This document shows positions 1 through 64,000 of a stretch of DNA of 64,000 bases, piece by piece. Numbering within the stretch: position 1 is the stretch's first letter; each line of letters opens with the position of its first letter. The stretch lies in assembly GCA_030248215.1 (NCBI GenBank), contig JASANG010001517.1, positions 31,974 to 95,973 of the forward strand, in the 5' to 3' direction. The translations under genes and the position numbers were made by a program. The notes beneath the pieces are model-generated. The model worked only from the letters and a program-made list of their open reading frames with translations. It made no database searches and was not told the DNA's origin. Source of the stretch: Enoplolaimus lenunculus (taxonomy: Eukaryota > Nematoda > Enoplea > Enoplida > Thoracostomopsidae).

Positions 1-72
1 TTATATATATTATATTATATATATATATATATATATATTTGTATGTATGTATGTATATATGCATATATATGT
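1..72. repeat. TA-rich microsatellite at window edge
   Basis: Mostly (TA)n, grading into GTAT and ATGCATAT units. It is cut by the window start. Confidence 0.9.
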
Positions 73-497
73 TTGACTGCAAACAGCTTAGTAATATTCA
101 ATATTGATTAGCATTCCAGACGGGAATCTCAAATAAACTTGAAGTGGTACTTAAAAATGAAGTGTGGGACGATTGGTTTAAATTCAGAAGATTCCGCTTT
201 ACATCGGGGCCTACACAGCACAATTCCACAACTTGCCTATTTGTAACTTTTCTATCTCGAAATCACGTGATGGTCTTTAATAGTTCAGTCGATCCAAAGC
301 CAAATTACGCTGTTTTTAACTGTTTGTAATTTAATTTTCGGTTCGTTTCAATATTAAACTGAGTTTTAGGAAAATTAGGTTAAATGGTAAAGAGCAACTT
401 TGAGCCTGAAATCTAGGAGTTATGCGTTGAGTAAGGAGTCGAGAATGGTAATAATCAGACAGTATAATATATAAGACGTATCAGGCATTTAATATAT

Positions 498-768
498 TTA
501 ACCCCTTCTCACATTGAGTTGCCTGTAGGCAACTAAGCGCAGTGTATACACGTTAAATAGTATATATCGCACCGTGTTTAACAATAGCAACACGTATACA
601 TAGTACTAAATCACCACAAGACGTGAGAGCCCCCTCGGGCTCGAGCGTCAAGCTCCTATAGCTGAGTGGTGATGGTATACGCCTCCCACTCCAGTCACCG
701 GAGTTCGAATCCTAGCATAAAAGTAGGTCTCAGGGGAAATAGAAAATATTCATGTGAGAAAGGGTTAA
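498..768 (+). mobile_element. CCCCTTCTCACAT foldback element with tRNA-like block
   Basis: The ends TTAACCCCTTCTCACAT and TGTGAGAAAGGGTTAA are inverted. Inside, 653-727 has tRNA-like A-box (TAGCTGAGTGGTGATGG) and B-box (GAGTTCGAATCC) words, with CTCCCAC in the anticodon-loop position (CCC, Gly-like). A second copy lies inverted at 1444-1714 and a shorter one at 7671-7883, so this is a dispersed repeat and not a tRNA gene. Confidence 0.75.
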
Positions 769-809
769 AACTATAGGCATTTATGTTGCAGTTTAGGGTT
801 ATTTCTCGT

Positions 810-955
810 TAAATGTGTGTAGCAGCTATCACCAGCTGATGCAAGGTCTTGTAACTTTCGAATCAGTGAATGGAAAGTTTTAAAATTGAGCACATTTTTG
901 TCAAATTTGATTTATTTAACTTCTGCGCAAATTTTGAAATCGTTGTTAGGCTCTG
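810..955 (+). mobile_element. Fragment of ATTCTCAAATGTGTGTAGCA family
   Basis: It keeps TGTGTGTAGCAGCTATCACCAG, the TTGTAACTTTCGAA core and GAGCACATTTTTGTCAAATTTG in the order seen in full copies at 13392 and 60722. The 3' terminal repeat is missing. Confidence 0.65.
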
Positions 956-1443
956 TTGTTGAGTTGAACTTGATTGAGCCTCTCTACCCTTTCGTGAACA
1001 GAAAACAATAATTTCTGCAAAAATCTGACTAAGTTTACTCGAGTAATTATCAATTATAGTTTTCATCGTTATGTTAGCAATTAAAATTGTGCAAAAATAG
1101 TATTTAATCAAAATTGTTGTAAATATACGGTCTGTACGATCCCTGCTCGAAGTTACACCTAATGTTAAACACCATCCTGGAAATGCAACTTCGTCCGTCT
1201 TTCTCTCGAGTCAAGTATGCTACCACTACACCATATGGTCGATTGCAACAATTTTCTATTCCAGTATATGTGTACATGGATTGCAACCTTTTTTTGCTTT
1301 ACAAACACTTTACCGAGCAAATATACCGACACAAATAATCGTGCGAAAAAATTCACCAACTGAGATTATGTCCCACCGCTCAGACCTCAGTAAACTGGCG
1401 CCGTAGGCAGTGACCAGAAAACAAAAACACGTTACCAATTGGT

Positions 1444-1714
1444 TTAACCCTTTGTCACATGAATATTTTGTATTTCCCATGAGACCTACTTTTATGCTTG
1501 GATTCGAACTCCAGTGACTGGAGTGGGAGGCGTATACCATCACCACTCAGCAATAGGAGCTTGACGCTCGAGCCCGAGGGGGCTCTCACGTCTTGTGGTG
1601 ATTTAGTACTATGTATACGTGTTGTAATTGTTAAACAGGGTGCGATATATATTATTTAACGCATATGCACTGCGCAGAGTTGCCTACAGGCAACTCAATG
1701 TGAGAAGGGGTTAA
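1444..1714 (-). mobile_element. Second CCCCTTCTCACAT element, inverted
   Basis: Near-identical reverse-strand copy of 498-768, including the tRNA-like block (about 1485-1560). Together they form a large inverted repeat with a ~675-bp spacer. Confidence 0.8.
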
Positions 1715-2068
1715 TATAGACCCGGCCTAAAGAAATACCATCAAATACCCTTCACGCAACATTTTGGGTTCGATAGACCAGCTGCGCAGTTAACCATTAT
1801 CTGTCATAAATCCAACGTAATTATCAGTATTTAAAGCACGAAACCTTAAGGTTAAATCGTGTCTAAGTCAATAATTACGATGAAAAATTACTATTTATCA
1901 CGAATAATAATACACTTATGCCTTTATATTTGAGTATAATTTAAACGTAAAATGATGCTATTTGAAAATTAAAATGCGAATTTAAAATGTAAGTTGCTTC
2001 CGCTACTGCAAAGCTAGCCATCAAGGCTGCGTTGCGGTAAATTTCTCATCGGTGCTTATACCAAAGCG

Positions 2069-2243
2069 GGCCCATATTTTACTTAAAAGGGTGTCCGGGT
2101 TTCGGAAGAGTCTATAAAATAGTAGGTTTAGATTCTAGATTACATTTTTTTGCTTAGGCTTAGTACCTCATTTTGGCGAGGCTTAGACTTAGGCTTAGGA
2201 ATACGTTTAATCTACTGTTACGCGCTTTAAAGTAACATTGGCC
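2069..2243. mobile_element. GGCC-family MITE, Gttacttt subtype
   Basis: The ends are GGCCCATATTTTACTT and AAAGTAACATTGGCC. The flanks CCAAAGCG and CAAAAGCG agree at 7 of 8 positions, as a target duplication. The core is GCTTAGGCTTAG-like. Confidence 0.85.
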
Positions 2244-2720
2244 CAAAAGCGTATACTGGTTGAATTTGTCGAGGTACAGTGTAAACGGTTAATGCTACTT
2301 TGAGGGGTATAACATTAAGTATATTCCTTAAACCAAAGCCTAAGGCTAAGTGTAATGATATACGCCCATAATTAAAACAATGCCAAGCAAAAAAATAGTC
2401 TAAAGCTTAAGCATACTGTATTGCAGTTCACGGTATGACCCTTATGGTGAGTAAATAATAGTCATTTTTACAGGCTTAAGGCTGTTGCCATTTTTAGTGG
2501 AAGCGCCAGCTGAATCGGGGGTTGTAGGGAAACTTTCGGTCAAAACATTTTTAATTAAAAAATGATAAGGGGTTCCATTCTGTTAAGCTTATCTTCTGTT
2601 CTATACGCAATTGTATTCTTGTGTCTGGGACAATCATTGAAAATTTCAACTGGGATCTATTGGGATGCTCCGCTATCAATTAATGGACTCCAGTTCGAAA
2701 AATTTTCCCTCAGGAACTTT

Positions 2721-2950
2721 GGCCTGTGTAAAGATCATGGGCGGAACGTTTGTCTGTGGGAATGCAATAGAATAAGCTTAAGCTTTAGACTAATTTTTGC
2801 CTGGCATAGGCTTAGGCATAAACTGATTGTTAAGCTTTAGGCTTAGGGGTAGGCTTAAGAATATGCTCATTTTACGCTTAGGCTTAGGCTTAGGTTTAGA
2901 CTTAGGAATATGCTTACAATACTGTTCCGCTCCTGTGCTTCACATTGGCT
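2721..2950. mobile_element. GGCC-family MITE, gtaaagatc subtype
   Basis: It opens GGCCTGTGTAAAGATCATGG and closes with a GCTTCACATTGGCT-type end. The flanks GGAACTTT and GGTACTTT match at 7 of 8. The interior has runs of CTTAGG hexamers. Confidence 0.85.
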
Positions 2951-3175
2951 GGTACTTTAAACGAAACGTTGTTATTCAGTTTGAGCCGTTCGTTTGTTTT
3001 TGAGATGTATTCGATGCCTGTGAAGGGGTCAAAACTTTTTCTATGAACGCCAAGTTTTTGAGAGGTACCCGGTTGGCCCCTGCCCAACAACAGGCACTAG
3101 ATCCAGAAATATTTATATAATGAAAAAGGTAAGGTTGTTATTACTTTGCAATTTTTCTCCGTCAGAAAATAGATT

Positions 3176-3315
3176 TGTTATAAAATCATAAGGTCCCTAC
3201 CGTACAATTTTTCACTGCTAAAGGCTGATACAGCATACAGTAAAAATTGCGTTTCATAATATTTGCCATCCCGTCGGTCCCAACGTCGAATATTTCTGGA
3301 TTCGCCGCTGACTGT
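3176..3315. mobile_element. GGCGAATCCAGAAATTTC-type element fragment
   Basis: It shares with 27410, 30950, 34347, 36705 and 43975 the blocks TAAGGTCCCTAC, ACAGTAAAAATTGCGTTTC and ATTTCTGGATTCGCCGCTG. Only one terminal type is visible, so full element borders are unknown. Confidence 0.6.
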
Positions 3316-5425
3316 ACGGCAACTCCGGTATGCAAAACAGTGAAACCATTAATTATTTCTATGTGAAATACTGACGGTGGTGTTGACGCGGAAAGACACA
3401 GTGGCTGAGAAATTAGAATCGGGAGGGGGGGGCGGGCGGCCGGCACCGAATAACGAACAAAATAGGGGCTACTAAGCTTCAGCTGCCAAACGGTTAGCGA
3501 TAGTTCAATAAACTCCGGTCTCAACCTGACAAAATTAACGTCGATCCGAGGCCTGTGGTCCTAGTCTAAGGGCGAACACAGAATCTCAGTTCGCCGAGAG
3601 TAACGTCCTTAAGGTAAAAAGAAAATGTTCTGACCAGTGGAATTCAAAACGGGGACCTGAAGCCAGCTGAAATTGATTCTAGCTTGTTTCTTCTGAATTT
3701 GCGAGAGGGAATATATTCTCTCAATTCCTGCTATCGAGTTGTTCCCTATCCCTGAACCCCCGTATCAGTACGCCCATGACAGGGCATTCATTAAATCACA
3801 ATTGAACGCTTGTCGCATGTAGTGCACTGCGGTTTTAAGACTGTAATGAATAATGTGCAAAATGATTTACAAGTGTTATGCGATTTTTGCAGTTTGCAAT
3901 TATTTTTGCAATTATGGCGTATTATTAATGTTTTTGCCGTATGGTTAGTGTAAATTTAGCAATATTTGAACTACTCTGACTTGAATTCGGTTTGTTGAGC
4001 GTCAAATTGGCCAAAACGAACGAGTTGTTTGAATATTTGGCTCATGCATGCGTTCAGTCAGTGTTTGATACGTTCAGATTTAGGCATTTAGTCTTAGAAA
4101 GCCGTTGGAATAGAAGATTTTGTTGAATTTTCGGCGCTTGTTCGTGGTTGCATCCGAGTGGGATGTGGATAAGGATATTTTTATCCGACCCACGGTTTAC
4201 CCGAGCAAATAACGTATTCTTACCCGCGGGTATAGCCACTCTAAAAAGATCTACCCAAGATCAGCCCTTTATTCGCGCCTGTGAACTTGACCCAGAATTT
4301 TAAAGATCGCTGGTGATTTGCACTTTAGTGAAGTTTTGCGTTGTAACTCCAATAAATTTTACACGCATGAACGCTTTACAAGAAACACAAAATTTCAAAC
4401 CCAACTAAATAAAGCACATCACTTCGGCTTTTTCAACGCTCATTGACTAGCTTAGTTAACAGCGGATGCTTTGTAACCTTAACTTTTAAAGTTTGGTTGT
4501 GGTAAATAATTGTCAGTTTTTTTACCCCCGCGGGATACAAATCCTTACCCGCGGATAAACTCGCCGCTGAAATTTGCTACGCGATCCGCGTTTACCCGGA
4601 GGTAAAGTCCGACTCTGGTTCGCACAATTAGTTTGACATTTTCAGACAAGACGTTTATTTGGACCGAAAGCACGACATAATATGCATTTAGTATAAAATA
4701 GTACGTTGTTATAAAATTAGGATTAGGCTTAGGCTTGTGTGAAAAAGTGTTTAAAGTTAACGCAATTTCAAATTAATTAAAAATCACATTTAAAATATTT
4801 GGATCAATTGATAACCCTCCGCCTATTACTAAGGGTAGACGTTATACCATAAAGAGACAAACTTTGATTGCGTTGGGGGGGTGCTTAATAGAGGCCAGTT
4901 TAGAGATTTGACGCAAATTTCCAATATTTATAAATTTCAAGCATTTACAGTTTCAACCATGGAAATATCATTTAGCTTTAGCAAGGGTTATTGGGATAAC
5001 CCTGTCTTCTCGTAAATTAAATCCTTATTATCTATCAATATAAATCTTGAAAATTCAAAGATATACAGCAAAATGTATAAAATAGACGTTATTCTATCAA
5101 ATCGTTATACCTGTCGGCGTCTCATGTATTTATTGCTAATTTTCACAGTAAGACTTTTAGTCAAAGGCTTGAAAATTTTAAGATTTGGGGGGCAGTGAGC
5201 AAGGACCCACCTGGATGGGAAAGTCGTTAATAATATTCAGTACTTCTTTTAAAGTTCAACTTAACATTTCTATTGTATTGAAACAGTGTTAACCTCTGTT
5301 TAACACTACACTCTTTATAGACGAGAGTTCAGTGGACTCACGGCCGCAGGTAAACTAGAGGGGCTCAGCTTGCTTAGAAATTTCTCCCGCCTAGAAAATT
5401 TGTTCCTGTGCTTGTAAGCTTTGAC

Positions 5426-5594
5426 TCCAGTGCTGGAACAGGCTCGAGTGGCGTCCCTCGAAAAATTCTGGGGTGAGGGCCCCTTGCGGTGATTGAAATA
5501 CTTTTTTAAATTTTTTTGCTTAAAATCTTAGGGTGGGGCACGTTTCTGGGGTGGCCCACCAAATCGGGGGTAAGGAGGGGTCGCTGTTCCGGCC
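5426..5594 (+). mobile_element. CCAGTGCTGGAGCAGGC-type MITE
   Basis: It starts CCAGTGCTGGAACAGG and ends with CGCTGTTCCGGCCC. The interior AAAATCTTAGGGTGGGGC is shared with 13604, 24146, 29346, 35517 and 54131. A decayed CAGGCCCG-like piece precedes it (about 5340-5410). Confidence 0.65.
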
Positions 5595-5776
5595 CAGTGG
5601 TCCCCCATAGCAAGTTGACCTGGCCTGCGTACGGGCCCACAGTACAGCGAGTCAAAGAATTGTTTAAGTTTCTTGAGGAATTTTAGCGAAATTGATAACA
5701 ATCATTATCGAGACATTAACAGCCGTGAAATTTTCAGTTTGGAATTTCACAATTTTAATTTTGTGTTTCACACACC

Positions 5777-5995
5777 GGTCCATGTAAAGATCAGGGGCGG
5801 AACGTTTTTTTGTGGGACTGCAATAGAGTGAGCTTAAGTTTTAAACTAATTTTTTGCTTGGTTTAGGCTTAGGTTTAGGAATATGCTCATTCTTACGCAT
5901 GGGCTTAGGCTTAGCGTTAGGAATATGCTCACTCTTAGGCTTAGGCTCAGCAATATGCTTGTAATACTGTTCCGCCCTTGTTCTTTACATTGGCC
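5777..5995. mobile_element. GGCC-family MITE with perfect 8-bp duplication
   Basis: The ends GGTCCATGTAAAGATCAGG and TTCTTTACATTGGCC are flanked on both sides by CACACACC (5769-5776 and 5996-6003). The interior alternates TTAGGC-like runs with GGAATATGCTCA. 219 bp. Confidence 0.93.
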
Positions 5996-6110
5996 CACAC
6001 ACCGGACAAGGGCGTAAATAGGATATAGCTTTGTAATCTTCTAGGCCTTGCGCGCTGCGCTTCTTCGCAAAAACTTACGAATGAGATTTATTAGAAATAA
6101 TATTTTGACT

Positions 6111-6272
6111 CGAGCTCGTAGCCAGCTCACCTTGCTACAATGGGCTAAAATGTTTCTGGAGGGCATATAACAGGTTTCGTCGACTTACAAGCAGTGTTGA
6201 AAATTGTCTAGTGGAGCCAAAATTAATCAGGGGGGCTGATTCCCCGTTTGCTCACCACTGGCTATGAGGCCG
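6111..6272 (-). mobile_element. CAGGCCCGTAGCC-type MITE
   Basis: Matches the 58051-58213 reference copy: terminal CTCGTAGCCAGCTCACCTTG, a CGACTTACAAGCA middle, and terminal CACTGGCTATGAGGCC. Confidence 0.75.
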
Positions 6273-6371
6273 TCTTGGGGACGGCAGAGCAAAGTTTTGG
6301 CATAATGATTTTTAAAAGTCATTCATCTTTTTAATTTGAACAGAAATATATTTGGACCAAGCGGTGTACTT

Positions 6372-6779
6372 TAGTGACCCGAATAAGAGGAGGTGAGGTA
6401 ATAAGAGGGGGTCCCCATTTTGAGTCGCAATCAATAGGAGTCCGTAAGCAAATAAAGTCCCTAAACCGTAATTAGCGTCCATAAATGTCAATTATCCCAA
6501 TTGTAGTGTATAAATGACTCCAGGACCAAATAAAGTTGTGTTCGAAACTCTAAAGCGTACTTATGTTTTGAAAGTCTGCGTATAATATTGCATTATCGCT
6601 CAAGTTTTTGATACAACACAAACGTTTAATTCAACGGATAGTTGCAATACCGAAGTTATATCGGTAACGAAGGGTGGCAAAGCGTGGTTAAAAATAAATA
6701 ACAGTCCGTAACCGAAAAACAGCGGGTTCCTCTGGAAACGCCAAATTAATATCAGTCCCATCTCTTATTCGGGTCACTA
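6372..6779. mobile_element. TAGTGACCCGAATAAGAG element, 408 bp
   Basis: The terminal inverted repeats TAGTGACCCGAATAAGAG and CTCTTATTCGGGTCACTA are perfect over about 18 bases. The interior AATAGGAGTCCGTA and AATGACTCCAGG reappear in a partial copy at 50502-50665. No coding capacity. Confidence 0.88.
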
Positions 6780-7095
6780 CAATAGATAGGAAGAATAGCT
6801 TGAAAATACAGCGGCTATTTTTTAACCTATTTTACCTATACGAAACATAAGTAAAAGGTATTAATACAATCTAATACATCTAAAAACAGTTAGATTCACG
6901 TCTATCAGAATATTCTTAAAGTCAACTATTAATTTACCGTGACAGCGTTGTTTACATATTTGTTTGGTTTGTGGCAGACAGTCTATTTATTTTCAAATTT
7001 TTCAAAGTAGAATTCTTTGAAAATAGGAATTTTCGAATGAACTAATAATTATATAATGCAGGATTCTCATATTGTATATTGTGCTAATTAAAACA

Positions 7096-7287
7096 ATTTA
7101 CGACAATTCGTCGCCTGACAACTTGTCGCCCAACAGTGTCCAAAAAAGCCTATGAATAAATCTAAGCATAATCCTAAGCGTAATTTTAATTGTGAATCTA
7201 AGCCTATAAGTATAATGATGAGTGACGAATTTTTGAGTTGATAGAAATTTCGGATTACAAGTTGTCGGGCGACAAATTGTTGTAATT
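7096..7287. mobile_element. CGACAATTCGTCGCC-type MITE
   Basis: The ends ACAATTTACGACAATTCGTC and GGGCGACAAATTGTTGTAA are inverted. The interior is ATAAATCTAAGCATAATCC. The same family occurs at 46198-46615 (expanded) and about 33745-33850 (5' part only). Confidence 0.8.
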
Positions 7288-7433
7288 TGAAATAAAATAT
7301 CTCATATCATGCATGGTATTAATTAAGCATTTAGCCGTTAGTTCACTTTAAATATTTTAATAGATCCTTTTGTTTTTTGCGATTAGCTACTTATATTGGC
7401 AACAATTTGTTACTGCAACCTTTAGTTTCATGA

Positions 7434-7599
7434 CGGGCCAGTGGTCAGAGGAGGGCAGGAGTGCTCGAGCTCCTCTGGAAGAACTTTAGCAACCACCTAG
7501 AAAATATTCAACCTTGCTTGTAAGTCATCGGAATCTCTTGTATGGTTCTTCTGAAAAAATTTTAACCACCCCTAGCAAGGTAAGCTGGCTGAAGGCTTG
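7434..7599 (+). mobile_element. CAGGCCCGTAGCC-type MITE, diverged
   Basis: It retains AACCTTGCTTGTAAGTCATC, CTCTTGTATGG and CCTAGCAAGGTAAGCTGGCT, the ordered blocks of the family. Confidence 0.7.
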
Positions 7600-7670
7600 T
7601 TTAATGAGAAGAAATAATTTTGTAACCATTAAACGTAGTAAGCCAGTAATAATTAAATTTTCTCGTCAGG

Positions 7671-7883
7671 TATTTACCCCTTCACCGTGTTTAACAATTG
7701 CAACACGCATACATAGTACTAAATCACCACAAGACGTGAGAGCCCCATCGGGATCAAGAGCGTCAAGCTCCTATAGCTGAGTGGTGATGGTATATGCCTC
7801 CCACTCCAGTCACTGGAGTTCAAATCCTAGCATAAAAGTAGGTCTCAGGGGAAATAGAAAATATTCATGTGAGAAAGGGTTAA
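7671..7883 (+). mobile_element. Shortened CCCCTTCTCACAT element with tRNA-like block
   Basis: Third copy of the 498-768 element. The left side is deleted, and the tRNA-like block spans about 7768-7840. The right end is GTGAGAAAGGGTTAA. Confidence 0.75.
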
Positions 7884-8365
7884 GTGAATTTGCCCGAATT
7901 TGTTATATACGGAAATGACCTTACACCTAAAACGCCGGTATCGGACCCGGCACTGGTACCAACCGGGGCTAATCAAGGGCGTCCCTGCGGAGGACATTGG
8001 TAGGCCGTGTCCATTCATATTCGGCTGGTGCCCTCCAAATAGACTCGGTCTAAAAGCAAACAATCTTCAATTGGATTTGTAGGAACCCCTCAAAAGTTAT
8101 TCAGTGTCCCCCAAATATAATTTTCTGTGAACGTCCCTGGGGCGAATGAATATTTCTGAACGAATTCACTGTGTTTTGGTTAAATATTTGTTTACAACTG
8201 GACATTAATATTTTTTGGTTGCCAACTGAAACGCTGAGTCGAAACGACCTCTCATACTCGAACCCGACTTGTTACTTTTTTAAATTTTACTCACTCGAAC
8301 TCGACCTGCTCAAGGAACTTTATTAAAATTTTATTCCAATTTACAATTTATACCATATTTGAATA

Positions 8366-8377
8366 ATGGTCAAATAG
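8366..8377 (+). promoter_or_regulatory. Minimal upstream ORF before glypican start
   Basis: ATG GTC AAA TAG, ending one base before the glypican ATG at 8379. If the 5' UTR includes it, it could lower translation or favour reinitiation. Whether this stretch is transcribed is not known from the sequence. Confidence 0.35.
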
Positions 8378-8378
8378 A

Positions 8379-8535
8379 ATGTTTCGATTTGATTTGTTAT
8401 TTGTTATTCTTCAATTATTCTGTTCTGTCAAATGTTTGCCATATCAGCCGGAGCCGAAATGTTTTCGTGTCGCAAAAATTCTCGAACAAATGCAAGTCGA
8501 TCGGAAACTGTACAGCTCAACAGTGCCCTTTAATG
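8379..8535 (+). CDS. gpc: Glypican exon 1: signal peptide and first cysteine
   Basis: Encodes residues 1-52 plus one base. The start [14 protein letters not shown] is a hydrophobic signal sequence, with likely cleavage near residue 19. Cys28 is the first cysteine of the mature glypican fold. The exon ends at AATG|GTAAGC (phase 1). I chose this ATG because it gives a signal peptide and joins exon 2 in frame. A three-codon upstream ORF ends one base before it. Intron 1 (8536-9818) holds a degraded GGCC element and a foldback at 8899-9163. Confidence 0.88.
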
Positions 8536-11500
8536 GTAAGCAGATAGGCGTCCACACCGGGGCTCACCGAGAGACCAAGCCTGAGGCGCCATGGTCCGTT
8601 ATCAGAATTCGTTATTTTCCGGTTAAGGAGCTACATTTATTGGAACCATTTATGAGGGGCGAACTAATTTTTTGCTGGACTATAATAGAGAGTAAGCTTA
8701 AGCTTTAGACTAATTCATTTTGCTTAGACTCAGGTTTAGTGATTGGCTAATTCTTATGTTGAGGCTTAGGTTTAGGAATATGCTTTTATTACTGTAACGC
8801 AGTGTATTGAAGTAAATATGTTATGAACCAACATTTTAGGCGTTTGTTCCACGCTGGTCCTAAATATAAATTTATCTTACGCTGCTGTGAGTGATGTGTA
8901 TATGTCGTAGACCAATCTGCTATTCTGAGCAAATAGCAGATTGGCCTAGGCCAAATAGCGATTGTAAGATATAGCAAAACAGCAGTAATGTAAAAGCAAC
9001 GCTGATTGGTTTCATGTTACTGCACTTGTTCAAATAATCAAATCTGTTTGTCTGTATCTTTAATAGCAGTATCTCCTGGACCAAATTGCTATTACGCAAA
9101 ATAGCAGATTGACTTAGGCCAATCAGTAATTGTCCTGCATAGTAGATTGGCCTGCGACATATACAAAAGAAATGCAATCAACTTTCTATAGCATTCTAAC
9201 GTCATTTAAAAGTATGACGTCATCAATGCTTAGCAATTCACTTGTCAACTGTAGCTGAGTTTAATTGTCGATTGCTGCTCTAAGCGTCAGCCGCATAACT
9301 GTAGCTAAACTCTATTACTCTTTCTAGGGAACTGAACATAGCCTGGAATAAGCTCAACCTAATGAAATCCGCCGACGACCAAATAGTCTCTTTTGAGGAA
9401 AGGCAGGCTTAGCTTCGGTTAGATCTGACTGAAAACGCTTTGAACGCGATGCTTTTACTGGCGGTTGACCTACAATCTACTGTTGTTGCCTCAGCCATGC
9501 GAACTGACGGATTAAAGGGTGCCCGCCAGCTCCGCCATAGGCCTCGCTGCAGCGACCAAAACGGAGATTTCGTATTAATGTTTAGCACTAAAATGGCGTT
9601 TGGCTCTCGATCGCTTCGATGAAATGTTTTTTCCACTGTAGCTGGCTCATTCGCGTTTTAGAAATTGTCGCAAATGCCACCAACGCTGAGTGGCCGCTTG
9701 ATTTGTATTTGGATTCGTTCAGCATCGAAATGAAGCTTTCCTATTGGCTGGCGATTTTAGCTATTTTTCTTGGAAACTATCAACTTTTTACGATACCAAT
9801 TTTAAAATTATATTTCAGTACCAGCCACTGCAATCTGCCGTGACGAAGCCGGTCATTCGTGTTGTTCGCATGCGTTTGGCGAAACGTTTGGCCAAAACGT
9901 TGTTCAATATTTTGGCGATCAGGTAAAACTGGCCAATTCACGACTTTACCTGATTCTGTCGGCACAAATTGCTCAACTTGAAGGTAAGCGGAAACTTCGC
10001 TTTGTTTTAGTTTTGAATAATTTTAAGTGGAAATCATTTCAGTTACTGTCTTTGAGCGAATATCAAACGCCAGCGGCGAATCCAGAAATTTCTAAAACGG
10101 AAACCAGTGCAAGATGGAAAATAGCAGAAAACAAAAACTCGCGAACAAACCGAACAGGAAGCCGAACGTCATTTTAGTGTTAAACCTTAACACAGAATCT
10201 TGATTTTGATCCCTGATGAATGTCCTATAGGACGGGGCGAAACCCCCTTGGGACCGTCAGCGGTCAAAGCCTAAAATTTTTGTTTGGTAAACACAATTTT
10301 AGCTAAGTTCTAATTTGAAGTAGAAGTACAACTGACGTAAGTAATGTATTAATTTCTGAATGCAAAACACAAATTTAATAACTTTCATTTAAATTTTTGG
10401 CGAATAGCTTAGTTGAAAATCATCTCTATTTTGAAGGGTACTGGCCTCTTATTCAATATTTCAGCTCGAGTTCAATTTGCTCTATCACGAGCCGAAGAAA
10501 CCCTATTATCACACTTCAAAGCCGTTTATCCTTCGTTATACGACACCGTTCGCGTTCCGGTAATGCTCTACACACAATCGCTCGCGTCTCTTGCTCTTAA
10601 CGAGCCAGTTTCAATTCAACTCAACCAAAGCTCAACGATATCTGTCTACACTGATGAATTTGAGCGTGTGAATTCAGCCAATGGTGCCTTCGAGTCTACG
10701 CAACCTCAATCGATGCTTACAGTACGATATGTACGCGATTTAAGCTTAGAATTTTTTGATCAATTATTCAGTATTGTATACGAACGTTTATTTGAAAACG
10801 TCCGAGGGTCCACGGCCAACAATAGTAATGTATGCCTCAAAGAAGCCGCCATATACCTTGAACCGTTTGGAATATACCCGTCACGTGTAATACATTTACT
10901 AACAAGACCGCTATACAGCCTACGCCTAACCTTACAAGCTCTTTCCGTGATGAGAGATGCGTTACTTAACAACCCAGCTAGTCACCTTATTAGGGGTCAG
11001 TCTCCGGCCGCTGCGCTGGTTTCTGGGCTGCCGTCAAATTGCCAAATTGCACTATCGCGCATGAGTCACTGTAGTGTTTGTGCACCGTCTACATCGCAAT
11101 TTTTACTGCAATTTCCTAACGCAGCTACAATTCCGTTATGCAGTTCGTATTGCATTAATGTTATGAGCGCTTGTTTAACTGAAGTTCGAGTCGACGCAAT
11201 TAGCAATAGTTGGGATAATTTAGCCAGAACGCTTTATGCAGTTTGGAGTCGGCCGGAGACGGAGCGGAGAACAGGACGCAAGGGGGGTCGGAATTTTGTT
11301 AGGAGGGTCGGAAAGGCTCGATTGGTGCCGAATGGATTTGATCGACGAGTGACGGTATTTCCGGGGGTGGTAATGAACGCTATGGCATGGTTATCGCAAC
11401 AGCGGAATTATGAAGAGTTGCCGGCGAAGGTAAGTCCTGCGGATCAGACTGGTGGGTTAAGGATGCGGATGATTTGGTTTCGAAATTTGGGATCAAATTA

Positions 11501-14500
11501 TCGCAAAATATGAAAGAAACTTTTGCCCGAAAAAAACTTAAGCCGTATTCACACGTGCAAGATTTTACTGCGAGAACTTGCAGCTGCAAAATGTACGCAA
11601 AACCTGCACTTTTTCATCAACCAATGAGAAAGCGGATGCAATAAATTCATTGAACTTGAATGGTTATTCCAATATGTGAAATAAATTCCTAGCTAAAATT
11701 TTTTAATGAATTATTTGCAGCTGCAAGTTTTTCGAACGGGATTTTGGACAAAACTAGCAAGTGTAAAGCTGCACCTGCCAGTTCTCGCGTCAAAAACTTG
11801 CTCGTGTGAATATGGCTTTATATTTGCTGATTTGAAGTTACGCGCAATCTGCTTTGTGGCAATGCTGAGTAGCGTCTTTCAGCTTAATATATAATCAACA
11901 GAAAGTTGTATGGCTGCGTAGCTCAGTGGTTAGAGCAGCGGACCGGTAATCTGTATGTCGTGCGTTCGAGAACAACCACATCCGCTGGAAAATTTTCGTG
12001 AAAGGCTCTATATGGTACTGCTTAAACTTACAATTTATGCAAAATATATTTTTATACGTTTAATCTTCAGTTGTTTGTGACAAGTTCTATATTCGGCTTC
12101 CTGCTCAGAAATATCTAATTGCGCTTGCGAGCAACCCTATTCATAGACGTTCATATGCTGGATTATTGACATAGCAATGCGTATAAAAGTGAATTCTGAC
12201 GTTCACAAAAGTTTGCTAACGTTACAATTCTTTAAATGTTGTCAATAACGTTCAAATTGTATTAATACACTGCAAAAAATGTGAGTCAAATTGACTCTCT
12301 CCGAAATAGGCTCTACGGGACTACACAAATTGAGTCAAATTCGACTCCGTCAGAGTCAAATTGCATTGTTTGATCTCGCAAAATTTCATAGATTATTTTT
12401 TGCAGGTCAGACAGCGTTGTGGTCATGTTTTGCCGGAACCCAGCGAAAGGCCATATCCGGTTCCGCCACTTAAAAAGCGGATAAAGCCACGGCCGTTCCG
12501 GTCGACGCAACGACAAAGTGTGGACGCGCAGCTCGACGTGATAACCACGGTAAGAGCCGGATTATGAGGGTGTACTGGTCGATTTAAGGTAGATATACCG
12601 ACTGAGCCTATCCAAGCAGAAATTTTGTATAAAGATCTGGCATTAAAATAGCGTTTGTTTTATACTGCCCCTTTTTGAAGAATTTGAATCTACCACTAAG
12701 GTTTAATAGATATAAAATCTAAAGGTTATACCGGATATCAGTTTCCGGTTAAAAATCACTGTCCGTCCGTTTCCGGTTTTATCATTCTCACTTGTGCAAT
12801 TTGTAATTTTATAAAATTTGGCTTCTGACAACGTTTCTATTTGAAAAAATTCAACCTAAATTATCTTCGCTACACTAGGGTACTTGAAATATAGATGGGA
12901 AAAAAAAAATCCCCCCCGGGGGCCTTTTGCTATTTTGCAACAAAATTATTTGTTGTTTACTATTTTAATTTTTTGTTTCAGAATTTAACCGATTCTATGA
13001 TTGGCCATTTTACCCGGTTGCCGGAAGCGCTTTGTCCAATGATCGACGTTGATTCCAATTGCTGGAATGGGACAGCTGTATCAAGGTACATTTTTGTAAC
13101 GAAAAATAAGCTACACAGCAAAAAATGGTGAGTGAAATTGACTCTCTCCGAAATAGGCTCTACGGGACTACACAAACTGAGTCAAAATTCGACTCCGGCA
13201 GAGTCAAATTCGATTCACTGAGGTCGCATGTTTGACTCTGGCGGAGTCGAATTTGACTCAGTTTGTGTAGTCCCGTAGAGCCTACTTCGGAGAGAGTCAA
13301 TTTGACTCACCATTTTTTGCAGTGTATGAAGTTCGTTAATATGGGCATCTGACGCAATTGTGTTAATATGATCGCACATGCGGAAAGAGTAGGGTCTGTA
13401 TTCTCAAATGTGTGTACACCAGTTGGTGATAGGTCTTGTAACCTTTGAACCAGTGCATGATGAGGTTCAAAATTAAGCACATTTATTCTCACTTGATGTG
13501 TTCTACTTCTGTGCCAATTTTGAGGCCTGCAGTTGTAGAAGTTCGTCAGTTTGAAAATCTATCGCTAACTGGTCATAGATGCTACACAAATTTGAAAGTA
13601 TAGACCAGTGCCGGAGCACTCAGGGGTGGGGGATCTTCTCAAATTCCAGGGTGGGGGTCATCAAACTCGCGAGCGAGAAGCCAGACGCATTTTCAAACTT
13701 AAGCGGTTTTTGTTTCAACTGGTTAGGGTGGAGGCCCTTTAGGGGTGGGTCCCCCCAAACGGGGCGTATGGCGTGTGGCTGCTCCGGTCCCGGTGTAGAC
13801 CTAGGTGTGAACTGATTTTTACGCCCATTTTCAATCGAGAACTTGACTAAATTTCAAATTTTAGCTAAGTTATTAACAAAACTTACTCATGAAAACATTT
13901 TTACTGCAAATCGCAATAATTTTAAACTGCATTAGCTATGTATTTTTACAAACATTTTTTGCAAATTTTAGTTTCATTTCATAGTGTTTTTATGCACATT
14001 AGCTGCATTAGACAGATTAGCTAAATTAGACTTAATCACTTTATCAGGCTTCCAAAGCTACGTTCACTTTGATAGCATGAGATATTGTTTCAACATCATA
14101 AAGCTGTAATTTATAGCTCATTCACACCCATTGGCTCTCAATAATGACTGTTCGTAGCGTAAAAAAGGCCCCATTTGGAACCATTGTATCGAATACGGCT
14201 GTAACAGTAGTATAAGCATATTCCTAATCATAAGCGTAAGAATAAGCTTATATCTAAGCGTATGCGTAACAAAATAATTAGTCTAAAGCGTAAGCTTGCT
14301 CTATTGCAGTCCCACAGAAAAACGCTCCGGCCCTGATCTTTACACGGGCCACCGTTTGGAACCAGGAGTCCCAAATGTGCCACAACGGTCGAAAACAACG
14401 GAATGGATACGAGCCACGTTTCTTACAGAAATTTCAACGAGACAAGGAAGGGGTTTACAGGGTTTAGAATGACCTGATCGACCCTAGAGTCCAAGGATTC

Positions 14501-17500
14501 CTTAAAATGACGTGAATACCCCCCTCGAAATCAACACCTGGCACACGCCGGACCCTAAAACGTCAGACCCGTGACTGGTGCTAAACTAAGAGGGTCACGA
14601 CTTTTGAAAGTACTTCAACGTGGAACCGATCTGTGACTATAAAAGGAATTCAGTCGTAGAACCAATACTTGACATAAAAATTATTCAGGGGGTAAAGTTT
14701 TTTAGCAACCTCCCCCCAGCAGCAATTAGGAGACTAAAACTGGTGGCGTGGTGTAGGCCTGCAATTAGATCCATGACTTAAAAATTATTCAGGGGGTAAA
14801 GTTTTCTAGCAACCTCCACCCCCAGCAGCAATTAAATAGTCTGAAACTGGTGGCGTGGTGCAGGCCTGTCATTACACCTATTACATAAAAATTATTTAGG
14901 GGGTAAACTTTTCTAGCAACTTCCCCCCAACCGCAATTAGTGGAAAACTGGCGGCGTGGGGTAGTCCTGCAATTATAGACGCACCTGACGTGCGTTAAAA
15001 TGGGTTCCGACCCACGGTCGATGCTAATTAGCATGATTCATTAGATTTAGGTATTTTGAGTCTATACTGTTTTCACGCTTGTTTTTTAGCAAATATTATT
15101 TTGTTGAACGCCATTGAAACGGACCAATGATTTACTAAGAATTTCGTTTATACACTGCAAATAATGGTGAGACAAATTGACTCTCTCCGAAATAGGCTTT
15201 TCCCGACTACACAGATTGAGTCAAATTCGAGACTCCGCCAGAGTCGTCTTCGACTCACCCGAGTCGCTCAGTGAATCGAATTTCACTCTGGCGGAGTCGA
15301 ATTTGACGCAGACTGTGTAGTTCTGGAACGCCTATTTCGGAGAGAGTCAATTGGACTCACCATTTTTGGCAGAGTATTCACTGCGTGCCGCCGGACGCCG
15401 CTGCGCGGCACAGTAAATTATATTAAAAATTCCACCAAAATTTGCAAGTGTGAATAGGGCTATATAATATAATCTCGCGAGAGTTTACTATTCTGAAAAT
15501 TTTCAATCAATTACCGTACTCAGGGTATATATCGAGAAATTGTCGTTCTTGCAGCCTTGTTCCTGGCTGCGTCAGTTCATCACCTTCCTACTTTATAGCA
15601 CTATTTTGTATAATAAAAACTTGCACGCAAACACATATTTTGTTTGTGTTTGTACTGCGAAAAACGGTGAGTCAAATTGATTCTCTCCGAAATACGCTCT
15701 ACGGCACTACACAAATTGAGCCAAATTCAGTTTCGCCAGAGTCAAATTCGAATGCTAATTACATAGTCTAATTACTGAAAATCAGGGGTTTGGTACAAAA
15801 AACAATAAAGTAGAATGTTCCCCCAATTCTTGAAAAAATAAAAACAACACCGTTTCAGGTAACATTCGCACGTAAGAGGTCAAAATATATTCTCGCTCGC
15901 AATTGAACCCGTTTTCAAGGTTTCTACCCTTTTGAAATGATATCACGGGCTACGACCCTGGCTAAAAATCGAACGAATTTGTTGTTTTCGTATTATGGAT
16001 TATTTTCTATTTCGTCTAAGTACCTGTTGGTCATAGTTGGTGCTAGGAGGTGCTTAATATAACGAGAACCCAGATAATGCGAGACAAGTTACTCGACGTA
16101 CAATACAGAAAATAATAGCTTTTTATGAAAAACACTAGCTATGTAATTTTAATAGCATTCTTAATTTGATATATTGCGCTGTGTTGAAGAGGAAAATTAG
16201 TTCAACAATCGTAGCTACGGGTTTGTAGCTAGAAGGCGTCAGGAGAGAAGAGACAGTCTCCTATGGAAAAATTTTGCCGTCCATAGAAAATTTTCAACCT
16301 TGCTTGTAAGTCATCGAAAACGCTTGTATGCCGCTCGGGAAAAATGTTTAGCCCCCTATCGAGGTGAGCAGGCTACGGTTCTTTCAAACTAGAGATAGAC
16401 ACGAGGGTCTAGTGCCACAAGCTTTGTTCCCTTAAAAATAGTGGCACACGTGGGTGAGAGCAGAGGGCATATTGTCCCCCGTGTATAAATTTCGGTTCAA
16501 ACAGCCGTTACGACAACTAACGGTATGAACTTAACTAGGCAGCGAGGTCGTGTGTTACGTGGGCTCTAAAAAAGTTTGACGAAAAACATGAGGGCCCATG
16601 TATAGAACACGGCCGGAATGTTTTCCGACCGGTCTGTAATAGAGTTCCTAAGGTTAAGCTTTAGATTATTTTTTGCTTGGCTTAGGCTTAAAGCTCGTTG
16701 TTTAGGCTTAGGCTTAGACGTAGGCTTAGGAATATACTTATACTACTGTTGCGGCCCTGTCCTATACATTGGCCAACATGAGGGTCAAAAATACATTTCT
16801 CTTGTCTCAGAGTTCATTTTTAAAGCACTCGTTACGTGCCGTTTGAAAGATCGGATCCTGCGGTAACGCACTCACAGGTCTCCAGCATATTATGGGTGGC
16901 GCTATACGTGTGCCGTTGCACAAGTCAAAAATTTTATGCCTACAAATTGATCTGCAGTGTCATGCGCCAATATATGCGCGGTGCCGGACGTTGACGGACG
17001 GCGCCGTACGTCATTAAAAATATACCACTTCCGTAATTTTAGGCCTGAGGCCCTGAGTCGAGCCCGTGGCCCAGGGGGTGGGCGGGGAGCTCACCCCCCT
17101 GGAAAAATAATGGCGTCCCCTAGACAATTTTCAATCTTGCTTGTAACTCATTGAAAACCCTTGAATGCCTCTCCTGAAAAATTTACAGCTTCCCTAGCAA
17201 GGTGAGCTGGCTACGAGCCTGCCCTGAGTTGAACAAAAGATTTTTCGATAGACAGCGTAAATTTATAAGAACCACAAGGCCATGTTGCAACCAATAGGTT
17301 GACCCTAGGTTTGGTTAATGTAGTACCAGGTGTGGGGTCAAGGGTAGGGATAAAGGTATATTTTCCTCCTGGATACAAAAAATTCTTTTAGTTGGGGCCA
17401 TCCTAATAATCTGGGCCTAACCTACTTTGATGGGCGGTTGATTTCTTCGTTGAACTAACAAACTATAGGCTTAACGCCGGGGTTAGGCTTAGGCTTAGAA

Positions 17501-20500
17501 ATATGCTTATACTATTGTCACGACCCTCGCAGTAATACACTGACCATGCTCAGGATCCTGGGGGTCAGGAAATATTGTTTTATATGACAACATACCCTAC
17601 CGAATGGAAATTCCGGCCGAACCCTGGCCGTGTACCGAGCTCAATCAACACGAGCTCAATGGCGGATCCATGGGGGGCCACCCCGGCCGTACCTCCCCCC
17701 GAACAGCATCTCGACAAAAATTATATAGCTATTTTATGGCAATAGTTCGTGGTTTGTGTGTGGGTCAAAAATAAGTTTATTACCTGTAAAATTTTGCCCT
17801 CCCCCCATTTTGAGATCCTGGATCCGCCACTGCACGAGCTCTTCATTCGCAGTTTATATTCCACTTCGTACCATACACTACCAGTCTCCCTGCTCAACAA
17901 CGTCTCATAAATTTTTGACCCCAGATGGCGTGCCCCGAACTAAACTTCGTAGAATCTAAAAGTTATGTATGCTTTGTTGGCCCATGTAAAGGTCAGGGGC
18001 GGAACGTTTTTCTGTGGGACTAGAAAAGGATAAGATTAAGCTTTAGACAAAATTTTTTGCTTGGCTTTCGCTTAGACTTAAGCTTAGACTTAGGCGTAGG
18101 AATATGCTTATAATACAGTTCCGCCCCTGCTCTTTGCATTGGCCGCTTTGTTTATACGTGAATCACATGAATATGGTTCAGTTTTCTTAATATAATGTTG
18201 TTTTTCGTGTGGTATGTTTAGCTTCTAAGCTTTATTTGGTATATCGCTGTAGGGGTAAGTCTTACAGATCCTTAAAGGTTTAAGCCCTTGGAATATATAT
18301 GTATATATATGTATATATGTGTATATATCCAATGTTTCACAAAAACTACAGCCATAATACCAGCGAAACATTTCCTTGGTTCTTTCTATTTAGGATGACT
18401 ACGCGAAATGTATAGGCTACGCCAAACCAGCTTAGCCAGAATTACATTTCAACAGGTGGTATATCCTGATGTCAAAGTTGTTTTGCTACCAAGCGACAAA
18501 ATGTACTGATTTTTAATATTCGGGTTATTTTGAACCCTGAAAAGTTTGCTTACTTCTTATTTTTCATCAGGTTCAAATGTGGATATATTCCCATTTTTTT
18601 CTTTATATACCACTTCTTGGCCAATCAAACCAACTGGTTTGTGTTGGTGTCACGAAACCAGACGCCAGATTGAGTTAGATTAGGTCACGTCAGTGTTCCG
18701 GGGTCGGAAAACAAGAACCGGGTACGGGAAGTGTGCCACTTTTAGGACTGTACCGTTTAGGTGTTTCTGGTTGGACTGCAACCGAGTAGGCTAAAATTTT
18801 AGACTATATTTTAGGTTTAGGTTTAGTTTTACACTTTTTTGCCACATTTAGGCTAAGGAATATGTTTAATGTACAGGTATTACGACCCCAAAGGTAACAT
18901 TGACCAGAAGTGTTGTTGCCACCTTGAGTTTGACTGGTGTGTACGGGATACATTGAAACTTCAGAAATTAAAATTTAGAGTGACGGGTAGGTTGAGGGGC
19001 TTTAAATTCAGATATTTTAAATTGTAAATTTTTGTGAAATTTATGGCAACTGATTATAAATTGAAATTACAAAAACTAACCAACTTTTGATGTTTGCAGT
19101 CAACAACCCATACTGCAAAAAATGGTGAGTCAAATTGACTCTCTCCAAAATAGGCTTTTCGGGACTGCACAAACTGAGTCAACTTCGACTCCGCCAGAGT
19201 CAAACTCGACTCCGCCATAAAGTCAAATGCGACTCGTTGAGTAGCACGTTTGACTCTGGCGGAGTCGAATTTGACTCAGATTGTGTAGTCCCGAAAAGCC
19301 TATTTCGGAGAGAGCCAATTTGACTTACCATTTTCTGCAGTGCAAGTATAATAAAAATGCAATTCTTCACATGAGAATGCAATATATTCTTGCTTTTCAC
19401 CCGGATTTACACAGTTGTACCTACGTTCTAATAATTTGACCAAATGAAAAATTTAAAAGTATAGACCATGTATAGATCAGAGGCGGGCCGCTTTACCACG
19501 GAACTACAATTGTGTAAGCTTCAGTTTTAGACTATTTGTTGCTAACACTTATCTTTACGTTTAGGCTTAGGTTTAGGAATATGCTTATACTACTGTTATG
19601 GCCGTGTTTTATACATTGTTTAAAATTTTTAACACAATTTATGAAAACTGGTCCAGTATATTAAAATCGGGCACGTACGATCGCTTTCTGGCGTGGTTTC
19701 AGACGACAAGGCCCTGCCGTCCATCATTGTTTCCGCAACCAATCCGTTGCTTACCAATCCGTTGCTTAAACTCACAACTTCTTCAAGCCAGGAGTGTAGC
19801 AAGATCACATTGCTAGGGACGCTAAATTTTTTTCAGGAGGTGCATACAATGGTTTTCAATGACTTACAAGCAATGCTGAAAATTTTCTAGGGGGAGACAA
19901 AATTTTTCTCAGTGAGGCTGCGGCTCACCTGGCCCCCTCTTGTCTACGATCCCGCTTCAAGCGCGGATATGCTAGCATAGAAATATTAATAAACCGTCAA
20001 ACAGATGCGATTGCGAAATTTACTGGTTTCTGGTTGATTCAGCTATGTCTATGCCATCCTTAACAAATGTTTCAATCATTAATTATATTTCACTAGTTTG
20101 CCAGCCTTATGCAAACCAGGTTTCAAACCTAAATACTCGGTGACGTCTGCCTTATAGACTACCATAAGCGTTCTAGTCCGCAGTAGTCTATGCGGTCTCT
20201 GGACCTGACAGCAGAGGTGAAATCAAAAGTTTCTGACGGGGGTATACATATTGTGGCCTATGTTACTTTAAGGGGCGTTGCAGTAGATTAAACGTATTCC
20301 TAAGCCTAAGCCTTAGCGCTGCAAAAGTGTGTTCCTAAAAGTCTAAGCCTAAGTCTAAGCAAATTAAATATTTCGGCGGTGAGAAGCGCCCTACCTCTCT
20401 TTGAATCGACCCCTGCTTGCAAAACTTAAAGCCATGCGTTGTTCAACGTATTACCTTAGGCAAACGGTATCCGCTGGGGCTTATGGGTATGTGGTTGGAA

Positions 20501-23500
20501 TCTCCACATGTTTTCCGGTCATAATTTTTCAGTCGTTTCTCCAATTTGCTGGGCTGGTTGCCGCCGTCAACCCTGTTGCTGAACAACTGACCCGTAGAAT
20601 AAATTTAGCTCTGATGAAAAATGGCTACACTGTAAAAAATGGTGAGTCAAATTGACTCTGTGGGAAACAGGCTTTTCCTGACTACACAAACTGAGTCAAA
20701 TTCGACTACACCAGAGTCAAATTCGACTCACAGAGCGCTTCAGTGAATCGAATTTGACGTTGGCGGAGTCGAATTTTGACTCAGTTTGTGTAGTCAGGAA
20801 AAGCCTATTTCGGAAAGAGTCAATTTGACTCACCATTTTTTGCAGTGTACCAACGCGTGCAACCTATAAATGTAAAACTTTCAAATGATTGACCATCCCT
20901 GTGTAAATTTTTTGACCTTTTCAAACATTGTGAATTTCCTGCAAATTTGAATATTTATATGTTGGCGATAAATAAATCCTCTTGAGGTTTGTATATGTTT
21001 TTTTAGCTTATTCTGTTTTCTAAATTAATTATTGTAAGTTTTGAAGGTTTTAGTTTTGTTAGATTGAGCCTTGGGCCAAATTATAGAACAGTGCCGTAGT
21101 ACACTGCAAAAAAAGGTTAGTCAAATTGTCACTCTCTCCGAAATAGGCTCTACGGGACTACACAAACGGAGTCAAATTCGGCTGCGCCAGAGTCAAACGT
21201 GCGACTCAGTGAATCGAATTTGACTCTGGCGGAGTCGAATTTGACTCAGTTTATGCAGTCCCGTAGAACCTATTTCGGAGAGAGTCAAGTTGACTCACCA
21301 TTTTTTGCAGTGTAGTATGAACATACTCCTAAGCTTAAACTGAAGCGTTTAGTCTAACAGCTTAAGCTTACTCTATTGCAGCCCAACAGGAAAACGTTCC
21401 GGCCCTGATCTTTTCATGGACCGAGCTTTGTATAACCATTATCCTAAACGCATATTTCTAAGCCTACGCCTACCCATAACAATGAGCTTATTCCTAAACC
21501 TAAGCCTAAACCACACAATTAGCATAAAGCTTAAGCTGTCTCTACAGCAGTCCAAAGAAAAACGTTCCGCCTGTGATCTTTACCAGGAATCAACCCAAAC
21601 AGTGGTCAGACCGGTGATTTCCGCATTGAAATACTCTATTCTAGATCTATCTAGAGTCCCTTAGACTGCCTATACCTGGCAAACCTTTTGCTAGATACTG
21701 CTCTGAATATTTGGTTACGAAAAAAGCACCTGATGTTCAGAGAATTAATTTCTACTAAATTTGGTTTTTTATTTATCATTGTTTTTCGAAATTTTTTAAT
21801 GTTTATGGCTAAGTTCTGTATTTTTTCTAGTAAATTCCGTTCACGCTACGTAGGGGTGATTGCTTCAGGTCAAATTGTGACCTTCCTACGTGCCGTATTC
21901 TAGGAAACACTTCTGCTGAACGTTGTTGAAAACACGGGCCCATATATAGATGAGGGTCGTAAAACAGTAGTATAAGCATATTCCTAAGCCTAAGTGTAAG
22001 TATAAGTCTATAACTAAGGTCAAAACCTATACTTACACAAAAAAATAAGTCTAAAGTTTTCTTAGTTTATTGCAGTCCCGCGGAAAAACTGTCCGCTTCT
22101 CAGTCTTGAATTGCAATTGTATGCCACCAAAATTAATGGATTCCTTCCCAATCAAATTTTCCGCGGACGATCCAAAATATATAAGTACAGGTGGTAAATG
22201 ATATTCAACAAAATTGAGTTAAACTAATGTTTTAATGTATTATTTTGGTTTCATCTATGAAATATGGTATTTTGTCCTGTAGGTGCCGCTAGCACTACCT
22301 AAACCTTTGTTATCCACCGGTCTACAATTTGTCTAGAGTATAAAATTGAAAACAATTTTTGCTAGGGGGGTCAGTTAGGAACGTTTACTGTCGTAAATGT
22401 TGACCTGGCTTTTCAAACACTTAATTTTTCAGTTTCATTAGCGTTGCCTGAAATATATTTGTTTGTTCGAAATTTAGCTTAAGCTTATTGTATTGCGCCG
22501 TTAACAAAGCTTTGAAATACCTTAGCTAGAAAATATTGCAAGCTGTAATGCAGGCAGAAAAATTCTGTGTTGATGGGCCCGCAGCCAGAGAGGATTCAAC
22601 CCCTCTGGAAAAATTTCGGCCGCCTTAGAAATTTTTCAACCTGGTTTGTAAGTCATTTAAAGCCCTTGTATGACCTTTATGTTTTTCGACCTCGCAAGGG
22701 TAGTTGGCTATTGGCCTATGTCTTGACTAAACCAGTTTGAACCAAATTTTACGGATTTATAAAAGATAAAAGTTACAAAATCTGGTCCTCAACGTTCGTA
22801 TCTGGTATGTTTTGCCTGTTTTATATTTAAACTATTTTTTAACAATAACCACACTCAAAATAATATTTCTGATATTTAAGAAAAAAATTCTTACATTTAA
22901 GAAATATGATTAGCAAGGTGCACATGAAATGTATTTGTGTTATAACAGAAAAGTTTTCAAAAAAGTTTTGAAATATAGTTTGATAATAAACGTTTTCTAG
23001 TTAGTTTTACAAAAATTGTCTTAAATATCGCAAAAACGTTTCAGATTTGCCACAGAAAATACTTTTCTGAATAAATTCAGAAATACTTTTTCGTGTGCAC
23101 TGCCCGGTGGTATGCGTATGACACTAAAATGGTGGTCTTGAATTTTATCTCGATCTGTTACTTTTCGACTCCGCTTTACACTACTCTGGATAACTTAACG
23201 CATTTTTAGACTCCCAACGTTAACTTTGTTACAAAACTAAAATTCGTTAAATTTAAAATTCTCTTCCGACAGTTCAAATCACCCGGGGCTTTCCTTTGAT
23301 CTCTAGAAATCTTCCTTATCCCACGTTACCGTCAAATCTACTCCGACCAGTAGCCAAGGGGAGGGAGCATGGGGGCTCACACCCCCTGGAAAATCTTTGG
23401 TCCCCTAGAAAATTATCAACCTTGCTTGCAAGTCATTAAAAACCCTTGAATGCCCCTCCTGAAAAATTTTTAGCCCCCCTAGCAAGGTGAACTGGCTACA

Positions 23501-26500
23501 GGCCTAAGTCTATCTCGTCGATAGTCTGACAGTCTGCATACATACAAATGTCACAATAAATTTAGCTTAGCTTCATCATCTCTTGAATAAATTCATTCTA
23601 TAGCCGCCATTGATTGTGATGAATAAATTTCGCCAGCGCTTTTTATGTTCAATAGCTTCTACCGCGAATTTGGCTTGGCACCCGTTCATGACTTTATTGA
23701 CGATGATTGCAGACGCGATATGATTGCGTTCGTAACACGTACCACTACCTATTGCCAAATGGTTTGGCAGCTTTGTGGGTTAGAGCCGCTAGCCGGTAGT
23801 CCATACGTCACGAGTTCGACTCCCACCATACACCTGGCAAAATTTTTTCGTGAAGTGTTCTATATGGTACTACCATAGGGTCAAAATTGCATTTAAGCTT
23901 GGGGATCTTGTATCGTTGTCGCTAACTGGTTCGAGCATTACAGATATTGGCCTAAGTTAGGTTTAGGTTTAGATATAGAATTAGGCTTAGGAGTAGCTAT
24001 GTAATTTGTAGATCTTAAAATCAAACGCATATTTCCGGTATAATCATCGGGAACATATAAATCAATGCTGCCTTGCTCTTCAAACTAATCTATTTACCCA
24101 AAACCAGCTAAGACGCCTTATATGCTATATAGCAGTAATTGTTTTCAGGGCAAGTAACAGCCACACCCTATACCCCGACATGGGAGGCCCTACCCCTGAA
24201 GGTGCCCCACCCTAACCGGTTGAAACAAAAACCGCCGAAGTTTTAAAATGCGTCTGGCTTCTCGCTCGCGAGTATGGAGGGAGCACTCACTCCTGTCTGC
24301 TCCGACCCTGGTTTTCTTTGTGTATTCTTTTCCCAGTTCCAAGTATGGGTCATTCCACAATTCGCGTTCATTTTTCATTTTGCGTATCGTTTTCATTACA
24401 ATGGTTTGGTTACATAGCTAATAGCTTTTTGGCGCCTTATGGTTTTTCGTTTTTGGGCCTTCAAGCGCCACACCCAGCGGGTCCGGTATAAGCAGGAAGC
24501 AGGGGGCTCAGCCGGTCAGAATAGAAGGATGATGTTTTGGGATCCTGAAATCCTTTTTTCACCTGTACCTCTTGAGAGATCAACTGCTTATCCTTGCTCT
24601 AAAATCATCTTGGCGTTTCGTGAGCTGGCTACGGGTCTGGTACCTTGCTAAACATGTTAAGAAGGGTAAACATAGCTTGAGTACGAAGCAATTTCACATC
24701 ACTTGTAAGCGACGTTACAACGACTTGTAGCTGACCCAAAGGTTTTCTTCGAGGGCTAGGCATGAGCTCTCCTGGTCCCGTGAGGCCGCTAGACGCGTCT
24801 GTAAGACAACCCTCAAACAAAACAGCGGTTGATTGTATTGGGTTTTCGGCTACAAGCAATGCGATTTAATGAAAAATACGACCACACGTAGATAGCTGAT
24901 ATATGGATAAATTTGAACCAAAAATGGAATGGTTATAGATGATAAATTGTTTTTTACTGGTATTTCACTGATAAGCCACCTAATTTCCAAACCGTTTTTA
25001 TTAAACTTTCTGGATACAAGTTTCAAAGGCAACAGCCTAAGGGTGGCACTATGCTTGTCGTACGGCGCCGTGCGTTGCCGTCTATCACCGTATGGTTTCG
25101 TACTCGAGTAATTCGTGTACGATACCGCACCGTGACGGACGGCGCCGTACGGTTGACGGACAATGACGGACGGCGCTGGACGTCATCAAAAGTATAGCGC
25201 CACCCTGAGGGTGGCGGCATACTTTGTACAAATTTTAACGTCGTCCGTCGCCGTCCGTCATTGTGCGGTATCGCGCGTGAATTACGCTTCGTATGATACC
25301 GTCAATGAGGGACGGTAAGGGACGGTCGGCAACGGCCGGTGCCACAGGCACGACAAGTATTTCTCCGCCCTAACGACGAGCTGAAAAAGTCGTTCGCTAG
25401 GGGTGAAATGTGTACTCGGTCTTGGTGTTGCGAAGTGCGAAAGACTGTTTCGGACCGCAGGCGTTGATCATCAGAACTCAGCTGTAAAAAATTCAAACTC
25501 GAAGCCGACAAAGATGTCTCGGGTCAATTAAAATGTTCCACCCTGTTTTCCATCCTCTAACGAATTGGGGGGTGCTTTAATTGATGCCATAACGGGGGGA
25601 GAAAACAGTTGTAGCCAGCAAAATATCAAGTATTTAGCCCTTGGAATGGTTAGTCGCGGACACAGTTTGCGCAAACTTATTCGTATGCTTTGGCTTAAGA
25701 ATATGCGTATACTACTGTTACAGCTGTGTTCTATACATTGGCTGTTTCCTGAAATGAAATGCTGGCTACGCCTTTTGTTGCAACCAGGTTAAATGTTGTA
25801 TTATGTTTGTTTTATCTTTCATTATTTATGTTTTTTCTTGTTTTATGTATATTTTTTATGTTGTTAGTTTTCATTTTGTTATTTTTTATTGAAATAAACG
25901 TTTTTAAGTATGATTTTTGTTTGCGTTTAGATTATTTTTGTTTAATTCGTTTTGTTCCGGACCGTAACTGGCTCATCTTGCTATGGGAGGGGCTACAAAT
26001 TTTGCAACTGGGGCATACGAAGGTATCAGATGATTTACAGACGAGGTTGAAACTTTTCAAAGGGGGAGCCGAAATATTTATGGGGGCTGAGCTACGCTGG
26101 CCCCCATTGGCTACGAATTTGCTTTTGTTGAAACAAGGAAATATCGATGTTGTGTCTAGTCGAAAGACCAGAAGCTGCTGAAAGCTATGCTTGCCGAGAA
26201 GTGAAGCGAAGAACTATTAGGCTACCCTCGGAAATTTTTTCTTGTAGCTACACACTTGATGGTACGTTATATCCCCTTCTCACGACACTAATGGTGTTAT
26301 TTGACCAAGGGTAAACTGCAAAAAATGGTGAGTCAAATCTCCGAAATCGGCTTTCCCTGATTACACAAACTGTGCCAAATTCAACTCCGCCTGAGTCAAA
26401 TTCAACTCATCCGAGTTGCTGAGTGAGTCAATTTTGACTCTAGCGGAGTCGAATTTAGCTCAGTTTGTGTAGTCCGGAAAAGCCTATTTCGGAGAGAGTC

Positions 26501-28897
26501 AATTTGACTCACTATTTTTTGCAGTGTAAGAGTAGTTTGTCAATCGCTGTTTATACTATTCGCAGTTGTCGCCTCGGTATTTTTTATGTCGAAAGAGCAA
26601 GCCAATGTATAGGTCAGGGCCGTAACAGTAGTATAACCATATTCCTATACCTACGCCTACGCCTAAGGGTAGCTTATACCTATCTAAGCCTAAGTGTAAG
26701 AGAAACAATTAGTCTACAGCTTTAGCTTACTCTATTGCAGTCCCGAAGAAAAACGTTCCGCCCCTGATCTTTGTATGGGCCAAGGAGTACGAACGGATCT
26801 TTTCTGGTAAATTCTAGCAAACAAGTGGCACTTAGGACGGGTAGTTTTTAGTAATGTGTAGTCAAATCTTAGTGAATATAGTCTAACATACGTTTGTGTC
26901 ACCGCTGATTTTACAAGGGTCACAGCATGACCGTAGCCAGCTTGGAACCCAAGGGACAGGGTACTAAAAATCCTTCCATGATGTGCCTAAAAGGCTGTCT
27001 CACATTGTTTACAAGCGGAGTTGAAACATTTCTGTGGGTTCGCAAATTTTTTGCCGACGGGTGAGCCCATTGGACCCCTGGAGTTAGGGACCTTACTCAC
27101 AGCTCTGTTTAGTTTAAGGACAGACGCGAAACTAAATAAACCTACTCAAATTTTGAGAGGGAAATTTTGGACTTGGAAAAAATTTGGCCAATTTGATTTT
27201 CAAATACATCTCGGAAACCTAAAATTCCTAATTTGTCGAAAAATCGATATTTAGGCCCAACTAGGAAATGTAGTTAAACATTACAAAAGAACTAAAACTT
27301 TAAAATTAAGCCTATTTGGCCATTATCCGGCCTAAAGTAGCTTTGTAGTACCTGACCCGACCCTCGGATCCAGATGGGGACGCGTACGTTCCCCCGTCGA
27401 AAATTTTTTTGTGATAAAATGGTAACGTCCCTACTTGACAATGTTTCCCTTGAGACAATTGGCACATACGTATACAGCATACTCATAATTTTGGACCGCC
27501 TGCCCCCCGTCAGAAATTTCTGTATCCGCTGCCGCCTGGTACTACAACGATAACAACCCTGCGGGCGGAGTTAAACTTTTTGTCCTTAAAGTTTTTCAAA
27601 AACTTCACCCCATAAAAGTTATTTTTTTCATTTCCAAATAATCCCAGGCATAATTAATGGCACCCGGAAATATTGGCCCTAATCACCCTAATCTGTTTTA
27701 AAGTTTGTGGTCCCAGGGCGTAAACAAAAACTACTATTGACTTTGACTGAGGTTTTATTTCAAGTGTTCATCCTTTAATCTGACGGTATTTTCATTTTAG
27801 CTGCGGGTGGAATTAAGATTGGCCTCGAGTCCTACGCGGAGTAGAATTCATGTTTTAACTCGGCATAAAAGGTATCAAAAGACGTTTAAAATATACCCAA
27901 TGCCGTATAGGAAATATGAATATAATAATTTATTTCTTTATTTATTTTATTTATTTTTTATTTATTTGTTTACATATTTATTTATTTATTTATGTATATA
28001 TCCTCTGCCCGGAAATTTCTGGAGAGACAAGAATAAGACACTTTTATGTGGCTCTGGAATAAGCTGGTAGATTACAGAGATAAAGAGCTATTCGCTTTAT
28101 AAAAGCTCTTACATTAGGTTATATTCTCCGAAATCATGTTCTGATTAAGCTGAATTGTAACTCGATAAATTTAGCCGTAGTTCGTCTCGAACGTAAGTTT
28201 AAATCTCAAACTTCATTTCAGTTCAGCGTTACTCAAACCAACCAGGCCGGTCATAGAGACTAATTAGGCCCCTAACCAGCTCACCTTAGTTGGAAAGGCT
28301 AAATAGTTTTCGGAGCGGCATATTAGGTTATTTGTTTATGTTTCATAGAAATGTTTCTCAAGAAAATGAAATTTTGATAAGAATCGTGCGATAACCAACT
28401 GTTTCGGACAGAATTTGGTATTTTAAGAAATTGCAAAATTTAATATTCTAAGCTTGGCAGGCTGTGTTTATAGTCAGTTGGTAAAACTGGTTAGAAATAA
28501 CGGCAAATATGACAAGTAGCACAGAAATATTAATTTCTACTTAGAAAATATTCTAGCAATCGACACTGGCGTTTCAAAGACGTCAATATACTTCTTATGA
28601 CCTTTCTGTGAAGCTGGTACATATTATAGTTTGAACCGTTAAAATGTTAAAAGTTCAGAATTTCCAAGAAAAATATACTGTTTACAATTCGGAACAGGAG
28701 TTCGAATAGCTGATTTTTATTGGTTCAGCCAATATTCTTACTCAATTTTATACAGCGTCGATTGGCTAGAAATCTGAAAAATTTACACGTTACGTACTAC
28801 CTCTGAAAAAATAAAAAAATTGCATGGTTCAGTTTCACCCCTGATCTTACTTGTATATAGCTCCGGTTCCTGTTAATTGTAATTCCGGTTGCACCCT

Positions 28898-28982
<85 letters not shown>

Positions 28983-31900
28983 AAATATATATAAATATAT
29001 ATATATAAATCTATATATAAATATATATATATTAAGCAGAATAAGTAAAACAAATATTTTCTGTGCTCCATTTTTCAAAATTTAATTTTCAAAGTCCGAA
29101 TTTCCACTCCCGAATATTTCCGCACGCGTGTATAAGAATCCAGTAAATCAACGTGTAATATTTAGAATATCATTAGTTTACTGTCCAAGCGTGAGACAGG
29201 GGCGTAACCATGATTTCGATTCGGACAGAAACAATACTGCCCATTACCTGCAGAAGTTGAAAAATATTTGCGTTCGTGATTCTAAATGTAGGGAACGTTC
29301 CTATATTTTCGCATCCACCCCCGAAAGAGAGGTATATATCCGAGACAGGAGCAGCTACCTCCATGCCCCCCCCAGGGCCACACCCCAGAGAGGTGACCCC
29401 ACCCTAACAAGATTTAAAAAAATTAAAAAACATTTTCACCGTCGCAACGGGTTCCCACCCTGGAATTTTGGCAGGCCTCCAGCCTCGTCTGCTCCGGAAT
29501 TGTATATATCGCACTGTATATCGCTTTGTACTACACGCCCTTGATGCATGATTGATGTGTTGTGATAGAATTGGGTTAAAATTCCGAAAAAAGTTCACTT
29601 TTTTCGCTAAAACCGCATCGAAAATACTGGTAATCGAGTGAAAATGATAGAAAATGCTAAATGTTCTAAAATAAAAACGAAGGAAAAACTAAATATTATA
29701 ATTGTTTTGTATTTATTTCTTTCTATTTTAAGTAAATATTTTAAGTAAAAATTGTCTCAATGTTTTGATTTTTTGTTAATTATTTTTTCAAAATGATCCA
29801 CCCAATCGAGTTCGTGGGCGTCGCCAGGATTTTCGAAACGGTGGTCACATCCTATAAAATTTGCCAAGGGTGCATTCTTGTTTTACCAACTGAAAACTCA
29901 CCTAAAAATGCGTGGACAAAATTTCCAGGGGGGTTGACCTCTGGCTACACCCATAACATCAGTGTAGTTGACCGTCAAAAACCATTCTATTTCAGCAATG
30001 TTATATTGCGACGTTAGGTTTTATTTCCGCTTTGTACTTGTGTGTAATCTTGGTTTAGGCTTTGACTTATGCTCCGAGTTGCGCTCTACCCGCTGCCCGC
30101 GGCGCCAAATAAATCAGGTATATATCTGGCAATTTTTCATTAAGAAAATGCTAAAATTGTTCGAAATGAAATAACGTTACAAAAACGCCTTAAAACACGG
30201 TTCGTATTGTATAAAAATTACAAAATCAAGGTGTTTCTTGTATTACAAACTGAAAAACGGTTCAAAAAACCGTTCGCAAAAATGTCAAACGGTGACGGGG
30301 TTGACCGGTAAACTTCGCTGTCTGGGCCATTTGGCCAGCAGTACCGTTTTTGAAACTGATAAAACCTTCGATAATTCTCGTTGCCTATTCTATTTTAGAT
30401 GTGAAATCTGATCTAAAACGGTCTAAGTTGTTCGTTTCAAAATACCGAAACGTTTCGTTTGAAAAGTAAACAAATTTGATACTTTGTAAGCCTTGGCTGT
30501 TTATAAGTCTAACAACCTTCATTCAATTCAACTGTAGTTGCTTTGTCGTCGAGTAGTGATCCTAAATCTATTCAATTTGTTTATTTTATGAAATTAGCTA
30601 TTAGGTAAGCATAGATATATGTATATATACATATATACATATATATTTATTTATTTATTTATTTATATTTATAATCTGTTTGGTCATATATTTTGTGTCT
30701 TAATGATACTGCGAAATTTAGACAAATTTATCCTTCCATAGAAAAAGTTAAGTCTTGCTTGTAAGTTATCGAAAACCCTTGTATACCCCTGCTTAAAATT
30801 CCCCCAGGTACGGGACATGGATACGGGATTAAGCAAACCGCGTGCCGAGACTCAGTTGTCCCGTATTACCGGCGAATGTTATGAAACCACACTAACTTGA
30901 GGCCGCAGTATTTTGAGGTGTCGACATTCATATATCTTTGTAAGACAATGAGTTTATGGTACGCCCCCTGTAAGAAAATTTTTCGTGATAAAATAGTATG
31001 GTCCCTATCTTACAATATTTTCCCATCAGAAAATCAGCACCTATATGGCATATAGTAAAAATTGTGTTTCATAACGTTTGCCAGACCGCCCTCGTCAAAA
31101 AGTTCTGGATTCACCGTTGATTGCGGCAGTATTCAGTCTCAGAATATGATACATTTTCAATGTATACTATCTTTAATCAAATAGCCAACGGACCAAGGCG
31201 CGCTGCTTGTGACAGTTTCCGTATTTCCATAACAAAGCAGGCCCATGTAGAGATCAAGGGCGGAACGTTTTCAGGGGGACTGCAAACGAGTAAGCTTAAG
31301 CGTTACACAAATGTTTTTTATGCTTACACGTAGGTATAAGCTCATTGTTACGTTTAGGCTTCGGCTTAGGAATATGCTTATACTACTGTTACGGCCCTTT
31401 TGTTTAAATTGGCCACAAAGTGACTAATTTCATTTTCGCATGTTCGTAACGGCATTGTGCATTTTCTAGTTTCTCATTTCATTTGTTGTACAAAGCGAAA
31501 ATTTTGAACCTGTGACCAACCAACCAATCACCAGTTAGCGATTTAAAAGTTTGATACGACTAAAACCATATTCACACGTGCAAGTTTTTGCTGCGAGAAC
31601 TTACAGCTGCAAATTGTACGCAGAACTTGCATTTCTTCATCAGGCAATAAGAATGCGGCTGGAAAAAATTCAGCAAACTTACATGGTTATTCACACATGT
31701 CGACAAAATTCCTAGCTTTGATTTTTAATGAATAAATTTGCAACTGCAAGTTTTTCGAACGGGATTTTGGACAAAACTTGCAAGTGCAATTTGCAGCTCA
31801 AAGTTCTCGCAGTAAAAACTTGCACGTGTGAATAGGGCTTAATCCGGATTTGTGTTGATCAGCGTTCTGACCAGGCCTAAGTTTAAGGGCCTACAACGGT

Positions 31901-34900
31901 CTCCAAGGACCATTTGTTTCAACTACTTTTCAATTTAGAACAACCACTGACGACGTTTTAGGGCTGGAATGCAATCTCTTGCAGTATTCATTTCACTGGC
32001 GCTGTATATACCGTTTTGGACCCAGGACCAAGGCCGATTTCGCCAAGCCTGGGTCTTAACCTGTAATAATAAATGCGGAGCCTAAAAGATGGCATCGCGC
32101 AACCTTTTTGGACGCGTATCAATTACAGCACAAATTCTTAGCTTGGCACAAATCAGTCTGGTTCAACTCATACGGTCAAACCATATTTCGGGTCAACCAA
32201 AAGCGATCAGTACAGAATGAAACTTGGCAAGCCAAACGAGCGATATGCCATCTTCACTGCCAGTTTTCAATTTTAAGACCCCGGACCTGTATTCAAGTGG
32301 GGGTGAGGGGGGCGATCAACCCCCGCCTCTGGAAAATTTTGGTCCCTCTGGAAACGTTTCAACCGTGCAAGTAAGTCAAAACTCTTGTATGCGAATCCTG
32401 AAATATTTTTAGCCCCACTTCGCAAGGTGAGCTGGCTACAGGCCTGCCTTGGTATCAAGGGTCTTTCCCAATTGTTTCCAGGGGCAGGTAACACCGGATA
32501 TGGCTCATCGTTGACAAACGTCGAATCCGTTCCAGCGCTGTAACCCAGAGTTGTTTTCCAAGAATGTACAGCGGAGAAAATTTGACCACAATTATTTTAC
32601 TGCTGTTAACTTTAATCGGCTATTCAAGGCCGCTAAGTGTGTCATGAGCAAAAAATTTAAGTTTCCCCTCATCGGCATCTGTGTTTTCGGCCCAATCCTT
32701 CAGCTCAGCTCCAAGCTTAGGCCTTGAGTGTTTCGTCATCCAACCTTCAGTGATTAACCATACTCGTACCCCAAGTCATTCCTTATCTTACTGTGAAATC
32801 TTTGGTTTCAATCAACACCACGAACTCAAATTGATATTTCGCGTGAGTAAATTCAGTGAACCAAACGAACTGAACTGTAGACCTTATGTGACCCACGCGA
32901 TCGTTCGTGGCTGGTCCAGAAATTTCTGACGAGGGACAGGCGAGCTGGCAAAAGATGTGAGTATCGTTTTCTATGTGTGTGCCAATTTTCTGAACTAGAA
33001 ACATTGTACCGTAAGGACGTTACCATTTTATCACAAAAAATTGTTCTGCCGGGGGTCGCATGCACCCCCTGTGGATCCGCTGGCGACGACCGTGGCTATA
33101 TTTAGATTATTACCAGCCTTACTTAGCATCTGTATGGCTTGAGTCTAGGAACAGTTACAAAGCTATAGAAACTTGATAATTTAATTTTAGTTCACTCCGC
33201 CACTAAACTAAAGTCGTATCGAGATGGCGTTTTCGCTGGCTCTTGGGCAGTTGCGCTGAACTGGGATAAATTTACGTGCCAAATCAGTTATTTGACCATA
33301 ATCAGTGGCATTTCGGCCTGAGCGGAAAAATTTTAATGGTAATTGAACGCACACTTTTTTACCTGTCCTTACCCGAAGGCGTTATGGCCTTAAAATTGAA
33401 TTTTTCAAAAATTAGGCTTTAGGTTTAGGAATATGCTTATAATTCTGTTTCGCCCCTGTTCTTTACATTGGCCATATTAAGTCTCCCCATTCAATTCTGA
33501 TCCCCTGGTCCATGTACCCTCGTTTTTAAATTCGAGTTATAATTATCTCGACATTTTAACCATTCAAATTTACAGATTAGTTAACTAATAATATTGTTGT
33601 TAAAAGAAATTGGAGTGCTTGTAACAATGATTTATCAGTATTAATCTTGCATTAGCCTTAGTATACTTGCTTAATATCAGCTTACCTAAAGCGTTGTAAT
33701 TTTAGAATTTCAATCTGGGTTATAGTGGTTTTTATAAAATTAATGAATTTACGGCAATTCATCACCCGACAACTTGTCGCCCAACAGTGTCCTAAAGCCT
33801 ATGAATAAATCTATACATAATTTAAAGCGTAATTTAAACCTGATCATCAGGTATTTAGACACTGTTATGACTGCTTATTATAATAGGAAGAAATAGTCGG
33901 TCTAAACCCTCCGAATATTACTGTTCTGAAATTGAATACACTCTAAATTCCAATGAGTTGATTAATCAATTCAGCTAGCGAGTTAGTTATTTTCGAACTA
34001 ATATCGGTAAACATTTACTCAATATCTGAGTTGAGCTGCTTCTTACTCTGAGTTCACTAGACTCTGAATGAGTTGACTCATTAATTCAGAATGAATTGAA
34101 TCAACTCAAAATTCTGAGTTCTGAAAGTCGTAACTCAGATTGAGTGATTCAACTCATTCTGAGTTAAAATCAACTCACTGAAATTTTACAGTGTAATTCA
34201 ATGACTTCAGTTGCAGTACAAATATTTCGACCCTCCAAAAGATTTTACCCTAACTTGTAAATTAAGCTAAAATCGCCCCTGGGTTACTAGTCTACTTTTT
34301 AATTCATCTACAGTTCTAGAATTTCTACGCACCTGCTGTTACAACGCTACGCCCGCCAGATAATTTTTTTGTGATAAAATGGTCAAGTCCCTACTACCGT
34401 ACTATTTTCACCGTCAGGAAATTGGCACATATCATACAGTAAAAATTGCGTTTCATAACTTTGGCCACGCCGCCGTTCCGCTTAAAATTTCTATATCCGC
34501 CGCTGGTATAATGCGTCCAGCAGCCTGACGCCTTCTGAAATATCACGGCTCTCGATTGAACGTGAATTTTGTGTGAAATTTGCTGACGGACATAACAAAA
34601 TCTACTCAAAATACGTCTCTCTCATTTGTGATGGATTTGATAAGGGATTTTCGCACAATTGCAACATTCCGAAACGTTTTGTTTCCAGCAGTGAAATTAA
34701 TGACCATTTCAGTCACGTTGATGATCAGTCGGTCGATAAGTGACAAATTTTCACGGGGATCTATCCGTCTAACCCCCCACAGAGATATATTCATAGGCCA
34801 GGTCCGTAGCCAGCTCGTCTTGCGATGTGGGGTTGAATTTTTCAGGAGGGGCATTGAAGGGTTTTTGACGACTTACAAGCGGGGTTGAAGATTTTTCAGG

Positions 34901-37900
34901 GGGGGGGCAATATTTTTCCAGGGGAGGGTTGAGGTCCCCTGGCCCCCCTTGGCTACGGGCGCGGCATAGGCGGATAGAAAAGAGATAAAACAGTTTGGGA
35001 GGGTGTAGGCCATCCCAGAACGGGGTCAATGGACCATACCCTGGCAGGCTTAATAATTGATATGGTCACTTCCAAATCAAAATCATTGCGATGCTTCTTG
35101 TTCTATAAATAGCCAGAGCATTCATAATGTCCAGGAGGGACACCGAATAAATAAGTTTGCGGGGGGAACGCCCCCTCCCCAATTCCCCCCGTGGGGACGC
35201 CCTTGGCACGAATCAAACAACTCACAGCTGAAATTGAGCAACTCATGAACAGCTACGAACTCGAACACTGCTCACGACTTGATTATTACCTCTGCTAGTA
35301 CTCATTTAATATCGAGCAAAAGTTTCGATTCACATTGCTAGTTTTATAAGCCTAAGCTTAAGCCTAACCATATTTTTTTATTTCTGTATGTGGTGGGAAA
35401 GTTCTTATTGGTAAAAGCTAAAGTGTCATTGCGAAAAATAAACTCTGCGAAACTATAACTATTTCCATATCCGAAATTTATCTAACTTGTGAAAGCTATG
35501 GATTTTTGACCCCTTCCTGGTCCGGAACAGCCACATCCCGTACCGGCTCCCACCCTAAGAAGATTTTAAACAAAAAATTTGAATATCGTACTCATCGGAA
35601 GGTGCCCTACTGTGGGAATTTTGTTGGACCCACCCTGGCCTGCTCCAGCACTGCTCTTGGCACTGGCGAATAAATTGAAGCTTACGGATTCTACCAGCGG
35701 CATATTCTTGTAATCATCGTTGCCGACCCTACGTTTTATTACCGTGACATGCTTACCACCTGGTGTGCTAATTACCTAACGAGTGATAAAGATTTTACTG
35801 TCGATTTAAAGTATTAATATTTTAAGAATTTGTATATCTTTTAAATTTTCGAAACAATTTTTGAATAATTTATTGTGTTAAATTTAAGAGGCGAATTTGA
35901 CAATTTTTCAACACAAAAGATTGTGATGAATTTGAAAGGTTTTAACAAGCGTTGAAGTATGTTTGTGACTTCCGCTGATAAAATGAATTAAGTTTTAGAA
36001 TCGTGTTGAGAAGATTCGGGCCCGTAGCCAAGAGATGGCCAGGGGGGGGCTGAGCCCCCTGGAAAAGTTTGGCCGCCTGTAAAAATTTTCAGCCTTCCTT
36101 GTGAGTCATTGAAAACCCTTGTATTTCTCTGCTGAAAAATTTATAGCCCCCAACCAGGTGAGCTGGCAACGGGCCTAAAATTTGGAAAGTGTGAAAAAAA
36201 ATTAATATTTGAATTAGGGATGTGCTGATTAATCGGCATCGGTAATAATCGACACTTTTCGTAATTATCGGGTCTGCAACAAAATTGCCGATTCTTTGCT
36301 GATACTTTTTGCACATAACAGTGAGTAGGAATGCTATCAGTTTCACTTGTTTGCGCATATCAGTGTGTTTGATCAGGGAAACTGTTATTTCTCTTGTGTT
36401 TGTGTTAGTGAAAAATTAATTGAAATGAACCGTTGTCATAAAATTATAATTTTTTATGTTTATGAGTTTGTAAACTTTCGCCATTATTATGATGCAATGT
36501 AACCTATGTTTTCATTATGCATCGTGTATTAAATTTGGAATCGGCATTGGCATATTTTTAAGCTATAAATCGGCATCGGCAAAAATTTTGGTACCAGCAC
36601 ATTCCTAATTTGAATAATCGAAGCAACATTCATTTTGCGCCTAGTAAACTAGCTATAGCGACCATAGAAAAAGCCTTTTTAGCTGAAAATTTTTGAATCC
36701 AGGAGCGTAGCCAGGATTTTATTAAGGTACGGATATCGATGGGGCGTTGGAAACACCGATCCTATCGGGAAAAATTGCATGATAAAATGGAAACATTTGT
36801 ACCTGTCAAAATATTATGTACCCGACCAGCAGATGTCAAAAGTTTGTACCAAGCACAAGTTTGACTACCAATCACTCGTAGATTAAAAGTGTGGGATTAG
36901 GGTCCGTATTCTCAAATGTGTGTAGCACCTATCACCAGTTGGTTAAATTCTTCTAATTTTCGAACCAGTGGATGGTTAAATTCGAAATTCAGCCCGTCCG
37001 TATTCTCAAATGTGTGTAGCACCTGTCACCAGTTGGTTAAATTCTTGTAATTTTCGAACCAGTGGATGGTTAAATTCGAAATTCAGCACATTATTCGCAT
37101 TTGATTTTCCATATTTCTATACCGATTTTGACATCTGCAATTGCAGACATTCGTCAGTTTGAAAACCTATCGCTAAACAGATGATAGATGCTATTCACAT
37201 TTGAGAATACGGCCGTAGGTCTGAAGTTGGATTGGCTCCAACATCCGTGTTGTATATATGGACAGCAATCAGTAATTATTGTATACGAAGTATCAAAGAT
37301 ACACGTGTCGGTTCCGTAGTTGCAGTGGCGGATACAGGGGCTGAAATAGAGCCGGATATATCACCTTCCAAAATTTGTTGATATACAACAATAAAAGTAC
37401 ATACCATTTGCTTGGCCCATGTTACTTTAAGGGGCGTCCAGGATTCTGGTGGTCTGTAAAAGAGTAGGCTTACATTCTAGATTACATTTTTTTGCTTTGG
37501 ATTAGGCTTAGGTTTAGGAATACGTTTTGTAATGCTAACGCTTAGGTTTAGGAATACGTTTTTGTAATGCTAACGCTTAGGCTTAGGAATACGTTTTGCA
37601 ACGATTAGGCTTAGGCTTAGGAACACATTTTTGCAACGTTTAGGCTTAGGCTTAGGAACACATTTTTGCAACGCTTAGGCTTAGGCTTAGGAACACATTT
37701 TTGCAACGTTTAGGCTTAGGCTTAGGAACACATTTTTGCAACGCTTAGGCTTAGGCTTAGGAACACATTTTTGCAACGTTTAGGCTTAGGCTTAGGAACA
37801 CATTTTTGCAACGTTTAGGCTTAGGCTTAAGAAGTCATTTCTGCAACGCTTAGGCTTAGGCTTAGGAACACATTTTTGCAACGTTTAGGCTTAGGCTTAG

Positions 37901-40900
37901 GAACACATTTTTGCAACGCTTAGGCTTAGGCTTAGGAACACATTTTTGCAACGTTTAGGCTTAGGCTTAGGAACACATTTTTGCAACGTTTAGGCTTAGG
38001 CTTAAGAAGTCATTTCTGCAACGCTTAGGCTTAGGCTTAGGAACACATTTTTGCAACGCTTAGGCTTAGGCTTAGGAACACATTTTTGCAACGTTTAGGC
38101 TTAGGCTTAGGAACACATTTTTGCAACGCTTAGGCTTAGGCTTAGGAACACATTTTTGCAACGTTTAGGCTTAGGCTTAAGAAGTCATTTCTGCAACGCT
38201 TAGGCTTAGGCTTAGGAACACATTTTTGCAACGCTTAGGCTTAGGCTTAGGAACACATTTTTGCAACGTTTAGGCTTAGGCTTAGGAACACATTTTTGCA
38301 ACGCTTAGGCTTAGGCTTAGGAACACATTTTTGCAACGTTTAGGCTTAGGCTTAAGAAGTCATTTCTGCAACGCTTAGGCTTAGGCTTAGGAACACATTT
38401 TTGCAACGCTTAGGCTTAGGCTTAGGAACACATTTTTGCAACGCTTAGGCTTAGGCTTAGGAACACATTTTTGCAACGTTTAGGCTTAGGCTTAGGAACA
38501 CATTTTTGCAACGTTTAGGCTTAGGCTTAGGAACACAATTTTGCAACGTTTAGGCTTAGGCTTAAGAAGTCATTTCTGCAACGCTTCTGCTTAGGCTTAG
38601 GAATACGATTAATCTACTGTTACGGCATGAAAAGTAACATTGGCCAATTCCATCATTTGTACCTATGCAGCGGACCATTTTTCCACGCGGCTGCAATAGA
38701 GTAAACTTATTAAACAGCCTAATTTAATTGCCTAGGTTAAGGCGTAGTTATTGCTTATTGTTACTATTTAGGTTTAGGGATATGCTTATACTACTGTTAC
38801 AGCCGGCATGTGTTACTCGGACACAAAGGTTTCAGCATTTATCAGAGGTAATTAACATTTAGACAATTTGTAATTGTTTTGGGTTTGGGGTTTGTTGCGG
38901 GTGATTTTAGTGAAGGATAAAATGCCTAAAGTAGACGGCTTATAATTAATCGGTTACCTGGCTCTGTCAGGTACAGTTTAGGATTGACTCTGGTCAGAAC
39001 CTAATATTGCCTTTTGTACGAGATGTAGGCTTGGGGCGGTCATACGGTTGTTGTTTTTCTGTTTGAGGCACGTATTAATAAGGGTTATGCTACCATAAAC
39101 AATGTTCAAAACTATCAGGTAGCTAACGGAACACGGGTCAATTTTTTCTAGGGTCGTTAACCAGCAGCGTATGGAGGTCCATTATATCTGGCACCGAATT
39201 TGATCTTTGGTACGCAACCCGTTGCCACAACGACATCGTTGATTTACTCGTGCCCGCAGCCAAAGGGGGTACAGGGGGGCTCAGCCCTCCTGGAAAATAC
39301 AGGCCCCCTAAAAAGTTTACAACCTTGTTTGTAACTCATTGAAAACCCTTGAATGCCCCCCTCTTGAACAATTTTTAACCCCACCCCCCTAGCAAGGTGA
39401 GCTGGCTACGGGCCTGGTTTTAGTGTTGGTTACAAAAACTAGCGAGCGAAGCGAGCGAGAATCCAACGCATTTTTCAGCATACTTTAAATCCCACCACGA
39501 GACACGAAATTTTAGGGTTGCGCTATACTTTACTGAACCGGACGCCGGCGTTCGATAATTATTAAAGTTTTACAGCGCCGGTGGCGCGCGGGGAGGCATA
39601 GCGCAACCCTAACTGTTGGTGGTGGGGTTTAAAGTATGGACAGCGACACCCCTTTATTTTTCTAGGGATGTCGACTGACACTTCGACTCAAGCATAGATC
39701 AAGGGCGGAACGCTTTTCTGTGGGTCTGCAATAGAGTAAGCTTAAGCTTTAGACTAATTTTTTGTTTGGCTCAGGCTTATGCTCAGGCTTATGCTTAGGC
39801 TTAGGAATATGCTCATTGTTACGCTTAGGCTAAGGCTTAGGCTTTGAAATATGCTTATATTACTGTTCCGCCCCTGTTCTTTACATTGGCCAACATTTCT
39901 AACCCATTCGGCGCCTGCAAACCTGTTTGTTTTTATCAAAATAAACAATTTAGGGGGCACCCTTGAACGAGCCCCCAATTGCCAACCTTGAATACACAAG
40001 CAAACCGCTAATAACATTTAGGTTAATATTCAACGCCAAAAGCCTTCAAAACTAAAACCGAATTTAGAAAAGAATAAACTATTTGTAGATGCATATCAAT
40101 TTCAGTATCAGATCCCGAAAATTAAAATTGGCTGGGGTGGCAGGAAACCAACTACAAAATGATAGAAAGTTTGCTATTTAAATTAGTCAACAGTAGTATG
40201 ATTTATCAGTGTCTCCAGAAGACAAAGATATCAAATTTTCCTACAAGGGGTAGCGAACTCGATGTCCCCAGGTTATCGATTCAAAGCGGTAGTGACAATC
40301 AACCCCCGACCCCCTTTAGAGTTACGTTTGTGATTCGATTTGAATCGCTGAAAACTGTTTTGTTGCGTTTTTATTGTATTTAGTTCTAGGCCGACATTTA
40401 TAGTGAATATATTGTGTTTCACGGTAATTTTTCATCGTTTACCCCCGCAAGTGACCGTAGTATTTTGTTACGAAAGCGATTGCGGCGAGGGTGGGAGCGA
40501 ATAATACGCATGAAACAGAGAGAATTTTGAAAATCTCCACTCACGCGCATTCGCAAGGAATTTTGATGTCTTGGGTGCCGGCAGCGGAAACAGCTAAAAT
40601 ATTAAGCATTTAAAACAGAATTGTCTATTATTGTTAACGATTATTCAACAAGGGATGCAATGCCCTTAGCCGGATGATAAAAACAATTTAGACGGGAACC
40701 CACCGCTCCCGTCGCTGCTACTCTTGGTGTCCTTCGGAAAATTTCAGTAAAATATTATTTAATATTTGAATATTGTGAAGTTTCAAAATTTTTAAATTGT
40801 TGAATGGAATTTAAGTTAAGCTCAGACCAGTCAGTGGCATCCGTAAAACTATATTTGGGGGTAGTGAATAACTTTAGGGGCGCTTCTACAATTGCAATTA

Positions 40901-43900
40901 AAGATTGTTTACTTTTAGACCGAGTCCATTTGGGGAGGCACCAGCTAAGTTTGGGGGGGCGGTTATCAAATGCACCCCCCTCCCGCGTGGACATCCTTAC
41001 AGACGGTATAGACATTATGGTATGGAAATGGATTATTTTTTAATATCCGGTTTCATGCTGTGACATCGAGATTCTGTTTAATCAATAATAGCTGTCAGAG
41101 AGAAATTTGCTTGAGACCTGCTAGAAGGCGTAGGTAACCGGCCTTTATGGCGGATCTCAAATTTTCTCTTTTGGCGCAGGGTATTTTTTGTATTTTGAAA
41201 TTTTACAATTTATTTTTTTCCAAAATTCTGAGCAAATATTTTTAAAATTACGCGGCGAATCCAACCAATTTTCAACGAAAGCGAAAAATAGACAGTTTGA
41301 AACAAGAGCTTGTGTGCGGTAAACGAACTTCAATTTTAGTGAAAGAACTTAGTGTCAAATTGGCCAATGTAAAGAACCGGGGCGGAACAATATTATAAAC
41401 ATAATCCTAACCTAAGCCTAAGCGTAAGAATGAGCATATTTCTAAGCCTAAGAAAAGCCTAAGCGTAAGAATGAGCATTCTCCTAAGCCTAAGCCCAAGC
41501 CTAAGCCAAGCAAAAAATTAGTCTAAAGCTTAAGCCTACTCTATTCTGGTCCCACAGAAATCCGTTCCGCCCGTGATCTTTACATGGGCCATTTAAGATT
41601 TAATATATGTTTTGCAGGCTCGTAGGCCACCTCATCTTGGTAGAAGGCTAACATTTTTTAGTGTGGGAACAGAAAGATGTTAGACGTCTTATAATCGACA
41701 TTTAATTATTGTTGGGGGGACAAATGTTTTGGGATCAATTAAAATTTACCCCCCCCCCGTTCAACTAAGTTGGAAACTAATTAAAACCATAACGAGGGTA
41801 CGTTTAATTGCTACTATCCGAGTAAATTTATTTAATATTTTTTGTTATTTTCTTTTTCTTTTATTTTTTCTTTAAGCTCAGGGAATGGTGTACACTTACG
41901 CTAACTCCAGGTAATTTCATTAGATATTTCTTGCAAATACTTCTATGGTAAATTAATTGAAAAGTGACCAATGGCAAAGACTGTCGTGATCAAAATACAT
42001 TTGGAATAATGGACAGTTAAAGCGTTTTGAGAGCAGAAAAAACTATTGTCCAAACTCCAGTTCTCGAGTGGACTCTTTGATCCTGATCCCTTGTTCAAAT
42101 GCTGCTCCGAGAACGCTCTTACCGCTCCCCTTCCCCTTCTTTTTCCTCCCGTTCCACCCCCCCGCGCCCTCCCCCCCCCCCCTCCCTCCCTCCTCCCCCC
42201 CCCCCGACCCCCCCCCAGACGTGAACTCTTACCGCTCCGCTTACGCTTCGTGGTAACGTCCTACCGGTTCCACTGAGACCCGGTGTAACGCTTACCGCTC
42301 CGCTTACGCTTCGTGGTAACGTCCTACCGGTTCCACTCAGACCCGGTGTAACGCTTACCGCTCCGCTTACGCTTCGTGGTAACGTCCTACCGGTTCCACT
42401 CAGACCCGATGTAACGCTTATGGGAGACCATTTTATTATCACCTTTGATTCGCCCAACTCACCCTTCATATTTTTTGTGCATTTGTTTCGTATCCTAGCC
42501 ATATTTTTGAGCTAATTAACCAGAAACCACATTCAGGCCCAATAGCCAGATCACCTTGCTAGGGGAGCTAAAAAATTTTTCAGCTAAAGCATATAAGGGT
42601 TTTCTTCGACTTGCAAGTAAAGTTAAAATGTTCATGAGGAGGGGCCGCGGCAAAAATTTCTCCAGCGAATGTTGAGCCCCCCTTGTACTCTCTTGGCTAC
42701 GGGGCCCGTGTCGAGCTTTAGATGAATATAATTAGACTGTCTGTGTTGATATTTTGCCTTGCAAGTTCCACTGAATTTTAGACTGTTTTTTAACTAAATT
42801 TTGCAGCAAATTTTCTACATCACCGAGTCAGTTTGACAATTGCGCACTGGACGAGAATACAAGCTTAGGTGCTGTATAGGATAGCCGGTTTATGCGTTGT
42901 TGTTTGGGTGAGAAAATACATTTTAGATAAAACGTATATTCGGTAACTTCAAATAGTTATTAGCTATGTAATTCTAAAGACTTTAACGCTTTTTTTCGTT
43001 TCCCCAGATATTTTGAGGGTATCAAGATTATCGCCTTGCCACATTTATATGCGACCCATAGACCACGTCCTGCGTTAGGGACGCAACAGGAGCGTAAGGA
43101 CATTGATTTCGGGACCGTATAACCAAGGTACGTATCCTTAAATGTGCATAGCATCTATCATCAGTTAGTAATAGATTTTCAAACTCGCTAACTTTAGCAG
43201 TTGTTGAACTCAAAATTAATTAAACAGTAAAAACCGAATCATATACGAAAAATGTACTAAATTTTGAGCGTCAGCATGAATTGGTTCGAAAGTTACCGGT
43301 CCTATCCACCGACTGGTGATAGGTGCTACACACATTTGAGAATACGAGCCCTACGGTAAAAGAACGTTTGTTGACCTATAGGATGTTGAAGATGTTCTTA
43401 AGCCTATTAAACGGGGCTTTTTATTGTGGCTCCAGGAATTTTAGGGAAGGTTACTATGCCTTCTATTCCTGTGCACGTAAGAAGCATTTTACGCTGGGAT
43501 TAGATATGTAATTTTAGATTGTCATCTGATTCATAATACTACGTAAATGCCCACCCACCTGAAAAAATTTTTGCCCCCCATCGAAAATTTTCAACCTTGC
43601 TTACTCATTGAAAACCCTTGAATGCCCCTCCTGCAAAATTTTTAGCCCCCCCTAGCAAGGTGAGCAGGCTACGGACCTGTAAATGTTCGCCTTGGATCAT
43701 CAAATTTCATCCGTCGCATGCATATTAATGTATGGAAATTACACTGGCCGAATCCCATAGATTTAGTCCGGTGTGGGGGCCAGCACCAAAAAAGGGACAA
43801 AAATATAGCTTTTCCTATAGAATTGGCCAATGGTTGAACGAATCAAACGATGATTTTGAACCTGACAAAGATTTGTTTGGTCTTGGGTACGGTTTTGTGG

Positions 43901-44521
43901 GATCCCCGTGTGTCTCGAGGACGTACCATAGGAAACAGTTTAAGACGCTAGCGAATTCATAGGGGGGTGGAGCAGTCGTCCCCATTTGAAAAATTATTAT
44001 AAAATGACCTTAAAATTATTCTGTCTTAGAAAATTGGCACATATATAGCGTATGGTAAAAAATTGTGTTACATCACTGTTTCCGCCAGCGTCCGTTCCCC
44101 CGTCACAAATTTCTAAATTCACCGCTGGTTTTAGGCGAGAATTAAATTGCATTTGCAGTGCCTGACTGCAAAAATATTGCAGTTGCAAAGTGTAAATAAA
44201 GATACTTTGTTACAGTTGTCCTGCAATATTTTATACATCATCGTTTTGCAATTAAAAACGCATCTTATAGACCTGCATAAACGTATTTTGTATAATAATA
44301 TAGTCACGGGTCCGCAGCCAGGGAGGGAAAAGGGGGCTCAGTCAATCTGGAAGAATTTTGGCACCCCTAGAAAATGTTCAGCGTTGCTTGTAAGTCACCG
44401 GAACTCGTTGTATCTCCTCCTGGAAAATGTTTACCCTCTAGCACGGTGAGCTGGCTACTGGCGTGTGTATTCATGCATAATTATTGAATATATGCATGAA
44501 TATATGCATATATATGTAATA

Positions 44522-44573
<52 letters not shown>

Positions 44574-47500
44574 TACTGGAAGTTGGAAGGGGCACCGCGC
44601 TCCATACGTATATATTATATTCGACCCCTCTGGTCAAACGTTTTTCAACAGTAAGCTAATTTTCTGCGAGCCCGTAACCAGAGGAAGGTCTGGGGGGCTG
44701 TCACCCAGAAAACTTTTGCCACCCCCCAACTCGCCAATAAAGTTCCAGCCTCGCTTGAAAGTTATAACAACCGTTCGATATTCAAATTTTGGCAGAACAG
44801 GTTTAGAATTAGTCGCATACCCGAGTTTAGGCTTTAGGCTTAGGCTTAGGCTTTGGTTGGCAACTGGAGAAGTCACACTTTCTGTTCGTGGAGTCGATTT
44901 CTACGTTGTGTTTTGTGTGTATTTATGTTGAAATGTTTGTTTTTTTGTTTGTTATTATTTTTATTGTTTTTATTATTTTGAGTAGCGATTTGCAGACCGT
45001 ATAATTGTTTTTTTGTACAATTGATTCGTATCTGATGTTAATTTCGTTGATGTGTTTGTTTGGGTTTTTCGTAAAATTATATCTGGGAATCATATTTCAA
45101 ATGCGATTGCAGTATAATGGGTTTATGTTGAAGCCAATGGTCGCCAAAGAAGGGGCCAAAGGTCTGCGCCCCACCTGTAAATCACTAAACACAGACTAAG
45201 TGGTCCGGTGAATATTAATATATTGACCAAAATTAGTTTGTGGGACGTCACAGTAGCTTAATGATATTCCTAAGCCTAAACCTAAGCGTAAGCCCAAACT
45301 TCAGCGTAAGGATAAGCCTATAACTCTAATCCTATGCTAAAAATAGTCTAAAGCTGTGAAGCTTACTCTATCTGAGTCTCGTGGCAAACCGGAACGCCCC
45401 TCAAAGTAACATTGACCAATTTGTTTTACATAAGGTAGATTAATTTTCATACAAACTATGGAAAAATTATCGGGGTAACCACCCCGCCCCCCCAAACTAA
45501 AATGCTAGTCTCGATCTCCAGGGCAGATTGGAGGTATACGTAGACGCAGTGCCAGGCAAATAGACAACCAACAATCCTTTGTTTGATGGGGGCTAATCAG
45601 GTATCGAAACAATCGCGGAACTTCTTACAATTTTATTATGAAAAGATAAGTTTCTGGTACGAGTTTAAGAGCCAGCTCATATTACTGGACGGGGGTAGAA
45701 AATTGTTTAAAAGGAACATACAAGCGTTGGCAATGATTTACAAGCCAGTTTGAAACAGTTTCTACGAGGGCTAAAAATTGTCCAGCCAGAGCGGGAACCG
45801 TTCTTGCTGTATTCGCGGTCCTATAGCCAAGACGGCGGGCTCAGCTTTCTTCAAAAACGTTTTGGCCGCGTCTAGAAAATTTTCAACCTTACTTGTAAGT
45901 CAACGAAAACCTTTGTATGTCCCTCCGGAAAATTTTTATCTCCCACCCCCACAAGTATGGGGTGAGCTGGCTATGACCCTGCGCCTACGTCTTATGGGTT
46001 TGTAAACTATGTTCTTGCAGAAGCAAACATTTGCATAAAGGATATGTGTGGCTACATGCGGTAATCTTTAAGGTATATTATTACTCGCATAATATTGTTA
46101 TCTGTAACTGTTCCAGTTCGAAACCTTTGTTTATTTCACGGAAAATTTACGGCCCCCACATAAGGTCGGGCCCCCGCTAATTGGCGTATGAATTAGTCAA
46201 ATCAAGATAATTCGTCGCCCGGCAACTTGTCGTCCAATGATGTCCTGCAACCTATGAATAAATCTAAGCATAATCCAAAGCGTAATCTTGAGCCTAAGTC
46301 TAAGCATAATCCAAAGCGTAATCCTGAGCCAAAGTCTAAGCATAATGCAAAACGTAATCCTGAGCCTAAATCTAAGCAAAATCCAAAGCGTGATCCAAAG
46401 CGTAATCGTGAGCCTAAGCCTAAGCATAATAATAGGCGTAATCCTGAGCCAAAAGCACAATCCACAGCGTAATCCTGAGCCAAAAGCACAATCCACAGCG
46501 TAATCCTGAGCCTAAATTCGAAGCATAATGATGGGCGACGAATTGTCGATTCGATGAAATTTCTGATTACAAGTTGTCGTTCGACGAGTTGTCGGTCGAC
46601 GAATTGTCGTGATACCATTTAACATCGCCTTAATGTTTTCAGACTAGACTTCTCAGCTAAATATTTGTTTCCGACCCGTAGCCTGAGGGGGGGCGGGGGG
46701 CTACAGGACTCGACCTCCTAGGCAAAAGATTAGCTCAAAGAAAACTTTTGGTTCTGGTTTGGCAAAAGTCGTCCTAGTATACACCCAATGTCCCGGCGTT
46801 GTTTGATATGGGGTCTACATGAGCCGTTTTAAATGTTTCCACCCTAAGTGGTACGTTTTAATTAATTTTAAGGAATGCGCCTATTTTGTTTTGATATTTT
46901 CAACAGTAATTCTGTGACCAAATAGCTGTCTATGTGCTTGCTAAAAGCGGTCGTGGCTTTTAGTCCGCATAATTTGGGTCTTTGTTAACGGTTGACATTC
47001 AAATTTGACCGGCCAAACCTATTTTGTGACATTTAAGTTCATTGTTTGTCTTTCGAAGCTTCGAAAACTCTTATATGCCCCTCCTGAAAAATTGTTAGCA
47101 TCCGCTAGTAAGGTTGAATTCAGTACAGGATTGTGGGGCGCAACGAAATATGTTCCCACCCGATCTGACCCGCAGCTAAACGGAAGTTGCTGGCCGGAAA
47201 TGGGTACCGCCCTACCCCGTAGAAACCCTACAAACAGCTTCGCCGCCGGCCCAAAATATTTTCAACTCATTAAAAACAATTCTGTGTTAAAATAATTTTC
47301 CATGCTCCGTTCCTGGGGCAAGGGAGGTGATAAGGGGGTCGATGGGGCGCGCACTCAACCCCCCCCATTGATCTGAACCGACAAATTTTTTTCACCTAAT
47401 TTGTAAACTTCGGTCGGTGTCCTGAAAAAATGGTCAAAAAATTGGGCTTCGCGCATATTAACTAAGCACCATTTATGGATGCATTTTTAGCGTGTAATCA

Positions 47501-50500
47501 ACTAGATTTCAAACATACCCCTGTCAAAAATTTAGGTTAACCGCAGGTTTTTTCGGCTACTTTTTCAGTAATCCCCAAGTCGACGTTTGTCCGAAGATAA
47601 TTGGACTTCCCTGGTCATTAGACGACCAAATTTGAATTTTTGGAAAATTTGATTTTTAAGGTCCCAAGGACCATCAGGGTACCTGCTAATAATATTCAAA
47701 AATTTTTGTTAAATACGCAAATTATATGTACCATTTGACGCAGCCTGCAGAGCTGAGTCCAATTTTGTGTTAAATTTTCCGTAATCAAACATCAGGTTAA
47801 CGAGTTATGGTTAAATAACTGATTTGGCGCCGTCCCAAATCGTTGGCAGCGTGCTAAATCAGTTACTTAACCGTACCTCGTAAGCCAAACGGTTGATTGC
47901 AAAAAATTTACAACAGTTGGACTCAGATTCACAAGCTGCATCGAATGTAACTAACAAAATAAATTTTGGGTGCCAAGAGGGGATCTTGAGACCTTACAAA
48001 ATCAAATTTTTCAACAAAAAGTCAACTTTGGGCGTGAAATAACCAGGAGATGTCATCAAAAGCTCAAATATGCAAGAAGTCTAGAAAAATTCGATTTTTA
48101 AGGTCCCAAAAAATTTCCATTTTGGGGGGAATGCGGGCTGTGAGGGGATAACTGGGCATGCGCCCTGCTTAGGTTATTCATATCACCACCCCCAGCTGTG
48201 GGAATGTTCTTGACTGAGAATTCCTGACCGGGGGTGGGTTGCACATGCCCCCTTTATTCTACGGTAAAGCAGCTGTCACGTGAGAGGATTTAGCTGCTCG
48301 TGTCGGAAACATTAAAAGAAATATATACATATATTGATATATACATATATATATTATGTTTTTTTTGTATTTTTAATAGTGTTTGTTTGTTATATGCGTA
48401 AAAGATTAGCGTTTTAACATTTCCACAGCTAAATTTTAGCAAAAGATTAAAAAATAGTTGCATAGCTTACGTTTAACTTTCGCATAGGACGTACGTTCGG
48501 GTCGATTCGGAGGAAACGCCGAGGGTGCCAACCGTGCAAATTTTTCCTTTTTTGTCAATACACTGTAGATTTCAGTGAGTTGATTTTAACTCAGAATGTG
48601 TTGAATCCCCGCAGAGGTCTGAGCTGTGAATTAGGCATTGTAGAACTCAGAATTATGAATTTATTAAACTCATTGTGTGTTAATCAACTCACCAGGAATA
48701 AATCAACTGAGAGTGATTTAATGTTTACTGTTATTAACTCAGCAATAACCAGAAATAACTAATTCTCTGTGTGAGTTGATTAATCAACTCACCGGAATGT
48801 AAAATAATGCGTAGCCTCGAGTCAGAAATCTTCAGGATTCGGCAAAGGTTGTGGGATCTGGCTGCCCCGCCACTGGTCGTGGGATCCATCGCTGTGCCAC
48901 TGGTCGCGGGGCCTGTCGCCCCGCCACTGGTCGTGGGATGTGTCACCCAGCCACTGTGATCATAGGATCTACAGCCCCGCGCCCTACGCCTCTAATAGCT
49001 CAACATGCCGTTTGGCTGCGGACCCGGGACTGCGCCCTGTAGGCAAAGGCGATGTGTGTATTCCGGGAGGATACCAGATCCCTGATTTTTGGTTGTTGGG
49101 TTCGTCGTCACCGGCACAAAATGTGCTGATGAAGTTACGTAAGTATTATTCTGACCCGTTTCACAACTGCGGCATTCGATAATCCTGAGAGTACAGCCGT
49201 TTTCACACGTACAAGTTTTTGCTGCGAGAACTGATTATTCACACATGTGAACTAAATTCCTAACTGTGATTTTTAACGATTTATTTGGCATCTGCAAATT
49301 TTTCGAACGGAATTTTGGACAAAACTTGCAAATGCCTGTTGCATCTGCAAGTTCTCGCAGCAAAATCTTGCACGTGTGAATACGGCTTCAGCTGCACCCA
49401 TCAAATTCAGAATGGCGATGATAAATATTAATGTAATAAATGCAGTTAAAAAGTTTCTGTTACGTTTTATCTTGTCTTGCGTTTTAAGTTACATTTGAAT
49501 ATTTTTAAGTATTTTTACGTAACATAACAGGGCATAGGGGTAGGAGCCAGATTTTTTTGGGGGGTAACGGTCTATAAATACTTTGACGGGGGGTAACGTT
49601 TCTTGTATTGCAAACTGCAGCAGTATCTAAACACCCCTGTACAAAAATATTAATAGAAGATGATCCCTTGATCGCTGCGTAGCTTATACCATTGTACCAG
49701 CGTCGCTGAAATGGGGTCTCCAGGCGACGCCATCAAACAGGGATCAAACCCAAAATTTTGTTATAAAATCTGGTACTCAAATAGCGTCTGGCGTCTCGCT
49801 CTTGAGCTATTTTCACTATCATTTATTGACCCAATATTACTTTAAGGGGCGTAACAGTAGATTTAACGTATTCCTAAGCCTATGTCTAAGCGTTGCAAAA
49901 ATGTGTTCCTAAGTCTAAGCCTAAGCGTTGCAAAAAATGTGTTCCTAAGTCTAAGCCTAAGCGTTGCAAAAAATGTGTTCCTAAGCCTGTTAGCCTAAGC
50001 GTTGCAAAAATGTATTCCTAAGCCTAAGCCTAAGCGTTGCAAAATGTGTTCTTAAGCCTAAGCCTAAGCACAAAAAATGTAAGCTAGAACCTAAACCTAC
50101 TCTAATATGGACCTACCAGAAACCTGGACGCCCCTTAAAGTAACATGGGCCATTTATTTCATGCCCCCCACCCCCTATCAGAAATTTCTGAATCTACCAC
50201 TGAGCGTCACAAAGCATTGTTATGCAAACGTTAACGCAAAAAAACAACTGCAAAATTGCAGTGTAAAGTTATCTTGCAAGCTTTTGTGTGTGACTAAAGG
50301 TTTTAGCGTTTTAAACGCACAAATTTTTCACTGTTCAATCGCCTTTGTTTGCCTGACATTTTTAGTATTTTCGAGTCGTTTTTAGGTTTGGTTGACGGTT
50401 TTGGCGTTTGTATATTTCCCCTGCCAGTGGCGGATCCAGGATCTCAAAATGGGGGGGCCAAAATTTCACAGGTAATAAATTTATTTTTGACCCATACTGT

Positions 50501-53500
50501 AGTGACCCAAATAAGAGACGGGTCCCCATTTTGAGTCCCAATTAATAGGAGTCCGTATACCTAATAAGAATGCGTAGCGGGTAGAGTCCTCAAACCCTTG
50601 TTTAGAGTCCATAAATGTCTATTATCCCTAATTGTAGCGCATAAATGACTCCAGGGCCAAGAAACTTTAAAGCGTGCTTATACTCTTGTGTATAAAACAG
50701 AGAAATAAACAGCGTAGAACGGCAATGGACACTGTATAATTTTTGTCGAGATGCTGTTGGGGGCGCCACGGCCGGGGTGGCCCCCCTGTGGATCCGCCAT
50801 TGTCCCCTGCCTACCGTAGGCTGAATTGGTTCAGGCTAACGTTTTAGATTTAAGCTTTAAACCTAAGCCTGAGGGTGGCGCTATAGTTTTTTTATGCCGT
50901 CCGGCGCGGTCCGCCGTCGTACGTCACCGTGCGGTACTATAGGTTGATTACTCATGTACGATACTCCAATATGGCGCCTTTCGTCACGTGTACGGGGGAT
51001 CGTCCGTTTCCCGTACAACGCCGTCCGTCAGCGGGCATCACCGTGTCTCACGGTACAGTATCGTACGCAATTTACTCACGTACCATACCGTATAGTGACG
51101 GACGGCACCGTACGAGTGACGGACGGCACCGTACGAGTGACGGACGGCACCGTACGAGTGACGGACGGCACCGTACGAGTGACGGACGGCACCGTACGGC
51201 AAGTATAGCGCAACCCTAAGACTAAACCTTAACCTTAAACGTGGGAGGAATATGTACAACTGCAGACGTGTCGAATAAGCAATTGTATAATATGGCCTGT
51301 ACAGATCAGAAGATCGGAATAGGGCGATATTTTCCGTCGAAATTTCAATAAACACTAATATATATTTATATATATAATATATAATATATAATATATAATA
51401 TATATAAAAAATGTATGGATATATTCGATTTTAGTTATCCTGTAATCACTAAACCGATATGTATATATAAGAAAATAAATTTGTATTTTTATTAATTTTC
51501 GTTTAAATTTACAACTGCTACAGTGGCCGTTAGCAACTTTCTTGTCAACAATTTACCTGATTTCTAATTTGGCTCGTTTGAATTAGCTGGTCAAACCCTG
51601 CAAAATATCCTTGATATGGCCGTCTACAATTTTAACTTTGGTTATTTAGTTTTGTTTGTGGTAGGGCTACGGTAAGTATTAAGTATGATATGATTTTTGA
51701 AAGCTATGAAAATATCGTACTTCCTGCCACCCACGAAAAGTTCGCGGCTCAAATAATGGCTGGGGTGATAAATTTGGCCGAGGCTGAGAACAGCTTTACG
51801 GTTAGGTTTAGAGCGGACCACACCGCCTAGGTGTTGGCTTCAGTTTTGGCTTTAGGAATATAATAAACAATTACACTGCAAAAAATGGTGAGTCAAATTG
51901 GCTTTCTTCGAAATAGACTTTTCCGGACTACACAAACTGAGTCAAAATTCGACTCCGCTTGAGTTAAATTGAGTTGAATTTGACTCAGGCGGAGTGGAAC
52001 TGTGACTCATTTTGTGTAGTCCGGAAAAGCCTATTTCGAAGCGAGTCAACAGCGGAGTCGAACTTTGACTCAGTTTGTGTAGTCCTGAAAAGCCTATTTC
52101 GAAGAGAGTCAACAGCGGAGTCGAATTTTGACTCAGTTTGTGTAGTCAGGAAAAGCCTATTTCGAAGAGAGTCAACTTGACTCACCATTTTTTGCAGTGT
52201 ATGGTGGTGTGGGGGTTTTTTGAATTCTGTTAAATTAATATTTGTGTAGGGTGACCATTGGTGCCAGAGGATATTTGCGTGTGAGGGGAAGTATACCTGA
52301 ACCGCTACGAAAATATTATAATTCAGTTTCATTGAATTTAAATTAATCTTAGATCCAAATATCTACGCACGATATCTTTAACGACTGCAGGTGCAATTGC
52401 AAGAATTGCAATTATTTTATATTCATTAATGCAATACAGCAATTAATCTTGCCAGGCACATGAATTTAGCAATGCGTGTGTTTCGGGTTAACGAAAATGT
52501 GTTGAACCAGTGGTTCTTGTGTTACCAACTTTATATAATTTCTCTGAGATTCAAATTACAATAGAGGCTTAGTTTTTTGACCTCAAAAAACTTTCCAGCC
52601 ACACTCGTGTTTAGCGTTATTCTGACGTATTTTGTGACAAAAATGACGTTGATAAGTTTAGAATTAGGAAAATTAGCTTCTGACAAATTGTCATATTTAA
52701 CATCTTCCTGCGGTTTATCGTTCAAAGCAAGTAAACCTGTTAAGTGTTTTCGCTTATTCAAATAAAATCCTAAGTCTAAGCCTAAGCCTAAGCCTAAGCC
52801 TAAAAAATCCAAGCTAACAATTTTATATCAGTAAACAATTAAACGTTCTACTTTTGCGCGACTAAATTACTTTTCAACAGTGCTCATATTCACATGCTAT
52901 ATCCGGCTAGTATCCGGTTCCGGTATCCGGTAAATTAATATGCGGTCGCGCCTTGATATATACGAATATATTTATATACAAATTTTTTTCATTTTAGTTA
53001 TACCACTGCTATTTTCACTCCTGGTGCATTGGACAATCCGGAGTTGAAAACGGGTCAACAACGTCCGTTTGAAAGAAATACAGAAGCAGCGAATGCGGAA
53101 GTTACAAAGTTGAAAAATATACAAAGAGTAAGTTCAGTTGCGTTCAAAGTTCAATTGAAAAATAATGAGTGGATCGAGTAATTTTTGACGACGACTCGAA
53201 TAAGTTGAAAAAAGATGCGAGCGAGCGAGAAGCTAAACGCAATTTTTTAATAATAAAAACAAAATTTGGTTTTGGTCGTCGATACACTGCAAAAAATGGT
53301 GAGTCAAATTGACTCTCTCCGAAATAGGCTCTACGGGAGTACACAAACTGAGTCAAATTCGACTCCGTCAGAGTCAAACGTGCGAATTAGTAGGTCGAAT
53401 TTGACTCTGGCGGAGTCGAATTGGACTCAGTTTGTCTAGTCCCGTAGAGCCTATTTCGAAGAAAGTCAATTTGACTCACCATTTTTTGCAGAGTAGGCCT

Positions 53501-56500
53501 GGATGGGCTCCCGTGGATTCGCCAGTGATTGGGAACGCGATTTAATTTACAAAAATATCGTGTAGGAATTGGTTAAAATTTACTAAATGTATACCAATTT
53601 AGATTTTGAAAAACCTAAAACCCTGTCTTTAGATGGATGTTCATTGGTTTAAATCATTTTCTCGATTTAAAAATTTTGCGATACAAATGATTCCTGCTGT
53701 ATGATTGGTTGCGTAGCCGGAGGCAGGCTATTGGGGACTCAGCGTCTTGGAAACATTTTGCCCCGTTGAAAATTTTCATCATTACCTGTACGCTGCAAAA
53801 AATGGTGAGTCAAATTAACTCTCTCCGAAATAGGCTTTTCCAGACTACACAAACTGAGTCCAATTCGATTTCGCTACAGTCAAACATGCGACTCAGTGAG
53901 TCGAATTTGACTCGTGCGGAGTCGAATTTGACGCAGTTTGTGTAGTCCGTAAAAACCTATTTCGGAAAGAGTCAATTTGACTCACCATTTTTTGCAGTCA
54001 CTGATGTAGAAATAAAAATTGCCCTCGCCGTTTTTTGGGCTCCGGCACCTAAGCTTCTTATTAGCTCAATGGTACGCCAGTAATAGTACCATTAACTTAA
54101 CTACGTATATGCATCGGTTCATTTTCAAGGTCCAGCGCCGGAGCAGGCTAAGGTGGACCCTCCTAAAATTCCTGGGTGGGGCCGTCTTACGATGATCAAA
54201 ATATTTTTTACATTTTTTGTTTAAAATCTTGTTAGGGTGGGGACCCATTTTTGGGGTGTGGCCCCCAAATGGATGGCATGCGGGGTGGTTGCTTGTGCCC
54301 TGTTAAGATTATCTGTATATCCGGTACTTCGTACACACCCATTACTATAACTTCGGGCCATGTATAGAACATGGCCGGAACAGGTATGTCCTCAGCCTAA
54401 ACGTAAGGATGAGCCAATTTCTAAACCTAAGCCTAAGCAAAAAAATGAGTCTAAAGCTTAAACTAACTCTATTACAGCCCCTCCGGAAAACGATCCGGCG
54501 CTGTTCTATACATGGACCATTAAACTTCTATACGTGTCATTAACGTTTTTTTGACGAAAACATTTATTGGTGTATAAAATTGGCAAAAAATTTCACTAAT
54601 TGCACTAGCTAGCTCATCTTTCGTCACTTGAAGAACATGTTCAGAAATATATGTGTTTCTTCAGATTGGGCGAAACGACAAGGTTATTACAACAACGATG
54701 GTGAATATTATATAATTGATTAGACTCGCAATTACCAATGACAGTCTAGCGTTAGAAACAAAAAAACAATAAAAATAAAACAAAACAGAAAAAAATAGAA
54801 AAGAATGCGTAAAATGGGTCGACGTACGATTATAGGGGGTCCATTATAGTTGTCGTCGGTCTGGCGCTTGCCGTGTAGCGTTTGCCTCAAGAGCCAACAG
54901 GTCAAACCCGTTCGTTATAATATTTGTATATTTGTCATGGAATTTTGGATTAATAGCCAAAATAACTGCAAAAATCTAACTAAAATTTTTACAATCTTAT
55001 TAGGAATATTCAAGCAAAATCAAATCAACTCGCACTAAAAATAAGATTTTACAATTTTTCAGACATTATCAAGACTTATCCGCAAAGAACGAAACGCTCC
55101 AAAACTGCCAGACGATAAACACTCGAGCAATTTGGTTCCAAATTCCAAGCATCCCCCGTTGAATTCTTCTCAACCCACCGACGATGCTAATTCTGACCCT
55201 GCCGCAAAATTAGACCATCAGCCTGAAAGCCCTCCGCCACTGCTCGCTTCGCCGTCCAAATCTGAAAATCTAACACATGGTACGTCCCAGGGTCAAAAAC
55301 TCGAGCACCAACGATTAGATCAGGCTCACCTTCTGCCTGGACAACGGTCAAATTCTCACAGAAAGCCTCACCCCCAGGATGACACCGAAGAATACCCGTT
55401 CGACCCTGGATCCGGGCTGTTTCCAGGTCATATGCCTGTCGGTGGAGGTAATCCTCACCCAGGGGGTGCAGGGCACTCCAGCCTGGCGGGTGAAGCTGGC
55501 TTGGACGGGGCAAATGAGGACTGGTTTGATGCGGCAACTGGGAAAAAGACCTCTCTAAAGGGTCACCACCATGGTCTTCCGCAAGCTGGCCACGGCGGCG
55601 AGTACGTCCCAGGATCAATTTCGGGGGACGATGAAGATTTCGAATTCGCTTCAGGGGACGGAGAATATGGAGGAACGGCCGAAGATCATTATGGCAGCAC
55701 CGCCGCCGGTGACGGTGGTCACTTTCCGTTCAATTTCGAAGGAAAGTTATCGCCACCGGCCGGCGGTGGTGAATATGTCGGATCGCATCATATATTTGAT
55801 CCGTACGATGAGTACGAATCGAATTATGAAACGATTTCGACTAAAGATAACCACGCAGTTGATTCCGGTCATGGGCATGCGGTCACCGGTGGCAAGCCAG
55901 ACCCTGTGGGAGGTCAACTGGCTGGCCAGCGCACGGACCTGGGCCATCCGGTTTTGGGAGGAAGCTCAGTGCCGGGTGATGAACCTTATTTCGATATCCT
56001 CGATGACAGTCAAGACGGTATGAGAGATTCGATGGGCCACAGTTCAGGTACGTTGGATACCATGGATTTTGAAATCTTTGTCCATGATTTCGTTTCATGC
56101 CCGTAGCCAGTTTGAGGGGTCAGGGAGTGGTCAGCCCCGCCCAGAAAGATTTTGCTGTCCCTTAAAAATTATGCCCCCTTTAGAAAACTTTTATCATCTC
56201 TAGTAAACTTTTGCTCCCCTTTGGAAATGTTTTCGCCCTGTTTGTAATCTATTTTAAATACCTGAATGCTTTTCCATAAATGTTTAACCCCCTCCTGGCA
56301 TGTACAGCTGTCTACTGGACACCAATGACACCTGCTAAACGTTCTAAGTATTTAGGGTTCACAATTCCAAGAGAACGACGGTGTCGGTTTATTTACGGAC
56401 ATCAACGCCTCCCGTTTGACCCGGTCAGAGACCATTTTCAATGACATAAAAAATCTTATTTTACAAAAACAACTTCTTGTGCACTTTTTCTGTTTTTCTT

Positions 56501-56842
56501 ACTTTTCAGGCTTAGACTTAGGCATAAGTGAGCGGTTTTCATTGTCACAAAATTGCTATATAATTTTTGTCGAGATGATGTTGGGGGGGCACGGCCGGGG
56601 TGGCCCCCCATGGATCCGCCATTGGTGCATACTTTATATCTTAGGTTTTTGGCAATATTTTAGGCTCAACACAACCTAATTCGAATCCAAACAACGCAAA
56701 AGCCTCTGACGATAAAACTGGTGATTCGCGTGCAGAAACTGGATCCGGCTCTTACAGATACGTTCAGCTTAACTGTTGCGGCGTTTCGGTGTTGCTCATA
56801 TTTGTGACAGTTGCTAATTTATGGGTTACCGCAAGGACTTGA
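8379..56842 (+). CDS. gpc: Glypican, whole gene (8 coding exons, 942 aa model)
   Basis: Join of 8379-8535, 9819-9983, 10465-11429, 12406-12549, 12982-13085, 52998-53127, 55063-56047 and 56664-56842. Every junction is GT-AG and the phases (1,1,0,0,2,0,1) keep one frame to a TGA at 56840. Glypicans are GPI-anchored heparan sulfate proteoglycans on the outer plasma membrane that bind and present Wnt, Hedgehog, FGF and BMP ligands. Seen here: a signal peptide (about 1-19); 14 cysteines after it at 28, 59, 67, 68, 231, 300, 310, 313, 333, 337, 344, 434, 495 and 504, which matches the number invariant in the family; the landmarks ICxxxxxxxCCS, [16 protein letters not shown] and CWNG; acidic-flanked Ser-Gly sites; and a hydrophobic C-terminus. 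The protein is longer than typical glypicans (about 550-770 aa) because exon 7 encodes a 328-residue low-complexity tail. I cannot assign the GPC1/2/4/6 (Dlp) or GPC3/5 (Dally) branch. Untranslated exons are not located. Confidence 0.93.
8672..8805 (+). mobile_element. Decayed GGCC-family MITE in intron 1
   Basis: The interior blocks AGAGTAAGCTTAAGCTTTAG and GGAATATGCTTTTATTACTG are recognisable, but both GGCC ends are eroded. Confidence 0.6.
8899..9163. mobile_element. ATATGTCG...CGACATAT foldback in intron 1
   Basis: The ends TATATGTCGTAGACCAATC and GATTGGCCTGCGACATATA are inverted over ~28 bases. Several internal ATAGCAGATTGGCC words occur on both strands, so it can form a branched hairpin. 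Only one copy is seen in the window. Confidence 0.7.
9819..9983 (+). CDS. gpc: Glypican exon 2: IC...CCS motif
   Basis: Encodes residues 53-107. It is open in one frame between TTTCAG and GAAG|GTAAGC, phase 1 at both ends. The peptide [12 protein letters not shown] (Cys59, Cys67, Cys68) has the family's N-terminal pattern of one cysteine followed by a Cys pair. The helical stretch after it (residues 75-105) corresponds to the helix-rich start of the glypican core. Neither exon 1 nor exon 2 would be recognised well alone, but the matching phase and motif order support both. Intron 2 (9984-10464) is mostly unique sequence. Confidence 0.9.
10465..11429 (+). CDS. gpc: Glypican exon 3: main alpha-helical core
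   Basis: Encodes residues 108-429, from TTTCAG|CTCGAG to GCGAAG|GTAAGT. It carries seven core cysteines (231, 300, 310, 313, 333, 337, 344) in the motifs [15 protein letters not shown] and [12 protein letters not shown], diagnostic of glypicans. Residues 370-402 are strongly basic with several Arg-x-x-Arg-like sites, at about the place where convertases cut glypicans into disulfide-linked subunits; cleavage here is inference. N-glycosylation sequons occur at NQS (about 161) and NNS (about 226). The open frame runs on to 11513, but those 84 bases lie beyond a strong donor and are not coding. Base composition is clearly less AT-biased than the introns. Confidence 0.95.
11541..11818. mobile_element. 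ATTCACACGTGCAAG foldback MITE in intron 3
   Basis: The inverted ends are GCCGTATTCACACGTGCAAG and TTGCTCGTGTGAATATGGC. Internal GAACTTGCAGCTGCAA and its complement sit in the arms. Other copies: 31564-31840 and 49195-49388; remnant near 15438-15460. Confidence 0.88.
11911..12020 (+). mobile_element. tRNA-headed SINE in intron 3
   Basis: The head 11912-11984 is a cloverleaf-like block: A box GTAGCTCAGTGGTTAGAGC, anticodon-loop CCGGTAA (GGT, Thr-like), B box GCGTTCGAGAAC. It is followed by AAAATTTTCGTGAAAGGCTC and TATATGGTACTGC. The same head and tail recur at 23758-23878 and, reversed, at 59588-59706. Repetition with a shared non-tRNA tail indicates a SINE, not a functional tRNA gene. Confidence 0.75.
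12268..12362 (+). mobile_element. Half copy (one arm) of TA-palindrome MITE
   Basis: It starts TACACTGCAAAAAATG and holds one arm (TGACTCTCTCCGAAATAGGC, ACTACACAAATTGAGTC), then stops about 43 bases before glypican exon 4. It is complementary to the right arm of 13114-13324. Confidence 0.85.
12406..12549 (+). CDS. gpc: Glypican exon 4: RCG motif and Pro/Arg-rich linker
   Basis: Encodes residues 430-477, phase 0 at both ends, between TTTTTTGCAG and [21 protein letters not shown] (Cys434) matches the single cysteine that follows the C-terminal helices in glypicans. After it comes a proline- and arginine-rich linker ([18 protein letters not shown]). A half copy of the TA-palindrome MITE (12268-12362) ends about 43 bases before the acceptor. 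Confidence 0.9.
12982..13085 (+). CDS. gpc: Glypican exon 5: LC...CWNG motif
   Basis: Encodes residues 478-511 plus two bases. The acceptor is TTTGTTTCAG and the donor is TCAAG|GTACAT. It carries [15 protein letters not shown] (Cys495, Cys504), the last two of the 14 cysteines and the best conserved glypican landmark, which includes an NGT sequon. Phase 2 demands one base from the next exon; the matching partner lies 39.9 kb away at 52998. A full TA-palindrome MITE begins 28 bases after the donor. Confidence 0.93.
13114..13324. mobile_element. TA-palindrome MITE just inside intron 5
   Basis: About 211 bp, an almost perfect hairpin. The ends are CACAGCAAAAAATGGTGAG and CTCACCATTTTTTGCAGTG, between TA dinucleotides. 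It starts 28 bases after the exon 5 donor. Confidence 0.93.
13392..13600. mobile_element. ATTCTCAAATGTGTGTAGCA-type foldback MITE
   Basis: The left end GTCTGTATTCTCAAATGTGTG pairs with the right end GATGCTACACAAATTTGA. The middle has CTTGTAACCTTTGAACCAGTG and TACTTCTGTGCCAATTTTGA, shared with 36901, 43125 and 60722. Confidence 0.85.
13604..13792 (+). mobile_element. CCAGTGCTGGAGCAGGC-type MITE
   Basis: It starts CCAGTGCCGGAGCACTC and ends with GTGGCTGCTCCGGTCC. It contains AGGGGTGGGTCCCCCC. It abuts the preceding foldback. Confidence 0.75.
14203..14350 (-). mobile_element. GGCC-family MITE, antisense copy
   Basis: It reads GTAACAGTAGTATAAGCATA, then TAGTCTAAAGCGTAAGC and CTCTATTGCAGTCCCAC, to TGATCTTTACACGGGCC. 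The left GGCC end is lost. Confidence 0.75.
14665..14970 (+). repeat. Tandem array, three copies of a ~105-bp unit
   Basis: The block TTATT(C/T)AGGGGGTAAA recurs at 14681, 14785 and 14892 (spacing 104 and 107), each followed by CTAGCAACCTCC, then CAGCAATTA, then GGTGGCGTGG. The third copy is the most diverged. No relation to other repeats in the window was seen. Confidence 0.88.
15153..15374. mobile_element. TA-palindrome MITE
   Basis: The ends CACTGCAAATAATGGTGAG and CTCACCATTTTTGGCAGAG are between TA dinucleotides, with the standard GAGTCAAATTCGA arms. Confidence 0.88.
15655..15752 (+). mobile_element. Half copy (one arm) of TA-palindrome MITE
   Basis: It starts CTGCGAAAAACGGTGAGTC. Only the left arm is present; the right arm is deleted. 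Confidence 0.75.
16219..16381 (+). mobile_element. CAGGCCCGTAGCC-type MITE
   Basis: Ordered blocks CAACCTTGCTTGTAAGTCAT, CCTATCGAGGTGAGCAGGCT; 5' end eroded. Confidence 0.75.
16593..16774. mobile_element. GGCC-family MITE, gtatagaac subtype, perfect duplication
   Basis: The ends GGCCCATGTATAGAACACGG and CCTATACATTGGCC are flanked by AACATGAG on both sides (16585-16592 and 16775-16782). Confidence 0.93.
16893..17030. mobile_element. GGGTTGCGCTATAC-type GC-rich MITE
   Basis: It starts GGGTGGCGCTATACGTG and ends with AAAATATACCACTTCC. The interior GACGGACGGCGCCGTACGTC is a GC-rich palindrome shared with 25037, 39513, 50873 and 57629. Confidence 0.7.
17059..17221 (+). mobile_element. CAGGCCCGTAGCC-type MITE with perfect 8-bp duplication
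   Basis: The ends CGAGCCCGTGGCCCAGGG and GAGCTGGCTACGAGCCTG are flanked by CCCTGAGT on both sides (17051-17058 and 17222-17229). The CAG-type ends and 8-bp duplication suggest the hAT superfamily. Confidence 0.92.
17657..17832 (-). mobile_element. CAGTGGCGGATCC hAT-like MITE, perfect 8-bp duplication
   Basis: The ends CAATGGCGGATCCATGGG and GATCCTGGATCCGCCACTG are flanked by CACGAGCT (17649-17656 and 17833-17840). 176 bp. Related: 50425-50802 and a half copy at 56555-56625. Confidence 0.93.
17979..18144. mobile_element. GGCC-family MITE with perfect 8-bp duplication
   Basis: The ends GGCCCATGTAAAGGTCAGGG and CTCTTTGCATTGGCC are flanked by GCTTTGTT (17971-17978 and 18145-18152). A good reference copy of 166 bp. 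Confidence 0.94.
18290..18332. repeat. TATATG/GTATAT microsatellite
   Basis: Short alternating TATATGTA run, about 40 bases. Confidence 0.85.
18740..18910 (+). mobile_element. Decayed GGCC-family MITE
   Basis: TTTCTGGTTGGACTGCAACC, TTTAGGTTTAGG, GGAATATGTTTAATGTACAG and AAAGGTAACATTGACC are in family order. Confidence 0.6.
19113..19342. mobile_element. TA-palindrome MITE
   Basis: The ends CTGCAAAAAATGGTGAGTC and TTACCATTTTCTGCAGTG. The arms pair over nearly the whole length, with a small loop near 19222. Confidence 0.9.
19465..19617 (+). mobile_element. GGCC-family MITE, gtatagatc subtype
   Basis: It starts CCATGTATAGATCAGAGG and ends CCGTGTTTTATACATTG. The GCTTAGG core is short. GGCC ends are mutated. 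Confidence 0.7.
19787..19952 (-). mobile_element. CAGGCCCGTAGCC-type MITE
   Basis: ATTGCTAGGGACGCTAAATT, TCAATGACTTACAAGCAATG and CTGGCCCCCTCTTGTCTACG are in reverse-family order. Confidence 0.72.
20257..20370 (-). mobile_element. Truncated GGCC-family MITE, Gttacttt subtype
   Basis: It opens GGCCTATGTTACTTTAAGG, then GTAGATTAAACGTATTCC and the GCAAAAGTGTGTTCCTAA spacer that forms the 37.5-kb minisatellite in another copy. The right end is missing. Confidence 0.75.
20628..20847. mobile_element. TA-palindrome MITE
   Basis: CACTGTAAAAAATGGTGAG to CTCACCATTTTTTGCAGTG, between TA dinucleotides; full two-arm copy. Confidence 0.92.
21074..21422 (-). mobile_element. GGCC-family MITE split by a TA-palindrome
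   Basis: The left piece 21074-21101 (GGCCAAATTATAGAACAG) and right piece 21315-21422 (GTATGAACATACTCC to TTTTCATGGACC) rejoin to a normal family copy once 21102-21314 is removed. The flanks GAGCCTTG and GAGCTTTG match at 7 of 8. Confidence 0.88.
21102..21312. mobile_element. TA-palindrome MITE nested in a GGCC element
   Basis: CACTGCAAAAAAAGGTTAG to CTCACCATTTTTTGCAGTG. The host reads GTAG-TA before it and TA-GTATG after it, where intact host copies read CAGTAGTAT, so the target was TA and was duplicated. Confidence 0.93.
21424..21588 (-). mobile_element. Second GGCC-family MITE, adjacent antisense copy
   Basis: CATATTTCTAAGCCTACGCC, TAGCATAAAGCTTAAGC, CAGCAGTCCAAAGAAAAACG and TGATCTTTACCAGG are in antisense order. 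The left end is eroded. Confidence 0.7.
21937..22095 (-). mobile_element. GGCC-family MITE, antisense copy
   Basis: GGCCCATATATAGATGAGGG, AGTATAAGCATATTCCTAAG, ATTGCAGTCCCGCGG; the right end is decayed. Confidence 0.75.
22574..22717 (+). mobile_element. CAGGCCCGTAGCC-type MITE
   Basis: GGGCCCGCAGCCAGAG start, AACCTGGTTTGTAAGTCAT middle, TAGTTGGCTATTGGCCT end. Confidence 0.75.
23344..23505 (+). mobile_element. CAGGCCCGTAGCC-type MITE
   Basis: CGACCAGTAGCCAAGGGG start, CAACCTTGCTTGCAAGTCAT, and CTAGCAAGGTGAACTGGCT before CAGGCC; nearly full length. Confidence 0.85.
23758..23878 (+). mobile_element. tRNA-headed SINE, second copy
   Basis: Head with GGTTAGAGCCGC, CCGGTAGTCC and GAGTTCGACTCC; tail AAAATTTTTTCGTGAAGTG and CTATATGGTACTACC. 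Homologous to 11911-12020 over head and tail. Confidence 0.75.
24146..24311 (-). mobile_element. CCAGTGCTGGAGCAGGC-type MITE, reversed
   Basis: CAGGGCAAGTAACAGCCAC start, GCCCCACCCTAACCGGTTG middle, CTGCTCCGACCCTGG end. Confidence 0.72.
25037..25207. mobile_element. GGGTTGCGCTATAC-type GC-rich MITE
   Basis: AGGGTGGCACTATGCTTG to AAGTATAGCGCCACCCT. The interior is alternating GACGGACGGCGC/GCGCCGTACGG, which can pair with itself many ways. Confidence 0.85.
25208..25350. mobile_element. Second GC-rich element, head to tail
   Basis: AGGGTGGCGGCATACTTTG, CGTCCGTCGCCGTCCGTC and GGGACGGTAAGGGACGGTC. It directly abuts 25037-25207; the right end is unclear. Confidence 0.55.
25957..26116 (-). mobile_element. 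CAGGCCCGTAGCC-type MITE
   Basis: CCGTAACTGGCTCATCTTGC start, TGATTTACAGACGAGGTTG, and GGCCCCCATTGGCTACG end. Confidence 0.7.
26314..26526. mobile_element. TA-palindrome MITE
   Basis: AACTGCAAAAAATGGTGAG to CTCACTATTTTTTGCAGTG. A short deletion in the left arm removes the TGACTCTCT block. Confidence 0.88.
26600..26781 (-). mobile_element. GGCC-family MITE, antisense copy
   Basis: AGCCAATGTATAGGTCAGGG to TGATCTTTGTATGGGCC. The flanks AAAGAGCA and AAGGAGTA agree at 6 of 8. Confidence 0.85.
27410..27532. mobile_element. GGCGAATCCAGAAATTTC-type fragment
   Basis: GTGATAAAATGGTAACGTCC, AATTGGCACATAC and GTCAGAAATTTCTGTATCCG, in the order seen at 34347 and 43975. Confidence 0.55.
27935..27998. repeat. 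TTTA microsatellite
   Basis: Imperfect (TTTA)n, about 60 bases. Confidence 0.85.
28901..29034. repeat. Long TA microsatellite
   Basis: About 65 bases of pure (TA)n followed by TATATATAAATA variants. The length is prone to assembly error. Confidence 0.95.
29346..29500 (-). mobile_element. CCAGTGCTGGAGCAGGC-type MITE, reversed
   Basis: ACCCCACCCTAACAAGATTT, TTCCCACCCTGGAATTTT and CTGCTCCGGAATTG, as in 35517 and 24146. Confidence 0.7.
30615..30672. repeat. ATAC/ATTT microsatellite
   Basis: GTATATATAC palindromic run followed by (ATTT)n. Confidence 0.85.
30950..31115. mobile_element. GGCGAATCCAGAAATTTC-type fragment
   Basis: AATAGTATGGTCCCTATC, ACAGTAAAAATTGTGTTTC-like block and TTCTGGATTCACCG; same order as 3176-3315. 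Confidence 0.55.
31240..31414. mobile_element. GGCC-family MITE
   Basis: GGCCCATGTAGAGATCAAGG to GTTTAAATTGGCC. The flanks ACAAAGCA and ACAAAGTG agree at 6 of 8. Core GTTTAGGCTTCGGCTTAGG. Confidence 0.88.
31564..31840. mobile_element. ATTCACACGTGCAAG foldback MITE
   Basis: ATATTCACACGTGCAAG to CTTGCACGTGTGAATAGGG. The best-preserved copy of the family; the arms carry GCTGCAAATTG and its complement. Confidence 0.9.
32282..32446 (+). mobile_element. CAGGCCCGTAGCC-type MITE
   Basis: CGGACCTGTATTCAAG start, CAACCGTGCAAGTAAGTC middle, GAGCTGGCTACAGGCCTG end. Confidence 0.78.
32900..33085. mobile_element. GGCGAATCCAGAAATTTC-type element, more complete
   Basis: GGTCCAGAAATTTCTGACG at the left, GTGCCAATTTTCTGAACTAG, then GTAAGGACGTTACCATTTTA and GTGGATCCGCTGGCG at the right. 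The two ends look inverted, so this may span the element. Confidence 0.5.
33408..33473 (+). mobile_element. 3' fragment of GGCC-family MITE
   Basis: TTTAGGAATATGCTTATAAT and TTCTTTACATTGGCC only. Confidence 0.8.
33939..34193. mobile_element. CACTGTAAAAT/GAGTTGATT palindromic MITE
   Basis: The inverted ends CACTCTAAATTCCAATGAG and TCACTGAAATTTTACAGTG lie between TA dinucleotides. The interior repeats ACTCATTCTGAGTT words. Design is like the TA-palindromes, but the sequence differs. A second copy is at 48561-48803. Confidence 0.85.
34347..34507. mobile_element. GGCGAATCCAGAAATTTC-type fragment
   Basis: GATAAAATGGTCAAGTCCC, GGAAATTGGCACATATC, ACAGTAAAAATTGCGTTTC and TATATCCGCCGCTGG. Confidence 0.6.
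34799..34963 (-). mobile_element. CAGGCCCGTAGCC-type MITE
   Basis: CAGGTCCGTAGCCAGCTCG to CCTTGGCTACGGGCGCG. The flanks TCATAGGC and GCATAGGC agree at 7 of 8. Confidence 0.85.
35517..35652 (-). mobile_element. CCAGTGCTGGAGCAGGC-type MITE, reversed
   Basis: CTGGTCCGGAACAGCCAC start, GCTCCCACCCTAAGAAGATT middle, GGCCTGCTCCAGCACTG end; the ends pair. Confidence 0.78.
36017..36177 (+). mobile_element. CAGGCCCGTAGCC-type MITE
   Basis: CGGGCCCGTAGCCAAGAG to CAGGTGAGCTGGCAACGGGCC, near full length. Confidence 0.85.
36215..36607. mobile_element. hAT-like MITE with perfect ATTTGAAT duplication
   Basis: 393 bp. The ends TAGGGATGTGCTGATTAATC and TACCAGCACATTCCTA are inverted. The 8-bp duplication ATTTGAAT is at 36207-36214 and 36608-36615. 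The subterminal AATCGGCATCGG repeats are typical of hAT-type elements. No coding capacity, and a single copy in the window. Confidence 0.93.
36705..36850. mobile_element. GGCGAATCCAGAAATTTC-type fragment
   Basis: GATAAAATGGAAACATTTGT and GCAGATGTCAAAAGTTTG; decayed. Confidence 0.45.
36901..37213. mobile_element. ATTCTCAAATGTGTGTAGCA MITE with duplicated left end
   Basis: The left ~94 bases are present twice (CCGTATTCTCAAATGTGTG at 36904 and 36998), then the normal body to CACATTTGAGAATACGGCC. Confidence 0.9.
37414..38645. mobile_element. GGCC-family MITE swollen by an internal minisatellite
   Basis: It opens GGCCCATGTTACTTTAAGG and closes AAAAGTAACATTGGCC, like 150-220-bp family members, but its core holds about 1 kb of tandem repeat, so total length is 1232 bp. 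A matching 8-bp duplication was not found. Confidence 0.92.
37505..38605 (+). repeat. 35-bp minisatellite of TTAGGC units with 175-bp higher-order period
   Basis: Each 35-bp unit is about three TTAGGC hexamers plus AACACATTTTTGCAACG. Marker variant GAAGTCATTTCTGC recurs at 37831, 38006, 38181, 38356 and 38566: spacings of 175, 175, 175 and 210, that is 5, 5, 5 and 6 units. Units alternate CGCTTAGG and CGTTTAGG. About 30 units in total. Confidence 0.95.
38667..38805 (+). mobile_element. Decayed GGCC-family MITE
   Basis: GGCTGCAATAGAGTAAACTT and GGGATATGCTTATACTACTG are in order; ends eroded. Confidence 0.65.
39249..39416 (+). mobile_element. CAGGCCCGTAGCC-type MITE
   Basis: CGTGCCCGCAGCCAAAGG to GAGCTGGCTACGGGCCTG. 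The flanks GATTTACT and GTTTTAGT agree at 6 of 8. Confidence 0.85.
39475..39642. mobile_element. Outer CATACTTTAAATCCCACCAC inverted pair
   Basis: CATACTTTAAATCCCACCAC at the left and GGTGGGGTTTAAAGTATG at the right enclose the GC-rich MITE 39513-39614, so an older foldback was hit by a younger element. Confidence 0.7.
39513..39614. mobile_element. GGGTTGCGCTATAC-type MITE, minimal copy
   Basis: TAGGGTTGCGCTATACTT to GGCATAGCGCAACCCTA; about 102 bp. Confidence 0.85.
39692..39891. mobile_element. GGCC-family MITE
   Basis: ATAGATCAAGGGCGGAACGC to TTCTTTACATTGGCC, with several GCTTAGGCTTAGG runs. Left GGCC mutated. Confidence 0.85.
41362..41590 (-). mobile_element. GGCC-family MITE, antisense copy
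   Basis: GGCCAATGTAAAGAACCGGG to TGATCTTTACATGGGCC. Interior CCTAAGCCTAAGC partly duplicated (two GAATGAGCAT blocks). Confidence 0.9.
42119..42218 (+). repeat. C/T-rich tract with long C runs
   Basis: Nearly pure pyrimidine for about 100 bases, with several C runs of 8-10. The complement is G-rich. The length is prone to sequencing error. Confidence 0.9.
42225..42420. repeat. 63-bp minisatellite, three copies
   Basis: ACGCTTCGTGGTAACGTCC recurs at 42243, 42306 and 42369, exactly 63 apart, and nearly identical. 63 is a multiple of 3, which explains repeating peptides in all frames. Confidence 0.95.
42534..42709 (-). mobile_element. CAGGCCCGTAGCC-type MITE
   Basis: CAGGCCCAATAGCCAGATC to CTCTTGGCTACGGGGCCCG. 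Confidence 0.82.
43125..43352. mobile_element. ATTCTCAAATGTGTGTAGCA-type foldback MITE, diverged
   Basis: GTATCCTTAAATGTGCATAGC left; GCTACACACATTTGAGAATACG right. Confidence 0.8.
43551..43679 (+). mobile_element. CAGGCCCGTAGCC-type MITE, 5' truncated
   Basis: TTTTCAACCTTGCTTACTC, AACCCTTGAATGCCCCTCC and AGCAAGGTGAGCAGGCTACG. Confidence 0.8.
43975..44130. mobile_element. GGCGAATCCAGAAATTTC-type fragment
   Basis: TAAAATGACCTTAAAATTAT, AAAATTGGCACATATATAG, GTCACAAATTTCTAAATTCACC. Confidence 0.55.
44306..44465 (+). mobile_element. CAGGCCCGTAGCC-type MITE
   Basis: CACGGGTCCGCAGCCAGGG to GAGCTGGCTACTGGCGTG. A decayed relative follows at about 44670-44775. Confidence 0.78.
44518..44571. repeat. 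TA microsatellite
   Basis: About 45 bases of (AT)n. Confidence 0.95.
45224..45418 (-). mobile_element. GGCC-family MITE, antisense, mutated ends
   Basis: Left ATTGACCAAAATTAG, interior TATTCCTAAGCCTAAACC and TAGTCTAAAGC, right CAAAGTAACATTGACC. Confidence 0.72.
45668..45982. mobile_element. Two CAGGCCCGTAGCC-type copies, opposed
   Basis: 45668-45780 reads AGCCAGCTCATATTACTGG (reverse, partial). 45816-45982 reads CGGTCCTATAGCCAAG to GGTGAGCTGGCTATGACCC (forward). They lie tail to head with a ~35-bp gap. Confidence 0.65.
46198..46615. mobile_element. CGACAATTCGTCGCC-type MITE with expanded interior
   Basis: GATAATTCGTCGCCCGGCAA left and GGTCGACGAATTGTCG right. The interior is a degenerate ~36-bp tandem array of GAGCCTAAGTCTAAGC plus AATCCAAAGCGTAATCC, about 7 units, which yields long repetitive reading frames on both strands. 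Confidence 0.88.
47590..48120. repeat. Large diverged inverted repeat (foldback), ~500 bp
   Basis: The arms TGATTTTTAAGGTCCCAA (47650) and CGATTTTTAAGGTCCCAA (48089) are outer direct marks. GGTTAACGAGTTATGGTTAA (about 47793) pairs with AACCGTACCTCGTAAGCC (about 47868), and CTGAGTCCAATTTTGTG (about 47752) pairs with the reverse of GTTGGACTCAG (about 47916). The centre is near 47840. The arms are diverged. Confidence 0.65.
48325..48360. repeat. ATATATAC microsatellite
   Basis: Short alternating ATATACATAT run. Confidence 0.8.
48561..48803. mobile_element. CACTGTAAAAT/GAGTTGATT palindromic MITE, second copy
   Basis: CACTGTAGATTTCAGTGAG left after TA, then GTTGATTTTAACTCAG; right arm GAGTTGATTAATCAACTCACC. 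The right tip is decayed. Confidence 0.8.
49195..49388. mobile_element. ATTCACACGTGCAAG foldback MITE, internal deletion
   Basis: TTTTCACACGTACAAGTTTT left; TCTTGCACGTGTGAATACGG right. About 85 bases of the left arm are missing compared with 31564-31840. Confidence 0.88.
49828..50151 (-). mobile_element. GGCC-family MITE, short minisatellite core
   Basis: GACCCAATATTACTTTAAGG to AAAGTAACATGGGCC. The core has about six ~35-bp units of GTTGCAAAAATGTGTTCC plus TAAGCC, the same unit as 37505-38605 on the other strand. The flanks share ATTTATT. Confidence 0.92.
50425..50802 (+). mobile_element. CAGTGGCGGATCC hAT-like MITE carrying a nested fragment
   Basis: CAGTGGCGGATCCAGGATC to CTGTGGATCCGCCATTG, with perfect duplication TCCCCTGC at 50417-50424 and 50803-50810. 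Compared with 17657-17832, a ~230-base block resembling the TAGTGACCCG element (50502-50733) replaces the middle. Confidence 0.93.
50502..50733. mobile_element. Partial TAGTGACCC element nested in hAT-like MITE
   Basis: TAGTGACCCAAATAAGAGAC and AATAGGAGTCCGTA match 6372-6779. The right terminal repeat is absent. Confidence 0.8.
50873..51218. mobile_element. GGGTTGCGCTATAC-type MITE with tandem core
   Basis: GAGGGTGGCGCTATAG to AAGTATAGCGCAACCCTA. It is longer than its relatives because of the 21-bp array at 51095-51205. Confidence 0.88.
51095..51205 (+). repeat. 21-bp minisatellite, five units
   Basis: GTGACGGACGGCACCGTACGA repeated five times with no visible change, inside a GC-rich MITE. 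Each unit is itself partly palindromic. Confidence 0.95.
51355..51408. repeat. TATAATA microsatellite
   Basis: TATATAATATATAATA-type run, about 50 bases. Confidence 0.9.
51874..52199. mobile_element. TA-palindrome MITE with triplicated right arm
   Basis: CACTGCAAAAAATGGTGAG to CTCACCATTTTTTGCAGTG. The segment GGAGTCGAA..TTTGACTCA through CCTATTTCGAAG repeats three times (about 65-bp steps from 51990). Confidence 0.92.
52772..52803. repeat. Short TAAGCC array
   Basis: About five CCTAAG hexamers in a row (reverse of TTAGGC), with no recognisable MITE ends around it. Confidence 0.85.
52998..53127 (+). CDS. gpc: Glypican exon 6: conserved segment after CWNG
   Basis: Encodes residues 512-555. 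The acceptor TTCATTTTAG supplies the T that completes AG|T (Ser512), and the donor is AAAGA|GTAAGT. The peptide has the family's small-residue/Gly, then Asn-Pro-Glu pattern ([12 protein letters not shown]), followed by a helix ([15 protein letters not shown]) like the one before the glycosaminoglycan region. Vertebrate glypicans usually have Arg where this model has Ser512. It is isolated by repeats on both sides, but its length, phase and motif order fit only this position. Confidence 0.85.
53285..53493. mobile_element. TA-palindrome MITE in intron 6
   Basis: CACTGCAAAAAATGGTGAG to CTCACCATTTTTTGCAGAG, between TA dinucleotides; 158 bases after exon 6. Confidence 0.93.
53791..53998. mobile_element. 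TA-palindrome MITE, second in intron 6
   Basis: CGCTGCAAAAAATGGTGAG to CTCACCATTTTTTGCAGT. It sits in a decayed CAGGCCCG-type fragment (about 53710-53790). Confidence 0.9.
54131..54302 (+). mobile_element. CCAGTGCTGGAGCAGGC-type MITE in intron 6
   Basis: TCCAGCGCCGGAGCAGGC start, TAAAATCTTGTTAGGGTGGG middle, GGTTGCTTGTGCCCTG end. Confidence 0.78.
54356..54518 (-). mobile_element. GGCC-family MITE in intron 6
   Basis: GGCCATGTATAGAACATGG to CTGTTCTATACATGGACC; the ends pair for ~18 bases. Confidence 0.88.
55063..56047 (+). CDS. gpc: Glypican exon 7: long acidic/Gly-Ser tail with GAG sites
   Basis: Encodes residues 556-883 plus one base, from TTTTTCAG to TTCAG|GTACGT (phase 1). It is cysteine-free and rich in Gly, Pro, Asp, His and Ser, so probably disordered. 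Ser-Gly dipeptides lie at 672, 742, 752, 823 and 883. Those at 742 and 752 sit in an acidic, aromatic context ([15 protein letters not shown]), the classic heparan sulfate attachment setting next to the membrane. The region is GC-rich compared with its surroundings. The frame stays open to a stop at 56104-56106, but a MITE begins at 56096, so the donor at 56048 is preferred. At 328 residues it is much longer than the equivalent part of known glypicans. A hidden internal intron cannot be excluded. Confidence 0.88.
56096..56320 (+). mobile_element. Expanded CAGGCCCGTAGCC-type MITE in intron 7
   Basis: CATGCCCGTAGCCAGTTTG start; TAGAAAACTTTT, TAGTAAACTTTTGCTCCCC and TTGGAAATGTTTTCGCCC look like repeated steps of one motif; CAGCTGTCTACTGGAC end. 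It starts 49 bases after the exon 7 donor. Confidence 0.7.
56555..56625 (+). mobile_element. Half CAGTGGCGGATCC element in intron 7
   Basis: ATAATTTTTGTCGAGATG, ACGGCCGGGGTGGCCCC and ATGGATCCGCCATTGG: the right half only, ending about 38 bases before exon 8. Confidence 0.85.
56664..56842 (+). CDS. gpc: Glypican exon 8: GPI-anchor signal and stop
   Basis: Encodes residues 884-942 and TGA. It starts after AATATTTTAG, and phase 1 is completed by the last G of exon 7. A polar Ser/Asn/Asp-rich stretch leads to TGSGS (909-913, candidate GPI attachment residues), a short spacer with two cysteines, then a hydrophobic run [15 protein letters not shown] (924-938) and four terminal residues. This is the expected layout of a cleaved GPI signal, and it independently supports the reading frame carried through all eight exons. 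Confidence 0.9.
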
Positions 56843-57115
56843 AAGGTTCCAAGAGTAGCAGGTTGTTTGCCCTCCGTCCCTAAGATCCACCTCTTCTCTG
56901 AGATCTGTCCCGTCGCCTGAAATCTGTGCCCTTCCCTCTGACCGCTGTGGACCGCCAGTTTAATCAAGGATGGACGTTTGGGATTCTAATACGTGACGAA
57001 TAGGATATCTGGGCAAACGGGATTATTTTCGTTTTGGGAACGATAATTTGGTTCGCGTCGTCCAAAAACCGTAGGGATCATAAAGGATCGGTGGCAATAT
57101 TTACGACTGCTTAGC

Positions 57116-57121
57116 AATAAA
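57116..57121 (+). terminator. Candidate glypican polyadenylation signal
   Basis: This is a canonical AATAAA hexamer, about 274 bases after the glypican stop, followed by a G/T-rich stretch. It would give a short 3' UTR (56843 to about 57140). Assigned by position only. Confidence 0.35.
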
Positions 57122-57628
57122 CTAAATGGCTTCGAGAGATCAAAATCAACTCGATGGAGACGAGGGTTGATCGGAGACTGCTGTGGAAGACGATTACGTC
57201 AAATCCACCGTAATCACATAGCTAGCGTAGATTGACAACTGGAACAATATGGCGTCCGGTAAGCGTTGTTGGGCGTTACTCCAGGCGTGGTTTCTATGGT
57301 CATTGACGCGAAGGTACGCACCCCTGGTCAACACACGGAAATCGTCCCCTATGTCTGTGGGTGTAAAGTACCCTATAATCTGTCACCAACCACGCAGCTG
57401 AGTATTTCCAGCAAAGTCGTAGAACTTATAAATTTTTACCACTCGTGGTGTATCTCATCTTACTGGACAGCATTTTGTTTGCCCGCAGGGGTGGTGGTCG
57501 AAACCCTGGACCCACCGAGCGGGATAACGTGGGTAGGGACCTAGCGGTGTGGACAAATTCGATGTGATGTTTGGAATGATCTGATCAATGAAACTTTGAA
57601 AGGCTGTTGTACGCTTCCGCCACAATGT

Positions 57629-57810
57629 TAGGGTTGCGCTATAGTTTACTCTGCCGGACGTCACTGCGCGCCGCTATGCGTTGTTAACAAAGGCAAAATT
57701 TATTTAGGGGGTACGACAGTTTTTAATAATTTTTATTGTGCCGCCCCCCCGGCGTAAGATGGCGCGCGGGGTGCGTTTGGCGGCGTGCGGCACGTATAAC
57801 GCAACCCTTA
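57629..57810. mobile_element. GGGTTGCGCTATAC-type MITE
   Basis: TTAGGGTTGCGCTATAGTTT to CACGTATAACGCAACCCTTA, with GGACGTCACTGCGCGCC inside. Confidence 0.85.
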
Positions 57811-58050
57811 GGGTTAGGCTTAAGTTTAGGTATAGAAACCGGCTTGCCTAAGCCTAAGCCTAAGTTTTCGCCTAAGCCTTAACTTTAAATGTGGGGGGAA
57901 GTGTACGGAAGCGCTTTTGTAGAGCTAAATATTCAAATCGCTTACGTTTCGTGTCTGTGATGAGCCGAATTGTGCAAATGAAGTAATTTTGAGTTTAGAT
58001 GGCCATTTAAAGTGTTTTGTGGGCTGTATTGTAGAGAGGGGTCAAAAAGC

Positions 58051-58213
58051 CGGACCCGTAGTCAAAGGGGGGCAGGGGGGCTCAGCATCCCCTGGAAAAA
58101 TTTTGGCCCTTCTAAAAAATTATCAACCTTGCTTGTAAGTCATTAAAAACGCTTGAATGCCTCTCCTGAAAAAGGTTTAGCCCTTCTAGCAAGGTGAGCT
58201 GGCTACGAGCCTG
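58051..58213 (+). mobile_element. CAGGCCCGTAGCC-type MITE, reference copy
   Basis: CGGACCCGTAGTCAAAGG to GAGCTGGCTACGAGCCTG, with perfect duplication CAAAAAGC at 58043-58050 and 58214-58221. 163 bp. CAG-type ends plus an 8-bp duplication suggest hAT. Confidence 0.94.
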
Positions 58214-58242
58214 CAAAAAGCTAACAGTTTTTTGTTAAAAAA

Positions 58243-58801
58243 TGGTTAATGTATATAACAACGCAGCCGTAACACCAGTAAAGCATATTCCTAAACCTGA
58301 GCCTAAGTTTAAATCTATGCAAAAAATAGTCTAAATCTTAAGCTTACACTGCAAAAAATGGTGAGTTAAATTGACTCTCTCTGAAATAGGCTTTTCCTGA
58401 CTACACAAACTGAATCAAAATTAGACTCCGCCAAAGTCAAATTCGATTCACTGAATCGCTCAGTGAGTCAAATTAGACTACGCCTGAGTCAAATTCGAGA
58501 GTCAAATTCGATTCACTGAATCGCTCAGTGAGTCAAATTCGACTCCGCCTGAGTCAAATTCGAGAGTCAAATTCGATTCACTGAATCGTTCTGTGAGTCA
58601 AATTCTCCGCCTGAGTCAAATTCGATTCACTGAATCGCTCAATGAGTCGAATTTGACTCTGGCGGAGTCGAATTTTACTCAGTTAGTGTAGTCAGGAAAA
58701 GCCTCCTATTTCGGAGAGAGTCAGTTTGACTCACCATGTTTTACAGGTACTCTATTGCAGTCCCACAGAAAAACGTTCCGCTCCTGATCCTTACATGGGC
58801 C
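58243..58801 (-). mobile_element. GGCC-family MITE split by a TA-palindrome
   Basis: Left part about 58243-58346 (AAGCATATTCCTAAACC, TAGTCTAAATCTTAAGC) and right part 58748-58801 (CTCTATTGCAGTCCCAC to TTACATGGGCC) join at TTACTCTATTG, as in intact copies, once the palindrome is removed. Confidence 0.88.
58347..58747. mobile_element. Enlarged TA-palindrome MITE nested in GGCC element
   Basis: CACTGCAAAAAATGGTGAG to CTCACCATGTTTTACAGG. Flanked by TA at 58345-58346 and 58748-58749. At 401 bp it is about twice the family length, because the block CGATTCACTGAATCGCTCAG with its flanks is repeated about four times. Confidence 0.93.
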
Positions 58802-58944
58802 GTAATTTTGAACAGATCGTTGTTTTTGAACAGATTTGAAAATGCTGAGATTGCAGTAGATATTTCAATCGAGATGCAGTGTGCATAATCATGCAATAAC
58901 CTTGTTAAGATTAGGTTGCCACGTATAGCTGAGGTTCGTGCCCT

Positions 58945-59085
58945 TTTTCCGCGACACTGCAATAGAGTAAGCTTAAGCTTTAAACTATTTCTTGTTCAGG
59001 CTTAAGCCTATTCTTAGTTATAGGCTTACGCCGAGACTTTGGCTTTAGGCTTCGGAATATGCTTACTGTTATGGGCCTCATTTAT
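58945..59085 (+). mobile_element. Decayed GGCC-family MITE
   Basis: CACTGCAATAGAGTAAGCTT, GGCTTTAGGCTTCGGAATAT and CTGTTATGGGCC are in order; the left end is lost. Confidence 0.7.
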
Positions 59086-59587
59086 AGGGGGCATATCGAT
59101 AAATCCTGGATTTATGGGGTATCCCCCTTTGGAATGTGTATCTCTTGAGATTGTCCCTGTTTTCAGTTTCAAGCAAGTGTGAAAGCTTTTTTGTCACTTT
59201 TCTTCGCTTGTGATAGTATTTATGATTCCGTGTATTTTTTGCTTGTTTTTGGTTGTGTTTTTATTGTTTATATATAGCCAAATGAAAGAATTAGATACAA
59301 TTTATTTGCGTAATCACACTGGCGTTCTCTCTAAAAGTTTAAACTAACTTGATTTTAAGCTTAATGCTAATCCAGCAGTATTAAACTAACTTTCGAGATT
59401 AACTAAACTAACACGCTGGTTTACGCTTGAAGCTCATTTAAAATCTAATATATTTTTGGTTTAAGCTAAACTTGAATCAATTCTTAGATACTCATAATTT
59501 CTAGGCTGTACTTGTTACTTAAACTCAAAATAAGTTTAACTTAAACTCGTGTTAGTCTTTAAAATATGTTAGTCTAAGTTAATTCTA

Positions 59588-59706
59588 AGTTAAGCAGTGC
59601 CATATGGAACCCATCACGAAAATTTTGCTGCGAATGCGGTGGAACTCGAACCCACGACGTACGGATTACCGGTTCGCTGCTCTATCCGCTGAGCTATGCA
59701 ACCATG
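59588..59706 (-). mobile_element. tRNA-headed SINE, third copy, reversed
   Basis: Reading the - strand: GGTTGCATAGCTCAGCGGAT (A box), CGAACCGGTAATCCG (GGT in the anticodon position), GTGGGTTCGAGTTCC (B box), then AAAATTTTCGTGATGGG and CCATATGGCACTGC. The best-preserved head of the three. Confidence 0.78.
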
Positions 59707-59742
59707 CAAACATTTCACTTCTAGTTAAGTTAGTCCGTACAG

Positions 59743-60060
59743 CAGGGTGCAACCGGAGGTGAAAAATGTCGGAACCGGAGATCAACGAAACTTGCCGGAG
59801 CCGGAGGTGAGGCGAAATAACAGTAGTAAAAATGATGGTTAATTGTTAATTTTAGCCAATATCAGCAATATGTTGTTCAGAAATTCTTTCCTGAAAATTG
59901 GGACAAACGTAAAACGAAACGCTCTAAACAGATAAATGTAGCAAAACCATGCACAATTTTACTACCGAAATTGCCGAAACCTCCGGCAACTATTCTACCG
60001 GAGCCGGAGGCCGATTTTCTGCTGGAGCTGGAGCCTCAGGCAGATCTCCGGTTGTACCCG
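59743..60060. mobile_element. CAGGGTGCAACCGGAGG hAT-like MITE
   Basis: CAGGGTGCAACCGGAGGTG left; GATCTCCGGTTGTACCCG right. Subterminal GGAGCCGGAGG repeats in both arms. A second copy is at 62734-63090. Confidence 0.88.
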
Positions 60061-60260
60061 GTCGTACAAGTTCGATATTAATCGAGCCCCAAAATTGCTA
60101 AAGTCCATAAAATAGACACTGATACCAGCTTTAAATTAACCTTCTGGGTTGTGGAAACCAGAATAATTTTCCCAATCGTTGGGCTGGCGTTCTAAAAACG
60201 TTGACACCGGTTTATACTTACCGAACTGAAATCTTGGTTTTATGCCCAAGACCGGTTGTT

Positions 60261-60408
60261 CACGTCCGAAGCCAGCTCACCTTGCTAGGGAGGGCTAAAA
60301 AATTTTCAGAAGCGACATTTAAGGGTTTTAAATGAGTTACAAGCAAGGTTGAAAATTCTTTAGGGGAGCTAAATTTTGAGCCTCCCAACCCCCTTAGTTA
60401 CGGGCCTG
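60261..60408 (-). mobile_element. CAGGCCCGTAGCC-type MITE
   Basis: CACGTCCGAAGCCAGCTC to CTTAGTTACGGGCCTG. Confidence 0.85.
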
Positions 60409-60721
60409 CGAGTATTACTTTGAAGTTATATCGGATAAACCTAGCAATTTAGGTTCGTTTTTAGATATTTACAACGCCTACAAGCGAATGATATATATTG
60501 TGAGTCTCGCCCATGTATAAAACACGTCCCGAACAAAGTTGTAGGCTTTGGCTTAGGCTTAGATTGACGCTTAGTGCTCGGACAGATATCTTGGACATTT
60601 TATTCCTGTTTGCAGTAAAATATCTTGTGATCCATGATTTGGCAGATTTGCATAATTTGACGATTTGAGGAATTGTTTATCCGCAACGGAGCAGTTATGA
60701 CACTGCCGAAACTGAGTTTAA

Positions 60722-60958
60722 AGTCAGTATTCTCAAATGTGTGTAGCATCTATTATTACCAGTTGGTGATACGACTTGTAACTTTCGAACCAGAGAATGA
60801 TGAGGTTTGAAATTCAACACATTTGTTGTATTCGATTTACTACTCTACTTCTGTGCTATTTTGAGAGATCTGAAATTGCACGAGTTCGTTAGTTTGAAAA
60901 CCTATTTAGGTACTGGTGATAGGTGCTGTATGCATTTGAGAATATGGGCATCGGTTAA
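60722..60958. mobile_element. ATTCTCAAATGTGTGTAGCA-type foldback MITE
   Basis: GTATTCTCAAATGTGTGTAG left; ATGCATTTGAGAATATGGGC right. Core GGTGATACGACTTGTAAC. Confidence 0.88.
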
Positions 60959-61083
60959 GTCGTTTGTTTCGAAGCTGGTTGTAAACCATAACACTCGCAG
61001 TGAATATTGAATTTTGGCGTAAATTTCGGGCATTTCATAATGGAGGGTAATACGGTTTCAGGTATTTGAAGCATCACATTAAT

Positions 61084-61304
61084 GGCCCATGTTGTTACTT
61101 GAAGGAGCGTCCAGGTTTCCGGTGGTTCCATAAAAGAGTAGGTTTAGGTTCTAGATTACATTTTTTGCTTAGGCTTCGGCTTAGGTTTAGGAACATATTT
61201 AGCAACGTTTAGGATTAGGCTTAGGAACACATTTTAGCAACGCTTAGGCTTAGGCTTAGTAATACGTTTAATCTACTGTTACGCTCCTTAAAGTAACATT
61301 GGCC
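61084..61304. mobile_element. GGCC-family MITE, Gttacttt subtype
   Basis: GGCCCATGTTGTTACTTG to AAAGTAACATTGGCC; the flanks ACATTAAT and GCATTAAT match at 7 of 8. The core has two 35-bp-type units. Confidence 0.92.
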
Positions 61305-61680
61305 GCATTAATTATGCTGATTTGACCGAGGGTATATAATTTGCTCTCTTTATTTGTTTATTGTATTATTATTATGATTGTTATTATTATTATCATTATT
61401 GAAATATAAACGTTTTGTACTGTGAATATTTTGAGGAAAAGATGAGTAAAGGTTAATGTGTTGCTGATTAAAATGTAAACAATTTTGCCTATAAAATTCA
61501 ATTCCTAAAACGTGCACGCAGCTCATGTGGTGACAGATACCAGCTCGAACAGGTAATGGTCAAAATTCGTACTTTTTACGCTTAGAGCGCAACGGTGGCT
61601 TGAGCCTAAGCCTAAACCTAATGATTGGTCTAAAGTTGGCGCTAAAGATTTTATAGTGATTTCCGTTGCCGTATGTTGAA

Positions 61681-61992
61681 GCCAATGTACAGGTCAGGTC
61701 CGTAACAGAAGTATAAGCATATTCCGGCTCATGTAAAGATCAGGGGCGGAACGTTTGTCTACGGGCCTGCAATAGAGTAAACTTAAACTTTAGACTAATT
61801 TTTTTGCTTGGCTTAGGCTTAATGATAAGATCAGTTTTACGCTTAGGCTTAGGCATATTGTTATAATACTGTTCCACCCCTGTTCTTTACATTAGCCCAT
61901 ATTCCTAAACCTAAGCAAAAAATTAGTCTATAGCTGACGCTTGCTCTATTGCAGTCCCGTAGAAGAGCGAGCCATTCCGAATCTATACACAG
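61681..61992 (-). mobile_element. GGCC-family MITE interrupted by another copy
   Basis: Left part 61681-61725 (CCAATGTACAGGTCAGG) and right part 61906-61992 (TAAACCTAAGC, CTCTATTGCAGTCCCG), interrupted by 61726-61897 plus a duplicated CATATTCC. Confidence 0.85.
61726..61897 (+). mobile_element. GGCC-family MITE nested in its own family
   Basis: GGCTCATGTAAAGATCAGGG to TTCTTTACATTAGCC. The flanks CATATTCC are identical (61718-61725 and 61898-61905), and that octamer is part of the host element's conserved interior. Confidence 0.95.
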
Positions 61993-62126
61993 GACTACGA
62001 CGACGGACGGCACCGCACGTCAAGTATAGCGTCATCCAGGGTGGGATTTTACTGGCGGACACCTGTGAGTAAATGCGGATCGGCTGTAATATTTCAGCCG
62101 CAGGTATACTCGCGGATAAAGATTTG

Positions 62127-62305
62127 GGCGGATGTTACTTTTAAGGCCGAAACAGCAGATTAAGCGTATTCCTAAGCGTAAACCTAAGCGATGCAAAAGC
62201 GTATTCTTAAACCTAAGCCTAAGTAAAAAATGCAGTCTAAAATGTAAGCCTACTCTTTTACGACTCCAACCAGAAACCGGGACGGCCTTAAAAGTAGCGT
62301 GGGCC
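62127..62305 (-). mobile_element. GGCC-family MITE with perfect 8-bp duplication
   Basis: GGCGGATGTTACTTTTAAGG to AAAAGTAGCGTGGGCC, flanked by AAGATTTG on both sides (62119-62126 and 62306-62313). Confidence 0.93.
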
Positions 62306-62578
62306 AAGATTTGTATCACACGGGTAAAATATTGACAATTTTTACTTGCGTCAGACCTTTAAGAGTAACAGGGGTAAAAAATACGCTCTTAACAGTAACT
62401 AACGTATTTCTTTCGCCCAAATTGGAAACGGGATTTGTTTAAGAGTAAAGAGATGTGACAAAAGTACTGAAAACGATTCCAGGAACTAAACCAAAACATT
62501 TGTTTGCATATAACTTAAAAATTTCCACTCAAACGATCATAAAATATTAGATACATACGCCTTTGTCCCGTTTTACTG

Positions 62579-63164
62579 GGCCCATATAAAGATCAGGGGC
62601 GGGACGTTTTCCTGTGGGACTGTAATAGAGTAAGCTTAAGCTTTTAGACTAATTTTTTGCTTGGCTTAGGCTTATCCTTATGCTTAGACTAAGGAATATG
62701 CCCATTCTTATGCTCTTACGCTTAGGCTCAGGCCAGGGTACAACCTGAGGTCTGCCTCCAGGCCCGGCAAAAAATTAGCTTCCAACTCCGGCTCCGGTAG
62801 AATTTTTGACTTCGGTACCGGCAATTTGGGTACTAACATTTTGCATAATTTTCCTAAATTTATCTGTTTAGCGCGTTTCGATTGACTTTTGTTACAATTT
62901 TCATGAAAGAATTGCCGATATTTGGCACAAAATTAGCGTGAAACCAAACAACTTAACAACATTTTGCAGATATTGGCCTAAAGTCAACTAATTAACCATC
63001 ATTTTACTACTCTAATTTCGCGTCATCTCCGGCTGCGGCAAGTTTCGTTGACCTCCGGCTCCGGTACTTTTTACCTCCGGTTGCACCTTGGCTCCGGCTT
63101 AAGCAAGTTTTATGTTTAGGAATATGCTTATAATACTGTTCCGCCCCTGTTCTTTACATTGGCC
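62579..63164 (+). mobile_element. GGCC-family MITE split by a hAT-like MITE
   Basis: GGCCCATATAAAGATCAGGG at the left; GGAATATGCTTATAATACTG and TTCTTTACATTGGCC at the right. The middle 62734-63090 is a separate element. Confidence 0.92.
62734..63090 (-). mobile_element. CAGGGTGCAACC hAT-like MITE nested in a GGCC element
   Basis: CAGGGTACAACCTGAGG to CCTCCGGTTGCACCTTG. The flanks GCTCAGGC (62726-62733) and GCTCCGGC (63091-63098) match at 7 of 8. 357 bp. Confidence 0.92.
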
Positions 63165-63758
63165 CAAACCTGTCCCATTGTCCCGTTTTCGCAGCCAAAA
63201 AATTGTAGCTGTCCCGTTTTCCCATTTGCCCGAAACAGTCCTGTTCCAATTTGCCCATCTTCCCGGATAATGGTGTCAGCAGGAGTATATAAACTTGGCC
63301 CAATTACACTCTTGTGTCTTGTTACCCCTCGGGAGAACACGACGCCCCTAAAAGCAACATCACCCCCTGTTTTAATGCTATATTTTGTCTAATTTTAACA
63401 CTATATAGCGTATATTAGTGGTTGGTATTGTGAGAATTTAGTATTAAATGGTTCCGTCTGCAAAAACCTAAACAAAACCCGTTTTTGTGGAACTGGCAAA
63501 ATATCAACAACGACTCAATAAATACACAATCCCTGCAAAACAAATATTACGACTTTTTGTCGGGGGGATCGCTGCCCACGACCCCTTTTCGCTGCCCCGC
63601 AGCCGAATTGTTGTCGAAACTCTACAATTTTAACCGTGTGAAACAATATTTGAAATGTTTTTAAAATCAAAACTGTTTAAATTCTGTAACTCGCAGCAGT
63701 AATGTCACTTCTCGTATAAAATGTGGTGTCGTTGGCGAATTTTGTTAATTTTACAATC

Positions 63759-63903
63759 GGCCAATGTTACTTCCAGGGGCGTAACAGTAGATTAAGCGTA
63801 CTCTTAAGCCTAAGTCTAAGCAAAAGAAATGTAATCTAGAATGTAAACCTACTATTTTATAGATTCACCCGAAACCTGGACGCCCCTTAAAGTAACATGG
63901 GCC
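63759..63903 (-). mobile_element. GGCC-family MITE with perfect 8-bp duplication
   Basis: GGCCAATGTTACTTCCAGGG to AAAGTAACATGGGCC, flanked by TTACAATC on both sides (63751-63758 and 63904-63911). Confidence 0.94.
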
Positions 63904-63911
63904 TTACAATC

Positions 63912-64000
63912 TTACGCTTAGGTATAAGCTCATTCTTACTTTCAAGCTTAGGTTTAGGCTTTGGAATATGCTTATACTACTGTTACTGGCTCTGTTCTAT
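63912..64000 (+). mobile_element. GGCC-family MITE remnant at window end
   Basis: GGCTTTGGAATATGCTTATA and CTACTGTTACTGGCTCTG; it continues past the window. Confidence 0.75.

Follow-up and report, generated by a model that had tools for sequence, protein, structure and literature searches.

The window, a 64,000-nucleotide stretch of the Enoplolaimus lenunculus genome assembly, carries 21 paired elements with GGCC-starting ends, as well as unpaired ends of the same type. The original prediction described one family spanning 5777 to 63903; the shared ends hold, but the window contains two subfamilies, A and B, and copies also lie earlier, at 2069 and 2721. In the following list fractions give the match between 8-bp flanks, and unpaired ends, recognized by end score, are given with their inward reading direction as strand.

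2069..2243, +, B element, flanks CCAAAGCG/CAAAAGCG, 7/8
2721..2950, +, A element, flanks GGAACTTT/GGTACTTT, 7/8
5777..5995, +, A element, perfect duplication CACACACC
14179..14350, -, degenerate A element, 4/8 (7/8 with right flank shifted by 1)
16593..16774, +, A element, perfect duplication AACATGAG
17979..18144, +, A element, perfect duplication GCTTTGTT
19463..19621, +, old A element, 6/8
20255..20282, +, unpaired B end
21074..21422, -, A element with ~210 bp of another repeat inside, flanks GAGCCTTG/GAGCTTTG, 7/8
26600..26781, -, A element, 6/8
31240..31414, +, A element, 6/8
33446..33473, -, unpaired A end
37414..38645, +, long B element with 35-bp TTAGGC-containing array, 5/8
37502..38603, +, the 35-bp tandem array (31.5 copies) within that B element
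39685..39891, +, A element, 6/8
41362..41590, -, A element, 3/8, duplication not conserved
45225..45417, -, old B element, 6/8
49829..50151, -, B element with 36-bp array (5.6 copies) inside, flanks ATTTATTG/ATTTATTT, 7/8
54355..54518, -, old A element, 3/8
58774..58801, -, unpaired A end
61084..61304, +, B element, flanks ACATTAAT/GCATTAAT, 7/8
61680..61725, -, left-hand segment of an older A copy, split by the element inserted at 61726; past the second duplication copy the similarity continues
61726..61897, +, A element nested in the older A copy, perfect duplication CATATTCC
62127..62305, -, B-like element, perfect duplication AAGATTTG
62579..63164, +, two A ends 586 bp apart, 3/8, no duplication; probably parts of two copies rather than one element
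63759..63903, -, B element, perfect duplication TTACAATC

Ends scoring at least 18/28 number 61 in the window, against 3-9 in five Markov controls, so the predicted figure of at least 25 copies (21 pairs plus unpaired ends) is reasonable; allowing up to 2 mismatches, the end motif is found 57 times, compared with 30 +/- 6 in shuffles, none of 100 of which reaches 57. Across the 296-Mb genome the exact ends of A and B occur 3186 and 2616 times, and those of a third subfamily, C, 129 times, while reversed-pattern controls for all three give 0 matches. A, B and C have in common a two-part end, GGCC.ATGT.A.....AGGG.CG, at invariant end positions, and the two ends of one copy are unlike each other (GGCCC... 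and GGCCA...). The ends are inverted and flanked by a target duplication of fixed length; the copies are short (145-586 bp for 20 of the 21 window pairs, the exception being 37414-38645) and numerous, and no transposase gene was seen in them (frames read in 5 of 18 C elements). The predicted abundant, GGCC-ended MITE family is thus supported by end counts, paired elements and 8-bp duplications: these are non-autonomous cut-and-paste DNA transposons, present in thousands in this genome and sharing one set of ends.

The duplications were found where predicted, perfect octamers at 5777, 16593, 17979, 61726, 62127 and 63759 and 7/8 matches at 2069, 2721, 21074 and 61084, with a further 7/8 octamer at 49829. 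Among lengths 3-13 only the predicted 8 bp stands out: for the 21 hand-paired window elements the mean flank match at this length is 0.78 and 6 are perfect, compared with means of 0.26-0.34 and no more than one perfect match per length at 3-7 and 9-13. A match of at least 7/8 occurs in 11 of the 21 (in 10,000 right-flank shuffles the count averaged 0.53 and never exceeded 6), and one of 5/8 or less in five (14179, 4; 37414, 5; 41362, 3; 54355, 3; 62579, 3). When nearest ends were paired automatically across 234,203 bases, comprising the window and further loci of which some were chosen because they hold an end, 43 pairs resulted, 9 of them perfect at length 8 and 0-2 at other lengths; 21 match at 6/8 or better and 22 at 5/8 or less. 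The target pattern was read from 25 duplications, leaving out imperfect MITE duplications and a 7/8 one at a Merlin locus (L014, below): T is absent from position 1 and A/T is favoured at the centre.

Behind the shared ends the interiors differ, A and B holding TTAGGC-like hexamers and a 35-bp unit and C an 8-bp satellite. TTAGGC is the nematode telomere repeat, and arrays of it are found outside the elements too; the ends can likewise be lined up in tandem (for instance at C4:147732-148061 and C9:1093-1192). SL1 RNA, looked for as a pointer to the host, gave no match in this genome, nor in any control. Our sample of C comprises all facing pairs among the ends listed (18, of 377-3264 bp), in which the satellite makes up 63-89% of the element; 15 of these 18 have perfect 8-bp duplications and 3 have none, and the frames are translated satellite in all five elements looked at. 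Subfamily C thus amounts to hardly more than satellite DNA in mobile form. The GGCC elements are unremarkable as MITEs; what is unusual about them is the mobile satellite blocks. Subfamily C catches directly the step by which satellites arrive at dispersed sites: its satellite blocks have perfect ends and lie between perfect 8-bp duplications.

By elimination, Merlin (IS1016/IS1595-related) is probably the best-fitting superfamily. Published Merlin elements have a conserved 5'-GG and duplications of 8-9 bp (PMC8101967; PMC10045372), and the GGCC MITEs show both, along with imperfect inverted ends; some published Merlin copies carry tandem repeats as well (PMC8101967). Unlike Merlin, the MITEs have no internal transposase, and their end sequence differs from the Merlin ends of this genome (similarity not significant in 10 comparisons, the best reached by 19 of 3000 shuffles). 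The genome does hold Merlin transposases (PF12762), with 15 profile matches and, using one protein, 22 matches at E <= 0.01. Around some of these genes, GGYGAAGGTAC-type ends (one base off allowed) are flanked by 8/8 duplications at L013, L017 and L019 and by a 7/8 one at L014, and a further locus, L057, has ends GGATCAATTAAA / GGGCCAATTAAA with an 8/8 duplication and an inverted-end match of only 11/16. The perfect Merlin duplications, only four in number, lack T at position 1 in every case, as in the MITEs. L013, L014 and L017 also share an inner inverted pair with AAACGTTT on its flanks; this was set aside and, being identical in the three copies, taken as part of the element.

The original prediction had no autonomous partner in the window; we likewise saw none within it, nor any elsewhere among long exact-ended pairs or 23 Merlin-type loci (15 + 8), most of which were read for ~1.5 kb on each side and two of which begin at a contig end. 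None of the 23 has GGCC ends with matching flanks around the transposase; eight facing end pairs, in four loci, do span it, with a best flank match of 5/8. Six long exact-ended B pairs among the matches listed (905-2278 bp, at five loci on C5, C8, C12 and, twice, C17) lack matching duplications and resemble separate copies that happen to be neighbours. The 18 C pairs described above were rejected as satellite, and two exact-ended A pairs, 579 and 666 bp long, each comprise two separate copies by eye. A literature search for DUF3987 in eukaryotic transposons returned, judged by title, only work on iron in Bacteroidetes. The partner may be absent from the assembly or extinct. Were its transposase found, cut-and-paste dispersal of satellites would become an ordinary plasmid assay.

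The superfamilies proposed earlier, hAT, P and KDZ, are not supported by domain searches, ends or target pattern. That the family consists of hAT MITEs with unusual ends is unlikely. hAT MITEs share the 8-bp duplications, short length and many copies, and the genome yields at least 45 hAT dimerisation-domain matches; but the hAT hallmark is a CAG/TAG end and the elements start with GGCC, as the prediction had noted. The window itself contains two hAT-looking MITEs, which have CAGTGGCGGATCCA / CAATGGCGGATCCA ends and perfect 8-bp duplications; C1802, the single hAT locus inspected out of at least 45, has no GGCC ends in 4.8 kb; and the hAT target pattern nTnnnnAn appears in only 2 of the 25 duplications. 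Less likely again are MULE, P or KDZ (Kyakuja-Dileera-Zisupton) MITEs, whose duplications are also ~8 bp. The MULE domain PF10551 has 0 matches in the genome and is matched in 3 of 14 control genomes. PF18758 (KDZ) has 0 matches and PF21787 (P element) 0 at E <= 0.001 with 1 weak candidate; both searches exclude little because no control genome was matched either.

A mobilizer from an 8-bp-duplication transposase group that is undescribed or outside our five domain searches (Novosib, for example, is a group with such duplications) strikes us as improbable, though less so than hAT. It would account for the failure to find a partner with the same ends, and among the papers searched the string GGCCCATGTTA appeared in only two, both about cancer as judged by title and opening of the abstract; yet GG ends, 8-bp duplications and resident Merlin transposases fit an existing superfamily. 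Dispersed minisatellite pieces or segmental copies would explain the tandem-repeat interiors, the TTAGGC arrays outside elements and the ends in tandem rows, but this reading is refuted by the exact 8-bp duplications, and the nested insertion and shared ends with differing interiors also speak against it; we give it almost no weight.

We favour, at a probability of about 0.6, a group of MITEs with a shared two-part end mobilized in trans, most likely by a Merlin transposase. A common transposase (IS1016/IS1595-like DDE) would excise the element at its GGCC ends and integrate it at 8-bp staggered sites, avoiding T at position 1 and favouring A/T at the centre. The interior would be cargo that turns into tandem arrays, perhaps through slippage or gap repair, and the arrays would spread by transposition. 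Tentatively, and with low confidence, a single transposase system, perhaps belonging to an undescribed superfamily, might move several unrelated satellites as cargo between 33-bp ends, with arrays picked up and amplified during transposition; the satellite of 8-bp units would itself be a cut-and-paste element that was mobile until recently, and TTAGGC arrays would have spread in one fixed orientation.

One 74-bp element, flanked by a perfect 8-bp duplication, consists solely of a pair of 33-bp ends separated by an 8-nt spacer. Its sequence suggests that very little is needed for movement, and the ends probably hold all of it. Loss of the interior after insertion is possible in principle for this copy.

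Another close likeness is to Tetris/DAIBAM of Drosophila virilis, a foldback element and a MITE which are non-autonomous, occur as types with common outer ends, and contain tandem repeats from which satellites are supplied (PMC4079207). Tetris carries ~220 bp repeats inside its terminal repeats (PMC4079207), whereas in the GGCC elements the interior of C is filled by the 8-bp satellite behind a 33-bp end, and A and B hold unrelated TTAGGC-type arrays.

The GGCC-ended miniature elements of the window form two subfamilies, A and B, with the following end consensuses.

Terminal consensuses of subfamilies A and B
A, 5' end: GGCCCATGTAAAGATCAGGGGCGG; A, 3' end: GGCCAATGTAAAGAACAGGGGCGG
B, the two ends: GGCCCATGTTACTTTAAGGGGCG and GGCCAATGTTACTTTAAGGGGCG

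Scoring 28-mers of the window against these four consensuses recovered 61 ends at 18/28 or better, compared with 3-9 in five Markov controls, and across the 296-Mb assembly the core GGCCCATGTWA occurs exactly 7239 + 7177 times versus 913 + 852 for the pattern read backward. Exact 23-24-mer ends number 3186 for A, 2616 for B and 129 for a third type, C (reversed-pattern controls, 0); among the matches listed, five pairs of facing exact B ends are separated by 174-201 bp. Because only 5 of the 42 ends of 21 paired elements in the window are exact A or B ends, the true number must lie several times above these counts, and scaling from those 5 ends would give a copy number on the order of ten thousand. 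The window also contains a glypican match (E 3.9e-15), which makes an animal genome very likely.

These elements insert with an 8-bp stagger. When flanks of the 21 pairs were compared, length 8 alone stood out, with 6 perfect pairs and a mean match of 0.78, the remaining lengths between 3 and 13 each giving 0.26-0.34 and at most one perfect match; the six perfect and four near-perfect octamer duplications of the original prediction were recovered at exactly the positions first noted. Eleven pairs match at 7/8 or better, against a maximum of 6 in 10,000 shuffles of right flanks among pairs. Automatic pairing is the fairer test, since the 21 pairs were chosen by hand following a duplication scan; nearest pairing produced 43 pairs in 234,203 bases, with 9 perfect matches for length 8 and 0-2 for each of the other lengths. 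Flanks at 5/8 or fewer in 22 of the 43 are expected of a set that takes in decayed or mispaired ends. One insertion is nested: the element at 61726-61897 sits within an older A copy that begins at 61680 and whose far end is a weak match (17/28). Once the element is excised along with one duplication, the host can be aligned across the junction with other A copies, including that at 16593 (87% identity over 53 columns, spanning the joint at position 46).

Divergence from their own majority consensus is 9-23% for A (13 copies) and 7-31% for B (6 copies), which points to an old set of mixed ages. Different interiors lie behind the common ends. TTAGGC, the telomere repeat of nematodes, occurs 716 times in 5,660 bp of elements versus 382 times in the other 58,340 bp of the window, 379 of the 716 coming from the single element 37414-38645. 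The majority of hexamers is directed away from the GGCCC end and towards the GGCCA end in 21/21 pairs, those at 14179 and 21074 on the strength of 1-3 hexamers. The shortest B copy is 145 bp and the longest 1,232 bp; in the two longest, a 35-36-bp unit is repeated 5.6 and 31.5 times. TTAGGC arrays are also present within contigs elsewhere in the genome; two such places were read, the first devoid of A, B and C ends across the 3 kb covered and the second with a B end ~1.2 kb off, so the elements are not the sole home of these arrays. A search for the nematode SL1 RNA gave no match in the genome and was equally silent in all control genomes. By eye, locus L077 carries A-type ends around B-type 35-bp repeat units, which suggests that interiors have been exchanged between subfamilies. 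At C4:147732-148061 and C9:1093-1192, contigs of the same genome (G000), three same-strand A ends per row are spaced 153 and 38 bp apart, and here the MITE end itself has turned into a tandem repeat. Palindromic GAGTCAAATTCGACTC-like units build another repeat (window 19177-19235, 20680-20735, 51989-52176, 58435-58625), which is also nested within the A element at 21074.

The C end, GGCCCATGTTACGCTGAGGGCCGTCCCG, was found in loci outside the window. Among the matches listed of the 129 exact ends are at least 18 facing pairs 377-3264 bp long, and in all 18, each of which was read, the interior is an 8-bp (16-bp) satellite, GTCCCACTGTCCCGCT and relatives, that makes up 63-89% of the element; in the two longest the 16-mer is present 193 and 198 times. 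Perfect 8-bp duplications surround 15 of these 18, a sample in which the exact-end filter favours young copies; the three with no duplication (L050, L051, L053; 1-3 of 8) may be recombinants or assembly joins. An almost interior-free copy also lies between perfect duplications: the 74-bp element in locus L078 consists of a pair of perfect 33-bp arms around an 8-nt spacer, flanked on both sides by GTACTTTT. It lies in one of two 257-bp direct repeats (L078:1-257 and 4162-4418; 99% identical, ~4 kb between), the second of which holds a near-identical copy that shares these flanks and is a duplicate of the first; in a third 74-bp copy the flanks match at 5/8. The ~4 kb between the repeats matches reverse transcriptase weakly (E 2.5e-5, short of the family cut-off), and our guess is that the unit is Penelope- or LTR-like. 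All five end consensuses share GGCC.ATGT.A.....AGGG.CG.

Five transposase domains were searched in the genome: Merlin/IS1595 gave 15 matches and hAT at least 45, MULE gave none, and neither did KDZ or P-like, searches that were silent in control genomes too. The target pattern of hAT elements is nTnnnnAn, which 2 of 25 perfect MITE duplications carry. In these 25, the first position avoids T (4% of 50 sides) and the two central positions are 86% A/T; a small sample of four perfect Merlin duplications agrees, T being absent from all 8 sides. Published Merlin families start with GG and make duplications of 8-9 bp (PMC8101967; PMC10045372). Merlin elements of 1.9-2.1 kb at four loci of this genome (L013, L014, L017, L019) have ends like GGCGAAGGTACGG... 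and 8-bp duplications, three perfect and one at 7/8 (L014); L013 and L017 are ~99% alike. Two results speak against Merlin: no facing GGCC-end pair with flanks above 5/8 spans a transposase in 23 Merlin-type loci (most read ~1.5 kb each side), and end-to-end similarity between the MITEs and Merlin is not significant. On balance we consider that the GGCC-ended MITEs work like Merlin and probably belong with it, rather than filing them as a tested member.

A transposase acting in trans would bind the AGGG.CG part and cut at GGCC, arrays might grow via slippage or copying during gap repair, and satellites would be dispersed as cargo. The nearest published parallel we found is Tetris of Drosophila virilis (PMC4079207), and the titles and abstract openings among the matches listed from the open-access literature yielded no description of the GGCC-ended family.

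Other transposons of the genome were noted alongside. A second, mostly decayed Merlin group comprises L015, L018, L055, L057, L060, L061 and L062. Its remnant L057 has ends GGATCAATTAAA... and GGGCCAATTAAA... that match each other at 11/16, with flanks GTTATTCT, and similar end units adjoin the transposase in L018 and L015. Tandem ATCAATTAAAGTTTCCCC-like units lie next to the transposase in L015, L018, L055, L057 and L061, with rows at L061:1675-1850 and 2100-2320. A diverged IS1595/Merlin-type transposase of 342 aa (L009/L010 on contigs C1378 and C1711, L011, L012, L022) lies within a ~6-kb repeated unit, for which two contigs are 98.5% identical across 5.4 kb; downstream, DUF3987 is matched weakly (E 0.0009, short of the family cut-off), and a search for the termini of this unit found none. 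Another MITE family, with hAT-like ends (CAGTGGCGGATCCA / CAATGGCGGATCCA), lies in the window at 17657-17832 and 50425-50802, where its copies are flanked by the perfect 8-bp duplications CACGAGCT and TCCCCTGC.
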